Assembly: GCF_004135345.1 (NCBI RefSeq)
Contig: NZ_CP035495.1
Coordinates: 124,001 to 188,000, forward strand
DNA: 64,000 nucleotides
Direction of reading: 5' to 3'
Origin: Xylanimonas allomyrinae
GTDB taxonomy: Bacteria; Actinomycetota; Actinomycetes; Actinomycetales; Cellulomonadaceae
This document shows positions 1 through 64,000 of the stretch, one piece after another. Position 1 is the stretch's first letter; each line of letters starts with the position of its first letter. The translations under genes were made by a program, and so were the position numbers. The notes beneath the pieces are model-generated. The model ran no database searches, was not told the origin of the DNA, and saw only the letters and a program-made list of their open reading frames with translations.

Positions 1-768
1 CCGCGCGTGGGAGGAGGGCGCCGAGATCCTCGACGTCGGCGGCGTGCGTGCCGGTGTGGGACCGGAGGTCGACGAGGCCGAGGAGATCCGGCGGGTGGTG
101 CCGTTCGTCGCGCGCGTGCGCGAGGCCGTGCCGGGCCTCATGGTGTCGGTCGACACGTGGCGTTCGGGCGTCGCACGCGAGGCCGTCGCGGCGGGCGCCG
201 ACCTCCTCAACGACACTTGGGCGGGCGCGGACCCGCACCTGGTCGAGGTCGCGGGCGAGGCCGGCGTCGGCGTCGTCTGCTCGCACACCGGGGAGCGGCC
301 CCCCGCACCGACCCGCGGCGGGTCGCCTACCCCCTGCCCGGTGACGCCCCCGCGGACGCCGACCCGCGCGACGGCGTGCTGCTCGACGTCGTCGCGACGC
401 TGCGGCGCGCGGCCGAGCGCGCGGTCGCGTGCGGAGTCCCGCGTGCGAGCGTCCTGGTGGATCCCACGCACGACTTCGGCAAGAACACCTGGCACTCGCT
501 GCACCTGCTGCGGCGCACGCAGGCGCTGGCAGGGCTCGGGTTCCCGCTGCTGATGGCGTTGTCCCGCAAGGACTTCGTGGGCGAGACGCTGGGCCTGCCA
601 CCCGCGGACCGGCTCGAGGGCACGCTCGCGGCGACGGCGCTCGCGGCGTGGCTGGGCGCTCGCGTGTTCCGCGCGCACGACGTCGCCGCGACCCGGCGCG
701 TGCTCGACCTGGTCGCCGTGGTGCGTGACGAGGCGCCGCCGGCGCAGGCCGTGCGCGGTCTGGCCTGA
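1..768 (+). CDS. folP: dihydropteroate synthase, 5'-truncated by window edge and frameshifted
   Basis: Folate pathway enzyme that condenses a pterin diphosphate with p-aminobenzoate. The first part reads EILDVGG, VSVDTWRS and GADLLNDTWAG, then CSHTGERP; after the break the C-terminal part has VLVDPTHDFGKN, PLLMALSRKDF and the GTLAATALAAWLGARVFRAHDV tail region, all typical of the TIM-barrel DHPS family. The frame changes at the C6 run at 299-304; one more C gives an uninterrupted RPPRTDPRRVAYP. The N-terminus lies left of the window. It is probably a paralogue or the main folP; the sequence does not decide. The break most likely is a base-calling error, see findings. Confidence 0.85.
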   Translation, partial: PRVGGGRRDPRRRRRACRCGTGGRRGRGDPAGGAVRRARARGRAGPHGVGRHVAFGRRTRGRRGGRRPPQRHLGGRGPAPGRGRGRGRRRRRLLAHRGAAPRTDPRRVAYPLPGDAPADADPRDGVLLDVVATLRRAAERAVACGVPRASVLVDPTHDFGKNTWHSLHLLRRTQALAGLGFPLLMALSRKDFVGETLGLPPADRLEGTLAATALAAWLGARVFRAHDVAATRRVLDLVAVVRDEAPPAQAVRGLA

Positions 769-813
769 ACGGCGCTCCGCGTATCGGTTTCCGGGCAGGC
801 CCATTCGTTGAAC

Positions 814-819
814 TAGACT
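814..819 (+). promoter_or_regulatory. -10 element for DUF3117 gene
   Basis: TAGACT lies 43 bases before the ATG at 863. Unlike most genes here this transcript would have a leader carrying a Shine-Dalgarno-like GGAG just before the start. No convincing -35 box is visible. Confidence 0.5.
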
Positions 820-862
820 GTCTCTTGGCGAAGCGACCGCACAACGGAATGGAGAGCCACAG

Positions 863-1030
863 ATGGCTGCGATGAAGCCGCGTACGGGTGACGGCCCCTT
901 GGAGGTCACCAAGGAGGGACGTGGCATCGTCATGCGGGTCCCCCTGGAGGGCGGTGGCCGTCTCGTCGTCGAGCTGAACGCGACCGAGGCGAGCGAGCTG
1001 GGTGAGGCCCTGCAGGCTGTGGTCGCCTGA
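863..1030 (+). CDS. DUF3117 small conserved actinobacterial protein
   Basis: Fifty-five residue protein beginning MAAMKPRTGDGPLEVTKEG and carrying a GRLVVELNATEA core followed by an ALQAVV end. This matches the short DUF3117 family found throughout actinobacteria; its function is unknown to me. The start is the ATG preceded by GGAG at about 10 bases. The gene stands alone between folP and a strong hairpin terminator and faces the O-methyltransferase gene. It is too short for many gene callers but its family match is clear. Confidence 0.88.
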   Translation: MAAMKPRTGDGPLEVTKEGRGIVMRVPLEGGGRLVVELNATEASELGEALQAVVA

Positions 1031-1055
1031 GAGGCACGGCCGTCTGACACGGAGA

Positions 1056-1090
1056 GCGAGCGCGGGACAGGTCACCTGTCCCGCGCTCGT
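1056..1090. terminator. bidirectional terminator between DUF3117 and O-methyltransferase genes
   Basis: A 15-bp perfect inverted repeat (GAGCGCGGGACAGGT and its complement, extendable by one or two pairs) with a minimal loop sits between two convergent stop codons. No U-run follows, as usual in high-GC genomes. Confidence 0.8.
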
Positions 1091-1118
1091 CGTCTGTCGG
1101 CCTGATCGCGCCGACGGG

Positions 1119-1910
1119 TCAGCGTCGTGCCGCCAGGAGGACGCCGTCGCCGACGGGGACGAGGGTCGTGGCGAGGCGGTCGTCGGACCGCAGGGTCCGG
1201 CCGAGCGCCCGCACCGCCGTCGTGACCTCGTCGCGGCGTGCGGGGTCGGCGACCCGGCCGCCGCGCAGCGCACCGTCGACGACGAGGACGCCGTCCGGGC
1301 GCAGCAGCCGCACGGCGTCGGCGACGTGGTCGGCCGCGGCCGGGGCGTCTCCCAGCAGCACCAGGTCGTACGCCCCGTCCGCGAGGCGGGGCAGCACCTC
1401 GGCGGCCCGGCCGGGGATGGCGCGCGTGCGCCCCGGCGCGAGCCTCGCCTCGGCGAACGCGGTCCGTGCCGCGCGAAGGTGCGCCAGCTCGGTGTCGATC
1501 GTGGTCAGCACGCCGTCGTCGGGCATGCCCCGCAGCAGCCACACGCTGGCGACGCCGGCGCCCGTGCCGACCTCGACGACGGCACGCGCCCGGACCCCGG
1601 CCGTGAGCACCGCCAGCAGGGCGCCCACGCCCGGTGACACCGCGGGGCACCCGAGGTGGGCCGCACGCTCGCGGGCACGCAGCAGCACGTCGTCCTCGGG
1701 GACGAACGCCTCGGCGTACAGCCAGGCGGCGGTGCGGGCGTGGTCCGCGCGGTCGGCGCCCGCGGAGGGATCGGCGTGAGCGGTGATGGGATCCTCCGGC
1801 AGGGCAGGCAGGCAGGCAGGGCGGGCTGGACGTGCGGACGTGCGGACGTGCGGTGAAGGTGTGGTCGGTGAACAGGGGCGGCCCGCTGGGATGGTAGCGC
1901 GCCGTGGCAC
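1119..1910 (-). CDS. O-methyltransferase, SAM-dependent (Rv1220c-like)
   Basis: Class I SAM methyltransferase of the O-MT (Methyltransf_24/ methyltransf_3) type. The SAM-binding segment [17 protein letters not shown] is followed by [18 protein letters not shown] and [14 protein letters not shown]. Its position, divergent from sigE, is the same as that of Rv1220c in M. tuberculosis. The start is uncertain: the GTG at 1910 is the nearest upstream canonical start codon in frame, but the first 40 residues come from short tandem repeats (1803-1852) and homologues are about 215 residues long. A good GGAGGA at about 1793 precedes only an ATC codon. The 5' end should be regarded as open. Confidence 0.8.
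1803..1852. repeat. short tandem repeats at the O-methyltransferase 5' end
   Basis: Four copies of GGCA (1803-1818) and three copies of GACGTGCG (1829-1852) lie upstream of, or inside, the O-methyltransferase N-terminus. Gain or loss of a GGCA unit would change the frame of anything translated through it. Confidence 0.75.
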
Positions 1911-1920
1911 GATGGTGCCG

Positions 1921-2487
1921 ATGACCAGCCTGCCCGCGGTCGACGCGACCGCATCCGTCGACGCCACGCCCACGCCGTGGACGCCCCCCACGTGGGACGC
2001 GATCGTGCGCGAGCACTCCGCACGCGTCTACCGGCTCGCCTACCGGCTCACCGGCAACCGGCAGGATGCCGAGGACCTCACGCAGGAGACGTTCCTGCGG
2101 GTGTTCCGCTCGCTGTCGGGCTACACGCCCGGCACGTTCGAGGGCTGGCTGCACCGCATCACCACCAATCTCTTCCTCGACTCCGTGCGTCGCGCCAAGC
2201 GCGTGCGCATGGACGCGATGGGAGACGACGCCGCGCACGTCGTCGACGACGACGACCGCGGCCGCCCCGAGCGCGGGTTCGAGCACGCGCACCTCGACCA
2301 CGACGTGCAGGCCGCGCTGGGCCGGCTGCGGCCCGAGTACCGCGCGGCCGTCGTGCTGTGCGACATCGAGGGCCTCTCGTACGAGGAGATCGCGGTGACG
2401 CTGGGCGTCAAGCTCGGCACCGTGCGCTCGCGCATCCACCGCGCCCGCGCGCAGCTGCGCACGGACCTCGCCCACCGGAGGGCCTGA
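1921..2487 (+). CDS. sigE: ECF sigma factor SigE
   Basis: RNA polymerase sigma-70 factor of the extracytoplasmic function group, 188 residues. Region 2 is seen around [31 protein letters not shown] (roughly residues 30-60) and the HTH of region 4 in [20 protein letters not shown] with the following HRARAQLR. An acidic linker (DDDDRGRPE) separates the regions. The next gene encodes a ZAS-type anti-sigma factor and tatB follows, so this is the SigE envelope-stress module known from mycobacteria (sigE-rseA-htrA-tatB), here without htrA. An ATG at 1921 was chosen; a GTG at 1915 is an alternative. Confidence 0.92.
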
Positions 2488-2542
2488 TGCGGGCCGGGAC
2501 GTCAGGGGTTCAGGGCCAGCACGTCGGCGACGACCGGGGTGC

Positions 2543-3577
2543 GTGGTGGTAGCGCGCCAGCCGGGCCACCTCGGCGACTGGCTCAGCCCGCTCGCGGACG
2601 GGCAGCTCGCCCCCGCCCAGGCCGAGCGCGCGCTCGCCCATGTCGCCGTCTGTCCCGCCTGCGCGGCCGGGCTGGAGGCCGAGCGGGAGGCGCGCCGAGC
2701 GCTCGCCACCGCCGCCGACGTGGCCGTGTCGCCCGGCCTGAACGACCGGCTCATGGCGCTGTCGGCGAGCGTCCCGTCCGCGGCGGGCGACCCGCTGCGT
2801 GAGCGGTCCGACGGCCCGTGGCCCGTGGGCGGACCCGGGGCGGCGGCGTTCACGGCGCCGCTGTCGGGGGACCTCATGGCCGTGGCACGACGGCGCCGCT
2901 CGCGCCGCGTGCTGGCGGCGGGCCTCGGGGGCATCGGGCTCGCCGCGGCCGCGCTGTTCGCCGCGGGGGACCTGCCCGTCGTCGTGCCCGACCCCGCGCC
3001 GGCCGAGGCGCTGACGCTGCTCGCACGCACCGGCGCGTCCGGCGACGCGGCGGGCGACGTCGTGCTCGGGCAGGCGTCGTCGATCCGCTCGGGAGCGTGG
3101 GACGCCGCGGCGCTCGCCTGGGTCACCGAGGAGGGCTGGGTGCCGCCCGCGTCGCTGCCCGCCGGGCTCGGCGTGTCGACGCTGCGCCTGGTGGGTGCGG
3201 ACGCGACGGTGCTCGAGATCGACCTCGAAGGATCGGCAGGGCACGTCGTCGCGCGCGAACAGCGCGGGCGGCTCGACGGGACGCTCGCCGGGGGCCGGAC
3301 CGAGCGCATCGCAGGGCACACCGTGACGGTGCTGTCGACCGAGCCGTGGCATGTCGCCTGGCAGGCGGGCGACGTCGTCGTCGACGTCGCCGCGGACGTG
3401 CCGCGCGACGTCCTGGAGGCCGTGCTGGCCGCCTTCCCGTCAGACGGGTACGATGCCGGCGTCCTGCCACGGATCGCCCGCGGGTGGGACACCGTGCGTA
3501 CGGCGGTCGCCGGTCTTGACGGCGGGGTGCCCGGCGAACCCGAGGCGGACGGCGGCGCGACCGGCCGGCGAGGCTGA
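2543..3577 (+). CDS. membrane anti-sigma factor with zinc-finger (ZAS) motif, RseA-like
   Basis: Predicted SigE-binding anti-sigma factor of 344 residues. The N-terminal cytoplasmic domain has HLGDWLSPLADGQL and the zinc motif HVAVCPAC (H-x3-C-x2-C). A single membrane segment follows a RRRRSRR stop-transfer cluster (AAGLGGIGLAAAALFAA, about residues 125-145), and a roughly 190-residue extracytoplasmic domain completes the protein. This layout allows release of SigE by regulated proteolysis. The start is one of two adjacent GTG codons 55 bases after sigE. The large outer domain is longer than in mycobacterial RseA and is unassigned. Confidence 0.85.
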   Translation: MVVARQPGHLGDWLSPLADGQLAPAQAERALAHVAVCPACAAGLEAEREARRALATAADVAVSPGLNDRLMALSASVPSAAGDPLRERSDGPWPVGGPGAAAFTAPLSGDLMAVARRRRSRRVLAAGLGGIGLAAAALFAAGDLPVVVPDPAPAEALTLLARTGASGDAAGDVVLGQASSIRSGAWDAAALAWVTEEGWVPPASLPAGLGVSTLRLVGADATVLEIDLEGSAGHVVAREQRGRLDGTLAGGRTERIAGHTVTVLSTEPWHVAWQAGDVVVDVAADVPRDVLEAVLAAFPSDGYDAGVLPRIARGWDTVRTAVAGLDGGVPGEPEADGGATGRRG

Positions 3578-3745
3578 GCCGCCCGGTGCGGCGGGCGGTC
3601 GGCGCGGTCGGCCGGCGGCGTCCGCCGCATGCTCCCGAGGAGCACGGACGACGCTTCGTGCGGATGACGCGCACGGCGGCGTCGCATCGACTCCGCGCCC
3701 GCCACCACCCGCCACCACCCGCCACGCAGGTCGTCGGCGAGGCTC

Positions 3746-3751
3746 TAGGCT
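3746..3751 (+). promoter_or_regulatory. -10 element of tatB (leaderless)
   Basis: TAGGCT ends 6 bases before the GTG start, so transcription would begin at or next to the start codon. Confidence 0.6.
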
Positions 3752-3757
3752 GGCGGC

Positions 3758-5318
<1,561 letters not shown>

Positions 5319-5327
5319 GGCCCGGAC

Positions 5328-5870
5328 GTGCATCTCCCCGAGCGGGGGCCCGCACAGGCGCGGATCGGCATCTCCATCGCGGTGCCGGACCCTTGGGCCG
5401 CCCACCTTCAAGAGGCGCGACGGAGCTTTGGCGACACCCAGGCCAGCACCATCCCGCCGCACATCACGGTCGTCGGGCCGACCGTCGTCGACCAGGCCGT
5501 GCTGCCGGCCGTGTGCGAGCACCTGGAGAAGGTGGCGGGCGAGTCGCCCGTGTTCCGGCTGCACCTGCGTGGGTCCGGCACGTTCCGTCCCGTGTCGCCC
5601 GTCGTGTTCGTCAACGTCGTCGAGGGCATCGCCGAGTGCGAGCAGCTTGAGCAGGCCGCTCGGTCCGGGGTTCTGGCACAGGACTCCCGGTTCAACTACC
5701 ACCCGCACGTCACGGTCGCGCACGAGGTGCCGGACGCCGCGCTGGACCGGGCGTTCACCCAGATGGCGGGCTTCGACGCGACGTTCGACGTCACTGCCCT
5801 GTGGCTCTACGAGCACGGCGACGACGGCGTGTGGCGCCCGCAGCGCTCCTTCGACCTGCGCGCCGAGTGA
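5328..5870 (+). CDS. 2H phosphoesterase superfamily protein (2'-5' RNA ligase-like)
   Basis: 180-residue protein with the two H-x-T/S-x motifs that define the 2H superfamily: PPHITVVGP near residue 47 and HPHVTVAHE near residue 125. Members cleave or join 2'-5' or cyclic phosphodiester bonds in small RNAs or nucleotides; the natural substrate here cannot be told. Starts with GTG nine bases after trpS, so it is probably cotranscribed with it. Confidence 0.85.
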   Translation: MHLPERGPAQARIGISIAVPDPWAAHLQEARRSFGDTQASTIPPHITVVGPTVVDQAVLPAVCEHLEKVAGESPVFRLHLRGSGTFRPVSPVVFVNVVEGIAECEQLEQAARSGVLAQDSRFNYHPHVTVAHEVPDAALDRAFTQMAGFDATFDVTALWLYEHGDDGVWRPQRSFDLRAE

Positions 5871-5878
5871 CGCGTCCG

Positions 5879-5884
5879 TAGGGT
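5879..5884 (+). promoter_or_regulatory. -10 element of the YihY-family gene (leaderless)
   Basis: TAGGGT ends 7 bases before the GTG at 5892. Confidence 0.5.
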
Positions 5885-5891
5885 CGGCCTG

Positions 5892-6767
5892 GTGGGGCTC
5901 CCTCCGGTCGTCGCGCAGGTGCGTCAGCGGTGGGTCGGTTCGCGCCCCGGACGTGCCCTGTCCTGGTACGGGGCACGCAGCGGTGCGCAGCTCTGCGGCG
6001 GGATCGCCTACTCGGCGCTCTTCTCGCTGTTCGCGGCGCTGACTCTGGGGTGGACGGTGTTCTCGGCGTCGCTCGGCGCGAACGATGCGCTGCGCGCCGC
6101 GGTGCTCGACCAGGTCGACACCTGGGTGCCCGGACTCGTGGGCACCGAACCCGGAGACCTGGTTCCACCCGATGCGCTCCTGTTGCGCGGCGGCCTGACG
6201 TGGACGACGGTGATCGCCGTCGTCGTGCTCCTCGTGTCGGCGCTCGGAGTCATGGGGGCCCTACGGGCCTCGGTGCGGGCGATGTTCGACATCCCACCCG
6301 CGCAGGGCAACCCCGTGGCGGCCCGCCTGTGGCAGCTCGCGGGGTTCGCCGTCCTCGGGGTGGGGATGCTCGCCTCCGCGGTGGCGTCTGTCGCCTCCCA
6401 CTCGGTGGGCGCCGTCGTCGAGTCGGCCCTGGGCGGGAGCGAGCCTGCGGTGTGGGCGGTGCGGGTCGGCGGTGCCGCCGTCGGCGTCGTCCTCGATGCC
6501 GTGGTCGTGGCGGCGATCGTGTGGCTGGTCGGGGGAGCGCGGCCCGCGCGGCGCGACCTCGTCGTCGCAAGCGTCGCCACGGGGCTGGTCGCCGGGGCGC
6601 TGCGCTGGGTGGGCACGTCGGTCATCGTCGGCTCGGCCGGCGCCAACGCGCTGCTGGCACCCTTCGCGGCGATCGTCACGATCCTCGTGCTCGTCAACTT
6701 CCTCGCGCGCGTCCTCCTCCTGGCGTGCGCGTGGCTGCACGACCCGCCGCGAGCGCGCGCGGCGTGA
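5892..6767 (+). CDS. YihY/BrkB family inner membrane protein
   Basis: 291-residue polytopic protein. An N-terminal amphipathic stretch with CGGIAYSALFSLFAAL begins the YihY fold; further membrane helices lie around residues 96-120 (TVIAVVVLLVSALGVMG), 140-165, 195-220 and 245-285 (ALLAPFAAIVTILVLVNFLA). The family was once called ribonuclease BN by mistake; its role in the envelope is not established. It is convergent with the LuxR gene. Confidence 0.82.
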   Translation: MGLPPVVAQVRQRWVGSRPGRALSWYGARSGAQLCGGIAYSALFSLFAALTLGWTVFSASLGANDALRAAVLDQVDTWVPGLVGTEPGDLVPPDALLLRGGLTWTTVIAVVVLLVSALGVMGALRASVRAMFDIPPAQGNPVAARLWQLAGFAVLGVGMLASAVASVASHSVGAVVESALGGSEPAVWAVRVGGAAVGVVLDAVVVAAIVWLVGGARPARRDLVVASVATGLVAGALRWVGTSVIVGSAGANALLAPFAAIVTILVLVNFLARVLLLACAWLHDPPRARAA

Positions 6768-6859
6768 CCAGGCCCGGCGGAGCGTCGCCGCCCGGCGGGT
6801 GCGGTGGCGGGCCGGGCGGCGCCAGCGTCCGGGGGAGGTGCCCGGCATCGCGCGCGCAG

Positions 6860-9340
6860 GGCCCCTCAACCACGTGGCGAACGCGCGCCGGAGCTGCTCG
6901 CGGCTGTCGATCCCGATCTTGCGGTACACGTTGAACAGGTGGTGCTCGACGGTGCGCACGCTGAGCACCAGCTCGTTCGCGACCTCGCTCGTGGCGACCC
7001 CTGCCACGACGCGGCACGCGATCTCCAGCTCTCGGTGCGACAGGTCGACCGCACGAACGAGCGGCGCGAAGAGCCCTTCGATCCCGCCGGTCGTCTCCTC
7101 GACGAGAGTCCACGTGCGGGAGGCCTGGAGCGCGGCGGCGGGCCGTTCACCGGCCGCGCGCAGGATGAGCGCCTCGGCCACGCCGGCGCGCGCGACGTAG
7201 AGCCAGGCACCTAGGTCGCTCATCGTCGCTGCGACCTGGCGCAGCCGCCCGAGGTCGCGTGTGGCCGTGGCCTGGGCGAGCTCGCAGAGCGCGCGCACCA
7301 CCGGGCTCTCGACGTGGGCAAACCGCGGGAGCAGGCAGGTCATCCGGGCCGGGTCGGGCAACGCCTCGGCGGCGTCGACGGCGTAGAACGCGGACGCGAC
7401 CACGTAGTCGCGGGCAGCGGCATCGTCGGCACGGGCCCACATCGCCTCACCGAAGTCGTCGGCCTCGGAGTCGAGGTCCAGCGCCATGTAGGGCAGCGGC
7501 CCGTTGACGTGCGGGCCGTCGTCCGCGTCGCGGGGTGCGGACGGCGGTCGTCCGCCGAGCCAGCGCTCGCGCGCCTCGGCGATCCCCTGGACCCCGGAGC
7601 GGTAGTGCGCGTGCAGCGTCGACCGCGACGTCATCGTGAGGATCGAGGAGGTGACACGCTTGACCTCGTCGAGCTGTCCCTGGAGCGCGAGGCCGAGGGC
7701 GACGGCGTATCCGTGGGCCTGGATCGCCTCGGGTGCGCGATGGTGCCGGCCGGCTTCAAGGCTCCGTAGCGCCTGGGCGGTGCCTTCGGCGATCTGGCCG
7801 CCCAGGACGCACGCGAGGTCGCTGGAGAACTGCCGGTGGCCGACGAAGATCGGGTGGTGCGGAGCCGGTGTGTCGAGTGCTGCCCGGGCCGACGTGGTGC
7901 GCCCCAGCGTGAGGTCGGCGTCGATGGTGATGCCCGACACCGCCTCGGCCGAGAGCGGCAGCTCACCGGCCGCCGCGCAGGTGAGATCGGCAGGGACGCG
8001 CTCGAGCGTGAGCTCCAGGTGCTGGCCGACGGCGGCGAGGTGGCCCCGCGAGCGCGGGCACCGGGTGGCTGCGTCGCGCAGCACCTCGTGGGCCTTGGCG
8101 ATGTCGTGGCGGCTGAACGCCAGGTGGAGGGCGTACCAGGCGGCCAGCTCGGCGAACTCGTTCTCCGATCCGAGCGCCGCGTCCGTCAGGTCGTAGACCT
8201 CGGCAGGGTCCACGATGTCCGACGACGACGTCATCATCGCGCGCAGGAGCTGTTCGGCGGACGCCGGGAGCCGGTCCGCCTCCCAGGTCGCCAGCCAGTG
8301 GTGGGTCACGGCGGACAGGTGTTCGGCGAGCGTGTGGCTGCGGATCGTGTCGACCACCGCCTGAGGGGGGTGCTGGTCGACGGCCAGGGCGGGCGGGAGC
8401 ACGAGGTGAGCGCTCAGGAGGCGTTCGCGGACGGTCACCCGGCGCGAGCGGGTGCTCTCGTGCGCGAAGTACTCGCCGACGAGCGGGGGGTAGACGCCGA
8501 CGACGCCTCCGCCGGGGCCGTCGATGATGTCGACGAGCCCGAGCGCGCTGAGGCGTTCCACGCCGTCGGTCGGGACGAGCCCGTTGAGGTTGTCGACGGT
8601 CAACGGGCTGGCGATGGCGATGAGCGCCAGGGCTTCGAGGTCCTCGGGGCTCGCGTCGATCAGCATCGACTCCGCGACGGGGGCAAGCTGCGCGGACCAG
8701 AGGGCCCCAGGGGCCGTCCAGCTGCCGTTGACCGGGCAGATGAGGCCGGCATCCGCCCCGACGAGTGCGACGGTTCGCGCGAGTCCGGGCAGCCCGCCCG
8801 AGTCGGTGGCGATCCGTGCCATGGTGCGGGAGTCGACCGGCCCGCCCAGAAGCTCCTCGATCATCGTGCGCAGCTCGCCGAGCATCAGCGGGGGACCGTG
8901 CGTCGTACGGACGGCTGGAGCGCGGCGAGCAGGGCACGCAGTGCCGACGTCGGCTGCGACCCGGTGCGCCGGACGACGAGCATGGACACCGGGCGCTGTG
9001 CGCGCACCGCCGCGATCACGCCGATGGTCAGGTCGTCCAGGTCGTCCGCGTCGTCGACCAGCAGGGTTCCGTGTGAGGCGACCTCGTCGCCGAGCACCGT
9101 GACGGCGTTCGCGACGGTGATGTTGCCCACCAGCTCGGGGAACCTGGTCAGCAGTGCCCCGAGCGGGCGGTCGCGCATCGCGCCGACGCCGGCGACCTGG
9201 ACGGTGCGCTGACCGCTCGATTGCAGTCGTTCGGCGACCCGCTCTGTCGCGTCGCTGCGACCCGAGCACGGTCTGCCGACCAGCTCGACGCTGATCCCCT
9301 TGGACAGTTGGCCTGCCAGTGCGGCAGTCAGGCTGCTCAT
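6860..9340 (-). CDS. large LuxR-family transcriptional regulator with degenerate P-loop, frameshifted
   Basis: About 825-residue regulator. The N-terminal NTPase-like part has ELVGRPCSGRSDAT, where a Walker A lysine is absent, and a Walker-B-like GTLLVDDADDLDD. A long helical/TPR-like middle is followed by a C-terminal HTH: LSHRELEIACRVVAG, then TSEVANELVLSVRTVEHHL and VYRKIGIDSREQL. The ATG at 9340 starts the protein. Its frame breaks at the G5 run 8890-8894, and one added base joins RRTVPPLMLGELRTMIEELL. The 3' end is unresolved: no stop follows in this frame until 6261, deep inside the antisense of the YihY gene, so another error near 6860 is likely. The regulated genes are unknown. Confidence 0.8.
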
Positions 9341-9418
9341 CCAGACACCAGCCCCTCTCGCGATTTGTACCTAATCCTTACTTGTAGGTGGCCGGGGATG
9401 TCAGGCAGAGGCCACCAA

Positions 9419-9449
9419 CTACGTATCGGTGGCGCCCTCGCTACGTATC
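9419..9449. promoter_or_regulatory. paired CTACGTATC direct repeats upstream of the LuxR gene
   Basis: Two identical 9-mers whose starts are 22 bases apart, i.e. two helical turns, about 80-110 bases before the LuxR start. This spacing suits a regulator that binds as a tandem dimer. AT-rich for this genome. Confidence 0.4.
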
Positions 9450-10033
9450 TACGAGCGTGCGTGTGGCGTCCGGCACCGGTGCGCTGCGAGTCGGCCGGGC
9501 AAGGGTCTCCGGCCGAGGGTCCGCCGTCGCCGGGCAGCGCTCCGGCGAGGAGCGGGTGGTCGAACGCCGGCGGATGCGGCCGGTCTGGAGGGGGCAGTCG
9601 GCGGCGGCGACGTCGTCGCGTCTGCGCCACGGGCAGTACCCACCCAGGCGTGACAGGTTCGCCGGGGAGGCGGAAGCGGTACGGGCCCGGCCGCAGGTGG
9701 TCACGTGAGACGGCAGGAGCGGGCCTCACCGCACGGCGCGCGCAGGCCACGCCGGAGAGACTTGCTGCCACGGGGGCGCTCGTGCCCCACCGGCAGAACG
9801 GCAACGGTGCCGGGCGGGGCCGGTGGGGCGCGAGCGGTGCTGCCGCTGCCACTCCGCATCGGGCTCGACTCCAGGCGAGCGCGCGCCGCCTACCTCGAGG
9901 TGGACCGTCTGACGGCGAACGGCTCTGACCTGGCCGCTCGGCATGCGTCCGCTCAGGGCCAGTCAGGGCCGCCGGGGGCATCGCGCGACCTTCCGTGGGG
10001 CTCCAGGGCGGGACCGGTCGATGGCGCGTACCT

Positions 10034-10041
10034 GGTGCCAC
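10034..10041. repeat. left target-site duplication of IS256-family element
   Basis: GGTGCCAC, repeated exactly at 11478-11485 right of the element. Confidence 0.7.
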
Positions 10042-11477
10042 AGTTGAGTCCCGCAGAGTGGTGTAGGTCGGCCAGGTGGCCGTCGCCGGCGTGACAGCCG
10101 GGAGATGAGAGGCGGCCACCGCGTGATCCTTCGAGTTGAACCTTCCCAAGTTCGCTCGAACGGAGTACCCGCGATGACCGCACCTCACATGATCGACCCT
10201 GCCCGCCTGCTTCACGAAGCGTTGGCCGAGTCCTCCCCGGACTTCATGCGCACGATGCTGGGCAACATCATCAACGCCCTGCTCTCCGAGCACGCCGACA
10301 CGGTCGTCGGCGCCGAGTGGGGCCAACGCTCGCCCGAGCGCACGACACAGCGCAACGGGTACCGGCACCGGCCCCTGGACACCCGGGTCGGGACGATCGA
10401 CGTGGCGATCCCCAAGCTGCGCGAGGGGACCTACTTCCCAGACTGGCTCCTCGAGCGCCGCAAGCGGGCCGAGTCCGCCCTGACCACCGTGGTCGCGGAC
10501 TGCTACCTGGCAGGCGTCTCGACGCGCCGGATGGACAAGCTCGTCAAGACCCTCGGGATCGACGGGCTCTCGAAGTCGCAGGTCTCCCGCATGGCCGCCG
10601 ACCTGGACGAGCAGGTCGACGCGTTCCGCCACCGCCCGCTGGACGAGTCCGGCCCGTTCACTTTCGTCGCCGCGGACGCTTTGACGATGAAGGTCCGTGA
10701 GGCCGGCCGGGTGATCAACGCCGTCGTGCTCGTGGCCACGGGCGTCAACGGTGACGGGCACCGTGAGGTCCTCGGCACCCGCGTGGTGACCTCGGAAACC
10801 GGCGCGGCGTGGAACGAGTTCTTCGCCGACCTCGTCGCCCGCGGCCTGACCGGGGTGCGCCTGGTGACCTCGGACGCCCACCGCGGCCTGGTCGAAGCGA
10901 TCGCGGCGAACCTGCCCGGAGCGACCTGGCAACGCTGCCGCACTCACTACGCCGCGAACCTCATGAGCGTGTGCCCCAAGGCGTCCTGGCCGGCCGTCAA
11001 GGCGATGCTGCACTCTGTCTACGACCAGCCCACCCCCGCGGCGGTGACCACGCAGTTCGACCAGCTCCTCGACATGGTCGCCACCCCGCTGCCCGACGTG
11101 CACGACCACCTCGACGCCACCCGCGCCGACATCCTCGCGTTCACCGCGTTCCCCAAGGAGATCTGGAGACAGATCTGGTCGAACAATCCCAACGAACGGC
11201 TCAACAAGGAGATCCGCCGTCGCACCGACGTCGTGGGCATCTTCCCTAACCGTGACGCCATCGTGCGGCTCGTCGGCGCCGTCCTGGCCGAACAGCACGA
11301 CGAGTGGGCCGAAGGGCGCCGCTACTTCTCCCTCGACGCCCTCAAGAAGGCACGCACCCCTCTGGCCGTCTCCACCGACGTCGTCCCCGCCCAGCCGCTG
11401 ACCCTCGGAGCCGCCGCCTGACCTGACCGACACGACGAAGGATCACAACGCGCTACACCACCTGCTGGGGCTTGACC
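10042..11477 (+). mobile_element. IS256-family insertion sequence, about 1436 bp, apparently complete
   Basis: The ends are imperfect inverted repeats: left AGTTGAGTCCCGCAGAGTG and right (read inward) GGTCAAGCCCCAGCAGGTG, both followed by GTGTAG, 16 of 25 positions equal. A second inverted pair, TGATCCTTCG, lies inside each end (about 10123 and 11440). The element holds one intact transposase and is flanked by the 8-bp direct repeat GGTGCCAC, the size expected for this family. The intact gene and exact duplication suggest recent insertion. Confidence 0.85.
10174..11421 (+). CDS. IS256-family (Mutator-type) transposase
   Basis: 415-residue DDE transposase. N-terminal [21 protein letters not shown] and the zinc-like region [20 protein letters not shown] are typical. 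Catalytic residues are placed as D in [16 protein letters not shown] in [14 protein letters not shown] and E in the [20 protein letters not shown] motif. The C-x2-H segment [13 protein letters not shown] is also present. Full length without frameshift, in contrast to many neighbours. Start is the ATG after CGGAGTACCCGCG. Confidence 0.97.
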
Positions 11478-11485
11478 GGTGCCAC
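11478..11485. repeat. right target-site duplication of IS256-family element
   Basis: GGTGCCAC, identical to 10034-10041. Confidence 0.7.
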
Positions 11486-11793
11486 GCCCGGCACGGCCGG
11501 GAGGTGCCCGCGCGGTCCGGCGCGAGCCACGGCACGTCGAAGAGCGCAACGAACCTGACGTGTACGCGGTGAGCCCCTCAATGCCGCGGAAGAGCCCGGA
11601 CCCTTACGCCTGGGAGCGCTCCCAGACACCTGAATCTCGCGCGAGCACGACGATGCCTCTTCCGCACGCGAGACCCTTGATATGGGCGGTTCCCCGGTGA
11701 CACCGGGAGAGGCGGTGAGGTTTCGCGACCGGGTGCGTCGTAACGGTCGGGTAGACGGTCCGCGGACGCGCGGCTCGATGCGGAGCGAGGCGG
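11486..11793. other. intergenic stretch between IS element and pilus operon
   Basis: No gene seen. It contains a perfect 16-bp palindrome CTGGGAGCGCTCCCAG (11610-11625) and a small hairpin CCCGGTGACACCGGG near 11695. The pilus operon promoter should lie here but I cannot assign -35/-10 boxes with confidence. Confidence 0.5.
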
Positions 11794-14601
11794 ATGATGT
11801 ATTCGAGGACTTCGAAGCGTCCCTCAGCGCCGGGGGTGGCGCGGCGCGGCGGCGTGGCGCGTGCGGGCGCGCGCCGGGCGACGTCCCGCGTACGCCGTCG
11901 CGTCGTTCAGATCGGCGCAGTAGCCCTTGCCCTGGCGGTGGCAGCCACCGGCGTGGTCTGGCCGCAGGCGGAGTCGGCGAGCGCTGCGAACGAGGATGCG
12001 CCCGTGTTCATCGAGGAATTGGCGTTCGCGGACAAGATCGGCAGTCTTTCGGGGTTCCGTGCGTCTTTCGTAGTGAGGATTCCCCAGGACTACATCGACG
12101 GCCAGACTGGCGAACTCCGCGAAGTCCATGGGAAGAAGTTCGTGATCGGGTTTGCGCGGACTCCCCCACTTGATGTGCAAAGGGTTGAACTCAACTACTC
12201 CAACACTTTGGGGTCGGTGGTGGACGATTCGTGGATCATGAAGCGACCCATGGAGTGCGCCCAGTACACGATCCACAAGATCGTCGCGGTCGGCGATCAT
12301 TTCGACCTTACCGTCAGCGTGCGGGGATTTGTGACGGTCAATGTGATCGCATCTGGGGCCACGATGAACTGGTACTTCGGCTACGGGTCCGGCCAAGAGT
12401 GGTTAGATAATCCCGCGACGACACATGTTGCCGCATATTCACCCGTTGACCCTAACCCTGCCCCTTGGAACACCCAAGGCCCGATTGTCAGCACAATTGA
12501 AACTGCAGGTGCGGTAGAGGACCTCTGGCACGGGGGGGATTTCTACTGGGAGGCGAGTCTCGACCGCGGGCTCAATGGCCTGCCATCCGGGGTGCTGCCC
12601 CCTCGGAGCCTCTGGGTCGACGTCGTCAGCCCTGCCTTCGGCGGGATGACGGAAGGCCCGGCCAACTCCGTTGTCGACTCCTTCTGGTATGCGTGGGTGC
12701 ACAGGGACGGCAGCCTGGTCCAGTCGATCAACACCCGTCCCACCCGACTCTCGGGGTTCCAGCCCCATGACAACTTTACCCGTCCCGACGGAGTGATGAA
12801 CGTCTCGGGTCGTCTCGCTCGCGGCAGCGCGGAAAGCACGCCCGGCCTGACGGACAAGGTGGGCACCGACGGCAGTGTCGACTTCCGTGGCGCCGGGGGC
12901 ACGGGCTTCTACAAGCTCGTCGTCTGGCCGGAATCCCGTGACCCCGAGACCGTCACGAATGCGGATGCAACTGCCCAGGCGCCCGCCCTCTCCTACACGG
13001 AGGAGGATCTCTTCTCGGCCGACGGCACCATGACGGACGCGGCCGCGGACGCCTCGTGGCTGGCAGCCTGGGTCTTCTACAGCGAACCGCCTCCGCCGTT
13101 CATCGAGGCACCCGCGGACCCGTGGGTCGAACGGGGCGTGGACGGTGTCACGATTTCGGGGACAGGATTACCAGGTCACACGATCACGCTCAAGCGCGGC
13201 ACCGGAGAGACGATCACCGACGTTGACGCAGAGAACCTGGTCATACTGACGGACGGGTCGAACGCCTGCGAGCCCGGGGAGTGCGTCGTCGTCGGCGACG
13301 ATGGGAGGTGGTCGTTCACGACGACGGACGCGCTCGAAAGCGGCCAGTACACCGTTGTCGCGTTCCAGACAGTGCGGACCACGGCGAATCTGGTCACCAG
13401 CGGACCGTCCAACCCGCGGAGCGGTTCACCCGCTGCATGGGGCGCGACATTCACCGTGGACAACGACGAGCCGGCACCGCCGACCATGACGTGCCCGGCG
13501 CCACCGATTCTCAACCCGGCTTCCGTGTCGGGCGCGGGTGTCGAGGCGGGCGCCACGGTGCGTGTCTACAGCGGCGGTGATCCGCGCACGCTGATCGGGT
13601 CTGCCGTGGTGGGCGAGAACGGCTCCTGGTCGTATACGTTCGACCCTCCGCTGAGCGACGGCACCTACACCGTGGCCGTGACAGCGACGGACGCCGTCGG
13701 CAACGAGTCCAACCTATCGGCCCCGTGTGAGCTCCTCTTCTCCGCCACCGTCCTTGTCACGGGGGCCAAGGAGATCGCGCCCATGGAGACTCCGCCGCTG
13801 GGCGTCCCCGCGCCGGACCTCACCAACTGGGAGATCATCGCGACGCCGGAAGACGGCCAGCCGGTGGTCATCAGCGGTGGGGGTGCGTCGCTCCAGCGCG
13901 AAGCGACCTACACGATTGCCGAACGGTTGCGGACCGATCCGCAACCAGACGACGCCGCCGCCCGCTACACACAACGCGGCATCGTGTGCACCGACGCCAA
14001 TGGCACGGCGCTCCCCGCCGGCATCTTCGACCCGGATGCGGCGACGATCACGGTCGGGCGCGCCGCCGACGTCGCAGCCCCCATCGGGTGCGCCGTCACG
14101 AACCAGACTGCGCACACAGCGCTGGTGACCGTGGGCCTCAGCGGCGAGACCGTGAACCCGCCGCCGGGGTGGTCGCTGACGAGTTCCGAGTCCGGAGGGT
14201 TCCGTGCCGTCTCGCTCGACCACACGACGCCGGTCAACGCAGCGCGCCCCGGTGAGCACGACCTGACGGCACGAGTCCCCGCGGGTCTCGCGGTCGAGCG
14301 GATCGAGATGCTGGACACCAGCACGGTGTCCTGCCAGGCGCACATCACGAGCCCGGCGGACGCGTCCGAGAACTGCTGGCTCACCGTGACGGGCGCCGTC
14401 ACAGTCGAGCAGGGCAAGCCGCACGGGTACCGGATCGTCGCGGGCTTCCACGACGTCCCGGCGCTGCCCATCACGGGCGGGCTCGGCGGCTGGGCCTTCA
14501 CCGCCTCCGGCGCGGGCGTGCTGCTCGCGGCGGCGGGTGCCGCCCTCTGGCGGTGGCTCGCGATCACACGCCCCCGGAGGTCACGGGAGGTCATGTATTG
14601 A
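11794..14601 (+). CDS. LPXTG-anchored surface adhesin, probable pilus tip protein
   Basis: 935-residue exported protein. A basic N-terminus (VARAGARRATSRVRRRV) precedes a signal helix IGAVALALAVAATGVVW and a likely cleavage after ASA. The first 430 residues are an unassigned adhesin-like region; two bacterial Ig-like modules follow (about 440-560, GTGLPGHTITLKRGTGE; and 570-650, GENGSWSYTFDPPLSDGTYT). The end has the sorting signal LPITG at 891, a hydrophobic helix and a basic tail. It precedes a shaft pilin and a class C sortase, the order of tip-shaft-sortase operons such as fimQ-fimP-srtC1 of Actinomyces. Base composition of the first kilobase is visibly less GC-rich than in neighbours. 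ATG at 11794 or 11797. Confidence 0.82.
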   Translation: MMYSRTSKRPSAPGVARRGGVARAGARRATSRVRRRVVQIGAVALALAVAATGVVWPQAESASAANEDAPVFIEELAFADKIGSLSGFRASFVVRIPQDYIDGQTGELREVHGKKFVIGFARTPPLDVQRVELNYSNTLGSVVDDSWIMKRPMECAQYTIHKIVAVGDHFDLTVSVRGFVTVNVIASGATMNWYFGYGSGQEWLDNPATTHVAAYSPVDPNPAPWNTQGPIVSTIETAGAVEDLWHGGDFYWEASLDRGLNGLPSGVLPPRSLWVDVVSPAFGGMTEGPANSVVDSFWYAWVHRDGSLVQSINTRPTRLSGFQPHDNFTRPDGVMNVSGRLARGSAESTPGLTDKVGTDGSVDFRGAGGTGFYKLVVWPESRDPETVTNADATAQAPALSYTEEDLFSADGTMTDAAADASWLAAWVFYSEPPPPFIEAPADPWVERGVDGVTISGTGLPGHTITLKRGTGETITDVDAENLVILTDGSNACEPGECVVVGDDGRWSFTTTDALESGQYTVVAFQTVRTTANLVTSGPSNPRSGSPAAWGATFTVDNDEPAPPTMTCPAPPILNPASVSGAGVEAGATVRVYSGGDPRTLIGSAVVGENGSWSYTFDPPLSDGTYTVAVTATDAVGNESNLSAPCELLFSATVLVTGAKEIAPMETPPLGVPAPDLTNWEIIATPEDGQPVVISGGGASLQREATYTIAERLRTDPQPDDAAARYTQRGIVCTDANGTALPAGIFDPDAATITVGRAADVAAPIGCAVTNQTAHTALVTVGLSGETVNPPPGWSLTSSESGGFRAVSLDHTTPVNAARPGEHDLTARVPAGLAVERIEMLDTSTVSCQAHITSPADASENCWLTVTGAVTVEQGKPHGYRIVAGFHDVPALPITGGLGGWAFTASGAGVLLAAAGAALWRWLAITRPRRSREVMY

Positions 14602-14693
14602 CGAGACACGTTGTGGGCTGCCTGCAGCCCGCCCCGGATGACGACGCCGCGGCCGACGTCGCGGAGAGGTACCTGACGATGAGGGGAAGCGCT

Positions 14694-16178
14694 GTGAGAA
14701 CAACACATTCACGACGGACACGGGGCATCGCGCTCGCAGGCGCCACGGCGATCGTGCTCGGCGGGGCCGTGACGGCCGTCGCCCAGGAGGATGACACGAC
14801 GCACGGCTCGATCACGGTGTACAAGTACGAGCTCCCCGACGAGAGTCTCGCCCCGCAGAACGGTCAGGCGATCGATGACATAGCGGACGCCCTGACTGCG
14901 GTCGCGGGAGCCGGGTTCAGCGTCTGCGAGGTTGAGGACATCGACCTGATGCGCGCGGAAGACTGGGAGACGCTCAAGAAGTTCACCGTCGCCGTCAACA
15001 CGGACGGCACACCAGCGGTCACGATGGACGCGACTGAGTTTGACTGCGACCTGGTGAGCGGACAGGACGAAGCGACCACCGATGGGACGGGCAAGGCGGT
15101 CTTTGTCGGACTGCCCGCGTACAAGGCCTACGTCGTCTACGAATCGGAACTTCCGAGCGGCGCGCTCTATCGCGCCGCTCCCACGTTCCTCACCATCCCC
15201 TACCCGGGGACGGGGACGGGGGAGGCGGCCGCCTGGAACTACAACCCGGTGATCTACCCGAAGAACGTGATTGTCGGGTCGGGGGCCACCAAGGAGGCCT
15301 CAGTTGCCGGTGACACGGTGTCCTTCGACATCACCGTCCCGATCAACGCGCTCGGCAAGGACAAGGCCTACACCAAGTTCGTCATCTCCGACCAGCTCGG
15401 CGACCACCTGGCGTACACCGGGGCGAGTTTCACGCTCACCGACAAAGACGGCTACGTGGTCGATTTCGTTGACGATGACTACACCCTGACCGCCCCGAGC
15501 GGGGTCGGCGGAGCGGAAGTTGTGCTCGCTCTTGTGGAGAACGGGCTCAGTGTGGTTAGCCAGAACATCGGCGGCAAGCTCGTGTTGACGATCACAACCA
15601 AAGTCCTCGCTTCGGGTTCGACGGAGAACATGGCGACGATCACCATCAACGAAAAGTCGACGGACGATAATTCGAGCCCGAAGGTGGTGGATGAAGTTGA
15701 CATCCACGTCGGTGCGTACCTGCTCAAGAAGGGGATGGCGAAGGACAACTCCACTGAGTTCCCGCTCGCCGGTGCCGTTTTCGCCGTGTACGAGATGGGC
15801 GACGAGGGCTGCGCAGATCAAGAACCGGCGGATGGTACCGAAATTGTGAAGGGCCTCACGTCCGGCAGCACGGGAGAGACCGACACCTTCACCATCCCCG
15901 CGGGCTATTACTGCGTGTACGAGACGTCCACCCCGTTCGGGTACAAGAATGCCGGTGTGAAGGAGTGGCCGGTCAAAAAGATCGCTGACCTGAATGAGGG
16001 CAGCCCCTTCCTTAAGATCGTCAACGAACAGATCGACGTGTCGGACGGCGACCTGCCTGCCCTTCCGGTGACGGGTGCCTCGGGCATCATCACCATGCTC
16101 GTCCTGGGTGGCTCGCTGATCAGCCTCGGCGTCGTGCTCGCCGTCGTGCGCCGGCGACGCGATCAGGCGTCGTCCTGA
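14694..16178 (+). CDS. SpaA/FimP-type LPXTG major (shaft) pilin
   Basis: 494-residue backbone pilin. A signal peptide (GIALAGATAIVLGGAVTAVAQ) is followed by the N-terminal domain ending in the pilin motif WNYNPVIYPKN, whose lysine is the acceptor for sortase polymerisation. Middle CNA-B-type domains (GDTVSFDITVPINAL) support intramolecular isopeptide bonds, and the E-box YCVYETSTPFGY is present near residue 420. The sorting signal is LPVTG at 457, then a membrane helix and a RRRRDQASS tail. The GTG at 14694 with GAGGGG 7 bases upstream is preferred; an ATG at 14679 is in frame. The gene lies 92 bases after the tip gene. Confidence 0.92.
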   Translation: MRTTHSRRTRGIALAGATAIVLGGAVTAVAQEDDTTHGSITVYKYELPDESLAPQNGQAIDDIADALTAVAGAGFSVCEVEDIDLMRAEDWETLKKFTVAVNTDGTPAVTMDATEFDCDLVSGQDEATTDGTGKAVFVGLPAYKAYVVYESELPSGALYRAAPTFLTIPYPGTGTGEAAAWNYNPVIYPKNVIVGSGATKEASVAGDTVSFDITVPINALGKDKAYTKFVISDQLGDHLAYTGASFTLTDKDGYVVDFVDDDYTLTAPSGVGGAEVVLALVENGLSVVSQNIGGKLVLTITTKVLASGSTENMATITINEKSTDDNSSPKVVDEVDIHVGAYLLKKGMAKDNSTEFPLAGAVFAVYEMGDEGCADQEPADGTEIVKGLTSGSTGETDTFTIPAGYYCVYETSTPFGYKNAGVKEWPVKKIADLNEGSPFLKIVNEQIDVSDGDLPALPVTGASGIITMLVLGGSLISLGVVLAVVRRRRDQASS

Positions 16179-16260
16179 CGCACCACACAAAGCCTCGGGA
16201 AGGTGGTGACTCACGCTCCCGCCCCGGGGGCCGCCACGGGGGAGGCGGAGGGGAGCGGTT

Positions 16261-16298
16261 CGCAGGGGGCGGGGACAGTGGAGTCCGCGCCCCCTGCG
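16261..16298. terminator. hairpin between shaft pilin and sortase genes (attenuator candidate)
   Basis: CGCAGGGGGCG pairs with CGCCCCCTGCG and the 16-base loop contains a further GGAC/GTCC pairing. It lies 83 bases after the pilin stop and 45 before the sortase start, and could lower sortase expression relative to the pilin. Confidence 0.6.
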
Positions 16299-16342
16299 GG
16301 CGTCCCCACGGACGCCTGCCGACGACAGGAGCGGCACCTGCA

Positions 16343-17361
16343 GTGACGACGCACACCTCGCTCTGGAAACGCGTCCGACGACGGACGCCGCCCCGCCACC
16401 CGTTCCGGGCTCCGCGCGAACGACCGGTCGCGCTGGGCGTCGCCGTCGCAGTCCTCGTCCAGGTCGGTCTCACGTTCATGCTGTACCCGGCGGCCGCGTC
16501 GTGGGTCTACCAGTACAACCAGTCCAACGTGGTGCGTGACCAGACGCGCGAGTCCGAGGCCACGGCGCAGGCCAGACGCGAAGAGATCCTGGCGGCCGCG
16601 CACGAGTACAACTCCCGGCTCCAGTCAGGTGCGCTGCTCGCCGAGGGCCGCAACCTCGCCGAGGGCACAGGCACGTCCGGCGGGGGCTCGACTACTGGTC
16701 GCAGCTCATGATCCGTTCGAGCGGGCCCTTCGCGCGTCTGCGCATCCCGTCGATCGACGTCGACCTACCCGTCTACCACGGCACGAGCGACGCGACCCTG
16801 CTCAAAGGGGCAGGGCACCTGCAAGGCACATCCCTTCCTGTCGGCGGCCCCGGCACGCGCGCCGTGCTGACGGCGCACCGCGGGCTCGCCAGCGCGACCA
16901 TGTTCACCCACCTCAACCGCGTCGACGAGGGTGACGCCTTCGTCATCGAGGTCCTCGGCCGGGTGCTGGCCTACCGGGTCATCGACATCGCCGTCATCGA
17001 ACCCCACTCCACGGAGGAGATCCGGCCGGTTCCCCGCGAGGACCTGGTCACGCTCGTGACGTGCACCCCCCTGGGGATCAACACCCAGCGCATCCTCGTC
17101 ACCGGGGAGCGTGTCGTGCCGACCCCGGCCGACGATCTTGCCGCGCTGGGCAGCTCACCCGACGTCCCGCGGTTCCCCTGGTGGGCCGTCGCCTACGCCG
17201 TCGCGACCCTGGGAAACGTCGCGTGGTATCAGCGGTCACGGCGCCCGACCGGTGCCCGCCTCCGGCGTCGAGCGGCACGACGACGCCGCGCGGCCGCCGC
17301 CTCGGCGGCAGTCAGCACCTCGACGGCCGCCCTCGCGGCCGCGCGCGGCGCCGTGCCCTGA
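16343..17361 (+). CDS. class C (pilin-polymerising) sortase, frameshifted
   Basis: Membrane transpeptidase that links pilin subunits. The N-terminal part has a membrane helix (ALGVAVAVLVQVGLTFMLYP) and HEYNSRL; the catalytic part has IPSIDVDLPVYHGTS, GHLQGTSLPVGG, the catalytic His in LTAHRGL, the Cys in LVTCTPLGINTQR and the Arg just after it; a second helix and a basic tail close the protein, as in class C enzymes. The frame breaks in the G5 run 16682-16686; one added G restores GGGLDYWSQLMIRSSGPFARL, in which the DYW..L lid-like segment typical of class C sortases appears. Corrected length is about 339 residues. Confidence 0.9.
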
Positions 17362-17369
17362 GACGACGC

Positions 17370-17406
17370 GAGCCGCTGACCTCGCACCTGGCGAGGTCAG
17401 CGGCTC
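17370..17406. terminator. bidirectional terminator between sortase gene and sdhB
   Basis: Sixteen perfect pairs (GAGCCGCTGACCTCGC and complement) around the loop ACCTG, between two convergent genes. Confidence 0.88.
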
Positions 17407-17426
17407 ACGCGAGCATCGACGCCGGG

Positions 17427-18179
17427 TCAGAACGCCCGGCGGATCATCGCCTGCTTGACCTCTTGGATCGCCTTCGTCACCTGGATGCCGCGCGGGCATG
17501 CCTCGGTGCAGTTGAAGGTCGTGCGGCACCGCCACACGCCCTCCTTGTCGTTGAGGATGTCCAGGCGCTGCTGCCCGGCCTCGTCACGGCTGTCGAAGAT
17601 GAACCGGTGGGCGTTGACGATCGCGGCCGGGCCGAAGTACTGCCCGTCGGTCCAGAACACGGGGCACGACGACGTGCACGCGGCGCACAGGATGCACTTG
17701 GTCGTGTCGTCGAACTTGGCGTGGTCGGCGGCCGACTGGAGGCGCTCGCGCGTCGGCTCGTTGCCCGACGTGATGAGGAACGGCATCACCTCGCGGTACG
17801 AGGCGAAGAACGGCTCCATGTCGACCACGAGGTCCTTGACCACGGGCAGGCCCTTGATGGGCTCGACCGTGATGGGCTTGTCAGGGTTGACGTCCTTGAG
17901 CAGGGTCTTGCACGCGAGCCGGTTACGGCCGTTGATGCGCATGGCGTCCGAGCCGCACACGCCGTGCGCGCACGAGCGGCGGAACGTCAGCGAGCCGTCC
18001 TGCTCCCACTTGACCTTGTGCAGGGCATCGAGGATGCGGTCGGTGCCGTGGGCCAGGACCTGGAACTCCTGCCAGGTGGGCTCGGCGCTGACCTCGGGGT
18101 TGAAGCGACGGATCTTGAGCGTGACGGTGAACGAGGGAACCTCGCCCACCTTCGCAGGGGCCTCGGCGACAGCAGTCAT
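17427..18179 (-). CDS. sdhB: succinate dehydrogenase iron-sulfur subunit
   Basis: 250-residue electron-transfer subunit of complex II. The [2Fe-2S] ligands are in CAHGVCGSDAMRINGRNRLAC; the [4Fe-4S] and [3Fe-4S] ligands are in CILCAACTSSCPVFW and the later C...CTEACPRGI. Its ATG overlaps the sdhA stop (ATGA-type), so translation is coupled. Last gene of the sdhCDAB operon, followed by a strong terminator. Confidence 0.97.
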   Translation of the reverse strand: MTAVAEAPAKVGEVPSFTVTLKIRRFNPEVSAEPTWQEFQVLAHGTDRILDALHKVKWEQDGSLTFRRSCAHGVCGSDAMRINGRNRLACKTLLKDVNPDKPITVEPIKGLPVVKDLVVDMEPFFASYREVMPFLITSGNEPTRERLQSAADHAKFDDTTKCILCAACTSSCPVFWTDGQYFGPAAIVNAHRFIFDSRDEAGQQRLDILNDKEGVWRCRTTFNCTEACPRGIQVTKAIQEVKQAMIRRAF

Positions 18180-20014
18180 CAGTACTTCCGCTCCATCGGC
18201 TCGTAGCGGGTCTGGATCACGGGCTTGGAGCCCAGCACGACCTTGTAGCCGTCGAGGTTCTCGACGTGGTCGAAGTAGCCCTCGACGTGACCGTCGGCGA
18301 CGTCGGAGGCCGACGGCGGGCGACGGTACGCCATGGTGTGCAGCATGTAGTGGGCGTCGTCGCGCTTGGGGAAGTCCTCGCGGTAGTGGCCGCCGCGCGA
18401 CTCCTTGCGGTTGAGCGCCGCCAGCACGGTGACCTCGGCGATGTCGAGCAGGAAGCCCAGCTCGATCGCTTCCAGCAGGTCCGTGTTGAACAACGTGCCC
18501 TTGTCCTGGACCGAGACGTTGCGGTAGCGCTTCTGGAGGTCCTTGATGACGGCGATCGCCTCGTTGAGCGAGTCGCCCGTGCGGAACACCTGGGCGTTGG
18601 CGTCCATGGTCTCCTGGAGCGTCCTGCGCAGGTCGGCCACGCGCTCGCCGTCGGGCCGCGAGCGCATCTCCTCAAGCTGTGCGACGACGGCCGCCGCCGG
18701 TTCCTGCGGCAACGGCAGGTGCGCATCGACCGTCTTCGCGTACGCGGCGGCGGCCCGCCCGGAGCGCTTGCCGAAGACGTTGATGTCGAGCAGCGAGTTG
18801 GTGCCCAGGCGGTTGGAGCCGTGGACCGACACGCACGCGACCTCGCCGGCCGCGTAGAGGCCCTTGACGACGTTGTGCCCGTCGCGCAGCACCTCGCCCA
18901 GCAGGTTCGTGGGCACGCCGCCCATCGCGTAGTGCGCCGTCGGGTACACCGGGACGGGCTCGGTGTAGGGCTCGACACCCAGGTAGGTGCGGGCGAACTC
19001 GGTGATGTCCGGGAGCTTGGCGTCGATGTGCGCCGGTTCCAGGTGCGTCAGGTCGAGCAGCACGTAGTCCTTGTTCGGGCCGGCGCCCCGGCCTTCGCGC
19101 ACCTCGTTGGCCATCGACCGGGCGACGATGTCGCGCGGCGCGAGGTCCTTGATGGTGGGGGCGTAGCGCTCCATGAAGCGCTCGCCGTCGGCGTTGCGCA
19201 GGATGCCGCCCTCGCCGCGGGCCGCCTCCGACAGCAGGATGCCCAGGCCAGCCAGGCCCGTGGGGTGGAACTGGAAGAACTCCATGTCCTCCAGCGGCAG
19301 GCCGCGGCGGTAGGCGAGCGCCATCCCGTCACCGGTGAGGGTGTGCGCGTTGGACGTCGTCTTGAAGATCTTCCCGGCGCCGCCCGTGGCGAAGATGATC
19401 GCCTTGGCCTGGAACACGTGGATCTCGCCGGTCGCCAGGTCGTAGGCGACGACGCCGGTCGCGTTGACCTCGACGTCGTCCGGCAGCTCTTCGGTCGTCA
19501 GGTCGTGGTCCGTGAGCAGGTCGAGCACGTAGTACTCGTTGTAGAACTCGACGTTCTGCTTGACGCAGTTCTGGTACAGCGTCTGCAGGATCATGTGGCC
19601 CGTGCGGTCCGCCGCGTAGCAGGCGCGGCGCACGGCGGCCTCGCCGTGCTGGCGTGTGTGGCCGCCGAATCGGCGCTGGTCGATGCGGCCCTCGGGCGTG
19701 CGGTTGAACGGCAGGCCCATCTTCTCCAGGTCGAGGACGGCGTCGATGGCCTCCTTCGCCAGGATCTCGGCGGCGTCCTGGTCGACCAGGTAGTCGCCAC
19801 CCTTGATCGTGTCGAAGGTGTGCCACTCCCAGTTGTCGTCCTCGACGTTCGCGAGGGCGGCGGCCATGCCGCCCTGCGCCGCACCCGTGTGCGAGCGGGT
19901 CGGGTAGAGCTTGGAGATGACGGCGGTGCGCGCGTCCTTCGAGGCCTCGAGCGCGGCGCGCATGCCCGCGCCGCCCGCGCCGACGATGACGACGTCGTAC
20001 TGGTGTGTCTGCAT
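18179..20014 (-). CDS. sdhA: succinate dehydrogenase flavoprotein subunit
   Basis: 611-residue FAD subunit that oxidises succinate to fumarate. The dinucleotide fold [15 protein letters not shown] opens the protein, and the covalent FAD histidine lies in [15 protein letters not shown]. Active-site segments [32 protein letters not shown] and [10 protein letters not shown] are present. The ATG at 20014 follows GAGGA; a TTG directly upstream is in frame. Full length. Confidence 0.97.
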
Positions 20015-20029
20015 CAAAGGTCCTCGGTC

Positions 20030-20485
20030 TCAGCTCGGGAAGCACACGGTCTGCGAGAGCAGCTCGGCCGGTGCGTTGGGCGGGCACGGGTTGAACGTGA
20101 AGATCACGAGCGTGCCGAGCACGACGACGACGACGCAGGCGAAGTAGAGCAGCGCCTTGAGCACCAGGCGCGTGCCGTCCTTGGACGCGTAGTCGTTGAT
20201 GACCGTGCGCACGCCGTTGGTGCCGTGCAGCATCGCGAGCCACAGCATGAGCAGGTCCCAGACCTGCCAGAACGGGTTGGCCCACTTGCCGCCGACGAAC
20301 GCGAAGTCGATCGAGTGGACACCGTCACCGGTCATGAGGTTGACGAACAGGTGGCCGAAGATCAGCACCAGGAGCAGCACGCCCGAGGCGCGCATGAAGA
20401 TCCAGCCGTACAGCTCGTAGTTCGAGCGCGTCGTCTTGCGGCGCGTGTACGGGCTGCGCGGGGACTCGATCTCGAGGGAAGTCAT
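20030..20485 (-). CDS. sdhD: succinate dehydrogenase membrane anchor subunit
   Basis: 151-residue hydrophobic subunit with three membrane helices (ASGVLLLVLIFGHLFVNLM, VWDLLMLWLAMLHGTNGVR and ALLYFACVVVVVLGTLVIF). Histidines in GHLFVNL and LHGTNGVR are at the positions used for haem/quinone binding in the family. ATG overlaps the sdhC stop by one base. Confidence 0.92.
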   Translation of the reverse strand: MTSLEIESPRSPYTRRKTTRSNYELYGWIFMRASGVLLLVLIFGHLFVNLMTGDGVHSIDFAFVGGKWANPFWQVWDLLMLWLAMLHGTNGVRTVINDYASKDGTRLVLKALLYFACVVVVVLGTLVIFTFNPCPPNAPAELLSQTVCFPS

Positions 20486-20868
20486 CAGTGCCCACCTCCG
20501 AAGACGTTCATGAGGTGGCGCGGAAGGAAGCCCGCCATCGTCACCACGAAGAGGCCGAGAGCGACGTACAGCATCACGCGCTGGTACCGCGGGCCCTTGG
20601 CCCAGAAGTCGACGAGGATGATGCGGACACCGTTGAAGGCGTGCAGCACGACCGCGGCAACGAGGCCCGCTTCGCCCAGCCCCATGATCCAGTGCCGGTA
20701 CGTCCCGATGATCTGGTTGTAGGCCTCGGGGGAGACTCGCACCAGAGCCGTGTCCAGCACGTGTACGAGCAAGAAGAAGAAGATGAGGACGCCGGTCACG
20801 CGGTGCGCGACCCACGACCACATGCCTTCGCGGCCGCGGTAGAGCGTGCCGCCGGGAGCGTCAGGCAC
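20485..20868 (-). CDS. sdhC: succinate dehydrogenase cytochrome b556 subunit
   Basis: 127-residue anchor subunit. Begins with GTG after GGAGG, giving VPDAPGGTLYRGREGMWSWVAHRVTG; the SWVAHRVTGVLIFF segment and the haem histidine in VVLHAFNGVRIILVD are typical. Three membrane helices. First gene of the operon; longer in-frame starts reach into the promoter region and are unlikely. Confidence 0.93.
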   Translation of the reverse strand: MPDAPGGTLYRGREGMWSWVAHRVTGVLIFFFLLVHVLDTALVRVSPEAYNQIIGTYRHWIMGLGEAGLVAAVVLHAFNGVRIILVDFWAKGPRYQRVMLYVALGLFVVTMAGFLPRHLMNVFGGGH

Positions 20869-20965
20869 GGTGGAGCCTCCGGTCAGTGAAAATGTTCGGT
20901 ATCCGGGCTTGCGCCACGGCCCGCACCCGCCGGCCACGACGAGGCCCCGGTGCTGACCGTCTTTG

Positions 20966-20979
20966 GTCACTGTAGTGAC
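20966..20979. promoter_or_regulatory. palindrome GTCACTGTAGTGAC upstream of sdhC
   Basis: Perfect 6-bp inverted repeat with a 2-base centre, about 100 bases upstream of sdhC. Read on the minus strand it contains TACAGT, a plausible -10 box for the sdh operon, so a bound regulator would block it. Confidence 0.4.
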
Positions 20980-21035
20980 ATCCGTTCGGCGGTCTCACCG
21001 GCGTCCATGCCGCCGTCACCGGCTGACGGGCGTTT

Positions 21036-21051
21036 TGTGATCCATTCCACA
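21036..21051. promoter_or_regulatory. CRP/GlxR-like site upstream of sdhC
   Basis: TGTGATCCATTCCACA differs from the cAMP-receptor consensus TGTGA-N6-TCACA at one position. It is 168 bases before sdhC and 112 before the guanylyltransferase gene. GlxR controls the sdh operon in Corynebacterium glutamicum. Confidence 0.5.
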
Positions 21052-21150
21052 GCCTTGCTGTCGCGATCGCGGGAACTCGTCACCTCGAATGGCGGAAGGT
21101 GTGACACCTCCAGGCCTACCCGCGGCCCGGTCCGGGTTCGCACGCTTCAT

Positions 21151-21156
21151 TATGCT
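21151..21156 (+). promoter_or_regulatory. -10 element of the mannose-1-phosphate guanylyltransferase gene (leaderless)
   Basis: TATGCT ends 6 bases before the ATG at 21163. Confidence 0.55.
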
Positions 21157-21162
21157 GCCCTC

Positions 21163-22284
21163 ATGACCAGCAGCGCCGTCATCGACGACTTCTACGCGAT
21201 CGTCCCCGCAGGCGGCGCCGGCACCCGCCTGTGGCCCGTGTCGCGCCAGGGCGCCCCCAAGTTCCTGCACGACCTCACCGGCTCGGGCCGCAGCCTGCTC
21301 CAGGCCACCGTCGACCGGCTCACCCCCGTCGCGGGAACCGACGGCGTCGTGCTCGTGACCGGGCAGCGCCACGTCGCCGCCTGCCGCGAACAGCTCCCCG
21401 GCCTCGCGGACGACGCCGTGCTCGCCGAGCCGCTCCCGCGCGACTCGATGGCCGCCATCGGGCTGGCGGCCGCGGTGCTCGAGCAGCGTCACGGCGACGT
21501 CGTCGTCGGTTCGTTCGCCGCGGACCAGGTGGTCTCGGGCAAGACCGCGTTCGAGCAGGCCGTGCGCGAGGCCGTCGTCGCGGCGCGCGCCGGGTACGTC
21601 GTGACCGTCGGCATCGCGGCCTCCCGCCCGTCGGTCGCCTTCGGGTACGTGCGCAGCGGTCAGCCGCTCGGCATCGACGGCGCCCCGACCGCGCTGCACG
21701 CGCGCGGCTTCACGGAGAAGCCCGACGCCGTCACCGCGGGCGAGTACCTCGCCTCGGGGGAGTACCGCTGGAACGCGGGGATGTTCGTCACGCGCACCTC
21801 GGTGCTGCTCGGGCACCTGGAGCGGCTGCGCCCGGCGCTGCACGCGGGCCTGCGCGAGATCGCGGCCGCGTGGGACACGCCGCAGCGCGGCGAGGTCATG
21901 GACCGGGTGTGGCCGGGCCTCGAGAAGGTCGCGATCGACCACGCCGTGGCCGAGCCCGTCGCCGCGTCGGGCGGCGTCGCCGTCGTCCCCGGCACGTTCG
22001 GGTGGGACGACGTCGGCGACTTCAACTCGCTCGCCGCGCTGCTGCCCAGCCTCGACGGCGCGGGCGACAAGGTCGTGGGCGTCGCGGGAGACGTCGTGCG
22101 GATCGAGACCGGCGGCAACGTCGTCGTGCCCGGGTCGGGGCGCGTGGTCGCGCTGCTCGGCGTCGACGACCTCGTCGTGGTCGACACCCCCGACGCGCTG
22201 CTGGTGACCACGCGCTCGCGGGCGCAGCAGGTCAAGTCGCTCGTCGACGCACTGCGCGAACGCGGGCTGGACGACCTGCTGTGA
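21163..22284 (+). CDS. manC: mannose-1-phosphate guanylyltransferase
   Basis: 373-residue nucleotidyltransferase that makes GDP-mannose. The signature VPAGGAGTRLWPVSR near residue 13, with APKFLHDL, EPLPRDSMAAIGLAA, GSFAADQVV, EKPDAVTAGEYLASGEYRWNAGMF and FGWDDVGDFNSL, follows the family in order. No C-terminal isomerase domain is present, so it is the monofunctional actinobacterial form. GDP-mannose supports cell-envelope mannan and lipomannan synthesis. The stop overlaps the GTG of the next gene. Confidence 0.9.
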   Translation: MTSSAVIDDFYAIVPAGGAGTRLWPVSRQGAPKFLHDLTGSGRSLLQATVDRLTPVAGTDGVVLVTGQRHVAACREQLPGLADDAVLAEPLPRDSMAAIGLAAAVLEQRHGDVVVGSFAADQVVSGKTAFEQAVREAVVAARAGYVVTVGIAASRPSVAFGYVRSGQPLGIDGAPTALHARGFTEKPDAVTAGEYLASGEYRWNAGMFVTRTSVLLGHLERLRPALHAGLREIAAAWDTPQRGEVMDRVWPGLEKVAIDHAVAEPVAASGGVAVVPGTFGWDDVGDFNSLAALLPSLDGAGDKVVGVAGDVVRIETGGNVVVPGSGRVVALLGVDDLVVVDTPDALLVTTRSRAQQVKSLVDALRERGLDDLL

Positions 22285-23488
22285 CCGCGTCGGTGCGGGA
22301 CCTGGTCGCCGGGCTCGCCGCGGCGCTCGACGACGAGCTGGTCGCGTTCCGCCGCGACCTGCACGCCCACCCCGAGGTCTCCCGCGCCGAGGTGCGTACG
22401 ACGGCGGTCGTGCTCGAACGCCTGCGCGCCGCCGGGCTGACCCCGCACCCCATGCTGGTCACGGGCCTGTACTGCGACATCGGCCCCGAGCACGCCCCCG
22501 ACGGTGAGCCGCTGCCGCGGCTCGGGCTGCGCGCCGACCTCGACGCCCTGCCCGTCGAGGACCGCTGCGACAGCGAGTGGCGCTCGACCGTGCCCCACGT
22601 CGCGCACGCGTGCGGGCACGACCTGCATACCACCGTGCTGCTCGGTGCCGGGCTCGTGCTCGCCGACCTGCACGCGCGCGGACTGCTCGCCCGCCCGGTG
22701 CGGCTCATCTTCCAGCCGGCCGAGGAGGTCCAGCCGGGCGGCGCCCACGACGTGCTGGCGCAGGGCGTGCTCGACGGCGTCGACCGCGTCGTCGCGCTGC
22801 ACGCCGAGCCCAAGCTCGACGTCGGCCAGGTCGGCACGCGCATGGGCCCCATCACCTCGGCCTCCGACACCGTGTCGGTGACCGTGTCGTCGTCGGGCGG
22901 GCACACCTCGCGCCCGCACCTGACGGGCGACGTCGTGTACGCCCTCGGCCAGGTCATCACGCAGGTGCCGGGCGTGCTCGGCCGCCGGCTCGACCCGCGC
23001 TCGGGCGTCAACCTCACCTGGGGGTCGGTCCACGCGGGCGACGTCCACAACGCCATCCCGTCGACGGGCTCCGTCGCCGGTACCCTGCGCTGCCTCGACG
23101 TGCGCGCGTGGGAACGCGCCGGGCAGGTGCTGCACGACGCCGTCGAGCAGGTCGTCGCCCCGTACGAGGTCGACGTGACCGTGCACCACGCGCGCGGCGT
23201 GCCCCCGTCGACAACGACGACGACGTCACGGCCGAGATCGAGGCCGCGGCGCGCGCCGTCGTCGGGCCGGCCGGCGTGGTGCTGACCGAGCAGTCGCTCG
23301 GCGGGGAGGACTTCGCCTGGTACCTCACCAAGGTGCCCGGCGCCATGGCGCGCCTGGGCACGGGCACGCCCGGCGGCCGGCGGTACGACCTGCACCAGGG
23401 CGACCTGGTGGTCGACGAGCGGGCAATCGGTTTCGGCGTCCGGCTGCTGGCCGGACTTGCCGCAGGGGTGCTGCTCCAGGCCGAGTGA
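22281..23488 (+). CDS. M20 family amidohydrolase (AmiA/AmiB-like), frameshifted
   Basis: Metal-dependent amidohydrolase/aminoacylase of about 402 residues after correction. Metal-site segments LRADLDALPVED, HACGHDLHTTVLLGA, FQPAEEVQPGGAHDVL and LHAEPKLDVGQ are seen, and the C-terminal GEDFAWYLTKVPGAMARLG carries the last ligand region. The frame breaks in the C5 run 23202-23206; one added C gives GVPPVDNDDDVTAEIEAAAR. GTG start overlaps the manC stop. Mycobacteria carry two such genes near deoD; the substrate is unknown. Confidence 0.87.
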
Positions 23489-23579
23489 ACCCGGCGTGCC
23501 GGGCGCCACCGCGATGACGACCAGCGGGTTGCGATTGGGTCACGAACGGGGAGTCAGCAGCGCGACCGACGAGCCGGGG

Positions 23580-23600
23580 GTGTCGGATCGACACTAGGCT
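23580..23600 (+). promoter_or_regulatory. promoter with operator-like palindrome before the nucleoside operon
   Basis: GTGTCGGATCGACAC (6-bp arms, 3-base centre) abuts the -10 box TAGGCT at 23595-23600. A factor bound here would sit between -35 and -10. Transcription would start about 62 bases before the lipoprotein GTG. Confidence 0.5.
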
Positions 23601-23669
23601 CACGGCCTACCGATCCGAGCTGGACCCTGGCGCGGAGTCGGTGCCCGATCCAATCGAACGGAGACAAAG

Positions 23670-24764
23670 GTGAAGAGAGCGACCCAGTTCGCCGCGCTGG
23701 CGGGCGTCGCCGCGCTCCTGCTCAGCGCGTGCGGCCAGGCACCCGAGGACAACGCCGACGGAAGCGCGACGGACGGCGCCTCGCCGGCCTCGGACTTCAC
23801 GGCCTGCATGGTCTCGGACGAGGGCGGGTTCGACGACCAGTCCTTCAACCAGTCGGGCCACGACGGCCTCGTGCAGGCTCAGGACGAGCTCGGCATCACC
23901 ATCCGCCAGGCGGAGTCGCAGGCCGACACGGACTACGCACCCAACATCGACAACATGGTCCAGCAGGGCTGCAACCTCATCATCGGCGTCGGCTACAAGC
24001 TCGAGGACCCGATCCAGGCTGCGGCCGAGGCCAACCCCGACATCAACTTCGCGCTGGTCGACTCGGCATTCTCCGACGCCGAGTTCAACCCGGTCACGGT
24101 CGAGAACGCCAAGCCGATCCTCTTCAACACGGCCGAGGCCGCGTTCCTCGCCGGGTACCTCGCCGCGGGCATGACCGAGACTGGCACCGTCGCCACCTTC
24201 GGCGGCATGGCGATCCCGTCGGTCTCGGTGTTCATGGACGGGTTCTACGACGGCGTCCAGCGGTTCAACGAGGACAACGACGCGACCGTCACGCTCCTCG
24301 GCTGGGACAAGACGGCGCAGACCGGCTCCTTCACGGGCGACTTCTCCAACCAGGCCAACGGCCAGAACCTCGCCCAGGGCTTCATCGACCAGGGCGCGGA
24401 CATCATCATGCCCGTCGCCGGCCCGGTGGGCCTGGGTGCCGCAGCCGCGGCGAGCGACGCCGGCAAGAAGATCGTCTGGGTCGACTCCGACGGCTTCCTG
24501 ACGACCGACCACGGCGACATCGTGCTCACCTCGGTGATCAAGCAGATCGGCCCGGCCGTCTTCGACGTCATCAAGGCCGCGGCGGACGGCAGCTTCACGT
24601 CCGACCCGTACATCGGCACGCTGGAGAACGACGGCGTGGGCCTGGCCCCGTTCCACGACTTCGAGTCGGCCGTCCCCGCCGAGCTGTCGCAGAAGATCGA
24701 CGACTTCAAGCAGCAGATCATCTCGGGCGAGCTGACCATCGAGTCGCCCAACTCGCCGAAGTGA
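23670..24764 (+). CDS. BMP-family nucleoside-binding lipoprotein of ABC transporter
   Basis: 364-residue substrate-binding lipoprotein. A short signal with lipobox LLLSAC places the acylated Cys at residue 21, followed by an acidic linker. The Bmp/PnrA core has SDEGGFDDQSFNQSGHDGL, GYKLEDPIQAAAEANPDINF, NTAEAAFLAGYLAAGMTETG, GGMAIPSVSVFMDGFYDG and VWVDSDGFLT. The family binds purine and pyrimidine nucleosides. It heads an operon with an ATPase, two permeases and nucleoside catabolic enzymes. Start GTG follows CGGAGA. Confidence 0.94.
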   Translation: MKRATQFAALAGVAALLLSACGQAPEDNADGSATDGASPASDFTACMVSDEGGFDDQSFNQSGHDGLVQAQDELGITIRQAESQADTDYAPNIDNMVQQGCNLIIGVGYKLEDPIQAAAEANPDINFALVDSAFSDAEFNPVTVENAKPILFNTAEAAFLAGYLAAGMTETGTVATFGGMAIPSVSVFMDGFYDGVQRFNEDNDATVTLLGWDKTAQTGSFTGDFSNQANGQNLAQGFIDQGADIIMPVAGPVGLGAAAAASDAGKKIVWVDSDGFLTTDHGDIVLTSVIKQIGPAVFDVIKAAADGSFTSDPYIGTLENDGVGLAPFHDFESAVPAELSQKIDDFKQQIISGELTIESPNSPK

Positions 24765-24791
24765 CCCCGGCGCCGTAACCACGGCATCGCC

Positions 24792-24822
24792 GGCGGCCCG
24801 GGCGTTCGGCGCCCGGGCCGCC
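24792..24822. terminator. intra-operon hairpin after the substrate-binding protein
   Basis: Thirteen perfect GC-rich pairs around a TTCGG loop, 28 bases after the lipoprotein stop. Typical place for partial termination that keeps the binding protein more abundant than the transporter. Confidence 0.75.
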
Positions 24823-24926
24823 GCACGTCAGCGCCACGCACGGCGCATCGCCGCGTCCGGCAGGACCGGAGCGGACTCATGTTGTTCGATGGACTCGTCC
24901 GGTCGCCACGGAAAGAGGATCTGCCG

Positions 24927-26515
24927 GTGAAGCTGGAGCTGCGCGGGATCACGAAGGTCTTCGGGTCGCTGGTCGCCAACGACCACATCGACCTGGTCAT
25001 CGAGCCAGGCGAGATCCACGCCCTGCTCGGGGAGAACGGGGCCGGCAAGAGCACTCTCATGAACGTGCTCTACGGGCTCTACGACCCCGACGGCGGCGAG
25101 ATCCTGCTCGACGACGAGCCCGTCACCTTCGCGGGGCCGGGTGAGGCCATGGCCGCCGGCATCGGCATGGTGCACCAGCACTTCATGCTCGTGCCCGTCT
25201 TCACCGTCGCCGAGAACGTCGCGCTGGGCCATGAGCCCGTCAAGGGCGCCGGGATCATCGACGCGCGCAAGGCGCGCACCATGGTGGAAACCATCTCCGA
25301 CCGGTTCGGGTTCGAGGTCAACCCCCAGGCGCTGGTCGAGGAGCTGCCCGTCGGCGTCCAGCAGCGCGTCGAGATCATCAAGGCCCTGTCACGCGACGCC
25401 AAGGTGCTCATCCTCGACGAGCCGACGGCGGTGCTGACTCCGCAGGAGACCGACGAGCTCATCGCCATCATGCGGCAGCTCAAGGCCGCGGGACGTCGAT
25501 CGTGTTCATCACGCACAAGCTGCGCGAGGTGCGCGCCGTCGCCGACCGGATCACCGTCATCCGGCGAGGCAAGGTCGTCGGCACGGCCGAGCCGTCGGCC
25601 TCCGAGACCGAGCTCGCCTCGCTCATGGTCGGCCGTTCGGTGTCGCTCGGCGTCGACAAGCTGCCGGCCGACGCGGGGGACGCCACGTTCCGCGTGCGCG
25701 GCCTGACGGTCGTCGACGACGCCACCGGGTCGCCCGTGGTCGACGGCGTCGACCTCGACGTGCGCCGGGGAGAGATCCTCGTCGTCGCGGGTGTCCAGGG
25801 GAACGGGCAGACGGAGCTGACCGAGGCCATCATCGGCCTGCAACGCCCCGTCGCCGGGTCGATCACCCTCGACGGCACAGAGCTCGTCGGCCTGGGAGTC
25901 GCGGGAGCGCTCGGGGCCGGCGTCGGGTACGTGCCCGAGGACCGCAGCACCGACGGCCTGATCGGCACGTTCTCCGTCGAGGAGAACCTCGTGCTCGACA
26001 TGTTCCACTCGCCGCCGTTCTCCCGCGGCGGCTCGCTCGACAAGGGCGCGATCCGGCAGAACGCGGAGCGCCGCGTCGCCGAGTTCGACGTGCGCACGCA
26101 GAGCGTGACCGCGCTCGCCGGCACGCTCTCGGGCGGCAACCAGCAGAAGGTCGTCCTTGCCCGGGAGATGTCCCGGCCGCTGCGCCTGCTCATCGCCTCG
26201 CAGCCCACCCGCGGCCTCGACGTCGGCTCGATCGAGTTCGTCCACCAGCGCATCGTCGCCGAACGCGACAAGGGAACACCCGTCATCATCGTGTCCACCG
26301 AGCTCGACGAGGTGCTCGCCCTCGGCGACCGCATCGCCGTCATGTACCGCGGCAGGATCGTCGGCGTCGTCCCGGGGGGAACGGACCGTGACGTGCTGGG
26401 CCTCATGATGGCGGGCGTCCCGCTCGAGGAGGCCGTCGAGCAGGCCGCCGCGCACCACACGACGCTCGGCGAGGCCGACCTCGCCGCCGACCAGACCGAG
26501 GAGGGCATCCAGTGA
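24927..26515 (+). CDS. nucleoside ABC transporter ATP-binding protein (two NBDs), frameshifted
   Basis: 529-residue ATPase with two nucleotide-binding domains, like BmpB/NupA. NBD1 has Walker A GENGAGKST, the unusual signature LPVGVQQRVEI and Walker B VLILDEPTAVLTP. NBD2 has VQGNGQTELTEAI in place of a canonical Walker A, signature LSGGNQQKVVLARE and LLIASQPTRGLDVG; such degeneration of the second domain is normal in this family. The frame breaks at GGG 25490-25492; one added G restores LKAAGTSIVFITHKLREV. GTG at 24927 is preceded by AGAGGA. Stop overlaps the next gene. Confidence 0.92.
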
Positions 26516-27810
26516 GCGAGGCCACGACCCCGCCGGGCCCGGCGACGGAGCCCCCCGCGCCTGCCCAGACGCCGGCGACCGAGAGCCGTATCGACGCCGC
26601 GAGCCGCAGCGTGCTGCGCGAGATGCTCGAGTCGAGCTGGCTCGTGACGGTGTTCGCCGTCGTGGCCGCGCTCGTGCTCGGCGCGGTCCTCATCGCTGCC
26701 GCCGACGCGCGCGTGCAGGAGTCGGCGGGCTGGCTGTTCGCGCGGCCCACGGACTTCCTCCGTGCGATCGCCGACGCCGTCGGCGGGGCCTACTCCGCGC
26801 TGTTCCAGGGTGCGGTCATCAACTTCTCGGGCAACGGGTTCGCCCGCGTGATCCGGCCGATCACCGAGACGATGACGGTCGCCACCCCGCTCATCTTCGC
26901 GGGCCTGGGCATCGGCATCGGCTTCCGGGCCGGCCTGTTCAACATCGGCGCGCAGGGCCAGATCATCCTCGGCGGCGTGCTCGGCGCGTACGTCGGCTTC
27001 ACGTTCGACCTGCCCGCAGGCCTGCACCTGCTGCTCGCCGTGCTCGGCGCGGCGCTCGGCGGTGCGATCTGGGCGTCGATCGCGGGCGTCCTCAAGGCCA
27101 CGACCGGGGCCAACGAGGTCATCGTCACGATCATGCTCAACAACGTGGCGATCTACCTCATCGGGTACCTGCTCACCACCACGGCGTTCCGGCGCCCCGG
27201 CGGAGCCAACCCGATCAGCCCGCAGATCCCGGACAGCGCCACCTACCCGCTCCTGCTCGGGCGCGACTTCCGGCTCCACCTCGGGTTCGTCCTCGCGCTG
27301 CTCGCCGCCCTGGGTGTGTGGTGGCTCATGGAGCGTTCGACGCTCGGCCTGCGGTTCCGTGCCGTGGGCGCCAACCCGAGCGCTGCCCGCACCGCGGGCA
27401 TGTCCGTCCCGTGGGTGACCGTGTGGGTCATGGCCATCGCCGGCGGACTCGCCGGCCTGGCCGGATCGGCCCAGGTGCTCGGCACCGAACGCGTGCTGAC
27501 GTCGGGCGTGGCCGCGAGCTTCGGGTTCGACGCCATCACGGTCGCGCTGCTCGGCCGCTCCAAGCCGCTCGGCACCGTGTTCGCGGGCCTGCTGTTCGGA
27601 GGCCTGCGGGCCGGCGGGTTCGCGATGCAGATCCGCACCGGCACCCCCATCGACATCGTGCTCGTCGTCCAGTCGTTCATCGTGCTGTTCATCGCGGCAC
27701 CGCCGCTCGTGCGAGCCATCTTCCGGCTGCCCACCCCCGGAGGCTCCGCGCGCACCAAGAAGCGCGCGGCCAAGACCACGTCCCTCTCGGCGCAGGAGGC
27801 CGGCGCATGA
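26512..27810 (+). CDS. nucleoside ABC transporter permease 1
   Basis: 432-residue permease of the BPD_transp_2 family. A proline-rich cytoplasmic N-terminus precedes a first helix (VFAVVAALVLGAVLIAAA) and a core of eight or more helices with TPLIFAGLGIGIGFRAGLFNIGAQGQI and EVIVTIMLNNVAIYLIGY, typical of the BmpC/NupB type. ATG-type overlap GTGA with the ATPase gene indicates coupled translation. Confidence 0.93.
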   Translation: MSEATTPPGPATEPPAPAQTPATESRIDAASRSVLREMLESSWLVTVFAVVAALVLGAVLIAAADARVQESAGWLFARPTDFLRAIADAVGGAYSALFQGAVINFSGNGFARVIRPITETMTVATPLIFAGLGIGIGFRAGLFNIGAQGQIILGGVLGAYVGFTFDLPAGLHLLLAVLGAALGGAIWASIAGVLKATTGANEVIVTIMLNNVAIYLIGYLLTTTAFRRPGGANPISPQIPDSATYPLLLGRDFRLHLGFVLALLAALGVWWLMERSTLGLRFRAVGANPSAARTAGMSVPWVTVWVMAIAGGLAGLAGSAQVLGTERVLTSGVAASFGFDAITVALLGRSKPLGTVFAGLLFGGLRAGGFAMQIRTGTPIDIVLVVQSFIVLFIAAPPLVRAIFRLPTPGGSARTKKRAAKTTSLSAQEAGA

Positions 27811-27856
27811 ACCGATCCGTCGAGGCAGCACGCACCGCCCGCACGGAGGTCCAGCG

Positions 27857-29143
27857 ATGAGCGCCGCGACGGCGACCCGCCCGGCACCCGGCGCCCACCG
27901 CGCGGCCCCGCTCCCGCCGATCTCCTGGAAGCTGCCGATCGCGCTGACGGCGCTCGGCGTCGTCGCGCTCGTCGCCTTCGGCATCCTGCCCACGTCGGGC
28001 ACCACGACGACGTTCCGCATCTCGACCGCGACCGACCTGTTCCAGATCGCCCCCGTCTCCGTGGGCTCGGTGTCGACGTCGCTCGTGCTCAGCCTCGTCG
28101 CGCTGGTCCTGGCCGGGCTTGCCTGGTGGGCCGCCGCCACGCGCCGCCACCTGGGCTGGTGGCTGCCCGTGCTGTTCGGCGTGCTGTGGATCGTGGCGTT
28201 CCTCAGCTGGGCCGGGTCGGGCAAGACCATCCCCCTGACCGGCCTGCTCTCCGGTGCGCTGTTCCTGGCGGTGCCGCTCGTCTTCGGTTCGATGTCCGGC
28301 ATCCTGTGCGAGCGCGTCGGCATCATCAACATCGCGATCGAAGGCCAGCTCCTGGCCGGGGCGTTCCTCGCCGCCGTCGTCGCCTCGCTCACCGGAAGCC
28401 CCTACATCGGGCTGATCGCGGCCCCTGTCGCGGGCGCCATCGTCGGACTCCTGCTGGTGATCTTCGCGGTGCGGTACTGGGTCGACCAGATCATCGTCGG
28501 CGTCGTGCTCAACGTGCTCGTCGTCGGCGTGACCAACTACCTGTTCTCGACGGTGCTCACCAACGACCCCACGACGTGGAACCGGCGCACCCCGCTGCCC
28601 GTCCTGCCCATCCCCGGGCTCGCGGACATCCCGATCCTCGGCCCCGTCCTGTTCCGCCAGACGCTGCTCGTCTACCTCATGTACGTCGCCGTCGCGGTGC
28701 TGCACGTCTACCTCTTCCGCAGCCGGTGGGGCCTGCGGCTGCGCGCCGTGGGGGAGCACCCCAAGGCCGCCGACACCGTGGGCATCAAGGTCAACCGCAC
28801 ACGCGTCAAGAACGCGATCCTCGGCGGGGCCGTGGCCGGGCTGGGCGGGGCGTTCTTCACCGTCGCGGCCGGCCTGGCGTTCGGCCGCGAGATGACCGGC
28901 GGCAAGGGCTACATCGCCCTGGCCGCCATGATTCTCGGCCGGTGGAACCCGCTGGGCGCCCTCGCCGCCGCGCTGCTGTTCGGGTTCTCCGACAACCTCC
29001 AGACGGTGCTCGGCATCGTCGGGACGCCCATCCCCAGCCAGGTCATGCTCATGACGCCCTACCTCGTGACGATCTTCGCGGTCGCCGGGCTGGTCGGCCG
29101 GGTGCGGGCACCCGCGTCCGAGGGCATCCCGTACAAGAAGTGA
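27857..29143 (+). CDS. nucleoside ABC transporter permease 2
   Basis: 428-residue second permease, homologous to the first. Family segments are FGSMSGILCERVGIINIAIEGQLL, QIIVGVVLNVLVVGVTNYL, RAVGEHPKAADTVGIKV and GGAFFTVAAGLAF. It starts 46 bases after permease 1; the intervening short frame at 27807 is not convincing. Together with the lipoprotein and ATPase it forms a complete importer. Confidence 0.93.
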   Translation: MSAATATRPAPGAHRAAPLPPISWKLPIALTALGVVALVAFGILPTSGTTTTFRISTATDLFQIAPVSVGSVSTSLVLSLVALVLAGLAWWAAATRRHLGWWLPVLFGVLWIVAFLSWAGSGKTIPLTGLLSGALFLAVPLVFGSMSGILCERVGIINIAIEGQLLAGAFLAAVVASLTGSPYIGLIAAPVAGAIVGLLLVIFAVRYWVDQIIVGVVLNVLVVGVTNYLFSTVLTNDPTTWNRRTPLPVLPIPGLADIPILGPVLFRQTLLVYLMYVAVAVLHVYLFRSRWGLRLRAVGEHPKAADTVGIKVNRTRVKNAILGGAVAGLGGAFFTVAAGLAFGREMTGGKGYIALAAMILGRWNPLGALAAALLFGFSDNLQTVLGIVGTPIPSQVMLMTPYLVTIFAVAGLVGRVRAPASEGIPYKK

Positions 29144-29150
29144 GGGCCGC

Positions 29151-29609
29151 ATGACCGAGTTCGACGCGCACGGTCGCGCAACGACCGGAGCGGCGCAGAT
29201 CGACTGGGACGCGCTGCGCGGCCACGCCCGCAAGGCGATGACCCGCGCGTACGCGCCCTACTCGGGCTACGCCGTCGGGGCGGCCGGGCTGGTCGACGAC
29301 GGTCGCGTCGTCGTCGGCTGCAACGTCGAGAACGCCGCCTACGGCGTGACGCTGTGCGCCGAGTGCGGGCTGGTCTCCCAGCTCGTCGAGAGCGGCGGGG
29401 GACGCCTCGTGGCGTTCGCGTGCGTCGACGCGCGCGGCGTCGCGATCATGCCGTGCGGGCGCTGCCGCCAGCTCCTGTGGGAGCACGGCGGGCCCACGCT
29501 GCTCGTCGACACCCCGCGCGGGATCGAGCCGATGACCCAGGTGCTGCCACAGGCGTTCGGCCCCGACGACCTCGACGTCGTGCACCACTACCTGGAAGGC
29601 GAGCAATGA
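29151..29609 (+). CDS. cdd: cytidine deaminase
   Basis: 152-residue zinc deaminase converting cytidine and deoxycytidine to uridines. Motifs: AYAPYSGYAVGAA, GCNVENAAYGVTLCAE (zinc Cys and catalytic Glu) and MPCGRCRQLL (two zinc Cys). Located 8 bases after permease 2 and overlapping deoA by three bases, within a nucleoside uptake and salvage operon. Confidence 0.96.
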   Translation: MTEFDAHGRATTGAAQIDWDALRGHARKAMTRAYAPYSGYAVGAAGLVDDGRVVVGCNVENAAYGVTLCAECGLVSQLVESGGGRLVAFACVDARGVAIMPCGRCRQLLWEHGGPTLLVDTPRGIEPMTQVLPQAFGPDDLDVVHHYLEGEQ

Positions 29610-30904
29610 GCCCCGAACCGTTCGACGCCGTCGACGTCATCCGCACCAAGCGCGACAAGGAACACCTGTCCGTCGGGCAGATCGACTGGGTCATCGACGC
29701 CTACACGCGCGGCGTCGTCGCCGAGGAGCAGATGTCCGCGCTCGCAATGGCCATCTTCCTCAACGGCATGAGCCGCAGCGAGCTCGAACGCTGGACGCAG
29801 GCCATGATCGACTCGGGCGAGCGGCTCGACTACTCCGGGCTCGGCATCCCGACCGCCGACAAGCACTCCACGGGCGGCGTCGGCGACAAGATCACGCTGC
29901 CGCTCGCCCCGCTCGTCGCCACGTTCGGCGTCGCCGTCCCGCAGCTCTCCGGCCGAGGACTGGGGCACACGGGCGGCACGCTCGACAAGCTCGAGGCGAT
30001 CCCGGGGTGGCGGGCGACGCTGAGCAACGACGAGGTGCACGCCCAGCTCGCCTCGGTCGGCGCCGTCATCTGCGCGGCCGGACCGGGTCTCGCCCCCGCC
30101 GACAAGAAGCTCTACGCGCTGCGCGACGTCACCTCGACCGTCGAGTCCGTCCCGCTCATCGCCAGCTCGATCATGAGCAAGAAGATCGCCGAGGGCACGG
30201 GTGCGCTCGTGCTCGACGTCAAGGTCGGCTCCGGCGCCTTCATGAAGGACCTGGACGCGGCACGCACCCTCGCACGCGCCATGGTCGACCTCGGCACCGA
30301 CGCCGGCGTCACCACCGTGGCACTCCTCACCGACATGGCGACGCCCCTCGGCCTCACCGCCGGCAACGCGCTCGAGGTCCGCGAGTCGGTCGAGGTGCTC
30401 GCCGGCGGCGGCCCCGCCGACGTCGTCGACCTGACCGTGGCGCTCGCCGTCGAGATGCTCGCCGCGGCCGGGCGCCCCGTCGAGGAGCCCGAGGTGCGCG
30501 CGGCCCTCGCGGACGGCCGCGCGATGGACGTATGGCGGCGCATGATCATCGCCCAGGGAGGCGACCCCGACGCGCCCCTGCCGACGGCGGCCGCCACCGA
30601 GCAGGTCGTCGCGGAGGCCGACGGCGTGCTCGCGCGGCTCGACGCGTACGGCGTCGGCGTCGCCGCGTGGCGGCTCGGGGCCGGGCGCGCGCGCCGGGAG
30701 GACCCGGTGCAGCTCGGCGCGGGCGTCGAGATCCACGCCAAGCCCGGCGACGTCGTGGTTCAGGGACAGCCCATCCTCACCCTGCACACCGACACCCCCG
30801 AGCGGTTCGCGCGCGCGCACGAGGCGCTCGACGGCGCCTGGGAGGTGGCACCACCCGGGACCGCGATCAGCCGCCGCCCCGTCGTTCTCGACCGGATCCG
30901 CTGA
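29606..30904 (+). CDS. deoA: thymidine/pyrimidine-nucleoside phosphorylase
   Basis: 432-residue phosphorylase releasing (deoxy)ribose-1-phosphate. Starts DVIRTKRDKEHLS; the glycosyltransferase-3 signature region is DKHSTGGVGDKITLPLAPL with SGRGLGHTGGTLDKLEAIPG, then KLYALRDVTSTVESVPLI and LDVKVGSGAFM. The C-terminal Pyr_ph_dom has HAKPGDVVVQGQPILTLH. Intact and coupled to cdd. Confidence 0.96.
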   Translation: MSPEPFDAVDVIRTKRDKEHLSVGQIDWVIDAYTRGVVAEEQMSALAMAIFLNGMSRSELERWTQAMIDSGERLDYSGLGIPTADKHSTGGVGDKITLPLAPLVATFGVAVPQLSGRGLGHTGGTLDKLEAIPGWRATLSNDEVHAQLASVGAVICAAGPGLAPADKKLYALRDVTSTVESVPLIASSIMSKKIAEGTGALVLDVKVGSGAFMKDLDAARTLARAMVDLGTDAGVTTVALLTDMATPLGLTAGNALEVRESVEVLAGGGPADVVDLTVALAVEMLAAAGRPVEEPEVRAALADGRAMDVWRRMIIAQGGDPDAPLPTAAATEQVVAEADGVLARLDAYGVGVAAWRLGAGRARREDPVQLGAGVEIHAKPGDVVVQGQPILTLHTDTPERFARAHEALDGAWEVAPPGTAISRRPVVLDRIR

Positions 30905-30908
30905 GCAG

Positions 30909-32788
30909 ATGCGGAAAGGACTACGGCTGACCGACCTGCTCGCGCGCCTGCACGTGTTTGCCGGGCCGGTACCTGGCGAGCAGGCACCCGCCGACGAAGC
31001 ACCCGCACCTGCCGGCAACGCACCTGGGCGAGCGGAGGCGGGCGCGCCTGTGCCCGTGCGGCCCGCCGCGCAGGTGCCCGGTGGTGCGCAGCCGGGTCCG
31101 CCGGTGCGTCCCGCCGACACGGCGCGCATGCGTCCCGCGACGGCGGCGCCTGTCGCGGAGGGATCCGACGATGTGCCGACCGGTGCGCGCGTGCGTCCTG
31201 CCGCCGAGGCTCCTGGCGGCGCGCGGGCAGGTTCGCCTGCGCGCCCCGCCGGCGCGGCGTCGGTGCGTCCGGCGGCGACGGTGCCAGCCGCTGAGGTGCC
31301 CGGTGATGGGCAAGCGGGTCTGGACGTGCCCGCCGCGGCGCAGGCCCCTGATGGTGCGCAGGCCGCTGATGGTGCGCGGACCTCTGATGGTGCGCAGGCG
31401 CCCGGTCGTGCGCGGACGGGTGGTGGCGCGCGGGCGGGTTCGGCGGTGCGTCCTGCTGGCCCGGGGCGGTGCGTCCTGCCGTGGCGGTGCCTGTCGCTGG
31501 GGAGCCCGACGATGTGCGTCCCGCTGGCCCCGGGTCGGTGCGTCCTGCCGTGGCGGTGCCTGTCGCTGGGGAGCCCGACGATGTGCGTCCCGCTGGCCCC
31601 GGGTCGGTGCGTCCTGCCGTGGCGGTGCCTGTCGCTGGGGAGCCCGACGATGTGCGTCCCGCTGGCCCCGGGTCGGTGCGTCCTGCCGTGGCGGTGCCTG
31701 TCGCTGGGGAGCCCGACGATGCGCGTCCCGTTGCGGGCGCGCGTCCTGCTGAGGGGTCCGGCAGCGGGCAAGCGGGCGCCCGCGTGCGCCCTGCCGCGCA
31801 ACGGCCTGGTACCGCGCACGCAGCCACGCCGCCGCGTCCCGCGGCCGCCGCGCCCTCAGCAGGGGAACCCGATGGTGCACCGGCACCGGCACCGGCACGG
31901 GCACCGGCGCTCCCGCGTACCGCAGCGGCGGCAGATGCTGCTGGGGGGCGTGAAGACTCGCGAGCGGCCGCGCCCGTGCGGCCCGCGTCCGCGCACGTGG
32001 CTCAGAGGGCGTCCGACGAGGCGGACCCCAGCGAGCAGCAGCCCGGTGACCGGGGGGTGGCCGCGCTCGGCAGCGACGTGGCCGACGCGCTGCGTGAGGT
32101 CGGCGGTGCGGCACGGCGCTCGGTGCTCGACCCGCTCGGGCGGGACCGCGGGCCGGGGCGCGTCGGGCATCCCGAGCGTGTCGCCCTGCCGTTCCTCGAC
32201 GACGCCGCAGCGGCGGTCGCAGCCCGGCAGATCGACGAGACCACGTGCGGAGCGGCCGTGCTGACGATGCTGGCCATGGCGGGCAGCCCGCGCCTTGCGC
32301 TGCACGTCGCTCGTGATCCCGGGCAGCGGTTCGCCGCGATCCAGCGACAGGTGCACCGTGCGAGCTCGCGGTCTGGGGTGCTGCCCTGGCCGCGCCGCTT
32401 CGGCACGGCGCCATGGGCGGCGGCCGCCGTCGCGCGATTCGGTGACGTGCGGTTCACGCATCGAGTCGTCGGCGGAGGGGACCGGGGTGCGGCCGTGCTG
32501 CGTGCGGCGGTCGCGGCGGCGTCGGCGGGCGTTCCGGTGCCGCTGTACTCGGGCGGCGATCTCGGTGGGGCGTGGCAGGACGCGGTGCCGCGCCACGTCG
32601 TGCTGCTGGCCGACGTGTGGCCGGGTGAGGGCGTCGTGCGGGTGTACGAGCCGTCGTCGGCGACGATGCACACGGTGCCGACCGCCGTCCTGCTCGACCC
32701 GGAGTGGGCGACCGAGCACGACCGCTCGGTGCTGACGGCAGCACTGGGCGCGTGGCCGCACGTCGTGTGGGCCGTGCTCCCGCGCTGA
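30909..32788 (+). CDS. low-complexity, repeat-bearing protein with C-terminal C39-like cysteine-peptidase domain, frameshifted
   Basis: About 626 residues after correction. Residues 1-390 are rich in Ala, Pro, Gly, Arg and Val and contain an 18-bp-unit block (DGAQAP-like, 31350-31403) and a 69-bp-unit block (31469-31747). The last 200 residues look like a papain-like C39/bacteriocin-peptidase fold: QIDETTCGAAVLTMLAM supplies a nucleophile Cys, and RHVVLLADVWPGEGVVRVYEP supplies the His and the following acidic/DP-like position. No signal peptide is visible, although MRKGLRLTDLLARLHVFAG is hydrophobic. The frame breaks near CCC 31460-31462; one added C restores the repeat frame RPAGPGAVRPAVAVP. 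It begins 4 bases after deoA, inside the nucleoside operon, for no obvious reason. Function unknown. Confidence 0.72.
31350..31403. repeat. 18-bp tandem repeat, three units
   Basis: Units start with GATGGTGCGC and code for DGAQAA, DGARTS and DGAQAP in the C39-like gene. A partial preceding unit is present. Confidence 0.7.
31469..31744. repeat. 69-bp tandem repeat, three full units and one partial
   Basis: Units start at 31469, 31538, 31607 and 31676 with GTGCGTCCTGCCGTGGCGG and are identical over their length; the fourth diverges after about 45 bases. Each encodes a 23-residue unit of the type VRPAVAVPVAGEPDD followed by VRPAGPGS. Perfect identity implies recent expansion. Confidence 0.93.
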
Positions 32789-32883
32789 CGGCGTGGGGCA
32801 GCCCGGGGACGCGCCGCGGCCCGAGGTGCAGCCCTGGTGTGCGGGCGGGACGATGGGTGGACCCGCCGAGGAGGGAGACTCGC

Positions 32884-33215
32884 ATGAGCACCCAGCCTGG
32901 TCGGGACGCCTGGCGTGACGCCGGTGTCGCCGAACCTGACCTGCACGAGCGCGAGGTCCGGGCGCTGGATCCGGACGACGCCGCGGATCCCGAGGGCGTG
33001 GTCAACCTGGTGGAGGAGGCGCTCGCCGTGGTGGGCCAGCGTGTGAGCGCGGCCTCCGCCGAGGAGTACCGGCCGGCCGCACCTCGCCCCGACCTGGAGG
33101 GCCTGGCCGACGAGGCCGACGTCGCCGACCAGGCCGACGAGATCCAACCCCTGACGAGGAAGACACCTACACGGCCCCGACCCCTCCCACCCCAGACCCC
33201 GCCGACGAGCCGTGA
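32884..33215 (+). CDS. small acidic hypothetical protein, probably frameshifted
   Basis: Begins [19 protein letters not shown], after GGAGG. The protein is acidic, with [16 protein letters not shown] and a Glu/Asp-rich second half ([16 protein letters not shown]). Around 33141 the composition changes to Arg/Pro-rich unless one G is added, which instead gives [14 protein letters not shown] and a stop at 33213-33215, about 110 residues in total. I do not recognise a family. It lies between the C39-like gene and a large hairpin. Confidence 0.6.
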
Positions 33216-33232
33216 CCCACGAGCTCTCCCCG

Positions 33233-33301
33233 GTCAGGTCGGCAGTCTGTCGTCATCTCGTGCCCCGGGGGCACGCGCTGACGACCGACTGCCGACCTGA
33301 C
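33233..33301. terminator. 69-base long hairpin before add
   Basis: GTCAGGTCGGCAGTC pairs perfectly with GACTGCCGACCTGAC; inside, GTCGTCA pairs with TGACGAC and CGTGCCCC with GGGGCACG. The nearly continuous palindrome likely ends the preceding nucleoside transcript before the add promoter. Confidence 0.75.
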
Positions 33302-33365
33302 GCCCGGACGGCGGCAGGACGCGACGCAAGGGCCCGTTGGGGGCGCTTGGCGGCTGTGCGGCGGT

Positions 33366-33371
33366 TAGGTT
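33366..33371 (+). promoter_or_regulatory. -10 element of add (leaderless)
   Basis: TAGGTT ends 6 bases before the ATG at 33378. Confidence 0.6.
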
Positions 33372-33377
33372 GGGCGC

Positions 33378-34490
33378 ATGACCGACGACCGCCTCGTGGA
33401 CCTCGTTCCCGAACTCCCGAAGGTTCTTCTGCACGACCACCTCGACGGCGGTCTGCGCCCGCAGACGGTGCTCGAGCTCGCCGACGCCGTGGGCCACCGC
33501 CTGCCGGTCGAGGACGCCGACAGCCTGGCCGACTGGTTCCAGCAGGCGGCCGACTCCGGCTCGCTGGTCCGGTACCTGGAGACCTTCGACCACACCATCG
33601 CCGTCATGCAGACGCCCGAGGCGCTCGCGCGCGTCGCCAAGGAGGCCGTGCTCGACCTCGCGGCCGACGGCGTGGTGTACGCCGAGCAGCGCTGGGCGCC
33701 CGAGCAGCACCTGACCAAGGGCCTGAGCCTGCCGGAGACGGTCGAGGCCGTGCAGGCCGGCATCGACGAGGGCATCGCGCTCGCTGCGGCCGACGGCCGC
33801 ACCATCCGGGTGGGCCAGATCGTCACCGCGATGCGGCACGCCGACCGGTGGTCCGAGATCGCCGAGCTCGCGGTCTCCTACCGCGGCGCTGGTGTCGTCG
33901 GCTTCGACATCGCGGGGGCCGAGGACGGCTTCCCGCCCGACCGGCACGCCGGGATCTGGCGGTTCCTCGCCGATCACGACTTCCCGGTCACGATCCACGC
34001 GGGCGAGGCAGCGGGGGTCGCATCGATCGCCCAGGCCGTGCACGTGGGTCAGGCCGACCGCATCGGCCACGGTGTGCGGATCGTGGAGGACATCGCGTTC
34101 GGCACGGACGCGGACGGCTCGCCGCTCGCGACGCTCGGGTCGCTCGCGCACTGGGTGCGCGACCACCAGATCCCGCTCGAGGTGTGCCCGGTGTCGAACC
34201 TTCAGACGTCGGCGACGACCGCGAAGTCGGTGCGCGAGCACCCCATCACGCGGCTCAAGGAGCTCGACTTCGCGGTCACGCTCAACACCGACAACCGCCT
34301 GATGTCGCGCACGTCGATGTCGCACGAGATGCGCCTGCTCGTGACGGAAGCGGGCTGGTCGATCGACGACCTCGCGGACGTCACCATCGCGGCCGCCTGG
34401 GGCGCGTTCATGCACCACGACGAGCGCCGGGACCTCGTCGAGCACGTCATCGTCCCCGGGTACCAGAAGATCGAGGGGGCACAGCTGTGA
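33378..34490 (+). CDS. add: adenosine deaminase
   Basis: 370-residue zinc amidohydrolase turning (deoxy)adenosine into (deoxy)inosine. Metal and catalytic segments are [41 protein letters not shown] and [11 protein letters not shown]. The last lacks the classic SxDDP form but NTDNRL is normal for actinobacterial Add. Overlaps the deoC start by four bases, so the two are cotranscribed from their own promoter. Confidence 0.95.
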
Positions 34491-35192
34491 GCACCGTCCC
34501 GACGACGCCGGCAGAGCTCGCGTCGTTCATCGACCACACCCTGCTCAAGCCGGAGGCGACCGACGCCGACGTGGTCGCGCTCGTCGAGGAGGGCGCCGGG
34601 CTGGGCGTGTTCTCGGTGTGCGTGTCGCCGACGTTCGTCGCGCTCGCGCACGAGACCGCGGCCGGTCGCCTCAAGGTCGCGACCGTGTGCGGGTTCCCGT
34701 CGGGCAAGCACGTCTCGTCCATCAAGGCCGCGGAGGCCGCGCGGTCGGTCGCCGACGGCGCCGACGAGGTCGACATGGTGATCGACGTGGGCGCGGCCAA
34801 GGCCGGTGACTTCGAGGCCGTCGAGGCCGACATCGCCGCGGTCCGCGCCGCCGTGCCGGGGGCCGGCTGCTCAAGGTCATCATCGAGTCGGCAGCGCTCG
34901 ACGACGACGAGATCGTCGCGGTGTGCCGTGCCGCGGAGGCGGCGGGCGCCGACTACGTCAAGACCTCGACAGGCTTCCACCCGACCGGCGGTGCCACGGT
35001 CCACACGGTGTCGCTCATGGCCGACACGGTCGGCGGGCGCCTGGGCGTCAAGGCCAGCGGGGCATCCGCACCCTCCAGGACGCCCTTGCGGCGATCGAGG
35101 CGGGCGCGACGCGGCTGGGCATGTCGGCCGCGGCGGCGGTCCTGGCCGAGCTGGCGGGCGCTCCCGCGGCAGCCCCGCCGTCAGACTACTGA
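34487..35192 (+). CDS. deoC: deoxyribose-phosphate aldolase, two frameshifts
   Basis: Aldolase that splits deoxyribose-5-phosphate to acetaldehyde and glyceraldehyde-3-phosphate; 235 residues when corrected. Segments in order: [49 protein letters not shown], then [15 protein letters not shown] (after break 1), [17 protein letters not shown] and [15 protein letters not shown] with the Schiff-base Lys (after break 2). Breaks are in the G5 run 34858-34862 and the G4 run 35059-35062; one extra G at each heals the frame. Confidence 0.9.
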
Positions 35193-35199
35193 TCGGCGC

Positions 35200-35238
35200 G
35201 TGACCTCGGGGCCGCGTCCGGACGCGGCCCGAGGTCAC
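35200..35238. terminator. deoC/pgm bidirectional terminator
   Basis: GTGACCTCGGG and CCGCGTCC pair with GGACGCGG and CCCGAGGTCAC; one unpaired G bulges on the left arm. It lies between convergent genes. Confidence 0.85.
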
Positions 35239-35251
35239 GCACGCGCGGCCC

Positions 35252-37034
35252 TCACAGGCCCAGCGCCGCGGCGATGTCGTGCTTGAGCGTCGCGAGCGTG
35301 GTGCGCGCCTCGGCCCGGGCGGCGCCCAGGGCGTCGAAGGTCGCATCGGGCGCGACGTCGCGCACCACCTCCAGGTAGCACTTGACCTTGGGTTCGGTGC
35401 CCGACGGCCGCACGATGACGCGCGTGCCGTCCTCGGTCAGCAGCCGCACGCCGTCGGTCGGGGAAGGCCGTCCGCGCCGTCGGCGAGGTCGAGCACGTCG
35501 ACGACCGTGGACCCGGCGAGCGTGCGCGGCGGCTGCGAGCGCAGTCGCGCCATCGTGCCGGGGATGCCTGCGAGGTCCTCGAAGCGCACGGAGAGCTGGT
35601 CGGTCAGGTACAGGCCGTGCTGGCGGGCGAGGTCGTCGAGCCGGTCGACCAGCCCTCGCCCTTGTGCCTTGAGCCGGTTGGCGAGCTGGGCGACGAGCAG
35701 CGCGGCCGAGATGCCGTCCTTGTCGCGGACCCGTTGCGGGTCGCAGCAGTAGCCCAGCGCCTCCTCGTACCCGAAGGCGAGGCCGGGCGTGCGGGCGATC
35801 CACTTGAACCCGGTGAGCGTGGTGGCGTGAGCGAGGCCGTGCCGGGTCGCGATCGCGGCCAGCAGGCGGGAGGAGACGATCGAGCTCGCGAGCACAGGCC
35901 GGTCGCCGACGGCGTTCGCGTCCCTCCCGGCGGCCAGGTGCTCCGCGACGTCGTCGCCGAGCAGCGCGCCCACCTCGTCGCCGTGCAGCATGCGCCAGCC
36001 TTGCGACTTCGCCGTCTCCGCGCCCTGGTAGGTTCCCGCGCGCGGGTCGCGCACCGCGACGGCGCAGCGGTCGGCGTCCGGGTCGTTGGCGATGACGACG
36101 TCGGCCTGGGCGTCCTGGGCGACGGCGATCGCGAGGTCGATCGCGCCCTTCTCCTCCGGGTTGGGGAACACGACGGTGGGGAAGTCGGGGTCGGGCTCGG
36201 CCTGCTCCTCGACGGGCACGACGTGGGTGAAGCCGGCCTCGGCGAGCACCCGTGCGAGCACCGTGCCGCCGACGCCGTGCAGCGACGTCGTGACGATGCG
36301 CAGGTCGCGGGGGGCGTCGTCGGCGAGCGCGACGACCGTGGCGACGTAGTCGTCGACGATGTCGTGGCCGAGCACGGTCCAGCCGGACTGCGCGCGCGGC
36401 ACGGCTGCGGCCGGGCCGACGGCGTCGATCCGCTCGGCGATGCGTGCGTCGAACGGCGGCACGATCTGCGTGCCCTGCCCGGCGCCGGGCACGACGCGAC
36501 CGCCCAGGTAGACCTTGTAGCCGTTGTCGGCCGCCGGGTTGTGCGACGCGGTGACCATCACGCCCGCGTCCGCGGACAGGTGTCGCACCGCGAAGGACAG
36601 CACGGGCGTGGGCAGCGGTGAGGGCAGCAGCAGCACCTCGATGCCCTGCGCGGTCATGACGGCGGCGGTGTCGCGCGCGAAGTCCGCGGAGCGGTGCCGC
36701 GCGTCGAAGCCGACCACCACGCGCGGGGTCGCGTCGCCGAGCTCGCCGCGCAGGTAGGCCCCAGGCCCGCGGCCGCACCGACGACGACGGCGCGGTTCAT
36801 GCGGTTGGGTCCGGCGGCCATCGCGCCGCGCAGGCCGGCGGTGCCGAACGCGAGACGCGTGGCGAACCGGTCGCGCAGCTCGGCCTGGGCCTGGACGGCG
36901 CCCGGCGTGCCCCCGCCGGCGCGGGCCACGAGCGCACGCAGCTCCGCCTTGTCGGCGTCGTCGACGTCGGCGCGCTCCCACGCCTCGGCCGCGGCGAGCG
37001 CGGACGCCAGCGAGTCGTCCTTGAGGTCGGTCAC
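35252..37034 (-). CDS. alpha-D-phosphohexomutase (PmmB type; likely phosphopentomutase here), two frameshifts
   Basis: About 594 residues after correction, the length of the long phosphomannomutase/phosphoglucomutase-2 class. Segments: [13 protein letters not shown], catalytic serine loop [20 protein letters not shown], metal loop [10 protein letters not shown], sugar loop YEEALGYC and phosphate loop [15 protein letters not shown]. Breaks lie at C4 36759-36762 and G4 35460-35463. It precedes deoC across a terminator and follows pnp, which suggests conversion of (deoxy)ribose-1-phosphate to the 5-phosphate, like PGM2 relatives; no deoB is in the window. Start GTG at 37034. Confidence 0.87.
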
Positions 37035-37049
37035 GACAGCCCCCGGGGG

Positions 37050-37900
37050 TCAGACGAGCTTGACGATGCGGGCGAGCAGGTCGCTGATGACGGGGGCGGC
37101 CTTGGCCCCGGCCTCCAGCACCTCCTCGTGCGAGAGCGGCTGCGGGCTGACGCCGGCCGCGAGGTTCGTCACGAGCGACATGCCCAGCACCTCCATGCCG
37201 CAGTGGCGGGCGGCGATCGCCTCCAGCCCCGTCGACATGCCCACCAGGTCGGCGCCGAGCACGCCTGCCATGCGCACCTCGGCGGGCGTCTCGTAGTGCG
37301 GGCCGTGGAACTGCGCGTAGACGCCGTCGGGCAGCGTGGGCTCGACCTGGCGGGCGAGGTCGCGCAGCCGGGGGAGTACAGGCCGGTGAGGTCGACGAAC
37401 GTCGCACCCTCCAGCGGCGAGGCACCCGAGAGGTTGAGGTGGTCCTTGATGAGGACGACCTGACCGGGACGCCACGCCATGTGCAGGCCGCCGCAGCCGT
37501 TGGTCAGCACGACGGTCTCGGCGCCCGTCGCGGCCGCGGTGCGCACGCCGTGGGCGACGCGGCGCACGCCGCGCCCCTCGTACAGGTGGGTGCGCGACCC
37601 GAGCACCAGCACGTTGCGTGTCGAGCCGTCGGCACGCTCGACGCGGATCGATCGCGTGGTGCCGACGTGGCCCGCGACCGACGGCTTGGCGAAGCCCGGG
37701 ATCTCGTGCGACGGGATCTCCGCGACGACGTCGCCCAGCAGCTCGGCGGCCCCGCCCCAGCCCGAGCCCAGCACCAGGGCGACGTCGTGGCCCTCGACGC
37801 CCGAGGCGCGGGCGATGTGCTCCGCGGCGGCGCGCGCGACGTCGAACGGGTCGGTCGCCGGGTCGTCGAGATCAGGCACGGAAGCGGCATTGCTGGTCAT
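37050..37900 (-). CDS. purine nucleoside phosphorylase, frameshifted
   Basis: 283-residue trimeric-type PNP (PNP_UDP_1) that splits inosine and guanosine with phosphate. Seen are [20 protein letters not shown] and [42 protein letters not shown], then [32 protein letters not shown] and [12 protein letters not shown]. The break in G5 37370-37374 is healed by one base, giving [16 protein letters not shown]. Leaderless start. The mutase gene follows 15 bases downstream. Confidence 0.92.
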
Positions 37901-37906
37901 GGTCCG

Positions 37907-37912
37907 AGGCTA
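37907..37912 (-). promoter_or_regulatory. -10 element of the PNP gene (leaderless)
   Basis: TAGCCT on the minus strand ends 6 bases before the ATG at 37900. Confidence 0.6.
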
Positions 37913-37925
37913 ACCTCCCGGCTGC

Positions 37926-37931
37926 AACAAT
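37926..37931 (+). promoter_or_regulatory. -10-like element of lpdA-type gene
   Basis: AACAAT ends 7 bases before the GTG at 37939. The two divergent -10 boxes are only about 14 bases apart. Confidence 0.35.
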
Positions 37932-37938
37932 GTCGGCC

Positions 37939-39383
37939 GTGAGAAGCCACGCGACCACAGACACCGCAGTCAGCGACGGCCAGCGCGTCGTCATCCTGGG
38001 CGGGGCCCCGGCGGGTATGAGGCGGCTCTCGTCGCGAGGCGCCTGGGAGCGCGGGTCACGGTCGTCGAGCGGCACGGGCTGGGCGGTGCCGCGGTGCTCA
38101 CCGACGTCGTGCCGTCCAAGACGCTCATCGCGACGGCCGAGTGGCTGACCCTCGCCGAGGCGGCACCCGAGCTGGGCGTGCGCGGTACCACGGCCACATC
38201 GGCGGCGCGGCCCGACGTCGACCTGGCGGCCGTCAACGCGCGCGTGCGCGAGCTCGCCGCCGCGCAGTCGGTCGACATCCGGGCGCGGCTCGAGCGCGAG
38301 GGGGTCGAGATCGTCACCGGGCACGGGCGGCTGGCCGGGCCGTCGCGCGTCGCCGTCGCCGCGGACGCGGACGCGAACGCCGAGACGACGCTCGACGCCG
38401 ACACCGTGCTCATCGCCGTCGGCGCCACGCCGCGCACGCTGCCGACCGCCATGCCCGACGGCGAGCGGATCCTCACCTGGACGCAGCTGTACTGCCTCGA
38501 CACGCTGCCCGAGCGGCTCGTCGTCGTCGGGTCGGGTGTCACGGGTGCCGAGTTCGCGGGCGCCTACCGCGCGCTCGGCTCGGACGTCGTGCTGGTCTCC
38601 TCGCGTGACCGCGTGCTGCCGGGGGAGGACGAGGACGCCGCGCAGCTTCTCGAAGGAGTGTTCCGGGGGCGCGGCATGGAGGTCATGTCCCGGTCGCGCG
38701 CCGCGTCCGCGCAGCGCACGGCCGACGGCGTCTCGGTCACGCTCGCCGACGGGCGCGTCGTCGAGGGGTCGCACGTGCTCGTCGCCGTCGGGGCGGTGCC
38801 CGCGACGGCGGGCCTGGGACTCGCGGAGGCGGGCATCGAGCTGAGCGAGGGCGGGCACGTCGTCGTCGACAGGGTCTCGCGCACGTCGGTGCGCGGCGTC
38901 TACGCGGCGGGCGACTGCACGGGCGTGCTGCCGCTCGCGTCGGTCGCGGCCCAGCAGGGGCGCATCGCCATGGCGCACGCGCTGGGCGACGCCGTCGAGC
39001 CGCTGCGGCTGGGCAGCGTGGCGGCGAACATCTTCACCGAGCCCGAGATCGCGACGGTCGGGTACGGCGAGAAGTACCTGCGCGAGCACGCCATCCGCTT
39101 CGTGACCTCGACGCTGCCGCTCGCACGCAACCCGCGGGCCAAGATGCTCGGCATGCGCGACGGGTTCGTCAAGCTGTTCGCGCACCCCGAGGCGGGTGTG
39201 GTGCTGGGCGGCGTCGTGGTCGCGCCCCGCGCGAGTGAGCTGATCTTCCCCATCACGCTGGCGGTCGCGCACCGCCTCACGGTCGACGACGTGGCGAGCG
39301 CCTTCACCGTCTACCCGTCGCTGTCCGGTTCCATCGCGGAGGGCGCGCGCGTACTGCACGGGCAGGTCAGTCCGGGCGCGTGA
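37939..39383 (+). CDS. lpdA: LpdA-type NAD(P)H:quinone oxidoreductase (dihydrolipoamide dehydrogenase fold), frameshifted
   Basis: About 481-residue flavoprotein of the pyridine nucleotide-disulfide oxidoreductase class, orthologous in context to Rv3303c. FAD site VVILGGGPGGYEAALVARRLGA after correction, second dinucleotide site LVVVGSGVTGAEFAGAYRALG, FAD motif VYAAGDCTGVLPLASVA, and a dimerisation domain. The usual redox cysteines are missing: the segment reads GLGGAAVLTDVVPSKTLI, without any Cys, so lipoamide chemistry is excluded and a quinone reductase role is likely. The break is in the G4/C4 run 38002-38009. An ATG at 37930 is an alternative start. Confidence 0.88.
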
Positions 39384-39388
39384 CCGCG

Positions 39389-39394
39389 TAGCAT
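39389..39394 (+). promoter_or_regulatory. -10 element of the 39401 gene (leaderless)
   Basis: TAGCAT ends 6 bases before the GTG. Confidence 0.55.
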
Positions 39395-39400
39395 CGGACG

Positions 39401-39868
39401 GTGCTCCTTCAGCTGACCCCCGCCGAAGCGCTCGGCCTGGCCTCGATGAGCGGCGCCGGACTGCCGTCCTTCGTGACGTCGGTCTCCGCCGATGCCGACA
39501 CCGTCCGCGTCACCGCCGACCTGCGCAGGCTCGGCGAGCTCCCCGGGCCGCTCAAGCTCGCGGCCCGGCTGACGCCCGTCGTGCGCGCCGACGTGCGCGT
39601 GCTGGGCTTCGCGGACGGCCGGGCGACCCTCGAGGTGGAGGCCCATGCCGGCGGGCTGCCGGTCGGCAAGCTGCTCGGGCTGCTCGCCGGCCCGCTCTCG
39701 GCACGGATCGCCGCCCAGGGGCTGCCGGACGACGCGATCGCGATCCGACCCGACGCGAGCGTCGTCGTGGACGTCGAGGCGCTGCTGGCCGCGCGGCTGC
39801 CCGGCCTGACGGTCACCGACGTGCGCGTCGAGGGCGGCGAGGTCGTCGTCCGGGCTGCGGTCGGCTGA
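39401..39868 (+). CDS. hypothetical protein, 155 aa
   Basis: Soluble alpha/beta-looking protein with no signal peptide or membrane segment. It starts MLLQLTPAEALGLASMSGAGLP and shows alternating strands such as DTVRVTADLRRLG, ADVRVLGFADGRATLEVEAHAGG and SVVVDVEALLAARLPGLTVTDVRVEGGEVVVRA. I do not recognise a family. Own leaderless promoter; converges on efeB. Confidence 0.75.
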   Translation: MLLQLTPAEALGLASMSGAGLPSFVTSVSADADTVRVTADLRRLGELPGPLKLAARLTPVVRADVRVLGFADGRATLEVEAHAGGLPVGKLLGLLAGPLSARIAAQGLPDDAIAIRPDASVVVDVEALLAARLPGLTVTDVRVEGGEVVVRAAVG

Positions 39869-39909
39869 CGCGGCGCGGCGGTGCGACGGCGTGCGCAGGG
39901 CCCCGAGCC

Positions 39910-41233
39910 CTACGGGACGCCTTCGAAGAGCCCCTGCCCGACGTACCCCTGGCCGTCCGCGACGCCGGGCGGTACCGCCCACAGGCCTGACCCCGTGTGC
40001 CGCAGATACTCGCTCATGAGGTCGTTCTTGGCGAGCGTGTTCTGCATCGGCACGAACTGGCGTTCCGGGTCGCGCACGAACGCGAGGAAGAACAGGCCCG
40101 CGTCGAGCCGGCCGAGGCCGTCGGAACCGTCGGTGTAGTTGTAGCCGCGGCGCAGCATGCGCGCACCGCCGTTGGCCGTCGGGTGTGCGAGGGCCACGTG
40201 CGAGGCCGGGTCGATGAGCGGGGTGCCCTCGCGCCCCGCACGCGCGAAGTCGGGCTCGGTCGTCTCCTGGCCGCCCGACAGGGGAGCGCCCGTGCCCTTG
40301 GTGCGTCCGACGACGGTCTCCTGCTCGCGCAGCGAGCTGCGGTCCCACGTCTCGATGGTCATGCGGATGCGCCGCGCCACCAGGTAGGTGCCGCCCGCGA
40401 GCCAGCCGGCCGCCGGGTCGTCGCCGGGCGCGACCCAGACGTGCTCGTCGAGGGCCGCGCCGTCCTCCGCGAGGATGTTGGCGGTGCCGTCCTTGAAGCC
40501 GAACAGGTTGCGCGGCGTCGTCTGCGCCGACGAGGTGCGCGCGGTGCGCCCGTAGCCGAGCTGGCTCCAGCGCACCTGGGCCGTGCCGAACGCGAGGCGC
40601 GCCAGGTTGCGCACGGCGTGGACCGCGACCTGCGGGTCGTCGGCGCACGCCTGCACGGCGAGGTCGCCGCCGCAGCGCGCGTCCTCCAGCACGTCCCCGG
40701 GAAGTGCGGCAGGTCCGCGAGCAGCGCGGGACGGCGTGCGGCGAGGCCGAAGCGGTCGCGGCCGTCGGCGTCGGCGAACAGCGACGGCCCGAACCCGAAC
40801 GTGATCGTCAGGTTGCCGGGCGTGAGCTCCAGCGCCTCGCCCGTGTCGTCGGGCGGGGCCTCGTACGGGCCGCCCACCGGGCCGAGCTCGCCTGCGGGCA
40901 GGCCGCGCGTCATGCGCTCGGCCGCGAGCGTCCAGCGGCGCAGCAGGTCGACGACGTCGTCGCGCGACGACGTCGTGAGGTCGAACGTGGCGAAGTGCAG
41001 CCGGTCCTGGGCGGTGGTGGTGATGCCGGCCTGGTGGGCTCCGTGGAACGGCACGACGTGGTCCGGCGCGGCGGAGGCGGCGGGCGCGGTCGCGCGGCCG
41101 GTGCCGAACCCGCCCGCGAACCCTGCCGCGAGCGCGGCGAGACCCGCCCCGCCCGCGCCCAGCAGGGCGCGGCGGGACGGGCCGCGGGGGTCTCGGCGGG
41201 TGCGCCCGCCGAGACGGGGTCGTGCTCGGTCAC
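39910..41233 (-). CDS. efeB: Dyp-type haem peroxidase EfeB, Tat-exported, two frameshifts
   Basis: About 441 residues after correction. A Tat signal appears only after repair: PSRRALLGAGGAGLAALAAG. The mature part has the Dyp segments FHGAHQAGI, NLTITFGFGPSLF, the GXXDG motif in LFGFKDGTANI and the haem region LAHPTANGGARMLRRGYNY. Breaks are at G5 41186-41190 and C4 40695-40698. EfeB acts outside the membrane with EfeO and EfeU in ferrous or haem iron uptake. GTG start overlaps the efeO stop (GTGA). Confidence 0.92.
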
Positions 41234-42447
41234 AGCACCACCGAGGCCGTCAGACGGCTCAGCGGTTCGCTCAGCGCGTCGACGGCTGCCGCGAGCTCCT
41301 TGACCTGGGTCTCGCTCAGGTCGGTGTAGGCGACGAACCCGTCGCCCTGCGTGTACCCGTCGAGCAGGGTCTGCAGCTCGCCGAAGCGCGTGTCGAGCTG
41401 GGTGGCCAGGTCGGCGTCCTTGGCGGTGACGACGTCGCGCAGGTCCTCGAACGCGACGCGGGCGCCGTCGACGTTGGCCTGGAAGTCCCACAGGTCGGTG
41501 TGCGACCAGATCTCCTCCTCGCCGGTGACCTTGCCGGTGGCGACCTCGTCGAGCAGGCCCTTGGCGCCGTTGCCGATCGCGGCGGCGTCGATGGCGTCGG
41601 GGAAGTCGGCGGCGTGGACGCGTGCGTCGAGCTCCTGGGTGTCGGCGAGGAGCTGGTCGGCGTACTGGGCGCGCTGCTCGGCGCTCAGCGGCGTGTAGGC
41701 GGTGCCGCCGTTGGCCTCGGGGGCGGGCTGCCACAGGTCCTTCTCCAGCAGGTGCCAGCCGGTCCACTCCTGGCCGTCCTCGAGGTCGGCCTCGCGCAGG
41801 TCCATGCGCGGGTCGAGGTCGCCGAACGACTCGGCGACGGGCTCGATGCGCTCCCAGTGGACGCGGGTGGGGGCGTACAGGTCGCGGGCGGTGTCGTCGT
41901 CGCCCGCCTTGTAGGCGGCGACGAACTCCTGCGTGCCGGCCAGGAGCTGCTCGGTCTGGTCCTTGACGTAGGCGACGTACGACGTCGTCGCGGCGGCGAT
42001 CTGGTCGGCGACCGCGCCCGTCGGCGCGACGTCGGCGCCCGAGTCGGTCACCGTGAAGGCCGCGCGGATGCCGTCGCCCACCATGCCGGGCTTGCAGGCC
42101 GTCTGGTAGGTGCCGGGCTTGGCCGTGAGGACGAGGTCGCGTGACAGGCCGGGGCCGATGTTCTCGACCTCGCTGATGATCCGCAGGCCGTCCTCGGCGA
42201 GCAGGTAGAACTCGGTGACGTCGTCGCCGTCGTTGGTGACGTTGAAGACGACGTTGCCCGACGGCGCCTCGTCGGTCGACAGCGTGCACGCGTCGGCGGT
42301 GCTGCTCACCGTGACGGTCGCGGGTCCGTCGCCGTCGCCGGGCGCGGCGGCCGGGTCGTTGGGCGTGCACGCGCCGGTGGCGAGCGCGGCGGCGGCGAGC
42401 GCGGCGAGCGGGAGCGATCGGGTCAGGGGCCGGGGTGTGCGGGACAC
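41230..42447 (-). CDS. efeO: iron-uptake lipoprotein EfeO (cupredoxin-like plus M75 domain)
   Basis: 405 residues. Lipobox LATGAC places the lipidated Cys at 27. An N-terminal cupredoxin-like domain (about 40-135, TVSSTADACTLSTDEAPSG ... YQTACKPGMVG) precedes the M75/imelysin-like domain with the HxxE metal motif in VHWERIEPVAESFGDLDP. Periplasm-side iron-binding partner of EfeU and EfeB. Intact. Confidence 0.93.
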   Translation of the reverse strand: MSRTPRPLTRSLPLAALAAAALATGACTPNDPAAAPGDGDGPATVTVSSTADACTLSTDEAPSGNVVFNVTNDGDDVTEFYLLAEDGLRIISEVENIGPGLSRDLVLTAKPGTYQTACKPGMVGDGIRAAFTVTDSGADVAPTGAVADQIAAATTSYVAYVKDQTEQLLAGTQEFVAAYKAGDDDTARDLYAPTRVHWERIEPVAESFGDLDPRMDLREADLEDGQEWTGWHLLEKDLWQPAPEANGGTAYTPLSAEQRAQYADQLLADTQELDARVHAADFPDAIDAAAIGNGAKGLLDEVATGKVTGEEEIWSHTDLWDFQANVDGARVAFEDLRDVVTAKDADLATQLDTRFGELQTLLDGYTQGDGFVAYTDLSETQVKELAAAVDALSEPLSRLTASVVL

Positions 42448-42502
42448 GGGGTTCCTTCGGGTCGGGGCGTGGTGCGTCGGGGCGTGGTGCGTCGGGATGA
42501 GG

Positions 42503-43360
42503 TCAGGCGGAGACGGTCTGCTGCGCGGCCGGCGTCGTCGCCGGGGCGGGGTGCCGGGGCCGGCCGAACGCCGTCCGCACGAACACCACGAGCGTCGGCA
42601 CGGCGAACGCGACCCAGGCGACGGCCTCCAGCCACGTGGTGGCGGGGGAGAAGTTGAAGACGCCCTTGAGCAGCGTGCCGTACCACGACGACGGCGGGAC
42701 CTGCGCGGACACGTCGAACGCGAGGGCGTTGAGCCCCGGCAGGATGCCCGCCTCCTGCAGGTCGTGGACGCCGTAGGCGAGCACTCCGGCGGCGATGACG
42801 ATGAGCAGCACGCCCGTCCAGGAGAAGAACGTGCGCAGGTTGAGCCGCACGGCCCCGCGGTAGACGAGCCAGCCGAGCACGACTGCGACGGCGAGCCCCA
42901 GCACGGCGCCCAGCAGCGGTCGCGTCGAGGCGCCCGTGGCCTGTGCGCCGGCCCAGAGGAACAACGCGGTCTCCAGGCCTTCGCGGCCGACGGCGAGCAG
43001 CGCCATGACGGCGACGGCCCAGCGCCCGGCGTCGACGGCGTCGTCGAGCTTGTGGTGCAGGTTGGCCTTGAGGAACCGGGCGGTCTTGCCCATCCAGAAG
43101 ATCATCCACGTGATGAGCCCGACGGCGACGATCGACAGGGAACCGCCGATGGCCTCCTGCGCCTCGAACGTCAGGCCCTGGGGGCCGAACGTGAGCAGCG
43201 CGCCGAAGCCGAGCGAGACCAGGACGGCGGCGCCGATGCCGAACCAGAGCTGGGGGAGGCGCTCGCGCCGGTCGGACTTGATGAGGTAGGCCACGAGGAT
43301 GCCCACGACGAGCGAGGCCTCCAGGCCTTCGCGCAGTCCGATGAGGAAGTTCGCGAGCAT
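42503..43360 (-). CDS. efeU: ferrous iron permease EfeU (FTR1 family)
   Basis: 285-residue membrane permease with seven predicted helices. The two REXXE iron motifs are REGLE near residue 10 (LIGLREGLEASLVVGILVAY) and near residue 123 (LLAVGREGLETALFLWAGA). First gene of efeUOB; a DtxR/IdeR-like box lies 24-42 bases upstream of its ATG. Confidence 0.95.
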   Translation of the reverse strand: MLANFLIGLREGLEASLVVGILVAYLIKSDRRERLPQLWFGIGAAVLVSLGFGALLTFGPQGLTFEAQEAIGGSLSIVAVGLITWMIFWMGKTARFLKANLHHKLDDAVDAGRWAVAVMALLAVGREGLETALFLWAGAQATGASTRPLLGAVLGLAVAVVLGWLVYRGAVRLNLRTFFSWTGVLLIVIAAGVLAYGVHDLQEAGILPGLNALAFDVSAQVPPSSWYGTLLKGVFNFSPATTWLEAVAWVAFAVPTLVVFVRTAFGRPRHPAPATTPAAQQTVSA

Positions 43361-43383
43361 GACACTCCAGTACGTCCGGCGGG

Positions 43384-43402
43384 TGAGGGAAGCCTTACCT
43401 TG
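43384..43402. promoter_or_regulatory. DtxR/IdeR-like iron box upstream of efeU
   Basis: On the minus strand CAAGGTAAGGCTTCCCTCA matches 13 of 19 positions of the DtxR/IdeR consensus TTAGGTTAGGCTAACCTAA, with both half-site cores AGGT and CCT. It lies just downstream of the predicted -10 box, ideal for iron-dependent repression. Confidence 0.7.
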
Positions 43403-43414
43403 GCGCCGGATCGC

Positions 43415-43444
43415 ACAGTACCGGGCGACATCGGATTTTCACAA
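43415..43444 (-). promoter_or_regulatory. efeUOB promoter
   Basis: Minus strand: -35-like TTGTGA (43439-43444), 18-base spacer, -10 TACTGT (43415-43420). The iron box begins 12 bases downstream of the -10. Confidence 0.5.
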
Positions 43445-43457
43445 CGCCGCCGTGGCG

Positions 43458-43979
43458 TTATTCTCCGGCCGCGACCCGCCACAACGCCGGCAGCGCCGCC
43501 TCGAACGCGGGCAGCAGCCGCAGCGAACCGAGCTCGCCGACCCCCACCCAGCGCACCTCCAGGCTCTCCGGATCGTTCGCCGACGGGACGACGTCGGCGC
43601 CGTCGGCGACCTCGCCCACCACCGTCGTGTACTGCCACACGCCGTGGTCGAGCACGTGCGTGCCCACCACGCGCACGTGCGCCGGGTCGATGCCGGCCTC
43701 CTCGCGCGACTCGCGCAGCGCACCCGCCACGGCGCTCTCGCCCGTGTCGAGCGCCCCGCCCGGCACGCCCCACGTGCCGCCGTGATGCGACCACAGCGCC
43801 CGGTGCTGCAGCACGACGTCGCTCACCACGCCCTCGGGCGAGCGGCGCACCAGCATCAGGCCCGCGGCGCCGAACAGGCCCCAGTGGCGGTGGGCGGCGT
43901 CGTCGCCGCCCGGGAAGGTGCACGCGACCCAGCCGTCACCACCGTGACGGTGGACCGCGCCGCGGCCGGGGATGAGCAT
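43458..43979 (-). CDS. Nudix hydrolase
   Basis: 173-residue NUDIX protein. The Nudix box reads GALDTGESAVAGALRESREE followed by AGI, with the metal-binding REXXEE core intact. Nearby HRALWSHHGGTWGVPGG is typical of house-cleaning ADP-sugar or nucleotide hydrolases; the substrate cannot be told. Leaderless start, divergent from the MFS gene. Confidence 0.9.
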   Translation of the reverse strand: MLIPGRGAVHRHGGDGWVACTFPGGDDAAHRHWGLFGAAGLMLVRRSPEGVVSDVVLQHRALWSHHGGTWGVPGGALDTGESAVAGALRESREEAGIDPAHVRVVGTHVLDHGVWQYTTVVGEVADGADVVPSANDPESLEVRWVGVGELGSLRLLPAFEAALPALWRVAAGE

Positions 43980-43985
43980 GCCGCC

Positions 43986-43991
43986 AGGCTA
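43986..43991 (-). promoter_or_regulatory. -10 element of the Nudix gene (leaderless)
   Basis: TAGCCT on the minus strand ends 6 bases before the ATG at 43979. Confidence 0.6.
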
Positions 43992-44049
43992 CGCGGCACG
44001 ATGGTGCGGTGACCGATGATCCTGCGGCCCGCCCGGCGTCTGGCACCAC

Positions 44050-45426
44050 ATGACGACCGACCCGACCGCCCCGCCCGCATGGAAGCGCGACGTCACCGTC
44101 TTCCTGACCGGGCAGACCGTCTCGCTGCTCGGCTCGATGCTCGTGCAGTACGCCGTGATGTGGCACCTGACGCTCACCACGCGCTCGGGCACGGTGATGA
44201 TGTGGTCGATCGTCTTCGGCATGCTGCCGCAGGCCTTCGTCTCGGTGTTCGGCGGGGTCTGGGCCGACCGGCACAACCGCAAGCTCCTCATCATGGGGTC
44301 GGACACGTGCATCGCCCTGGTCACGCTCGGCCTCGCGCTGCTCATGACCTCCGGGGTCGAGGACCTGTGGGTCATCTACGCGGCGCTCGCCGTGCGATCG
44401 GCGTTCGCGGGAATCCAGACCCCCGCGGTCAGCGCGCTCGTGCCGCAGATCGTGCCGCAGCCCCAGCTCCTGCGGATCAACGGCCTCAACCAGTCCATCC
44501 AGTCCGGGATGATGCTGCTCGCACCCGTCCTGGCCGCCGCCCTCTACGCGAGCTTCGACCTGGTGGCCGTGTTCTTCGTCGACGTCGCCACGGCGCTCGT
44601 CGGCGTCGGGCTGCTGCTCCTGGTGCCCGTGCCCACCCTGGCCCGCCCCACCGGCGACGGCGGTGCGCCCCCGAGCTACGTCGGCGACCTCGCCGCGGGC
44701 GTGCGCTACATCGCCGGGCACGGGACCGTGCGCTGGCTCATGGTGCTGTTCGGCGTGACCCTCGTGCTCGTCGGGGCGCCGTCGTACCTCACGCCGCTCA
44801 TGGTCGCCCGGACGTTCGGCGACGAGGTGTGGAAGCTCACGGCCAACGAGATCTTCTGGTCGGTGGGGATGATGGGCGGCGGCGTCGCCATGGCCGTGCT
44901 CGGGCCGCGGGTGCGACGGCGCATGGTGCTCGTGGTCGCGTCGGTGCTGGTGGCGGGGGTCCTCACGGCCGGCCTGGGCCTGTCGGGCAACATGTGGGTG
45001 TTCTTCACGCTCGGCCTCGGCATCGGGGTCGCCTTCTCGACCATGTCGGCCCCCAGCATGACGATCCTCCAGGAGACCGTGGAGCCCGAGATGCAGGGGC
45101 GCGTCTTCGGGTTCGTCGGCATCGTCATGACGGTCGCGATGCCTGCCAGCATGGTCGTGTTCGGGCCCCTGGCCGACCGGTTCAGCGTCCAGTCGCTGCT
45201 CGTCGTCGCCGGGGTGCTGCTCGTGGCGTTCGTCGCCGGGCTGCTCGCGGTGCCGACGGCGCGGCGCTCCCTCGGTCAGGTCGCACGGGCGCCCGACGTC
45301 GCGCCGGACGTCGCGCCCGACGGAGCGCCTGACGGAGCGCCCGACGGAGCGCCCGAAGGAGCGCCGGCGGCCGTTGCGCACGACCATCCGCCCGGGGAAG
45401 AGGACAATCGGCGTACCGGCCCGTGA
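44050..45426 (+). CDS. MFS transporter (MFS_3/enterobactin-exporter type)
   Basis: 458-residue major facilitator with 12 predicted helices; VFLTGQTVSLLGSMLVQYAVMWHL opens helix 1, and the loop-2 motif is WADRHNRKLLIMGSD. GRVFGFVGIVMTVAMPASMVVFGPLADRF is the matching second-half motif. Relatives export macrolides or siderophores; the cargo is unknown. The cytoplasmic tail has six 12-bp repeats coding APDV/APDG units. Confidence 0.88.
   Translation: MTTDPTAPPAWKRDVTVFLTGQTVSLLGSMLVQYAVMWHLTLTTRSGTVMMWSIVFGMLPQAFVSVFGGVWADRHNRKLLIMGSDTCIALVTLGLALLMTSGVEDLWVIYAALAVRSAFAGIQTPAVSALVPQIVPQPQLLRINGLNQSIQSGMMLLAPVLAAALYASFDLVAVFFVDVATALVGVGLLLLVPVPTLARPTGDGGAPPSYVGDLAAGVRYIAGHGTVRWLMVLFGVTLVLVGAPSYLTPLMVARTFGDEVWKLTANEIFWSVGMMGGGVAMAVLGPRVRRRMVLVVASVLVAGVLTAGLGLSGNMWVFFTLGLGIGVAFSTMSAPSMTILQETVEPEMQGRVFGFVGIVMTVAMPASMVVFGPLADRFSVQSLLVVAGVLLVAFVAGLLAVPTARRSLGQVARAPDVAPDVAPDGAPDGAPDGAPEGAPAAVAHDHPPGEEDNRRTGP
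45289..45360. repeat. 12-bp tandem repeat, six units, in the MFS gene tail
   Basis: GCGCCCGACGTC/GCGCCCGACGGA units code APDV or APDG. In-frame, so unit number can vary without loss of frame. Confidence 0.85.
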
Positions 45427-45511
45427 CCCGTCAGGGCCGGTGCGGGCTGCGACGACGCGGGAGGTACCCGCGCCTGTCCCGGCACGGACCAGCAGCCGGA
45501 GGAGGGCCAGG

Positions 45512-46000
45512 ATGTCCAGCACCATCGACGCTCAGGTGCGAGCCGTCCCGGCGGTGCACGTCGCCTCGCTGACCCGCACCGCGCCCGGCTACACGGGCGA
45601 GGAGATCGGGCCGGTCGTCGAGCCGATGTTCACCGAGGCCGCCCGGCTGCTCGAGGTCGCCGGCGTCGCCGTCGCCGGGCCGCCCCTGGCGCAGTACGAC
45701 CCCACCGAACCCGGCGAGGCACCGGCCAGGGGCGTGCTCGTCACCGTGGCGTTCCCCGTGGCCGACACGACGACGGCCGTCCCCGGCCTCGACGTGCAGA
45801 CGCTGCCCGCGATCGACCGCGCCGCGGTCACGGTCTACCGGGGCGGGATGGACGGCGTCGGCGAGGCGTGGATGGCGTTCATGGCCTGGCTCGAGGCCGA
45901 GGGCCACACGCCCACGCCGACGGCCCGCGAGGTCTACGTCCTGCCCCCGCAGACCCCCGAGGACGCCTGGACCACCGAGCTCGTCCAGCCCCTCGCCTGA
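45512..46000 (+). CDS. GyrI-like small-molecule-binding domain protein
   Basis: 162-residue single-domain protein similar to the effector-binding half of AraC-type regulators (GyrI/SOUL-like fold): VRAVPAVHVASLTRTAPGYTGEEIGP, PLAQYDP and VTVYRGGMDGVGEAWMAFMAWLEAEGHTPT are the typical segments. No DNA-binding domain. ATG preceded by GGAGGAGGG. Eighty-five bases after the MFS gene; it may sense or bind the same compound. Confidence 0.78.
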   Translation: MSSTIDAQVRAVPAVHVASLTRTAPGYTGEEIGPVVEPMFTEAARLLEVAGVAVAGPPLAQYDPTEPGEAPARGVLVTVAFPVADTTTAVPGLDVQTLPAIDRAAVTVYRGGMDGVGEAWMAFMAWLEAEGHTPTPTAREVYVLPPQTPEDAWTTELVQPLA

Positions 46001-46035
46001 CCGCGGCCCGCCACGAGCGCGGCGCCTCGCACCGG

Positions 46036-47826
46036 TCAGACGATCTCGCAGATCGGAGCGCCCGCGGTCACGCCCGCCCCGGTGGACGCCTGGAGAGACG
46101 TGACCGTGCCCGCGCGGTGGGCCAGGAGCGGTTGCTCCATCTTCATCGCCTCCAGGACCACGATCAGGTCGCCCTCGGCCACCTGGACGCCCTCCTCGAC
46201 GGCGACCTTGACGATCGTGCCCTGCATCGGCGAGGTCAGGGTGTTGCCCGTCGCGCCCGACCGGGCCGCACCGTTGCGCCGCGCCGGCGGTCTGCGGGCG
46301 GCGGCCCCGCGCGAGTTGGCCGTCCGCGCCCGGCCCGCCGCGACTCCCAGGCCCGCCGGCAGCACGACCTCCAGCCTGCGCCCACCCACCTCGACGACGA
46401 CACGCTCCGCCTGCGGCTGCAGCTCCTCGGCCTCGGGCTCCGGTGCAGGAGACGGGGCCAGCGTCGCCAGCACGTCCGCGAAGTCGGTCTCGATCCAGCG
46501 CGTGTGCACGCGGAACGCCTCGCCGTCCGTGGGGACGAAGTCCTCGGCGTCGAGCACGGCGCGGTGGAACGGCACGACGGTGGGGATGCCCTCGACCTCG
46601 AGCTCGCGCAGCGCGCGGCGGGCGCGCTGGACGGCCTGCGCGCGCGTGGCCCCCGTGACGATGACCTTGGCGATCATCGAGTCGAAGCTGCCCGAGACGA
46701 CGTCGCCCTCGACGACGCCGGTGTCCACCCGGACGCCCGGGCCCGACGGCCAGCGCAGCGTCGAGATGCGGCCCGGCGCGGGCAGGAACCCGGCGGCCGG
46801 GTCCTCGCCGTTGATGCGGAACTCGATCGAGTGGCCCCGCACCTCGGTGGTCTCGTAGCCGAGCGCCTCGCCGTCGGCGATGCGCAGCTGCTCGCGCACG
46901 AGGTCGACGCCCGTGACCTCCTCGGTCACCGGGTGCTCGACCTGGAGCCGCGTGTTGACCTCGAGGAACGAGATCGTGCCGTCCTCGCCCACCAGGAACT
47001 CGCACGTCCCGGCGCCGACGTACCCCGCCTCGCGCAGGATCGCCTTCGACGCCCGGTCGAGCTGGGCGGCCTGCGCCGCGCTGAGGAAGGGCGCGGGCGC
47101 CTCCTCGACCAGCTTCTGGTGGCGGCGCTGCAACGAGCAGTCGCGCGTCGAGACGACGACGACGGTGCCGTGGGCGTCCGCGAGGCACTGCGTCTCGACG
47201 TGGCGGGGCCGGTCGAGATAGCGCTCGACGAAGCACTCGCCGCGACCGAACGCGGCGACCGCCTCGCGCACCGCCGAGTCGTACAGCTCGTCGATCTCCT
47301 CGAACGTGCGCGCGACCTTCAGGCCACGCCCGCCGCCGCCGAAGGCCGCCTTGATGGCGACCGGCAGGCCGTGCTCGGCCGCGAAGGCGTGCACCTCGGC
47401 CGCCGAGGCCACCGGGTCGGGCGTGCCGGGCACGAGCGGGGCACCCGCCCGCAGCGCGACGTGACGTGCGCTGACCTTGTCGCCCAGCGTCTCGATCGCG
47501 GCGGGCGGCGGGCCGATCCACACGAGACCGGCGTCGATCACGGCCTGCGCGAAGGCCGCGTTCTCCGACAGGAACCCGTACCCGGGATGCACGGCGTCGG
47601 CGCCCGAGCGCCGGGCGACGTCGAGCAGCTTCTCGGCGTCGAGGTAGGTGTCCTGCGCCCGGGCGCCGCCGAGCGCGAACGCCTCGTCGGCGAGGCGCAC
47701 GTGCAGCGCCTGACGGTCGGGATCGGCGTAGACCGCGACCGATGCGATGCCCGCGTCGGCGCAGGCGCGCGCGACGCGGACGGCGATCTCGCCGCGGTTG
47801 GCGATGAGGACCTTGGTGATGGGCAC
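46036..47826 (-). CDS. acyl-CoA carboxylase alpha subunit (biotin carboxylase + BCCP)
   Basis: 596 residues, intact. Biotin carboxylase: [39 protein letters not shown] loop [52 protein letters not shown] linker rich in Ala/Pro/Arg joins the BCCP domain with the biotinyl-lysine in EAMKMEQ. With pccB and accE in the same region it makes up an actinobacterial acetyl/propionyl-CoA carboxylase (AccA3-like). Confidence 0.95.
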
Positions 47827-47831
47827 GGCTC

Positions 47832-47837
47832 ACGGTA
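47832..47837 (-). promoter_or_regulatory. -10 element of the carboxylase alpha gene (leaderless)
   Basis: TACCGT on the minus strand ends 5 bases before the GTG at 47826. Confidence 0.5.
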
Positions 47838-47888
47838 GCGCGGGCGTGGGCCTGCAGACCGGCTGCAAACGCGCCAAGCGCCTCGTCA

Positions 47889-47915
47889 GACGTTTGGAGG
47901 GTTCCGCCAAACGTC
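47889..47915. terminator. hairpin between maf and carboxylase alpha genes
   Basis: GACGTTTGG pairs with CCAAACGTC around a 9-base loop, just after maf and before the next -10 box. Unusually AT-containing stem; an operator is an alternative. Confidence 0.5.
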
Positions 47916-47938
47916 GCGGCGACGCCCTGCCGGCGAGG

Positions 47939-48616
47939 TCAGCCGCGCAGCGCGCGGAACGGGACCTCGATCTCGCCCAGCAGCTCGCGCAGCAGCGGCA
48001 GCGACAGGCCGACGACGCCGTGGTGGTCGCCCTCGACCCGCTCGACGTACGGCCCGCCGAGGCCGTCGATCGTGAACGCGCCGGCCACGTGGAGCGGTTC
48101 GCCCGTGGCGACGTAGGCGGCGATCTCGTCGTCGTCGAGGTCTGCGAAGTGCACCGTGGTCGACGACGTCGCGCCGAGCGTGGCGCCGGTGCCGCCCCGC
48201 GCGTCGTCGCGCAGGTCCACGATCCAGTGCCCGGTGTGCAGCACGGCGGCGCGGCCGCGCATGGCCTGCCAGCGCGCTACCGCGTCGTCGGCGTCGGCGG
48301 GCTTGCCGAGGATCTCCCCGTCGAGCTCGAGCATCGAGTCGCAGCCCACGACGACGGCGTCGGCGACCTGGGCGCCGAGCATGTCGGCCGTCGCCTCCTC
48401 GCCCTCGACACGGCGGGCGACGTCCTCGGCCTTGGCCTGCGCGAGCACCAGGACGGCGTCGACGGGGTCGAGGCCGCCGAACCGCTCACGCGCGGCGGCG
48501 AGGACGGCGTCCTCGTCGACCCCGGAGACGACGACGGTGGGGTGCACGCCCGCCGAGCGCAGCGTGCTCAGGCGGGCGGGCGAGGCGGAGGCGAGGACGA
48601 GATGCACGTGCGGCAC
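47939..48616 (-). CDS. maf: Maf-family nucleoside triphosphate pyrophosphatase
   Basis: 225 residues. Conserved segments: VLASASPARLSTLRSAG at the N-terminus, the Maf motif region VVVGCDSMLELDGEILGKP, and the GLGGPYVERVEGDHHGVVGLSLPLL end. The family hydrolyses modified dTTP/UTP-type nucleotides. GTG start, leaderless. Adjacent carboxylase genes recall the mycobacterial birA-accD5-accE5-maf-accA3 cluster. Confidence 0.92.
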   Translation of the reverse strand: MPHVHLVLASASPARLSTLRSAGVHPTVVVSGVDEDAVLAAARERFGGLDPVDAVLVLAQAKAEDVARRVEGEEATADMLGAQVADAVVVGCDSMLELDGEILGKPADADDAVARWQAMRGRAAVLHTGHWIVDLRDDARGGTGATLGATSSTTVHFADLDDDEIAAYVATGEPLHVAGAFTIDGLGGPYVERVEGDHHGVVGLSLPLLRELLGEIEVPFRALRG

Positions 48617-48622
48617 ACGCGA

Positions 48623-48628
48623 ACCCTA
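48623..48628 (-). promoter_or_regulatory. -10 element of maf (leaderless)
   Basis: TAGGGT on the minus strand ends 6 bases before the GTG at 48616. Confidence 0.6.
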
Positions 48629-48650
48629 GCCGCCTCGCACCCCGCACCGC

Positions 48651-49571
48651 TCAGTGCAGCAGCGCGGCGGCGGTCAACAGGATCACGGGCGAGGCCAGCG
48701 TCGTCACGAGGATCGTGTCCCGGGCCAGGATCTCGCCGCGGCGGAAGCGGGCGGCGTAGTTGTACACGTTCTGTGCCGTCGGCAGCCCCGCGAGCAGCAC
48801 CGCCGAGCGCACGGCGTCCGCGTCGAGCCGGAACACGAACCGGGCGAGCACGAACGCCAGCAGCGGCATCACGACGGCCTTGACGAGCGACGTCGTCCCC
48901 GCCGCCCGGCGCGACGACCCGCGCCGCAGCGGCCGCGACCCGTGCAACGACATGCCGAACGCCATGAGCATCATGGGGATGGCCGCGCCTCCGAGGATGA
49001 CCAGCGGCTGCTCGACGATGTCGGGCACCGTCCACCCGAGCCCGCTGACGACCGCGCCCGCGAGCGAGGCAAGGATGATCGGGTTGCGCACCGGCTGGGC
49101 CACCACGAACCGCCACGACAGGCGCCCCGAGGTCTGGGCGTCGAGCACCAGAAGCGTGAGCGGCGCGAACACCAGGAGCTGCAGCAGGATGACCGGTACG
49201 ACCGCGGACGGGTCGCCGAGCACGTACACCGCGACGGGCAGGCCGATGTTGTTGGCGTTGACGTACCCGGACGCGACGGCACCGACGGTCGCCTCGGACG
49301 CCGTCAGGCGGAGGCGCGCCGCGTCGACCAGCAGGAACACCCCGGCGGACAGCACGGCGGCCGACGCCTGCACCAGCAACGGTGCGCGGACCAGCGATCC
49401 CAGGTCGGCCTTCGCGATGACCGTGAACAGCAGCGCCGGGATGGCCACGAAGAACGCGATGCGGTTGAGCGCCTCCTGCGCGCCCGGCCCGCCGATGCGC
49501 AGCCGGGCGCACACGTAGCCTGCGGCGACGACGACGCCGATGATCGTGAAGCCGGTGAGGATCCCTCCCAC
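48651..49571 (-). CDS. AEC-family (auxin efflux carrier-like) transporter
   Basis: 306-residue membrane protein with about ten helices. N-terminal half: GFTIIGVVVAAGYVCARL and NRIAFFVAIPALLFTVIAKADL; SGYVNANNIGLPVAVYVLGD carries the family Asn-Asn-x-Gly-x-Pro motif, and IPMMLMAFGMSL is the second-half motif. Bacterial members move organic acids such as malate. Starts GTG 24 bases after the DUF885 gene stop; likely cotranscribed. Confidence 0.9.
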   Translation of the reverse strand: MGGILTGFTIIGVVVAAGYVCARLRIGGPGAQEALNRIAFFVAIPALLFTVIAKADLGSLVRAPLLVQASAAVLSAGVFLLVDAARLRLTASEATVGAVASGYVNANNIGLPVAVYVLGDPSAVVPVILLQLLVFAPLTLLVLDAQTSGRLSWRFVVAQPVRNPIILASLAGAVVSGLGWTVPDIVEQPLVILGGAAIPMMLMAFGMSLHGSRPLRRGSSRRAAGTTSLVKAVVMPLLAFVLARFVFRLDADAVRSAVLLAGLPTAQNVYNYAARFRRGEILARDTILVTTLASPVILLTAAALLH

Positions 49572-49595
49572 GGAGCGCCGACCCGGCCGCGCCGG

Positions 49596-51289
49596 TCAGG
49601 CGAGCGCGTCGCGCAGCACGTCCAGACCCACCGACCCGAGCGCGAGCGCCCGGGCGTGGAAGACCTTGGCGTCCCAGGCGTCGCCAGCAGCCGCGCGGGC
49701 GGCCTCCCGGGTCTGCTCCCACAGCCGCTGGCCGACCTTGTACGACGGCGCCTGACCGGGCCAGCCCAGGTACCGGTTGTACTCGAAGCGGACAAAGCCC
49801 TCGGCCATGTTGACGTTGGCCGCCAGGAACGGCCACGCCTTCTCGGCGTCCCACCGGCCGCCGCCCCACTGCTCGGGCGCCTCCAGCCCGAGGTGGACGC
49901 CGATGTCGAAGACGACGCGTGCGGCACGCATGCGCTGCGCGTCGAGCATGCCCAGCCGGTCGCCCGGGTCGTTCAGGTACCCGAGCTCGTCCATGAGCTT
50001 CTCCGCGTACAGCGCCCAGCCCTCGCCGTGGCCCGAGACCCAGCACAGCAGGCGGCGCCACGAGTTGAGGGTGTCGCGCGCGACGACGGCCTCGGCGCAC
50101 TGCAGGTGGTGCCCGGGCACGCCCTCGTGGAACACCGTCGTCTTCTCGCGCCACGTGCCGAACTCGGTGACGCCCGGGGGCACCGACCACCACATGCGGC
50201 CGGGTCGCGAGAAGTCGTCGCTCGGCGGCGTGTAGTAGATGCCGCCGTTCTGGGTCGGGGCGATGAGGCACTCGATGGTGCGCACCGGCCCGGAGATGTC
50301 GAAGTGCACGCCGTCGAGGTCGGCGATCGCCTGATCGGCGGTCTGCTGCATCCAGGTGCGCAGCGCGTCGGTGCCGTGGAGCTGGTAGCGCGGGTCGGCC
50401 TCGAGCTTCGCGACCGCGTCGGCGACGCTCGCTCCCGCCCCGCGATCTCCTGTGCGACGGCCGTCTGCTCGGCCACGATGCGGTCCAGCTCCTCGAGCCC
50501 CCACGCGTACGTCTCGTCGAGGTCGATGCTCGCGCCGAGGAACTGGCGGGAGAACAGCCCGTACCGCTCGCGCCCGACGGCGTCGGCCTGCGGGGCCTGC
50601 GGCGCCAGCTCGTCGCCGAGGAACGCGGCCAGGCGCGCGTACGCCTCGCGGGCTGCCGTCGCGCCGCGCTCGAGCTCGGTGCGCAGCCGCGCGCCCGCGG
50701 GGGCGCCGTCGAGCACGGCGGCCGCGTCCGTGCCGCGGACGAAGGTGGTGAAGAACGAGTCGTCCCCGGCGAGCTCGCTCGCCTGGCGCACGCCCTCGTG
50801 CACCTGCCGGACGGCGGCGACGTTGCCGCGCCGCGCGGCCTCGCGCAGCGAGGCGATGTAGCCGTCGACGGCGCCGGGCAGCAGGGCGACGCGGGCGGCG
50901 ATGCTCTCCCAGGCCTCGACGGTGCCGGTGGGCATGATGTCGAACACGTCGCGCAGCGCCTGCAGCGGCGAGGCGATGTTGTTGAGCGTGGCCAGCGGCT
51001 CGCCCGCCTCGTGCAGCTCGACGGCCAGCCCGAGGCGCTCGCGCATGGCGGCCAGCGTCACGCGGTCGACGTCGTCGGCGGGCTCCAGGGACTCGAGCGA
51101 GCGCAGCGTCGCCCGGTCGAGCTCGGCGCGCGCGTCATGACCGGCCGGGGACAGGTCGGTCATGAGGTGGTCGTAGCCCGGCAGGCCGGCCGCGGTGGCG
51201 GTCAGCGGGTCGAGCTCGGCGACCTTGCCGACGTAGTCGTCGGCGACGGCGTCGATGGCGGACGGGGTGCGTGGCTGCTGCGTGGTCAC
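49596..51289 (-). CDS. DUF885 family metallopeptidase-like protein, frameshifted
   Basis: About 564 residues after correction. Hallmarks are GIYYTPPSDDFSRPGRMWWS, the zinc-type motif FHEGVPGHHLQ, CWVSGHGEGWALYAEKLM and the R/E-rich YNRYLGWPGQAPSYKVGQ. N-terminal AVADDYVGKVAELDPLTATAAGLPGYD is typical too. No signal peptide, so cytoplasmic. The break is in C4 50438-50441; one base more restores EIAGAGASVADAV. Leaderless GTG start. Confidence 0.9.
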
Positions 51290-51296
51290 GGGCGTG

Positions 51297-51302
51297 AGCG
51301 TA
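51297..51302 (-). promoter_or_regulatory. -10 element of the DUF885 gene (leaderless)
   Basis: TACGCT on the minus strand ends 7 bases before the GTG at 51289. It supports this start over a GTG 18 bases further upstream. Confidence 0.55.
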
Positions 51303-51387
51303 GCCACCGCCCCTGACAGCCACCCGTCGGGGGCGCGCGCCGCCGGGCGACCTGTCAGCCGCGGCCGTCGGACTCCGTCCGGCTCCG

Positions 51388-51630
51388 TCAGGCGCGCAGG
51401 CTCCAGCGCCACGCGTCGGCGTGATGGCGGCCTTCGCGCCCGCCGAAGCTGCTGGCCGTCACGCCCGCGGTGCGGCCCTGCAGGGTCCGGGCGCGGTTGG
51501 TCCACTCCTCGATCGGTGCGGCGTCGTCGGGCATCCCCGACGCCGCGGCGACCGCGGCGAGCCCGGCGACGAGCGCCGCGACCTCGACCTCGTCGGGTGC
51601 GCCGCGCACGATCCGGACGGCGGGCGTCAC
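51388..51630 (-). CDS. accE: acyl-CoA carboxylase epsilon subunit
   Basis: 80-residue small subunit peculiar to actinobacterial acyl-CoA carboxylases. It opens VRIVRGAPDEVEVAALVAGLAAV, the usual strand-helix pattern, and ends with a basic Trp-containing tail (EEWTNRARTL ... ADAWRWSLRA). GTG overlaps the stop of the preceding gene. Stabilises the alpha-beta carboxylase complex in related systems. Easy to miss because of its size. Confidence 0.82.
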   Translation of the reverse strand: MTPAVRIVRGAPDEVEVAALVAGLAAVAAASGMPDDAAPIEEWTNRARTLQGRTAGVTASSFGGREGRHHADAWRWSLRA

Positions 51631-52157
51631 TCGTCGTCCTCGTCGTCGCCGAACCCCGGAGCCGCACCACGCGACGCCGCCCACTCGACGACGTCGTAGC
51701 CGGCGTCGGCGAGCCGGGTCGTCGCCTCCTCGCCCGCCTCGTCGAGCAGGTCGATGACGCCGTCGAGCGTCATGTCCGCGCCGTCGGGCGGCGCGGCGAC
51801 CACGAACCCGAGGTAGTACACCTCGGCCCGCTCGGCGCCGACGGGCAGCTCGTGGTCGTGCGGGTGGTCGTGCTCGCCCGCCGGTTCCCACACCGAGCTC
51901 GTGAGGTCGGGGTGGATGCCGAGCGCGTCGTGCAGCGTGTCGAACAGGACGGCGTTGAGCTGGCCGACCCGGTTCTCGAGCGCGAGGATCCGCGGGTCGT
52001 CGTCGGACTCCGTGGCCCCGAACTCGGCCCGCACGCCGACGGCCGCGCCCACGTAGTCGTGCAGGGCCGCGGCCAGAGCGTTCACGGCGTCGTGCATCGG
52101 GGCAGGGTCGACACCCGGGAGCGGGACCGGGCCGTGCGTGGTGTCCTCGTGGCTCAT
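51627..52157 (-). CDS. hypothetical protein between carboxylase beta and epsilon genes
   Basis: 176-residue acidic soluble protein starting MSHEDTTHGPVPLPGVDPAP after GGAGAG. Features are a helical middle (ALENRVGQLNAVLFDTLHDALGIHPDL), a His-rich loop GEHDHPHDHELPVG that could bind metal, and a DDEDDE C-terminus. I do not recognise a family. It is translationally coupled to accE and lies 76 bases after pccB, so it may belong to the carboxylase operon. Confidence 0.75.
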   Translation of the reverse strand: MSHEDTTHGPVPLPGVDPAPMHDAVNALAAALHDYVGAAVGVRAEFGATESDDDPRILALENRVGQLNAVLFDTLHDALGIHPDLTSSVWEPAGEHDHPHDHELPVGAERAEVYYLGFVVAAPPDGADMTLDGVIDLLDEAGEEATTRLADAGYDVVEWAASRGAAPGFGDDEDDE

Positions 52158-52233
52158 GGGGCGATTCTCTCCGGGATCGGCGGGTTCGACCCGGCAACGA
52201 CGCGCCAGGGCGCATCGTGACCGGGAACGGCGG

Positions 52234-53844
52234 TCACAGGGGGATGTTCCCGTGCTTCTTGGGCGGCAGCGCGGCCCGCTTGGTGCGCAGCGCACGCAGT
52301 GCCCGCGCGACCTGGCCGCGCGTCTCCGACGGCCGGATCACGGCGTCGACGTACCCGCGTTCGGCGGCGTCCCACGGGTTGACGATGGCCTCCTCGTACT
52401 GCTCGGTGAGGCGCCTGCGCTCGGCCTCGACGTCGCCGCCCGCGGCCGCGACGTCGGCCAGCGCACGCCGCTGCAGGATGTTGACCGCCCCGCCCGCGCC
52501 CATGACGGCGACCTGCGCCGTCGGCCACGCCAGGTTGACGTCGGCGCCCAGCTGCTTGGACCCCATGACGATGTACGCGCCGCCGTACGCCTTGCGCGTG
52601 ATGACGGTGACGAGGGGCACCGTGGCCTCGGCGTAGGCGTAGATGAGCTTGGCGCCGCGGCGGATGATGCCCTGGTGCTCCTGCCCGACCCCGGGCAGGA
52701 AGCCGGGCACGTCGACGAACGTCAGCACCGGCAGGTTGAACGCGTCGCACGTGCGCACGAACCGTGCGGCCTTCTCCGCGGCGTCGATGTCGAGCGTGCC
52801 CGCCATCGACATCGGCTGGTTGGCGACGATCCCCACCGCCTGGCCCTCGACGTGCCCGAACCCGACCAGCACGTTGGGCGCGAACAGCGGCTGCACCTCG
52901 AGGAACGTGTCCGGGTCGAGCACCGTCTCGACGACGGTGCGCATGTCGTACGGCTGGTTGTCGCTGTCGGGAATCAGGGCGTCGAGCGCCTCGTCGTCCT
53001 CCGTCGCCTCCAGCGGCACGTCGTCCTCGGGCGGGAACGCCGGCGGGTCGCCCAGGTTGTTCTGCGGCAGGTAGCCCAGCAGGTGACGCACGTAGTCGAT
53101 CGCGTCGTCCTCGTCGGACGCCAGGTAGTGCGCGACGCCGGACTTCTCGTTGTGGGTGCGCGCGCCGCCGAGGGTCTCGAAGTCGACGTCCTCGCCGGTG
53201 ACCGACCGGATGACGTCGGGCCCCGTGATGAACATGTTGGACGTGCCGTCGGCCATGACGATGAAGTCCGTCAGCGCGGGGGAGTACACGGCGCCGCCTG
53301 CCGACGGCCCCAGGATGAGCGAGATCTGAGGCACGACGCCCGACGCCGCGACGTTGCGCCGGAACATCTCCGCGAACTGCGTCAGCGCCGCCACGCCCTC
53401 CTGGATGCGGGCGCCGCCGCCGTCGGAGATGCCGATGATCGGCACGCCCGTGCGCAGCGCGAGATCCTGCACCTTGGCGATCTTCTGCCCGTGCACCTCG
53501 CCCAGCGACCCGCCGAACACCGTGAAGTCCTGCGAGAACACGCACACCTGCCGCCCGTCGACGGTGCCGTGCCCCGTGACGACGCCGTCGCCCGGGATGC
53601 GCTTGGCGTCCAGGCCGAAGTTGCGCGACCGGTGCGTGGCCAGCGCGTCGAGCTCGACGAACGACCCCTCGTCGAGCAGCGCCTCGATGCGCTCGCGCGC
53701 CGACTTCTTGCCGCGCGCGTTCTGCTTGGCCCGCGCGGCGGCCTCCGGCTCGGTGACGGCGGCGGCCCGCCGCCGCTCCAGGTCGGCGATCTTGGCGGCG
53801 GTGCCCGTGGCGGTCACCGTGACACTGTCAGTGGCGGCATTCAC
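52234..53844 (-). CDS. pccB: propionyl/acyl-CoA carboxylase beta subunit
   Basis: 536-residue carboxyltransferase subunit (AccD5-like). Segments: [106 protein letters not shown] and [12 protein letters not shown]. Intact. Starts GTG at 53844; the divergent birA gene begins 110 bases away, coupling carboxylase and biotin attachment genes. Confidence 0.96.
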
Positions 53845-53852
53845 AGTTCCCG

Positions 53853-53858
53853 AGCGTA
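53853..53858 (-). promoter_or_regulatory. -10 element of pccB (leaderless)
   Basis: TACGCT on the minus strand ends 8 bases before the GTG at 53844. Confidence 0.5.
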
Positions 53859-53942
53859 GTTGGGTGGTCCGTACAGATCGATGCGCCCGACGACGCGCGC
53901 CGCAGCGATCTTTTGGTGAGACCCCACAACGCGCCGATGCGG

Positions 53943-53948
53943 CAGGAT
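53943..53948 (+). promoter_or_regulatory. -10-like element of birA (leaderless)
   Basis: CAGGAT ends 6 bases before the GTG at 53955. Confidence 0.45.
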
Positions 53949-53954
53949 GGCCCC

Positions 53955-54838
53955 GTGGAACCTTCGACCCTCGACGTCGAGGCCGTGCGACGCGCAGTGC
54001 TGCGACCGGCCGGGCAGTGGGCGACCGTCGACGTCGTGCCGACGATCGCCTCCACCAACACCGAGCTCGCCGAGCGCTCGCGCGCTGCCACGGCCGCCGG
54101 GGCCCCCTCGACGCTCCGGCGGCGCTCGCGGCGGAGCACCAGACCGCGGGAATGGGTCGCGCGGGGCGCACCTGGCACACGCCGCCGCACGCCGCGCTGA
54201 CCGTGTCGGTGCTGCTGCGACCCGAGGTTCCCGACGACGCGCTCGGCTGGCTCCCGCTGCTCAGCGGTCTCGCGGTCGTGCGCGTGCTGCGTGCCCGCGG
54301 CGTGCCCGCCTCGCTCAAGTGGCCCAACGACGTCGTGCTGCCCGCCGCCGAGGAGCTCGACGGGTTCGGGCGGTGGCGCAAGGTCGCAGGGATCCTCGCG
54401 CAGGTCGTCCCGGACGGCGTCGTCGTCGGTGTCGGGCTCAACGTCACGCAGGCAGCGGACGAGCTTCCTGTGCCGAGCGCGACGTCGCTCGCGCTCGCCG
54501 CCGCACCCGCCGCCGCGACCGACCGCACCACGCTGCTGGCGGCGCTGCTGGGCGAGCTCACCGCCGTCGTCGAGCGGTGGTGCGGCGACGACGGCGACGC
54601 CGACGCGCCCGGCCCCGGCGGTGCCCCGTCCCTCGCCGACGAGTACGCCGCGGTGTCGGCGACGCTCGGGACGCCCGTGCGCGCCGAGCTCGCGGGCGGC
54701 GCCTGCATCGTCGAGGGCACGGCGCACCGGCTCGCCCCCGACGGGGCACTCGTCGTCGTGCGCAAGGACGGGAGCGTGCGGGTCGTCGCCGCGGGTGACG
54801 TGCACCATGTGCGACGCGCCGGACGGGCGCAGGGGTGA
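53955..54838 (+). CDS. birA: biotin-protein ligase, frameshifted
   Basis: 294-residue monofunctional (no HTH) biotin--[acetyl-CoA carboxylase] ligase. Catalytic domain: [16 protein letters not shown], then [47 protein letters not shown] and [10 protein letters not shown]; a C-terminal SH3-like domain follows ([22 protein letters not shown]). The ATP-loop reads GMGRAGR where GRGRxGR is usual. The break is in C5 54103-54107; one added C restores [18 protein letters not shown]. It biotinylates the BCCP domain of the carboxylase alpha subunit. Confidence 0.92.
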
Positions 54839-54844
54839 CCCACC

Positions 54845-54850
54845 TAGACT
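54845..54850 (+). promoter_or_regulatory. -10 element of the cyclase gene (leaderless)
   Basis: TAGACT ends 7 bases before the GTG at 54858. Confidence 0.6.
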
Positions 54851-54857
54851 GGCCCGC

Positions 54858-55895
54858 GTGACGAGCGACACCACGAGCGACGACGCCGCAGAACCCTCGC
54901 ACGACACGGCAGCCCGCATCGACCTGGAGATTCTCGGCGGCCCGCGGCGATACACGCTCGACGACCTGGCCGAGGGCACGGGTCTGCCGCACGACCTCAT
55001 CGAGGACTACTGGCGCTGGCTCGGTCTGCCCGTGCAGCACCCCACGGAGCGCTGGTTCACCGAGGCCGACATGGACTCGCTGCGCGAGATGGCGCGGCTG
55101 GCCGCGGCCGAGCACCTCGACGCCGCGGCGCTGCGCACGCTCGTGCGCTCGATGGGGCACACCACCGAGCGCCTCGCGCTGTGGCAGGTCGAGGCGTTCG
55201 TCGAGCACGCCGCGCGCGAACGCGACCTCGACGACCTGAGCGCGCGCCTGACGGTGCTCGACACCATGCCGCACCTGGCGGACGTGCTCGCCCACCAGCT
55301 GGAGCACGCCTGGCGGCGCCAGCTCGCGGCGGTGACCGGCCGGTACGCGACGGAGTTCGCCGGGGCGCGCAGCGGCGACCTCGACGAGCGCAAGCTGCCG
55401 CTGCGGCGTGCCGTCGGGTTCGCCGACATCGTCTCGTTCACCAAGCGCACGGCGGGCCTGGGCTCGGAGGAGCTCAGCGAGTTCGTCCAGCTCTTCGAGA
55501 CGCGTGCCCGCGACATCGTGACCGAGGCGGGCGGGCGCGTGGTCAAGACGGTCGGTGACGCCGTCCTGTTCATCGCCGACGACGTGCAGCACGGCGCCGA
55601 GGTCGCGCTCGGGCTGTCGACGGCCGCGCGCGAGGGGCCGGAGATCCCCGTGCGCGTCGGGTTCGTGTGGGGCAGGGTGCTGTCACGGTTCGGTGACGTG
55701 TTCGGGCCGTCGGTCAACCTGGCCTCGCGTCTGACCGAGGCGTCGCAGCCCGGTGAGGTGCTCGTGGACCCGGCGACGGCGGCGCTGCTGGCGACGTCGC
55801 CGCGCTACGCGCTCACCGAGCAGCCGGAGGCCGAGCTGCAAGGACTCGGCACCATGCGACCGGTGCGGTTGCAGCGCGCGTACAGCGGGGGCTGA
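54858..55895 (+). CDS. class III adenylate cyclase with N-terminal regulatory domain
   Basis: 345-residue soluble cyclase. The N-terminal part (YTLDDLAEGTGLPHDLIEDYWRWLG ... RWFTEADMDSLREMARLAA) resembles the pH-responsive regulatory domain of Rv1264-type cyclases. The catalytic domain has the first metal Asp in FADIVSFTKRTAGLG, the second in VKTVGDAVLF and the transition-state Asn/Arg in FGPSVNLASRLTEA. No membrane segment. It would provide cAMP for a CRP/GlxR regulator, whose site-like sequence precedes sdhC in this window. Confidence 0.92.
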   Translation: MTSDTTSDDAAEPSHDTAARIDLEILGGPRRYTLDDLAEGTGLPHDLIEDYWRWLGLPVQHPTERWFTEADMDSLREMARLAAAEHLDAAALRTLVRSMGHTTERLALWQVEAFVEHAARERDLDDLSARLTVLDTMPHLADVLAHQLEHAWRRQLAAVTGRYATEFAGARSGDLDERKLPLRRAVGFADIVSFTKRTAGLGSEELSEFVQLFETRARDIVTEAGGRVVKTVGDAVLFIADDVQHGAEVALGLSTAAREGPEIPVRVGFVWGRVLSRFGDVFGPSVNLASRLTEASQPGEVLVDPATAALLATSPRYALTEQPEAELQGLGTMRPVRLQRAYSGG

Positions 55896-55907
55896 GAGGC
55901 ACGCACG

Positions 55908-56690
55908 TCAGGGCGTGCCGGGCACGCCGCCGTCTGCCGGTGCGGGGTCCGGTGCGAGCAGGCTCGGCCCGTTGTTGCGCACCGAGCTGACCAGCGACGT
56001 CACAGGGCGCAGCCCGAACTTCTCGACCGGGGCCGTCAGCAGGCCCGCAGCCCGGTCTGCCCCCACCGCCGGGTCGAGCCAGGCGTCCCACGCCGAGGCG
56101 GGAAGCACGACAGGCATGCGGTCGTGGATGTGGGCCATCGGTGCGCTCGCCGCCGTGGTGACGATCGTCGTCGACACCAGCCAGCGGCCCGGGTCGTCGT
56201 CGGCCCGGGCCTTGTCGCGCCAGAACTCGTACAGGCCTGCGAACACGACCAGCTCGCCGTCACGGTGGATCCAGTACGGCTGGCGTGGCTGCGCGGCACG
56301 CGCGGGCGCGCCAGGCGGCGCCGCCAGCCGGCGCCACTCGTAGTAGCCGTCGGCGACGACGAGGCAGCGGCGCACCGCGAGCGGCTTCGCGAACGCCCGC
56401 TTGCCGAGCAGCGTCTCGGCGCGTGCGTTGATCATGCGCGCCCCGCCGCTCGCGTCCTTGGCCCACCACGGCACCAGGCCCCAGCGGGCCAGCCGCAGCG
56501 ACCGCGTGATCTCGCCCGTGCCCGGCCCGGCCTGCGTGCGCGTGGACCGCTCGACGACGATCCGCACGTCGTCGGTCGGTGCCACGTTCCACGACGGCGG
56601 CAGCAGACGCGCGTCGTCGGCGAGCTCGGCGATCGCGACGTCGTCGGCGACGTCCTGGGCGCTGCGGAAGGAGGCGAAGCGGCCGCACAT
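55908..56690 (-). CDS. SRAP / SOS response-associated (HMCES/YedK-type) protein
   Basis: 260 residues. The catalytic Cys2 is right after Met (MCGRFAS), and conserved SWNVAPTDDVRIV, RWGLVPWWAKD, INARAETLLGKRAF, RRCLVVADGYYEW and IHDRMPVVL follow in order. Members form a thiazolidine link with abasic sites in single-stranded DNA and protect it. Intact; converges on the cyclase gene at 12 bases. Confidence 0.95.
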   Translation of the reverse strand: MCGRFASFRSAQDVADDVAIAELADDARLLPPSWNVAPTDDVRIVVERSTRTQAGPGTGEITRSLRLARWGLVPWWAKDASGGARMINARAETLLGKRAFAKPLAVRRCLVVADGYYEWRRLAAPPGAPARAAQPRQPYWIHRDGELVVFAGLYEFWRDKARADDDPGRWLVSTTIVTTAASAPMAHIHDRMPVVLPASAWDAWLDPAVGADRAAGLLTAPVEKFGLRPVTSLVSSVRNNGPSLLAPDPAPADGGVPGTP

Positions 56691-56859
56691 GCAGCCATCC
56701 TCTCGCGGGGGGCCGATACGCAGCGCACGAGACCGGCGGCAGCGCCGAGACCCGGCGCCGGCGTCCTTGCGTCACCAGGGTCCGAGGGCTGCCACCTCAC
56801 CGCCGCGGCCCGCGCCGCACCGGCGCAGGCACCGCGTCGCGCACCCGTCGCCCTCGTCG

Positions 56860-57080
56860 CCCGACGCTCCTGGTCCATGTCGTTGGGGACCGCAGGCGCA
56901 TCGACGTGGTGTCGATCCCGCGTGACGGCCTGGTCGACATCCGGCGTGCCCCACGTCGTGGTGAAGATGAACGGCGTCATCGGCGTCGTCGACTCTCTCG
57001 CCGAGGCCGTGCTGCGGCCGATCTCGACCAGCCCCGGGGCTCGCGAGCCCGGCGGCGCTGCCCCCGGCGTCTGCCCGTAG
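56860..57080 (+). pseudogene. degraded, internally deleted copy of an LCP-family gene
   Basis: The stretch 56868-56943 is close to 57599-57674 of the intact LCP gene and would read LLVHVVGDRRRIDVVSIPRD; 56950-56993 is close to 57838-57881 and reads HVVVKMNGVIGVVDS, but in another frame. The roughly 160 bases between them in the intact gene are missing. A final PGVCP stop at 57080 recalls the PGICP end of the intact protein. No open frame spans it. The remainder of 56691-57183 holds nothing else I can support. Confidence 0.75.
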
Positions 57081-57170
57081 CCGCGGGCCCGTCGACGGGC
57101 GATGCCGCAAGGGCGCGCCTGAGCGGAAGCAGGAACGCGCCCCGCACGCCGATCGCGCACGCAGGCCGGT

Positions 57171-57176
57171 TAGCGT
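57171..57176 (+). promoter_or_regulatory. -10 element of the LCP gene (leaderless)
   Basis: TAGCGT ends 7 bases before the GTG at 57184. Confidence 0.55.
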
Positions 57177-57183
57177 CCCGGGC

Positions 57184-58539
57184 GTGATCTCTCGTTCGCC
57201 GCGGCACCGCGCTCGGCCCCGCCCGCGCCACCAGGCGCGCGCCGGGCGCCCTGGCGTGCCCCGGCGGGCGAGACGCACGGACCCCCGAACCCCCGGCCGC
57301 GGGCCGCGCCACGCCAGCCGCCTGCGCGGGCGCGGCGTGTCACGCGTGCTCGGCATGGTGCTCACCAGCGTCCTGGCGTTCGCCCTCGCCGGGGGCTGCG
57401 CCGTCTACCTCGACCTGCGCTCGGGGCTCGCGATCTCCGACGTCGACACGCTGCTCGCCGACCGCGACGACCGCCCCGAGCTGCCCGACGACCCGTTCAC
57501 CGGGCAGCCGCTCAACATCCTCGTCATGGGGACCGACTACCGCGGCGAGGGCAACGCGGAGCTCGCCGGCGAGGGAGACGAGTTCCACTCGGACACCACG
57601 CTCCTGGTCCATGTCGCAGGGGACCGCAGCCGCATCGAGGTGGTGTCGATCCCGCGCGACTCCCTGGTCGACATCCCGGCGTGCCCGCTGCCGGGCGGGG
57701 GAGAGAGCCGCGCCCGGCGCGGCGCCATGTTCAACTCGGCGTTCGCCATCGGCGGCGGGCCCGAACGCGACCTCACCGGGGCCGCGGCCTGCACGATCCT
57801 CACGGTCGAGCAGCTCACCGGCGTGCGCGTCACCGATCACGTCGTGGTGAAGATGAACGGCGTCATCGGCGTCGTCGACGCGCTCGGCGGGGTCCGCATG
57901 TGCCTGCCCGAACCGGTGCGCGGCGACCGCCACATCGACCTCGACCTGCCCGCGGGCGAACAGCGCCTCGACGGGCACCAGTCGATCAACTTCCTGCGGG
58001 CCCGCGGCGGGACGGGGATGGGCCTGGAGCTCGGATCCGACCTCGCGCGCATCGAACGCCAGCAGGTCTTCGTCGACGCGATGCTGCGCGAGGTCCTCGC
58101 CCAGAACGTCATCACGAACTCACCCCAGCTGTTCCGCATGGTCGAGGCCGTGCTCGCCTCGGTGTCCACGGGGCGTGGCCTGGCCAGCCCGGCGGCGCTC
58201 GCGGGCCTCGCGTGGAGCCTGCGCACCATCGACCCCGCGCACATCGTGTTCACGCCGCTGCCCGTGACGACCGCACCGTCGGACCCCAACCGCGTCGTGT
58301 GGCTCACCGCGCAGGCCGACGTCATCTGGGCGCGCATCATCGCCGACGAGCCGCCACCCGTGCTGGTGGAACCCGAACCGGAGCCCGCACCCGAGGCGGG
58401 CGGCGAGAACGACCCGATCGTGCCCGCCGGCTCCGAGTCGGCCTCCGACGGCGGGCAGGTGCCCGGCGACGTGCCCGACCCGGCTCCGGCCGCGCCCGAG
58501 CCTCCGCCCGCACCGGTTCGCCCCGGGATCTGCCCCTGA
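57184..58539 (+). CDS. LCP (LytR-CpsA-Psr) family cell-wall glycopolymer ligase
   Basis: 451 residues. A very basic cytoplasmic N-terminus (about 55 residues) precedes one membrane helix (VLGMVLTSVLAFALAGGCAVYL). The extracytoplasmic LCP domain has LNILVMGTDYRGEG, SDTTLLVHVAGD, VVSIPRDSLVDIPAC, MFNSAFAIGG, DHVVVKMNGVIGVVDALGGV, LDGHQSINFLRAR and DLARIERQQVFVDAML. LCP enzymes attach glycopolymers to peptidoglycan. An acidic Pro-rich tail ends in PGICP. A decayed copy lies just upstream. Confidence 0.93.
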   Translation: MISRSPRHRARPRPRHQARAGRPGVPRRARRTDPRTPGRGPRHASRLRGRGVSRVLGMVLTSVLAFALAGGCAVYLDLRSGLAISDVDTLLADRDDRPELPDDPFTGQPLNILVMGTDYRGEGNAELAGEGDEFHSDTTLLVHVAGDRSRIEVVSIPRDSLVDIPACPLPGGGESRARRGAMFNSAFAIGGGPERDLTGAAACTILTVEQLTGVRVTDHVVVKMNGVIGVVDALGGVRMCLPEPVRGDRHIDLDLPAGEQRLDGHQSINFLRARGGTGMGLELGSDLARIERQQVFVDAMLREVLAQNVITNSPQLFRMVEAVLASVSTGRGLASPAALAGLAWSLRTIDPAHIVFTPLPVTTAPSDPNRVVWLTAQADVIWARIIADEPPPVLVEPEPEPAPEAGGENDPIVPAGSESASDGGQVPGDVPDPAPAAPEPPPAPVRPGICP

Positions 58540-58547
58540 GCCTGCGG

Positions 58548-59795
58548 TCAACGGCTCCCGCCGGCCAGCGTCCGCAGCCGTGAGACGGCCTCGCGCAGCG
58601 TGTCCTCGCGCTTGACGAACGTGAACCGCAGTGCGTCGCGCAGGCGTTCCGACGTCGGCGACCCGGCCCGGCAGAACGCCGCCATCGGAATCGCGACGAC
58701 CCCCGCCAGCTCGGGCAGACGGCGCGCGAGCTCCACGCCGTCGGCCAGCCCGTGCCGGGCGACGATCGCCGACGCGTCCGCGACGACGAAGTAGGTACCC
58801 TGCGGCACCACGACGTCGAACCCGGCCGCGCGCAGACCCTCGCACAGCAGGTCGCGCCGCGCGGCGAGCGACTCCGCCAGCGCGCGCGGTGCGTCGTCGT
58901 CGGCCAGGGCCTGCGCGATCGCGGGCTGGAACGGTGCGCCTGACACGTACGTGAGGAACTGCTTGACCGTGCGCACCGCCGTCACCAGCGCGGCCGGGCC
59001 GTGCACCCAGCCGATCTTCCACCCGGTGAGGCTGAACGTCTTGCCGCTGGAGGAGACCGTCAGCGTGCGGTCGGCCATCCCCGGCAGGCTCGCGAGCGGG
59101 ACGTGCACGGCGCCGTCGAACGTCAGATGCTCGTAGACCTCGTCGGTGACGACGATCGCGTCGCACTCGCGCGCCACCGCGGCCACCGCGTCGAGCTCGG
59201 CGCGCGTGAGCACCGTGCCCGTCGGGTTGTGCGGGGAGTTGATCAGCAGCATCCGCGTGCGCGGGCTCGCGGCCTCCCGCAGCGCCGCCACGTCGAGGCG
59301 GAACCCGCCGGGCGTCGGCGCGAGCGCGACCGGCACGTGCGTCGCACCCGCCAGGGCGATCACCGCGGCGTGCGCGTCGTAGAACGGCTCGAGCGTGATG
59401 ACCTCGTCGCCCGGGCCGGTGAGCGCGAGCACCGCCGACGCGAGCGCCTCGGTCGCGCCCGTCGTGACGAGCACCTCGGACTCGGGATCGACGTCGAGAC
59501 CGTAGTGGCGCCGCTGGTGCGCGGCGACGGCGGTGCGCAGCTCCGCGATGCCCGGGCCGGGCGGGTACTGGTTGTCGCCCCGCTCGATCGCGCGGATCGC
59601 CGCCGCCTTGATCGCGTCGGGGCCGTCGACGTCGGGGAACCCCTGGCCGAGGTTGATGGCCCCCGTCCGCGAGGCGAGGGCCGACATCTCGGCGAAGATC
59701 GTCGCCGCGACCTCGTCGGCAGAGGTCGCCGCGGGCGTGAGCAGACCGGTGGCGCGGGCGACGTCCTGCCAGGCGCCGCGGGGGAGGGCCGTCAT
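58548..59795 (-). CDS. PLP-dependent class I/II aminotransferase
   Basis: 415 residues. Fold type I segments: INLGQGFPDVDGPDAIK, DNQYPPGPGIAELRTAVA, TTGATEALASAVLALTGPGDEV, LLINSPHNPTGTVLT, VVTDEVYEHLTFDG and the PLP-lysine in TVSSSGKTFSLTGWKIGW. The closest groups are YbdL/kynurenine aminotransferases and actinobacterial DapC-like enzymes; substrate unresolved. ATG chosen with a -10 box 7 bases upstream. Converges on the LCP gene at 8 bases. Confidence 0.9.
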   Translation of the reverse strand: MTALPRGAWQDVARATGLLTPAATSADEVAATIFAEMSALASRTGAINLGQGFPDVDGPDAIKAAAIRAIERGDNQYPPGPGIAELRTAVAAHQRRHYGLDVDPESEVLVTTGATEALASAVLALTGPGDEVITLEPFYDAHAAVIALAGATHVPVALAPTPGGFRLDVAALREAASPRTRMLLINSPHNPTGTVLTRAELDAVAAVARECDAIVVTDEVYEHLTFDGAVHVPLASLPGMADRTLTVSSSGKTFSLTGWKIGWVHGPAALVTAVRTVKQFLTYVSGAPFQPAIAQALADDDAPRALAESLAARRDLLCEGLRAAGFDVVVPQGTYFVVADASAIVARHGLADGVELARRLPELAGVVAIPMAAFCRAGSPTSERLRDALRFTFVKREDTLREAVSRLRTLAGGSR

Positions 59796-59802
59796 GGTCG
59801 GG

Positions 59803-59808
59803 AGAGTA
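59803..59808 (-). promoter_or_regulatory. -10 element of the aminotransferase gene (leaderless)
   Basis: TACTCT on the minus strand ends 7 bases before the ATG at 59795. Confidence 0.5.
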
Positions 59809-59832
59809 GCGGGCGGTCCGCGCCGCGCGCCG

Positions 59833-60351
59833 TCACGGTCCACCGGTGACGGCCCGCGCGGTCGACGACGCGGAGATCGTGAACCCGTGCCCGGCCGTGC
59901 GCGTGAACCATCCGACCAGCGGTGGGTGCGACGACGCCACCAGCGTCACCCGAGCCGAGCGCCCGTCGGGCGAGTCCGCCTCGGCCACCCGCAGCCCCTC
60001 CGGGAGCTGCTCCGGGAACGGGTACGCGGCGAGCTCGGCGGCGACCGCGCGGGCCACGGCGTCGTCGCTGAGCAGAAGGCCGCCACCGCCGACGCCGGGC
60101 GCGGCGGCCACGAGGTGCCGGCCGGGTGGCATCGCGTCGGCGGCACTGGCGGCCAGCACGTCGGCGAGGTTGTACAGGCGCTTGTGATCGAGGTGGACCG
60201 CGGCAGCCGAGGCGACGACGGCCACGAGCATGAGACCGAGGACGACGAAGCCGAGCGTCAGCAGCAGGATCCGCCCGTCCTCCGCCTGCGGGGCGCGCTC
60301 CCGCGCCGCCACCTGAGCGCGCGCCCGGGCGGGAGCGTGGGGCGTCGTCAT
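59833..60351 (-). CDS. TadG-like pilus assembly protein (Rv3660c-neighbour type)
   Basis: 172 residues with a single N-terminal membrane helix (ILLLTLGFVVLGLMLVAVVASAAAVHLDHKRL) preceded by EDG, the TadG-type processing/insertion region. The rest is extracytoplasmic: YNLADVLAASAADAMPPG, then a folded domain ending in TISASSTARAV. Last gene of the Tad operon, start overlapping the stop of the TadE-like gene. Confidence 0.8.
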   Translation of the reverse strand: MTTPHAPARARAQVAARERAPQAEDGRILLLTLGFVVLGLMLVAVVASAAAVHLDHKRLYNLADVLAASAADAMPPGRHLVAAAPGVGGGGLLLSDDAVARAVAAELAAYPFPEQLPEGLRVAEADSPDGRSARVTLVASSHPPLVGWFTRTAGHGFTISASSTARAVTGGP

Positions 60352-60797
60352 CGGACCTCGCGGAACTGGTCGACGCTCGCCCGGTAGCGGGACTCGACGG
60401 GCACCTCCAGGGGGACCCACGAGCGCAGCGCCTCCGGCACGAACGGCAGCGGGACGCGGGTGTGCACCGTGGCCGTCACCGTGCCACCCGGACTCAGGCA
60501 CGGGTCGGCCGCGCAGGTCACCTGCACGGCGCCGCCCGTCAGCGCCGGCTGCGGGTCGAAGCCCTGATCCTCCAGCGCGATCCCCGCCGCGACGCGGGCG
60601 CGCGCGGCGGCGTCGTCGGAGGAGACCGCGGTGACCACGGCGCGCGCGGCCTCGCGGGCCGCGCCGTCGACGGCGAACGCCCCGGCCTGGAGGCGCCCCA
60701 CGGTCAGCACGAGATAGACCAGCGGGATCAGCAGCACCACCGTCGTGCCGATGAACTCGACGACGGCGGAGCCGCGCTCGGAGTCGTCGACCGTCAC
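60348..60797 (-). CDS. TadE-like pseudopilin
   Basis: 149 residues. ERGSAVVEFIGTTVVLLIPLVYLVL is the TadE type-IV-prepilin-like segment with Glu at +5 of the presumed processing site; GAFAVDGAAREAARAVVTA follows. Two cysteines (TCAADPC) may form a disulfide. Coupled by overlap to the neighbours on both sides. Confidence 0.85.
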   Translation of the reverse strand: MTVDDSERGSAVVEFIGTTVVLLIPLVYLVLTVGRLQAGAFAVDGAAREAARAVVTAVSSDDAAARARVAAGIALEDQGFDPQPALTGGAVQVTCAADPCLSPGGTVTATVHTRVPLPFVPEALRSWVPLEVPVESRYRASVDQFREVR

Positions 60798-61210
60798 CGG
60801 GCCTCCTCCAGGGCGTGGCCCGTCACCACGACCGTGCCCGACGGCCCCAGCAGGCCGACCAGCGGGAGCGGCGCCCGCACCGTCATCTCGGCCACGGGCA
60901 CTCCCCAGCGCATCGAGGTCGAGGCCACGACGTCGTCGGCGTACCGCGCCGACACCGACTGCGTGATGAGGGCACGCGTCCGGGCGACGCCGTCGGCAGG
61001 GCCGCGGTCCGCGCGCGCCGCGACCCGTGCCCCCTCCGCGGCGGCGTCGATGAGCAGCGACCGCGTGTGCTGCACGAGGGCGACCTGCACGACGCCGAGG
61101 AACAACGCGACGACGAGCGCGGCGACCATGGTGAACTCGGCGACGGCCGAGCCTCGCTCGCCCGGCACCGCTGCCCCCTGGCGGCCCGTGCGCGGGAGCA
61201 GAGCGCTCAC
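60794..61210 (-). CDS. TadE-family pseudopilin
   Basis: 138 residues starting at the GTG that overlaps the upstream stop. The pilin-like helix is GERGSAVAEFTMVAALVVALF, again with Glu after SAVA, followed by RSLLIDAAAEGARVAARADRG, typical of TadE. Probable minor pilin of the Tad apparatus. Confidence 0.87.
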   Translation of the reverse strand: MSALLPRTGRQGAAVPGERGSAVAEFTMVAALVVALFLGVVQVALVQHTRSLLIDAAAEGARVAARADRGPADGVARTRALITQSVSARYADDVVASTSMRWGVPVAEMTVRAPLPLVGLLGPSGTVVVTGHALEEAR

Positions 61211-61439
61211 CGGCCCGTGACGCTCGAGATCGCCTGCGTGAACGCGCCCTCGAGCAGCGGACCGGCGATCGCCCACAGCGCGACCACGAGGCCCGCCGTC
61301 ATCAGCGTGACCAGGACCCAGCCGGGCACGTCGCCGCGCTCAGGGTCGAGGGCCTCCGGCCGTCGCGTGGCGGGGCTCGCCGCGGCGGCCTGCGCGGGCG
61401 TCTCGACCGGCTCGGTGGCGGGGAGGCGGCGTCGTGCAT
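61207..61439 (-). CDS. small single-helix membrane protein of Tad operon, frameshifted
   Basis: About 77 residues. It starts at ATG 61439 after AAAGGGAA as MHDAASPATEPVETP once one base is added to the G4 run 61420-61423; otherwise the frame with the membrane helix has no start codon. The C-terminal half, ERGDVPGWVLVTLMTAGLVV then ALWAIAGPLLEGAF, looks like a Flp-type small pilin, but the usual TxxEY processing motif is missing. Its position between tadC and tadE is where the pilin or a DUF4244-like protein is usually encoded. Confidence 0.7.
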
Positions 61440-61463
61440 GGTGGTTCCCTTTCGGTGCGGGTG

Positions 61464-62402
61464 CTACAGGCCGACGCGGAGCGTGGCCAGGGACGGAAAG
61501 ACGGCGTAGACGACGGTCACGGGCAAGATCAGGAAGACCACGGGCACGAGCATCGCGACCTCCTTGCGCCCGCCCGCCTCCATGAGGGCGCGGCGCCCGG
61601 CCTCCCGGACGTCCTGAGCCTGCAGGCGCAGCACTTCGGCGAGCGGCGTCCCGCGTTCCAGGGCGACTGCGACGCCTTCGGCGAACCGCATCAGCGACGG
61701 CAGACCCGTCCGGTCGGCCAGGTCGGTCAGGGCGAGGCCGATCGGCGCGCCGGCGCGCACGTCGGCGAGCATCCGGCGGATCTCCGCGGACAGCTCGCCG
61801 CGTGCCGCCCCCGCGACCCGTTCGAGGGCGGAGACGGGCGACTCGCCCGCGGTCACGGCGAGCGCGAGCAGCTCGGCGACGGTCGGGAACTCGGCGACCA
61901 TGCGCTCCTCGCGCTGGGCGATCTGACGGCTGAGCAGCTGGTCGCACGCGGCGAAGCCGCACGCGCCGCAGATGGCGACGAGCAGCGCGAGCGGCACCGG
62001 GGCGAACCCGCGCGCGATACCGATCAGCAGGGCGAGCGCGAGACCTGCGGCCAGCCCGCCGACGGTCCACACCACCTGCCGGGCGCGGAACTGGTCGACG
62101 TTCTCGGCGGAGCCTGCCCGGTCGAGCCGTCGGCGTACCTCGGCACGCGGGGAGCCGAGCCGCTCGGCCCAGCGCGCGACGTCCGCGAGCCAGGGCGCGA
62201 GGAGCCGTTCGACGACGGGGAACGGCGAGCGCACCGGCTGCTCGCGCAGCAGGCCGCTGGTCGCGTCGCGCGGGCGCAGCGCGGGCGCCAGGCGCTCGGC
62301 AAGGGTGACGCGTCGCCCGCGCACGCCCGCGACGATCAGCAGCAGACCGATGCCGCCCATGAGCCCCAGGAGCGCACCGGCCGGAGAGGCCCAGCCGCTC
62401 AT
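61464..62402 (-). CDS. tadC: Tad secretion platform protein TadC (GspF domain)
   Basis: 312-residue polytopic inner-membrane protein. The T2SSF domain has VAEFPTVAELLALAVTAGESPVSALERV, RRMLADVRAGAPIGLALTDLADRTG and FAEGVAVALERGTPLAEVLRLQAQDVRE, followed by a last helix (VAMLVPVVFLILPVTVVYAVFP). ATG overlaps the tadB stop. Confidence 0.93.
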   Translation of the reverse strand: MSGWASPAGALLGLMGGIGLLLIVAGVRGRRVTLAERLAPALRPRDATSGLLREQPVRSPFPVVERLLAPWLADVARWAERLGSPRAEVRRRLDRAGSAENVDQFRARQVVWTVGGLAAGLALALLIGIARGFAPVPLALLVAICGACGFAACDQLLSRQIAQREERMVAEFPTVAELLALAVTAGESPVSALERVAGAARGELSAEIRRMLADVRAGAPIGLALTDLADRTGLPSLMRFAEGVAVALERGTPLAEVLRLQAQDVREAGRRALMEAGGRKEVAMLVPVVFLILPVTVVYAVFPSLATLRVGL

Positions 62403-63256
62403 CGCAGCACCCGGCCTTCCTCGGGCAGGCGCCCGATCCGCAGCATGAGCCGGTACGCGAGCGCCGAGCATGCCGCCCCGCCCGCGAGCACGAGCACCCC
62501 GGCGCCCGAGTCGTACGCGCGGGCCGTCTCGGGCCGGGTCGCCAGGAAGGCCAGCACCACCCAGGGTCCGGCGGCGGCGAGCCGCGCGCCGCTGACCGTC
62601 CAGCTCTGCCGGGCCTCGAGCTCGAGCCGCGTGCGGTTGTCCTCCCGCAGGAACGCCGACAGCGCCCGCAGCAACCGTCCCAGGTCCGAGCCGCCGACCT
62701 CGCGCGTGAGGCGCAGCGCCTCGATGATCCGGTCGGCGACCGGGTCGGCGAGCCGGGCCTTGAGCAGGTCGAGACACTCGGCGAAGCGTCCGGTCGCGCG
62801 GTAGTCGGCGGCGAACCGGGTGAACTGCTCGCGCAGCTCGACCGGCCCGCGCTCACCGAGCTGGCCCACGGCCTCGGGCAGCGACAGCCCGGCGCGCACG
62901 CCCGACGCGAGGTGGTCGACGACCTCGGGCCAGACCTCACGCAGGCCACGACGGCGCTTGCGGGCGCGGGCCGTGACGAGCGCCGACGGCGCTGCCGCCG
63001 CCATGAGGGCGAAGCACAGGCTGATCGCCGGAGAGCGCGTGGTGGCGAGCACCGCGAGCAGCACGACGACGGCGAGCACCGCGCTCGCCCCGTGGAGCGC
63101 GCCGGGAGTCACCGAGGCCGCGCCGGCCTGCACCAGCAGATCCTGGGTGCGCGCCCGGCGCGCGGAGGTGCGCCGGGGCCGCCCGTCAGGCATCCAGCAC
63201 GACCACCACAGGCAGAACAGGCCGAGCCCCAGCAGCAGCCCCGCGAGCACGCCCAC
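62399..63256 (-). CDS. tadB: Tad secretion platform protein TadB (GspF domain)
   Basis: 285 residues. Starts GTG, first helix VLAGLLLGLGLFCLWWSCW; a T2SSF domain spans about 110-240 (WPEVVDHLASGVRAGLSLPEAVGQLG, LARLADPVADRIIEALRLTREVGGSDLG-like order) with a C-terminal helix. It begins one base after the tadA stop, so the genes are coupled. Confidence 0.93.
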   Translation of the reverse strand: MGVLAGLLLGLGLFCLWWSCWMPDGRPRRTSARRARTQDLLVQAGAASVTPGALHGASAVLAVVVLLAVLATTRSPAISLCFALMAAAAPSALVTARARKRRRGLREVWPEVVDHLASGVRAGLSLPEAVGQLGERGPVELREQFTRFAADYRATGRFAECLDLLKARLADPVADRIIEALRLTREVGGSDLGRLLRALSAFLREDNRTRLELEARQSWTVSGARLAAAGPWVVLAFLATRPETARAYDSGAGVLVLAGGAACSALAYRLMLRIGRLPEEGRVLR

Positions 63257-63257
63257 G

Positions 63258-64000
63258 TCAGGCCGCCTCGCCCGCGAGCAGCGCGCGCACGTCGAGGCCG
63301 ACGCGCGCGAACCGCTCCTCGCCGGGCGGGAACCCGTCGCCGCGCACGAGGCGCCCGCCGAGCGCGGCGGGCTGGCGGTGGAACAGGCCCGCGGTCTCGA
63401 CGCGCCCCTCCTCGACGCGTCCCGTCACCGCCACGATCTCGCGCACCTGCCGCGCGCCGTCGGGCGTCACGCCCAGGTGGACGACGACGTCGACGGCGCT
63501 GGCCACCGTCGGCACCACGAAGTGGTGGGTCACGTTCTCGCCCGCGAGCAGCGGGAGCGTGCACAGCTTGGTCACGGCCTCGCGTGCCGAGTTGGCGTGG
63601 ATCGTGCACATGCCCGGCACGCCGCTGTTGAGGGCGACGAGCAGGTCGAAGCTCTCGGCCTCGCGCACCTCGCCTACGACGATGCGGTCGGGTCGCATCC
63701 GGAGCGCCTCCTTGACCAGCCGCCGCAGCGGGATCTCCCCGGTGCCTTCGAGCGACGCCTGGCGGCACTGCATCGCCACGACGTCGCGCACGTCGAGGCG
63801 CAGCTCGAAGACCTCCTCGGCGGTGATGACCCGCTGTGAGGCGGGGATCGAGCCGGCGAGGGCGTTGAGCATCGTCGTCTTGCCTGCCTGGGTCGCTCCC
63901 GCGACCAGGATGTTGAGCCCGGCGCGCACCGCCGCGTCGAGGAATGCGGCAGCGTGCGGCGTGAGCGACCCGAGCCGGACCAGGTGCTCGAGGCGGTGGG
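63258..64000 (-). CDS. tadA: Tad pilus ATPase TadA/CpaF, 5' part outside window
   Basis: C-terminal 247 residues of the type II/IV secretion ATPase that powers Tad pilus extrusion. Walker A is ILVAGATQAGKTTMLNAL; the Asp box/Walker B region is MRPDRIVVGEVREAESFDLL; the His box is MCTIHANSAREAV. TPHAAAFLDAAVRAG upstream is in frame up to the window edge. The gene continues to the right of 64000. First visible gene of a minus-strand Tad operon. Confidence 0.95.
   Translation of the reverse strand, partial: HRLEHLVRLGSLTPHAAAFLDAAVRAGLNILVAGATQAGKTTMLNALAGSIPASQRVITAEEVFELRLDVRDVVAMQCRQASLEGTGEIPLRRLVKEALRMRPDRIVVGEVREAESFDLLVALNSGVPGMCTIHANSAREAVTKLCTLPLLAGENVTHHFVVPTVASAVDVVVHLGVTPDGARQVREIVAVTGRVEEGRVETAGLFHRQPAALGGRLVRGDGFPPGEERFARVGLDVRALLAGEAA

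Follow-up and report, generated by a model that had tools for sequence, protein, structure and literature searches.

Known counterparts of run-length errors

The closest described counterpart of the gene breaks reported here is the PacBio assembly of Streptomyces leeuwenhoekii. According to the published account, most of its differences were C or G residues omitted in runs of at least three, with frame shifts, and its correction consisted almost entirely of insertions, 2934 bases in 7.9 Mb (PMC4487206). In the nanopore assemblies corrected with Kastor, the indel errors were mostly false deletions, which were commonest after runs of four to five bases and gave rise to false pseudogenes (PMC12007338). 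In addition, assemblies flagged for many frameshifted proteins have been reported to contain homopolymer miscounts and false pseudogenes, and to be excluded from RefSeq (PMC7604302).

The Xylanimonas genome analyzed here (G000) has a total of 3,848,642 bases in two contigs. The window, i.e., the whole stretch of 64,000 nucleotides that was analyzed, corresponds to G000:C1:124001–188000, and positions within it are counted from its first base. As in the S. leeuwenhoekii PacBio case, a high-GC actinomycete shows omissions in G/C runs and frame shifts in its genes; unlike that case, which the report proved by Illumina data, G000 was judged from the assembly alone (PMC4487206). The rates are about 37 per 100 kb of all DNA in S. 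leeuwenhoekii and 8.5 per 100 kb in the sampled stretches of G000, the latter by a strict HMM and for coding frames only. G000 also shares with the Kastor cases the predominance of false deletions after runs of equal bases, leading to false pseudogenes. In those assemblies, however, A/T runs led at 59% GC, whereas the aligned cases of G000 lie at G or C, in a window with a GC content of 71–76% outside one AT-richer stretch (PMC12007338). Homopolymer miscounts resulting in false pseudogenes are likewise common to G000 and the flagged assemblies, which were tied mainly to Ion Torrent/proton sequencing in the account given there, whereas no platform is assigned for G000 (PMC7604302). The pattern in G000 belongs to this known and ordinary kind of error. 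Its cause may be unpolished long-read sequencing or another type of sequencing that is blind to run length. A literature search, including the available part of PMC13151695, found no sequencing report for this Xylanimonas genome, and naming a platform would therefore be a guess.

Judged from the sequence, the breaks are almost certainly consensus errors of the genome assembly, the genes themselves being intact in the cell. In the proposed mechanism, a true short G or C run would at times be counted by the assembly as one base too few, the undercounted run would shift the reading frame, and an intact gene would then appear broken. The initial annotation had proposed a systematic assembly error, and the results support this proposal. 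Single-base indels, after filtering of one sign, occur genome-wide at homopolymers, without regard to the importance of the gene or to whether the sequence is coding or RNA (core genes and one 23S rRNA copy are both struck), and by alignment they are absent from the accurately finished relative G010.

Break points in the window

The window was compared with five relatives of the same genus (G001, G002, G005, G008, and G010); like G000, G008 is closed. G010, Xylanimonas cellulosilytica, is a good control because its sequence was completed with Sanger and 454 reads, the error rate being given as below 1 in 100,000 (PMC3035249). In a frame-aware alignment, the predicted genes of the five relatives were aligned with the window while the reading frame was tracked. 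For counts, the alignment was filtered for 130 aligned bases on each side, at least two agreeing references, and one sign; this filter drops the lpdA site, which is close to the start of the gene, so that 11 window sites are counted instead of 12. A coding-frame HMM was trained solely on the relatives, with gene overlaps treated as boundaries. Our conclusions rest on the strict HMM setting and the alignments, and the laxer penalty of 1e-6 is not relied on.

The initial annotation listed about 18 breaks, each with one base missing, and all of the runs that it quoted are present in the sequence; position 33141 is a single G only, the nearest run being a C4 at 33148–33151. Some independent support was obtained for 17 of the 18 break points, all 17 as one-base deficits without an excess, as had been stated. 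The C39-like site at 31460 has none, and the statement that one added base restores the gene in every case was to this extent too strong. Support is unequal among the 17 sites. The suggested check against related genomes revealed a one-base deficit relative to at least two same-genus relatives at 12 sites and relative to one at a thirteenth (frame-aware alignment); two further sites are supported via intact frames in relatives (luxR and Tad) and two mainly via the HMM (sortase and acidic protein). Among the gene names, folP, deoC, birA, and efeB agree with the family matches, while others had to be corrected or made more precise, as described below.

The gene for dihydropteroate synthase (folP, + strand) is one base short in a C6 run at 299–304 compared with two relatives, and the strict HMM and family match concur. 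The gene annotated as M20 (+ strand), which the family model places in the amidohydrolase subfamily, has a deficit in a C5 run at 23202–23206 (three relatives, strict HMM, family match). In the ATPase gene of a sugar-type ABC importer (+ strand), the deficit is at or just before a G3 run at 25490–25492 (five relatives, strict HMM), and in the alignments with three of the five the gap falls immediately before the G run. Two deficits are present in deoC (+ strand), in a G5 run at 34858–34862 (three relatives, strict HMM, family match) and a G4 run at 35059–35062 (three relatives, strict HMM). Similarly, the phosphohexose mutase gene (- strand) has deficits in a G4 run at 35460–35463 and a C4 run at 36759–36762, each relative to five relatives and each called by the strict HMM. 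The product of the gene named pnp (- strand; G5, 37370–37374) is a purine-nucleoside phosphorylase according to the family model, and the biotin ligase gene birA (+ strand; C5, 54103–54107) also has a family match. Both show a deficit relative to four relatives, two of them via an opposite-strand ORF in the case of birA, and both are called by the strict HMM.

The gene called lpdA (+ strand) has a deficit in a G4 run at 38002–38005 relative to four relatives, with a family match and an HMM call at the most lenient setting only. Here the name is off, since among the matches listed NAD(P)H-quinone dehydrogenase is the sole family for which its relative passes the cut-off, and dihydrolipoyl dehydrogenase is not. 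The efeB gene, encoding a deferrochelatase/peroxidase (- strand), is short in a C4 run at 40695–40698 (two relatives, strict HMM, family match) and in a G5 run at 41186–41190 (one relative, HMM at a lenient setting). The DUF885-type gene (- strand), whose label is that of the initial annotation and for which no NCBIfam match was found, has a deficit in a C4 run at 50438–50441 relative to five relatives, again called by the strict HMM.

At four further sites the evidence is of other kinds. The 149-residue N-terminal piece of the LuxR-family regulator (- strand; deficit in G5, 8890–8894) falls inside single open frames of 872–1086 residues in the four best-matching relatives, with the GerE domain in the other piece; this site is absent from the strict HMM list and is called at lenient settings only. 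The deficit in the sortase-domain gene (+ strand; G5, 16682–16686) is called by the strict HMM. No close relative aligns with this gene, and the Pfam Sortase domain is entirely within its downstream piece. In the acidic-protein gene (+ strand; 33141–33151), the strict HMM places the deficit at 33147, near the C4 run. Three of the five relatives show a gap of one base close by, at positions that do not all coincide, and the other two gave no alignment. For the small Tad-locus gene (- strand; deficit at or near G4, 61420–61423), the start is in frame with the remainder of the gene in G005 and G010, whereas in G000 the two are in different frames; the HMM calls the site at its most lenient setting only.

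It could be argued that most of the breaks are assembly errors while one or a few of these weaker sites (sortase, luxR, acidic protein, efeB 41186, Tad) are real mutations, given that they are without at least two aligned close relatives or agree less exactly. The sign and the run context are, however, common to the weak and the confirmed sites, and such a mixture is unlikely.

The claimed break in the C39-like gene (+ strand; C3, 31460–31462) is not supported: the HMM produced no event at any setting used, and neither piece has a Pfam match at E values up to 1. Of the relatives' matches to the downstream piece, one begins at residue 19 and all others begin at residue 54 at the earliest. Because the homology of the relatives begins downstream, the C39-like gene probably starts downstream of the claimed site.

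Counts in G000 and its relatives

By the filtered alignment, G000 has 19 deficits and no excess in 172 kb, whereas G001, G002, and G010 together have neither deficits nor excesses in 412 kb; the finished relative G010 has no event in 188 kb. The same analysis revealed seven deficits and no excess in 184 kb of G008. For G005, there were two entries in 54 kb, which are 54 bases apart near the start of one gene and are probably one event. Events with a single reference, among which both signs occur, and mixed-sign clusters (e.g., rpo 31115) were not counted. In the window, the events set aside were 1824 and 5319 (both deficits with two references, close to where reference ORFs begin), 53925 (between two genes on the model's map; an excess with two references), and 54827 (mixed sign). 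In essential-gene regions they were the rpo events 31266, a deficit, and 49683, an excess, both in apparently spurious N-terminal extensions of reference proteins, and the compensated pair dcw 3431/3531. The filter by itself removes all of these set-aside events.

In the 64-kb window, the strict HMM called 13 deficits and no excess, all 13 at sites given by the initial annotation, and the laxer HMM likewise called 13 deficits, plus one excess (59841, at a gene overlap). In the matching 80-kb regions of the relatives, which are also the training data of the HMM, the strict setting gave no deficit and no excess in each of G001, G002, and G010, one deficit and no excess in G005, and two deficits and no excess in G008. 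The 20-kb samples are independent of the training data. For G000, 20 such stretches outside the window (one of the 20 from contig C2) contained 34 deficits and one excess in 400 kb, compared with three deficits and one excess in 200 kb of G002 and one deficit and no excess in 40 kb of G010. In four essential-gene-rich regions with a total of 180 kb, which the sample stretch 3500001–3520000 overlaps, the strict HMM found 13 deficits and two excesses in G000 and seven and one in G008, compared with one and none in G002 and two and none in G010; for G010, the sample and essential regions amount to three deficits in 220 kb. With the penalty of 1e-6, the samples gave 53 deficits and five excesses in 400 kb of G000 and 15 and two in 160 kb of G008, and the controls gave events of both signs, which speaks against the error reading: G002 had four deficits and 11 excesses (200 kb), and G010 had three and one (40 kb). 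The deficits of G000 extend genome-wide and are not confined to the window, and the G008 assembly carries the same defect.

All aligned sites are losses; there are 21, of which 13 are in the window and eight outside. Nineteen of them have a G/C run of at least four no more than 12 bases away, compared with 16.7% of random positions (p = 2.5e-13, a descriptive value, as are all p-values for these sites, which were chosen after drops), and 18 of the 21 are within 8 bases, compared with a null of 11.1%. Runs of six number 14.1 per 100 kb in G000 and 10.0 in G008, versus 16.2 to 27.5 in G001, G002, G005, and G010. The losses are also unevenly distributed. The strict HMM places eight of the 13 window deficits within 20001–40000, whereas 28 other stretches of the chromosome average 1.57 per 20 kb; the whole window is above the sample (13 in 64 kb versus 34 in 400 kb; p = 0.01). 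The excess in 20001–40000 counts against the assembly-error reading, as purely random errors would seldom produce it, but a local dip in read depth could be responsible.

Extrapolated from the strict HMM count of 34 in 400 kb, about 330 frame breaks would be expected genome-wide. The G000 assembly would be misleading as a source for listing pseudogenes, counting genes, or identifying apparent gaps in metabolism, and the defect is not revealed by the completeness score of 99.99. The artefact is thus of practical rather than biological interest, as a warning for users of G000 and of the closed genome G008.

Core genes, codon positions, and 23S rRNA copies

The eight filtered alignment sites outside the window are in rpoC, the methionyl aminopeptidase gene (map), glmM, murF, genes for an RluA-family pseudouridine synthase and the large subunit of class 1b ribonucleotide reductase (nrdE), and two genes for which no family match was found at the threshold used. 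In a Pfam search of whole genomes, rpoC of G000 (contig C1, near 3,493,007) appeared as two half matches, side by side and in two frames, whereas each of four relatives had one whole match. The RNA polymerase beta prime subunit is indispensable. Against an assembly error, rpoB, ileS, valS, leuS, atpA, atpD, rho, and the Mur-ligase domains are in long open frames in G000, although this is expected if errors occur only about once in 10 kb. Family models also describe naturally split forms of rpoC in cyanobacteria; none is present in the kin of G000 that were examined.

Real pseudogenes might be present if the strain were losing genes through slippage at G/C runs, a process favored by the actinobacterial NucS mismatch repair, which ignores small indels; in mycobacteria, NucS is reported to leave indels of one to two bases unrepaired (PMC11551767). 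The number of genes affected and the run context fit slippage of this kind. The genes struck are not, however, restricted to dispensable ones, as they include rpoC and other core genes, and the lesions are not mixed: slippage would presumably produce excesses as well as deficits, and none of the 19 filtered events is an excess. Moreover, third codon positions account for 0.62–0.67 of the differences from relatives after the breaks and 0.46–0.58 before them, compared with 0.57–0.61 in intact genes. The codon-position pattern downstream of the breaks is that of intact genes, with no relaxed selection. Together with the fact that a single rRNA copy of three is affected, this makes real pseudogenes highly improbable.

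The affected 23S rRNA copy of G000 (1710467–1713568, - strand) is one G short in each of four G-runs that are intact in both sister copies, and the three copies otherwise differ at two substitution columns. Set aside in this comparison were a difference in CA-repeat length at the 23S edge (G000 and G002), a single T in one of the G010 copies, and the columns in which all three copies of one genome are unlike the others. The flanks were left out because two G010 copies have indels outside the 23S gene.

Programmed frameshifting or transcriptional slippage would imply that the genes are functional and are read through the runs, and the common sign of the supported events and their location at runs agree with this idea. 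The relatives, however, hold these genes in one frame, and the shift sites are not conserved: in the essential regions of G008, the genes struck differ from those of G000 except for one, which is broken at another position. Nor are the events limited to translated genes. Since rRNA is untranslated, frameshift tricks cannot cause the deficits in the 23S rRNA, of which one copy of three is affected. We regard this explanation as exceedingly improbable. It is scarcely credible, too, that the losses are real and that the strain, lacking run-length fidelity even in rpoC, murF, and an rRNA copy, lives by transcriptional or translational slippage at G/C runs. A strain without indel repair, real pseudogenization, and programmed frameshifting were each rejected on the grounds given above.

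Errors of the assembly are also consistent with the 23S rRNA of the relatives. No such loss of G was found in the 23S copies of G002 and G010, and among the nine copies from these two genomes and G008 the four runs are retained except for shortfalls of G008 in two of them, one copy being short at one run and two copies at the other (where the second gap is aligned one column along). Altogether, three runs are shortened in copies of G008. That two assemblies fail at the same long runs points to the reading of run length.

Frame deficits in two relatives of the genus

The pattern seen in X. allomyrinae, in which every frame error is a deficit (one base too few relative to the intact reading frame), is also present in another closed chromosome of the genus, that of G008. 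Based on frame-aware alignment with at least two agreeing relatives, 184 kb of this chromosome contain 7 deficits but no excess. The valS gene of G008 is divided between two frames, and shortened G-runs occur in 23S copies. In the draft genome of a second relative, G005, alignment against five references revealed one frame deficit close to a gene start (contig C4, near 136,340-136,410), which represents either a real change or a difference in start site.

The gene at the claimed C39-like break

The initial annotation placed a one-base deficit in a C39-like gene at window positions 31460..31462 (+), a claim that found no support. The gene downstream (window 30909-32788) has relatives in 30 of the 58 other genomes searched, while a Pfam search with E values up to 1 returned no match.

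Distribution of deficits in X. allomyrinae

The second contig (C2; 32,160 bases) is similar to actinobacterial plasmids, with ATP/GTP-binding, TraM-recognition, ArdC-like and ParA matches. The strict coding-frame hidden Markov model, trained on relatives, identified 3 deficits in its first 20 kb (positions 1-20000). With the same model, window 20001-40000 contains 8 deficits, compared with 1.57 per 20 kb on average across 28 other stretches of the chromosome; breaks are thus locally over-represented there.
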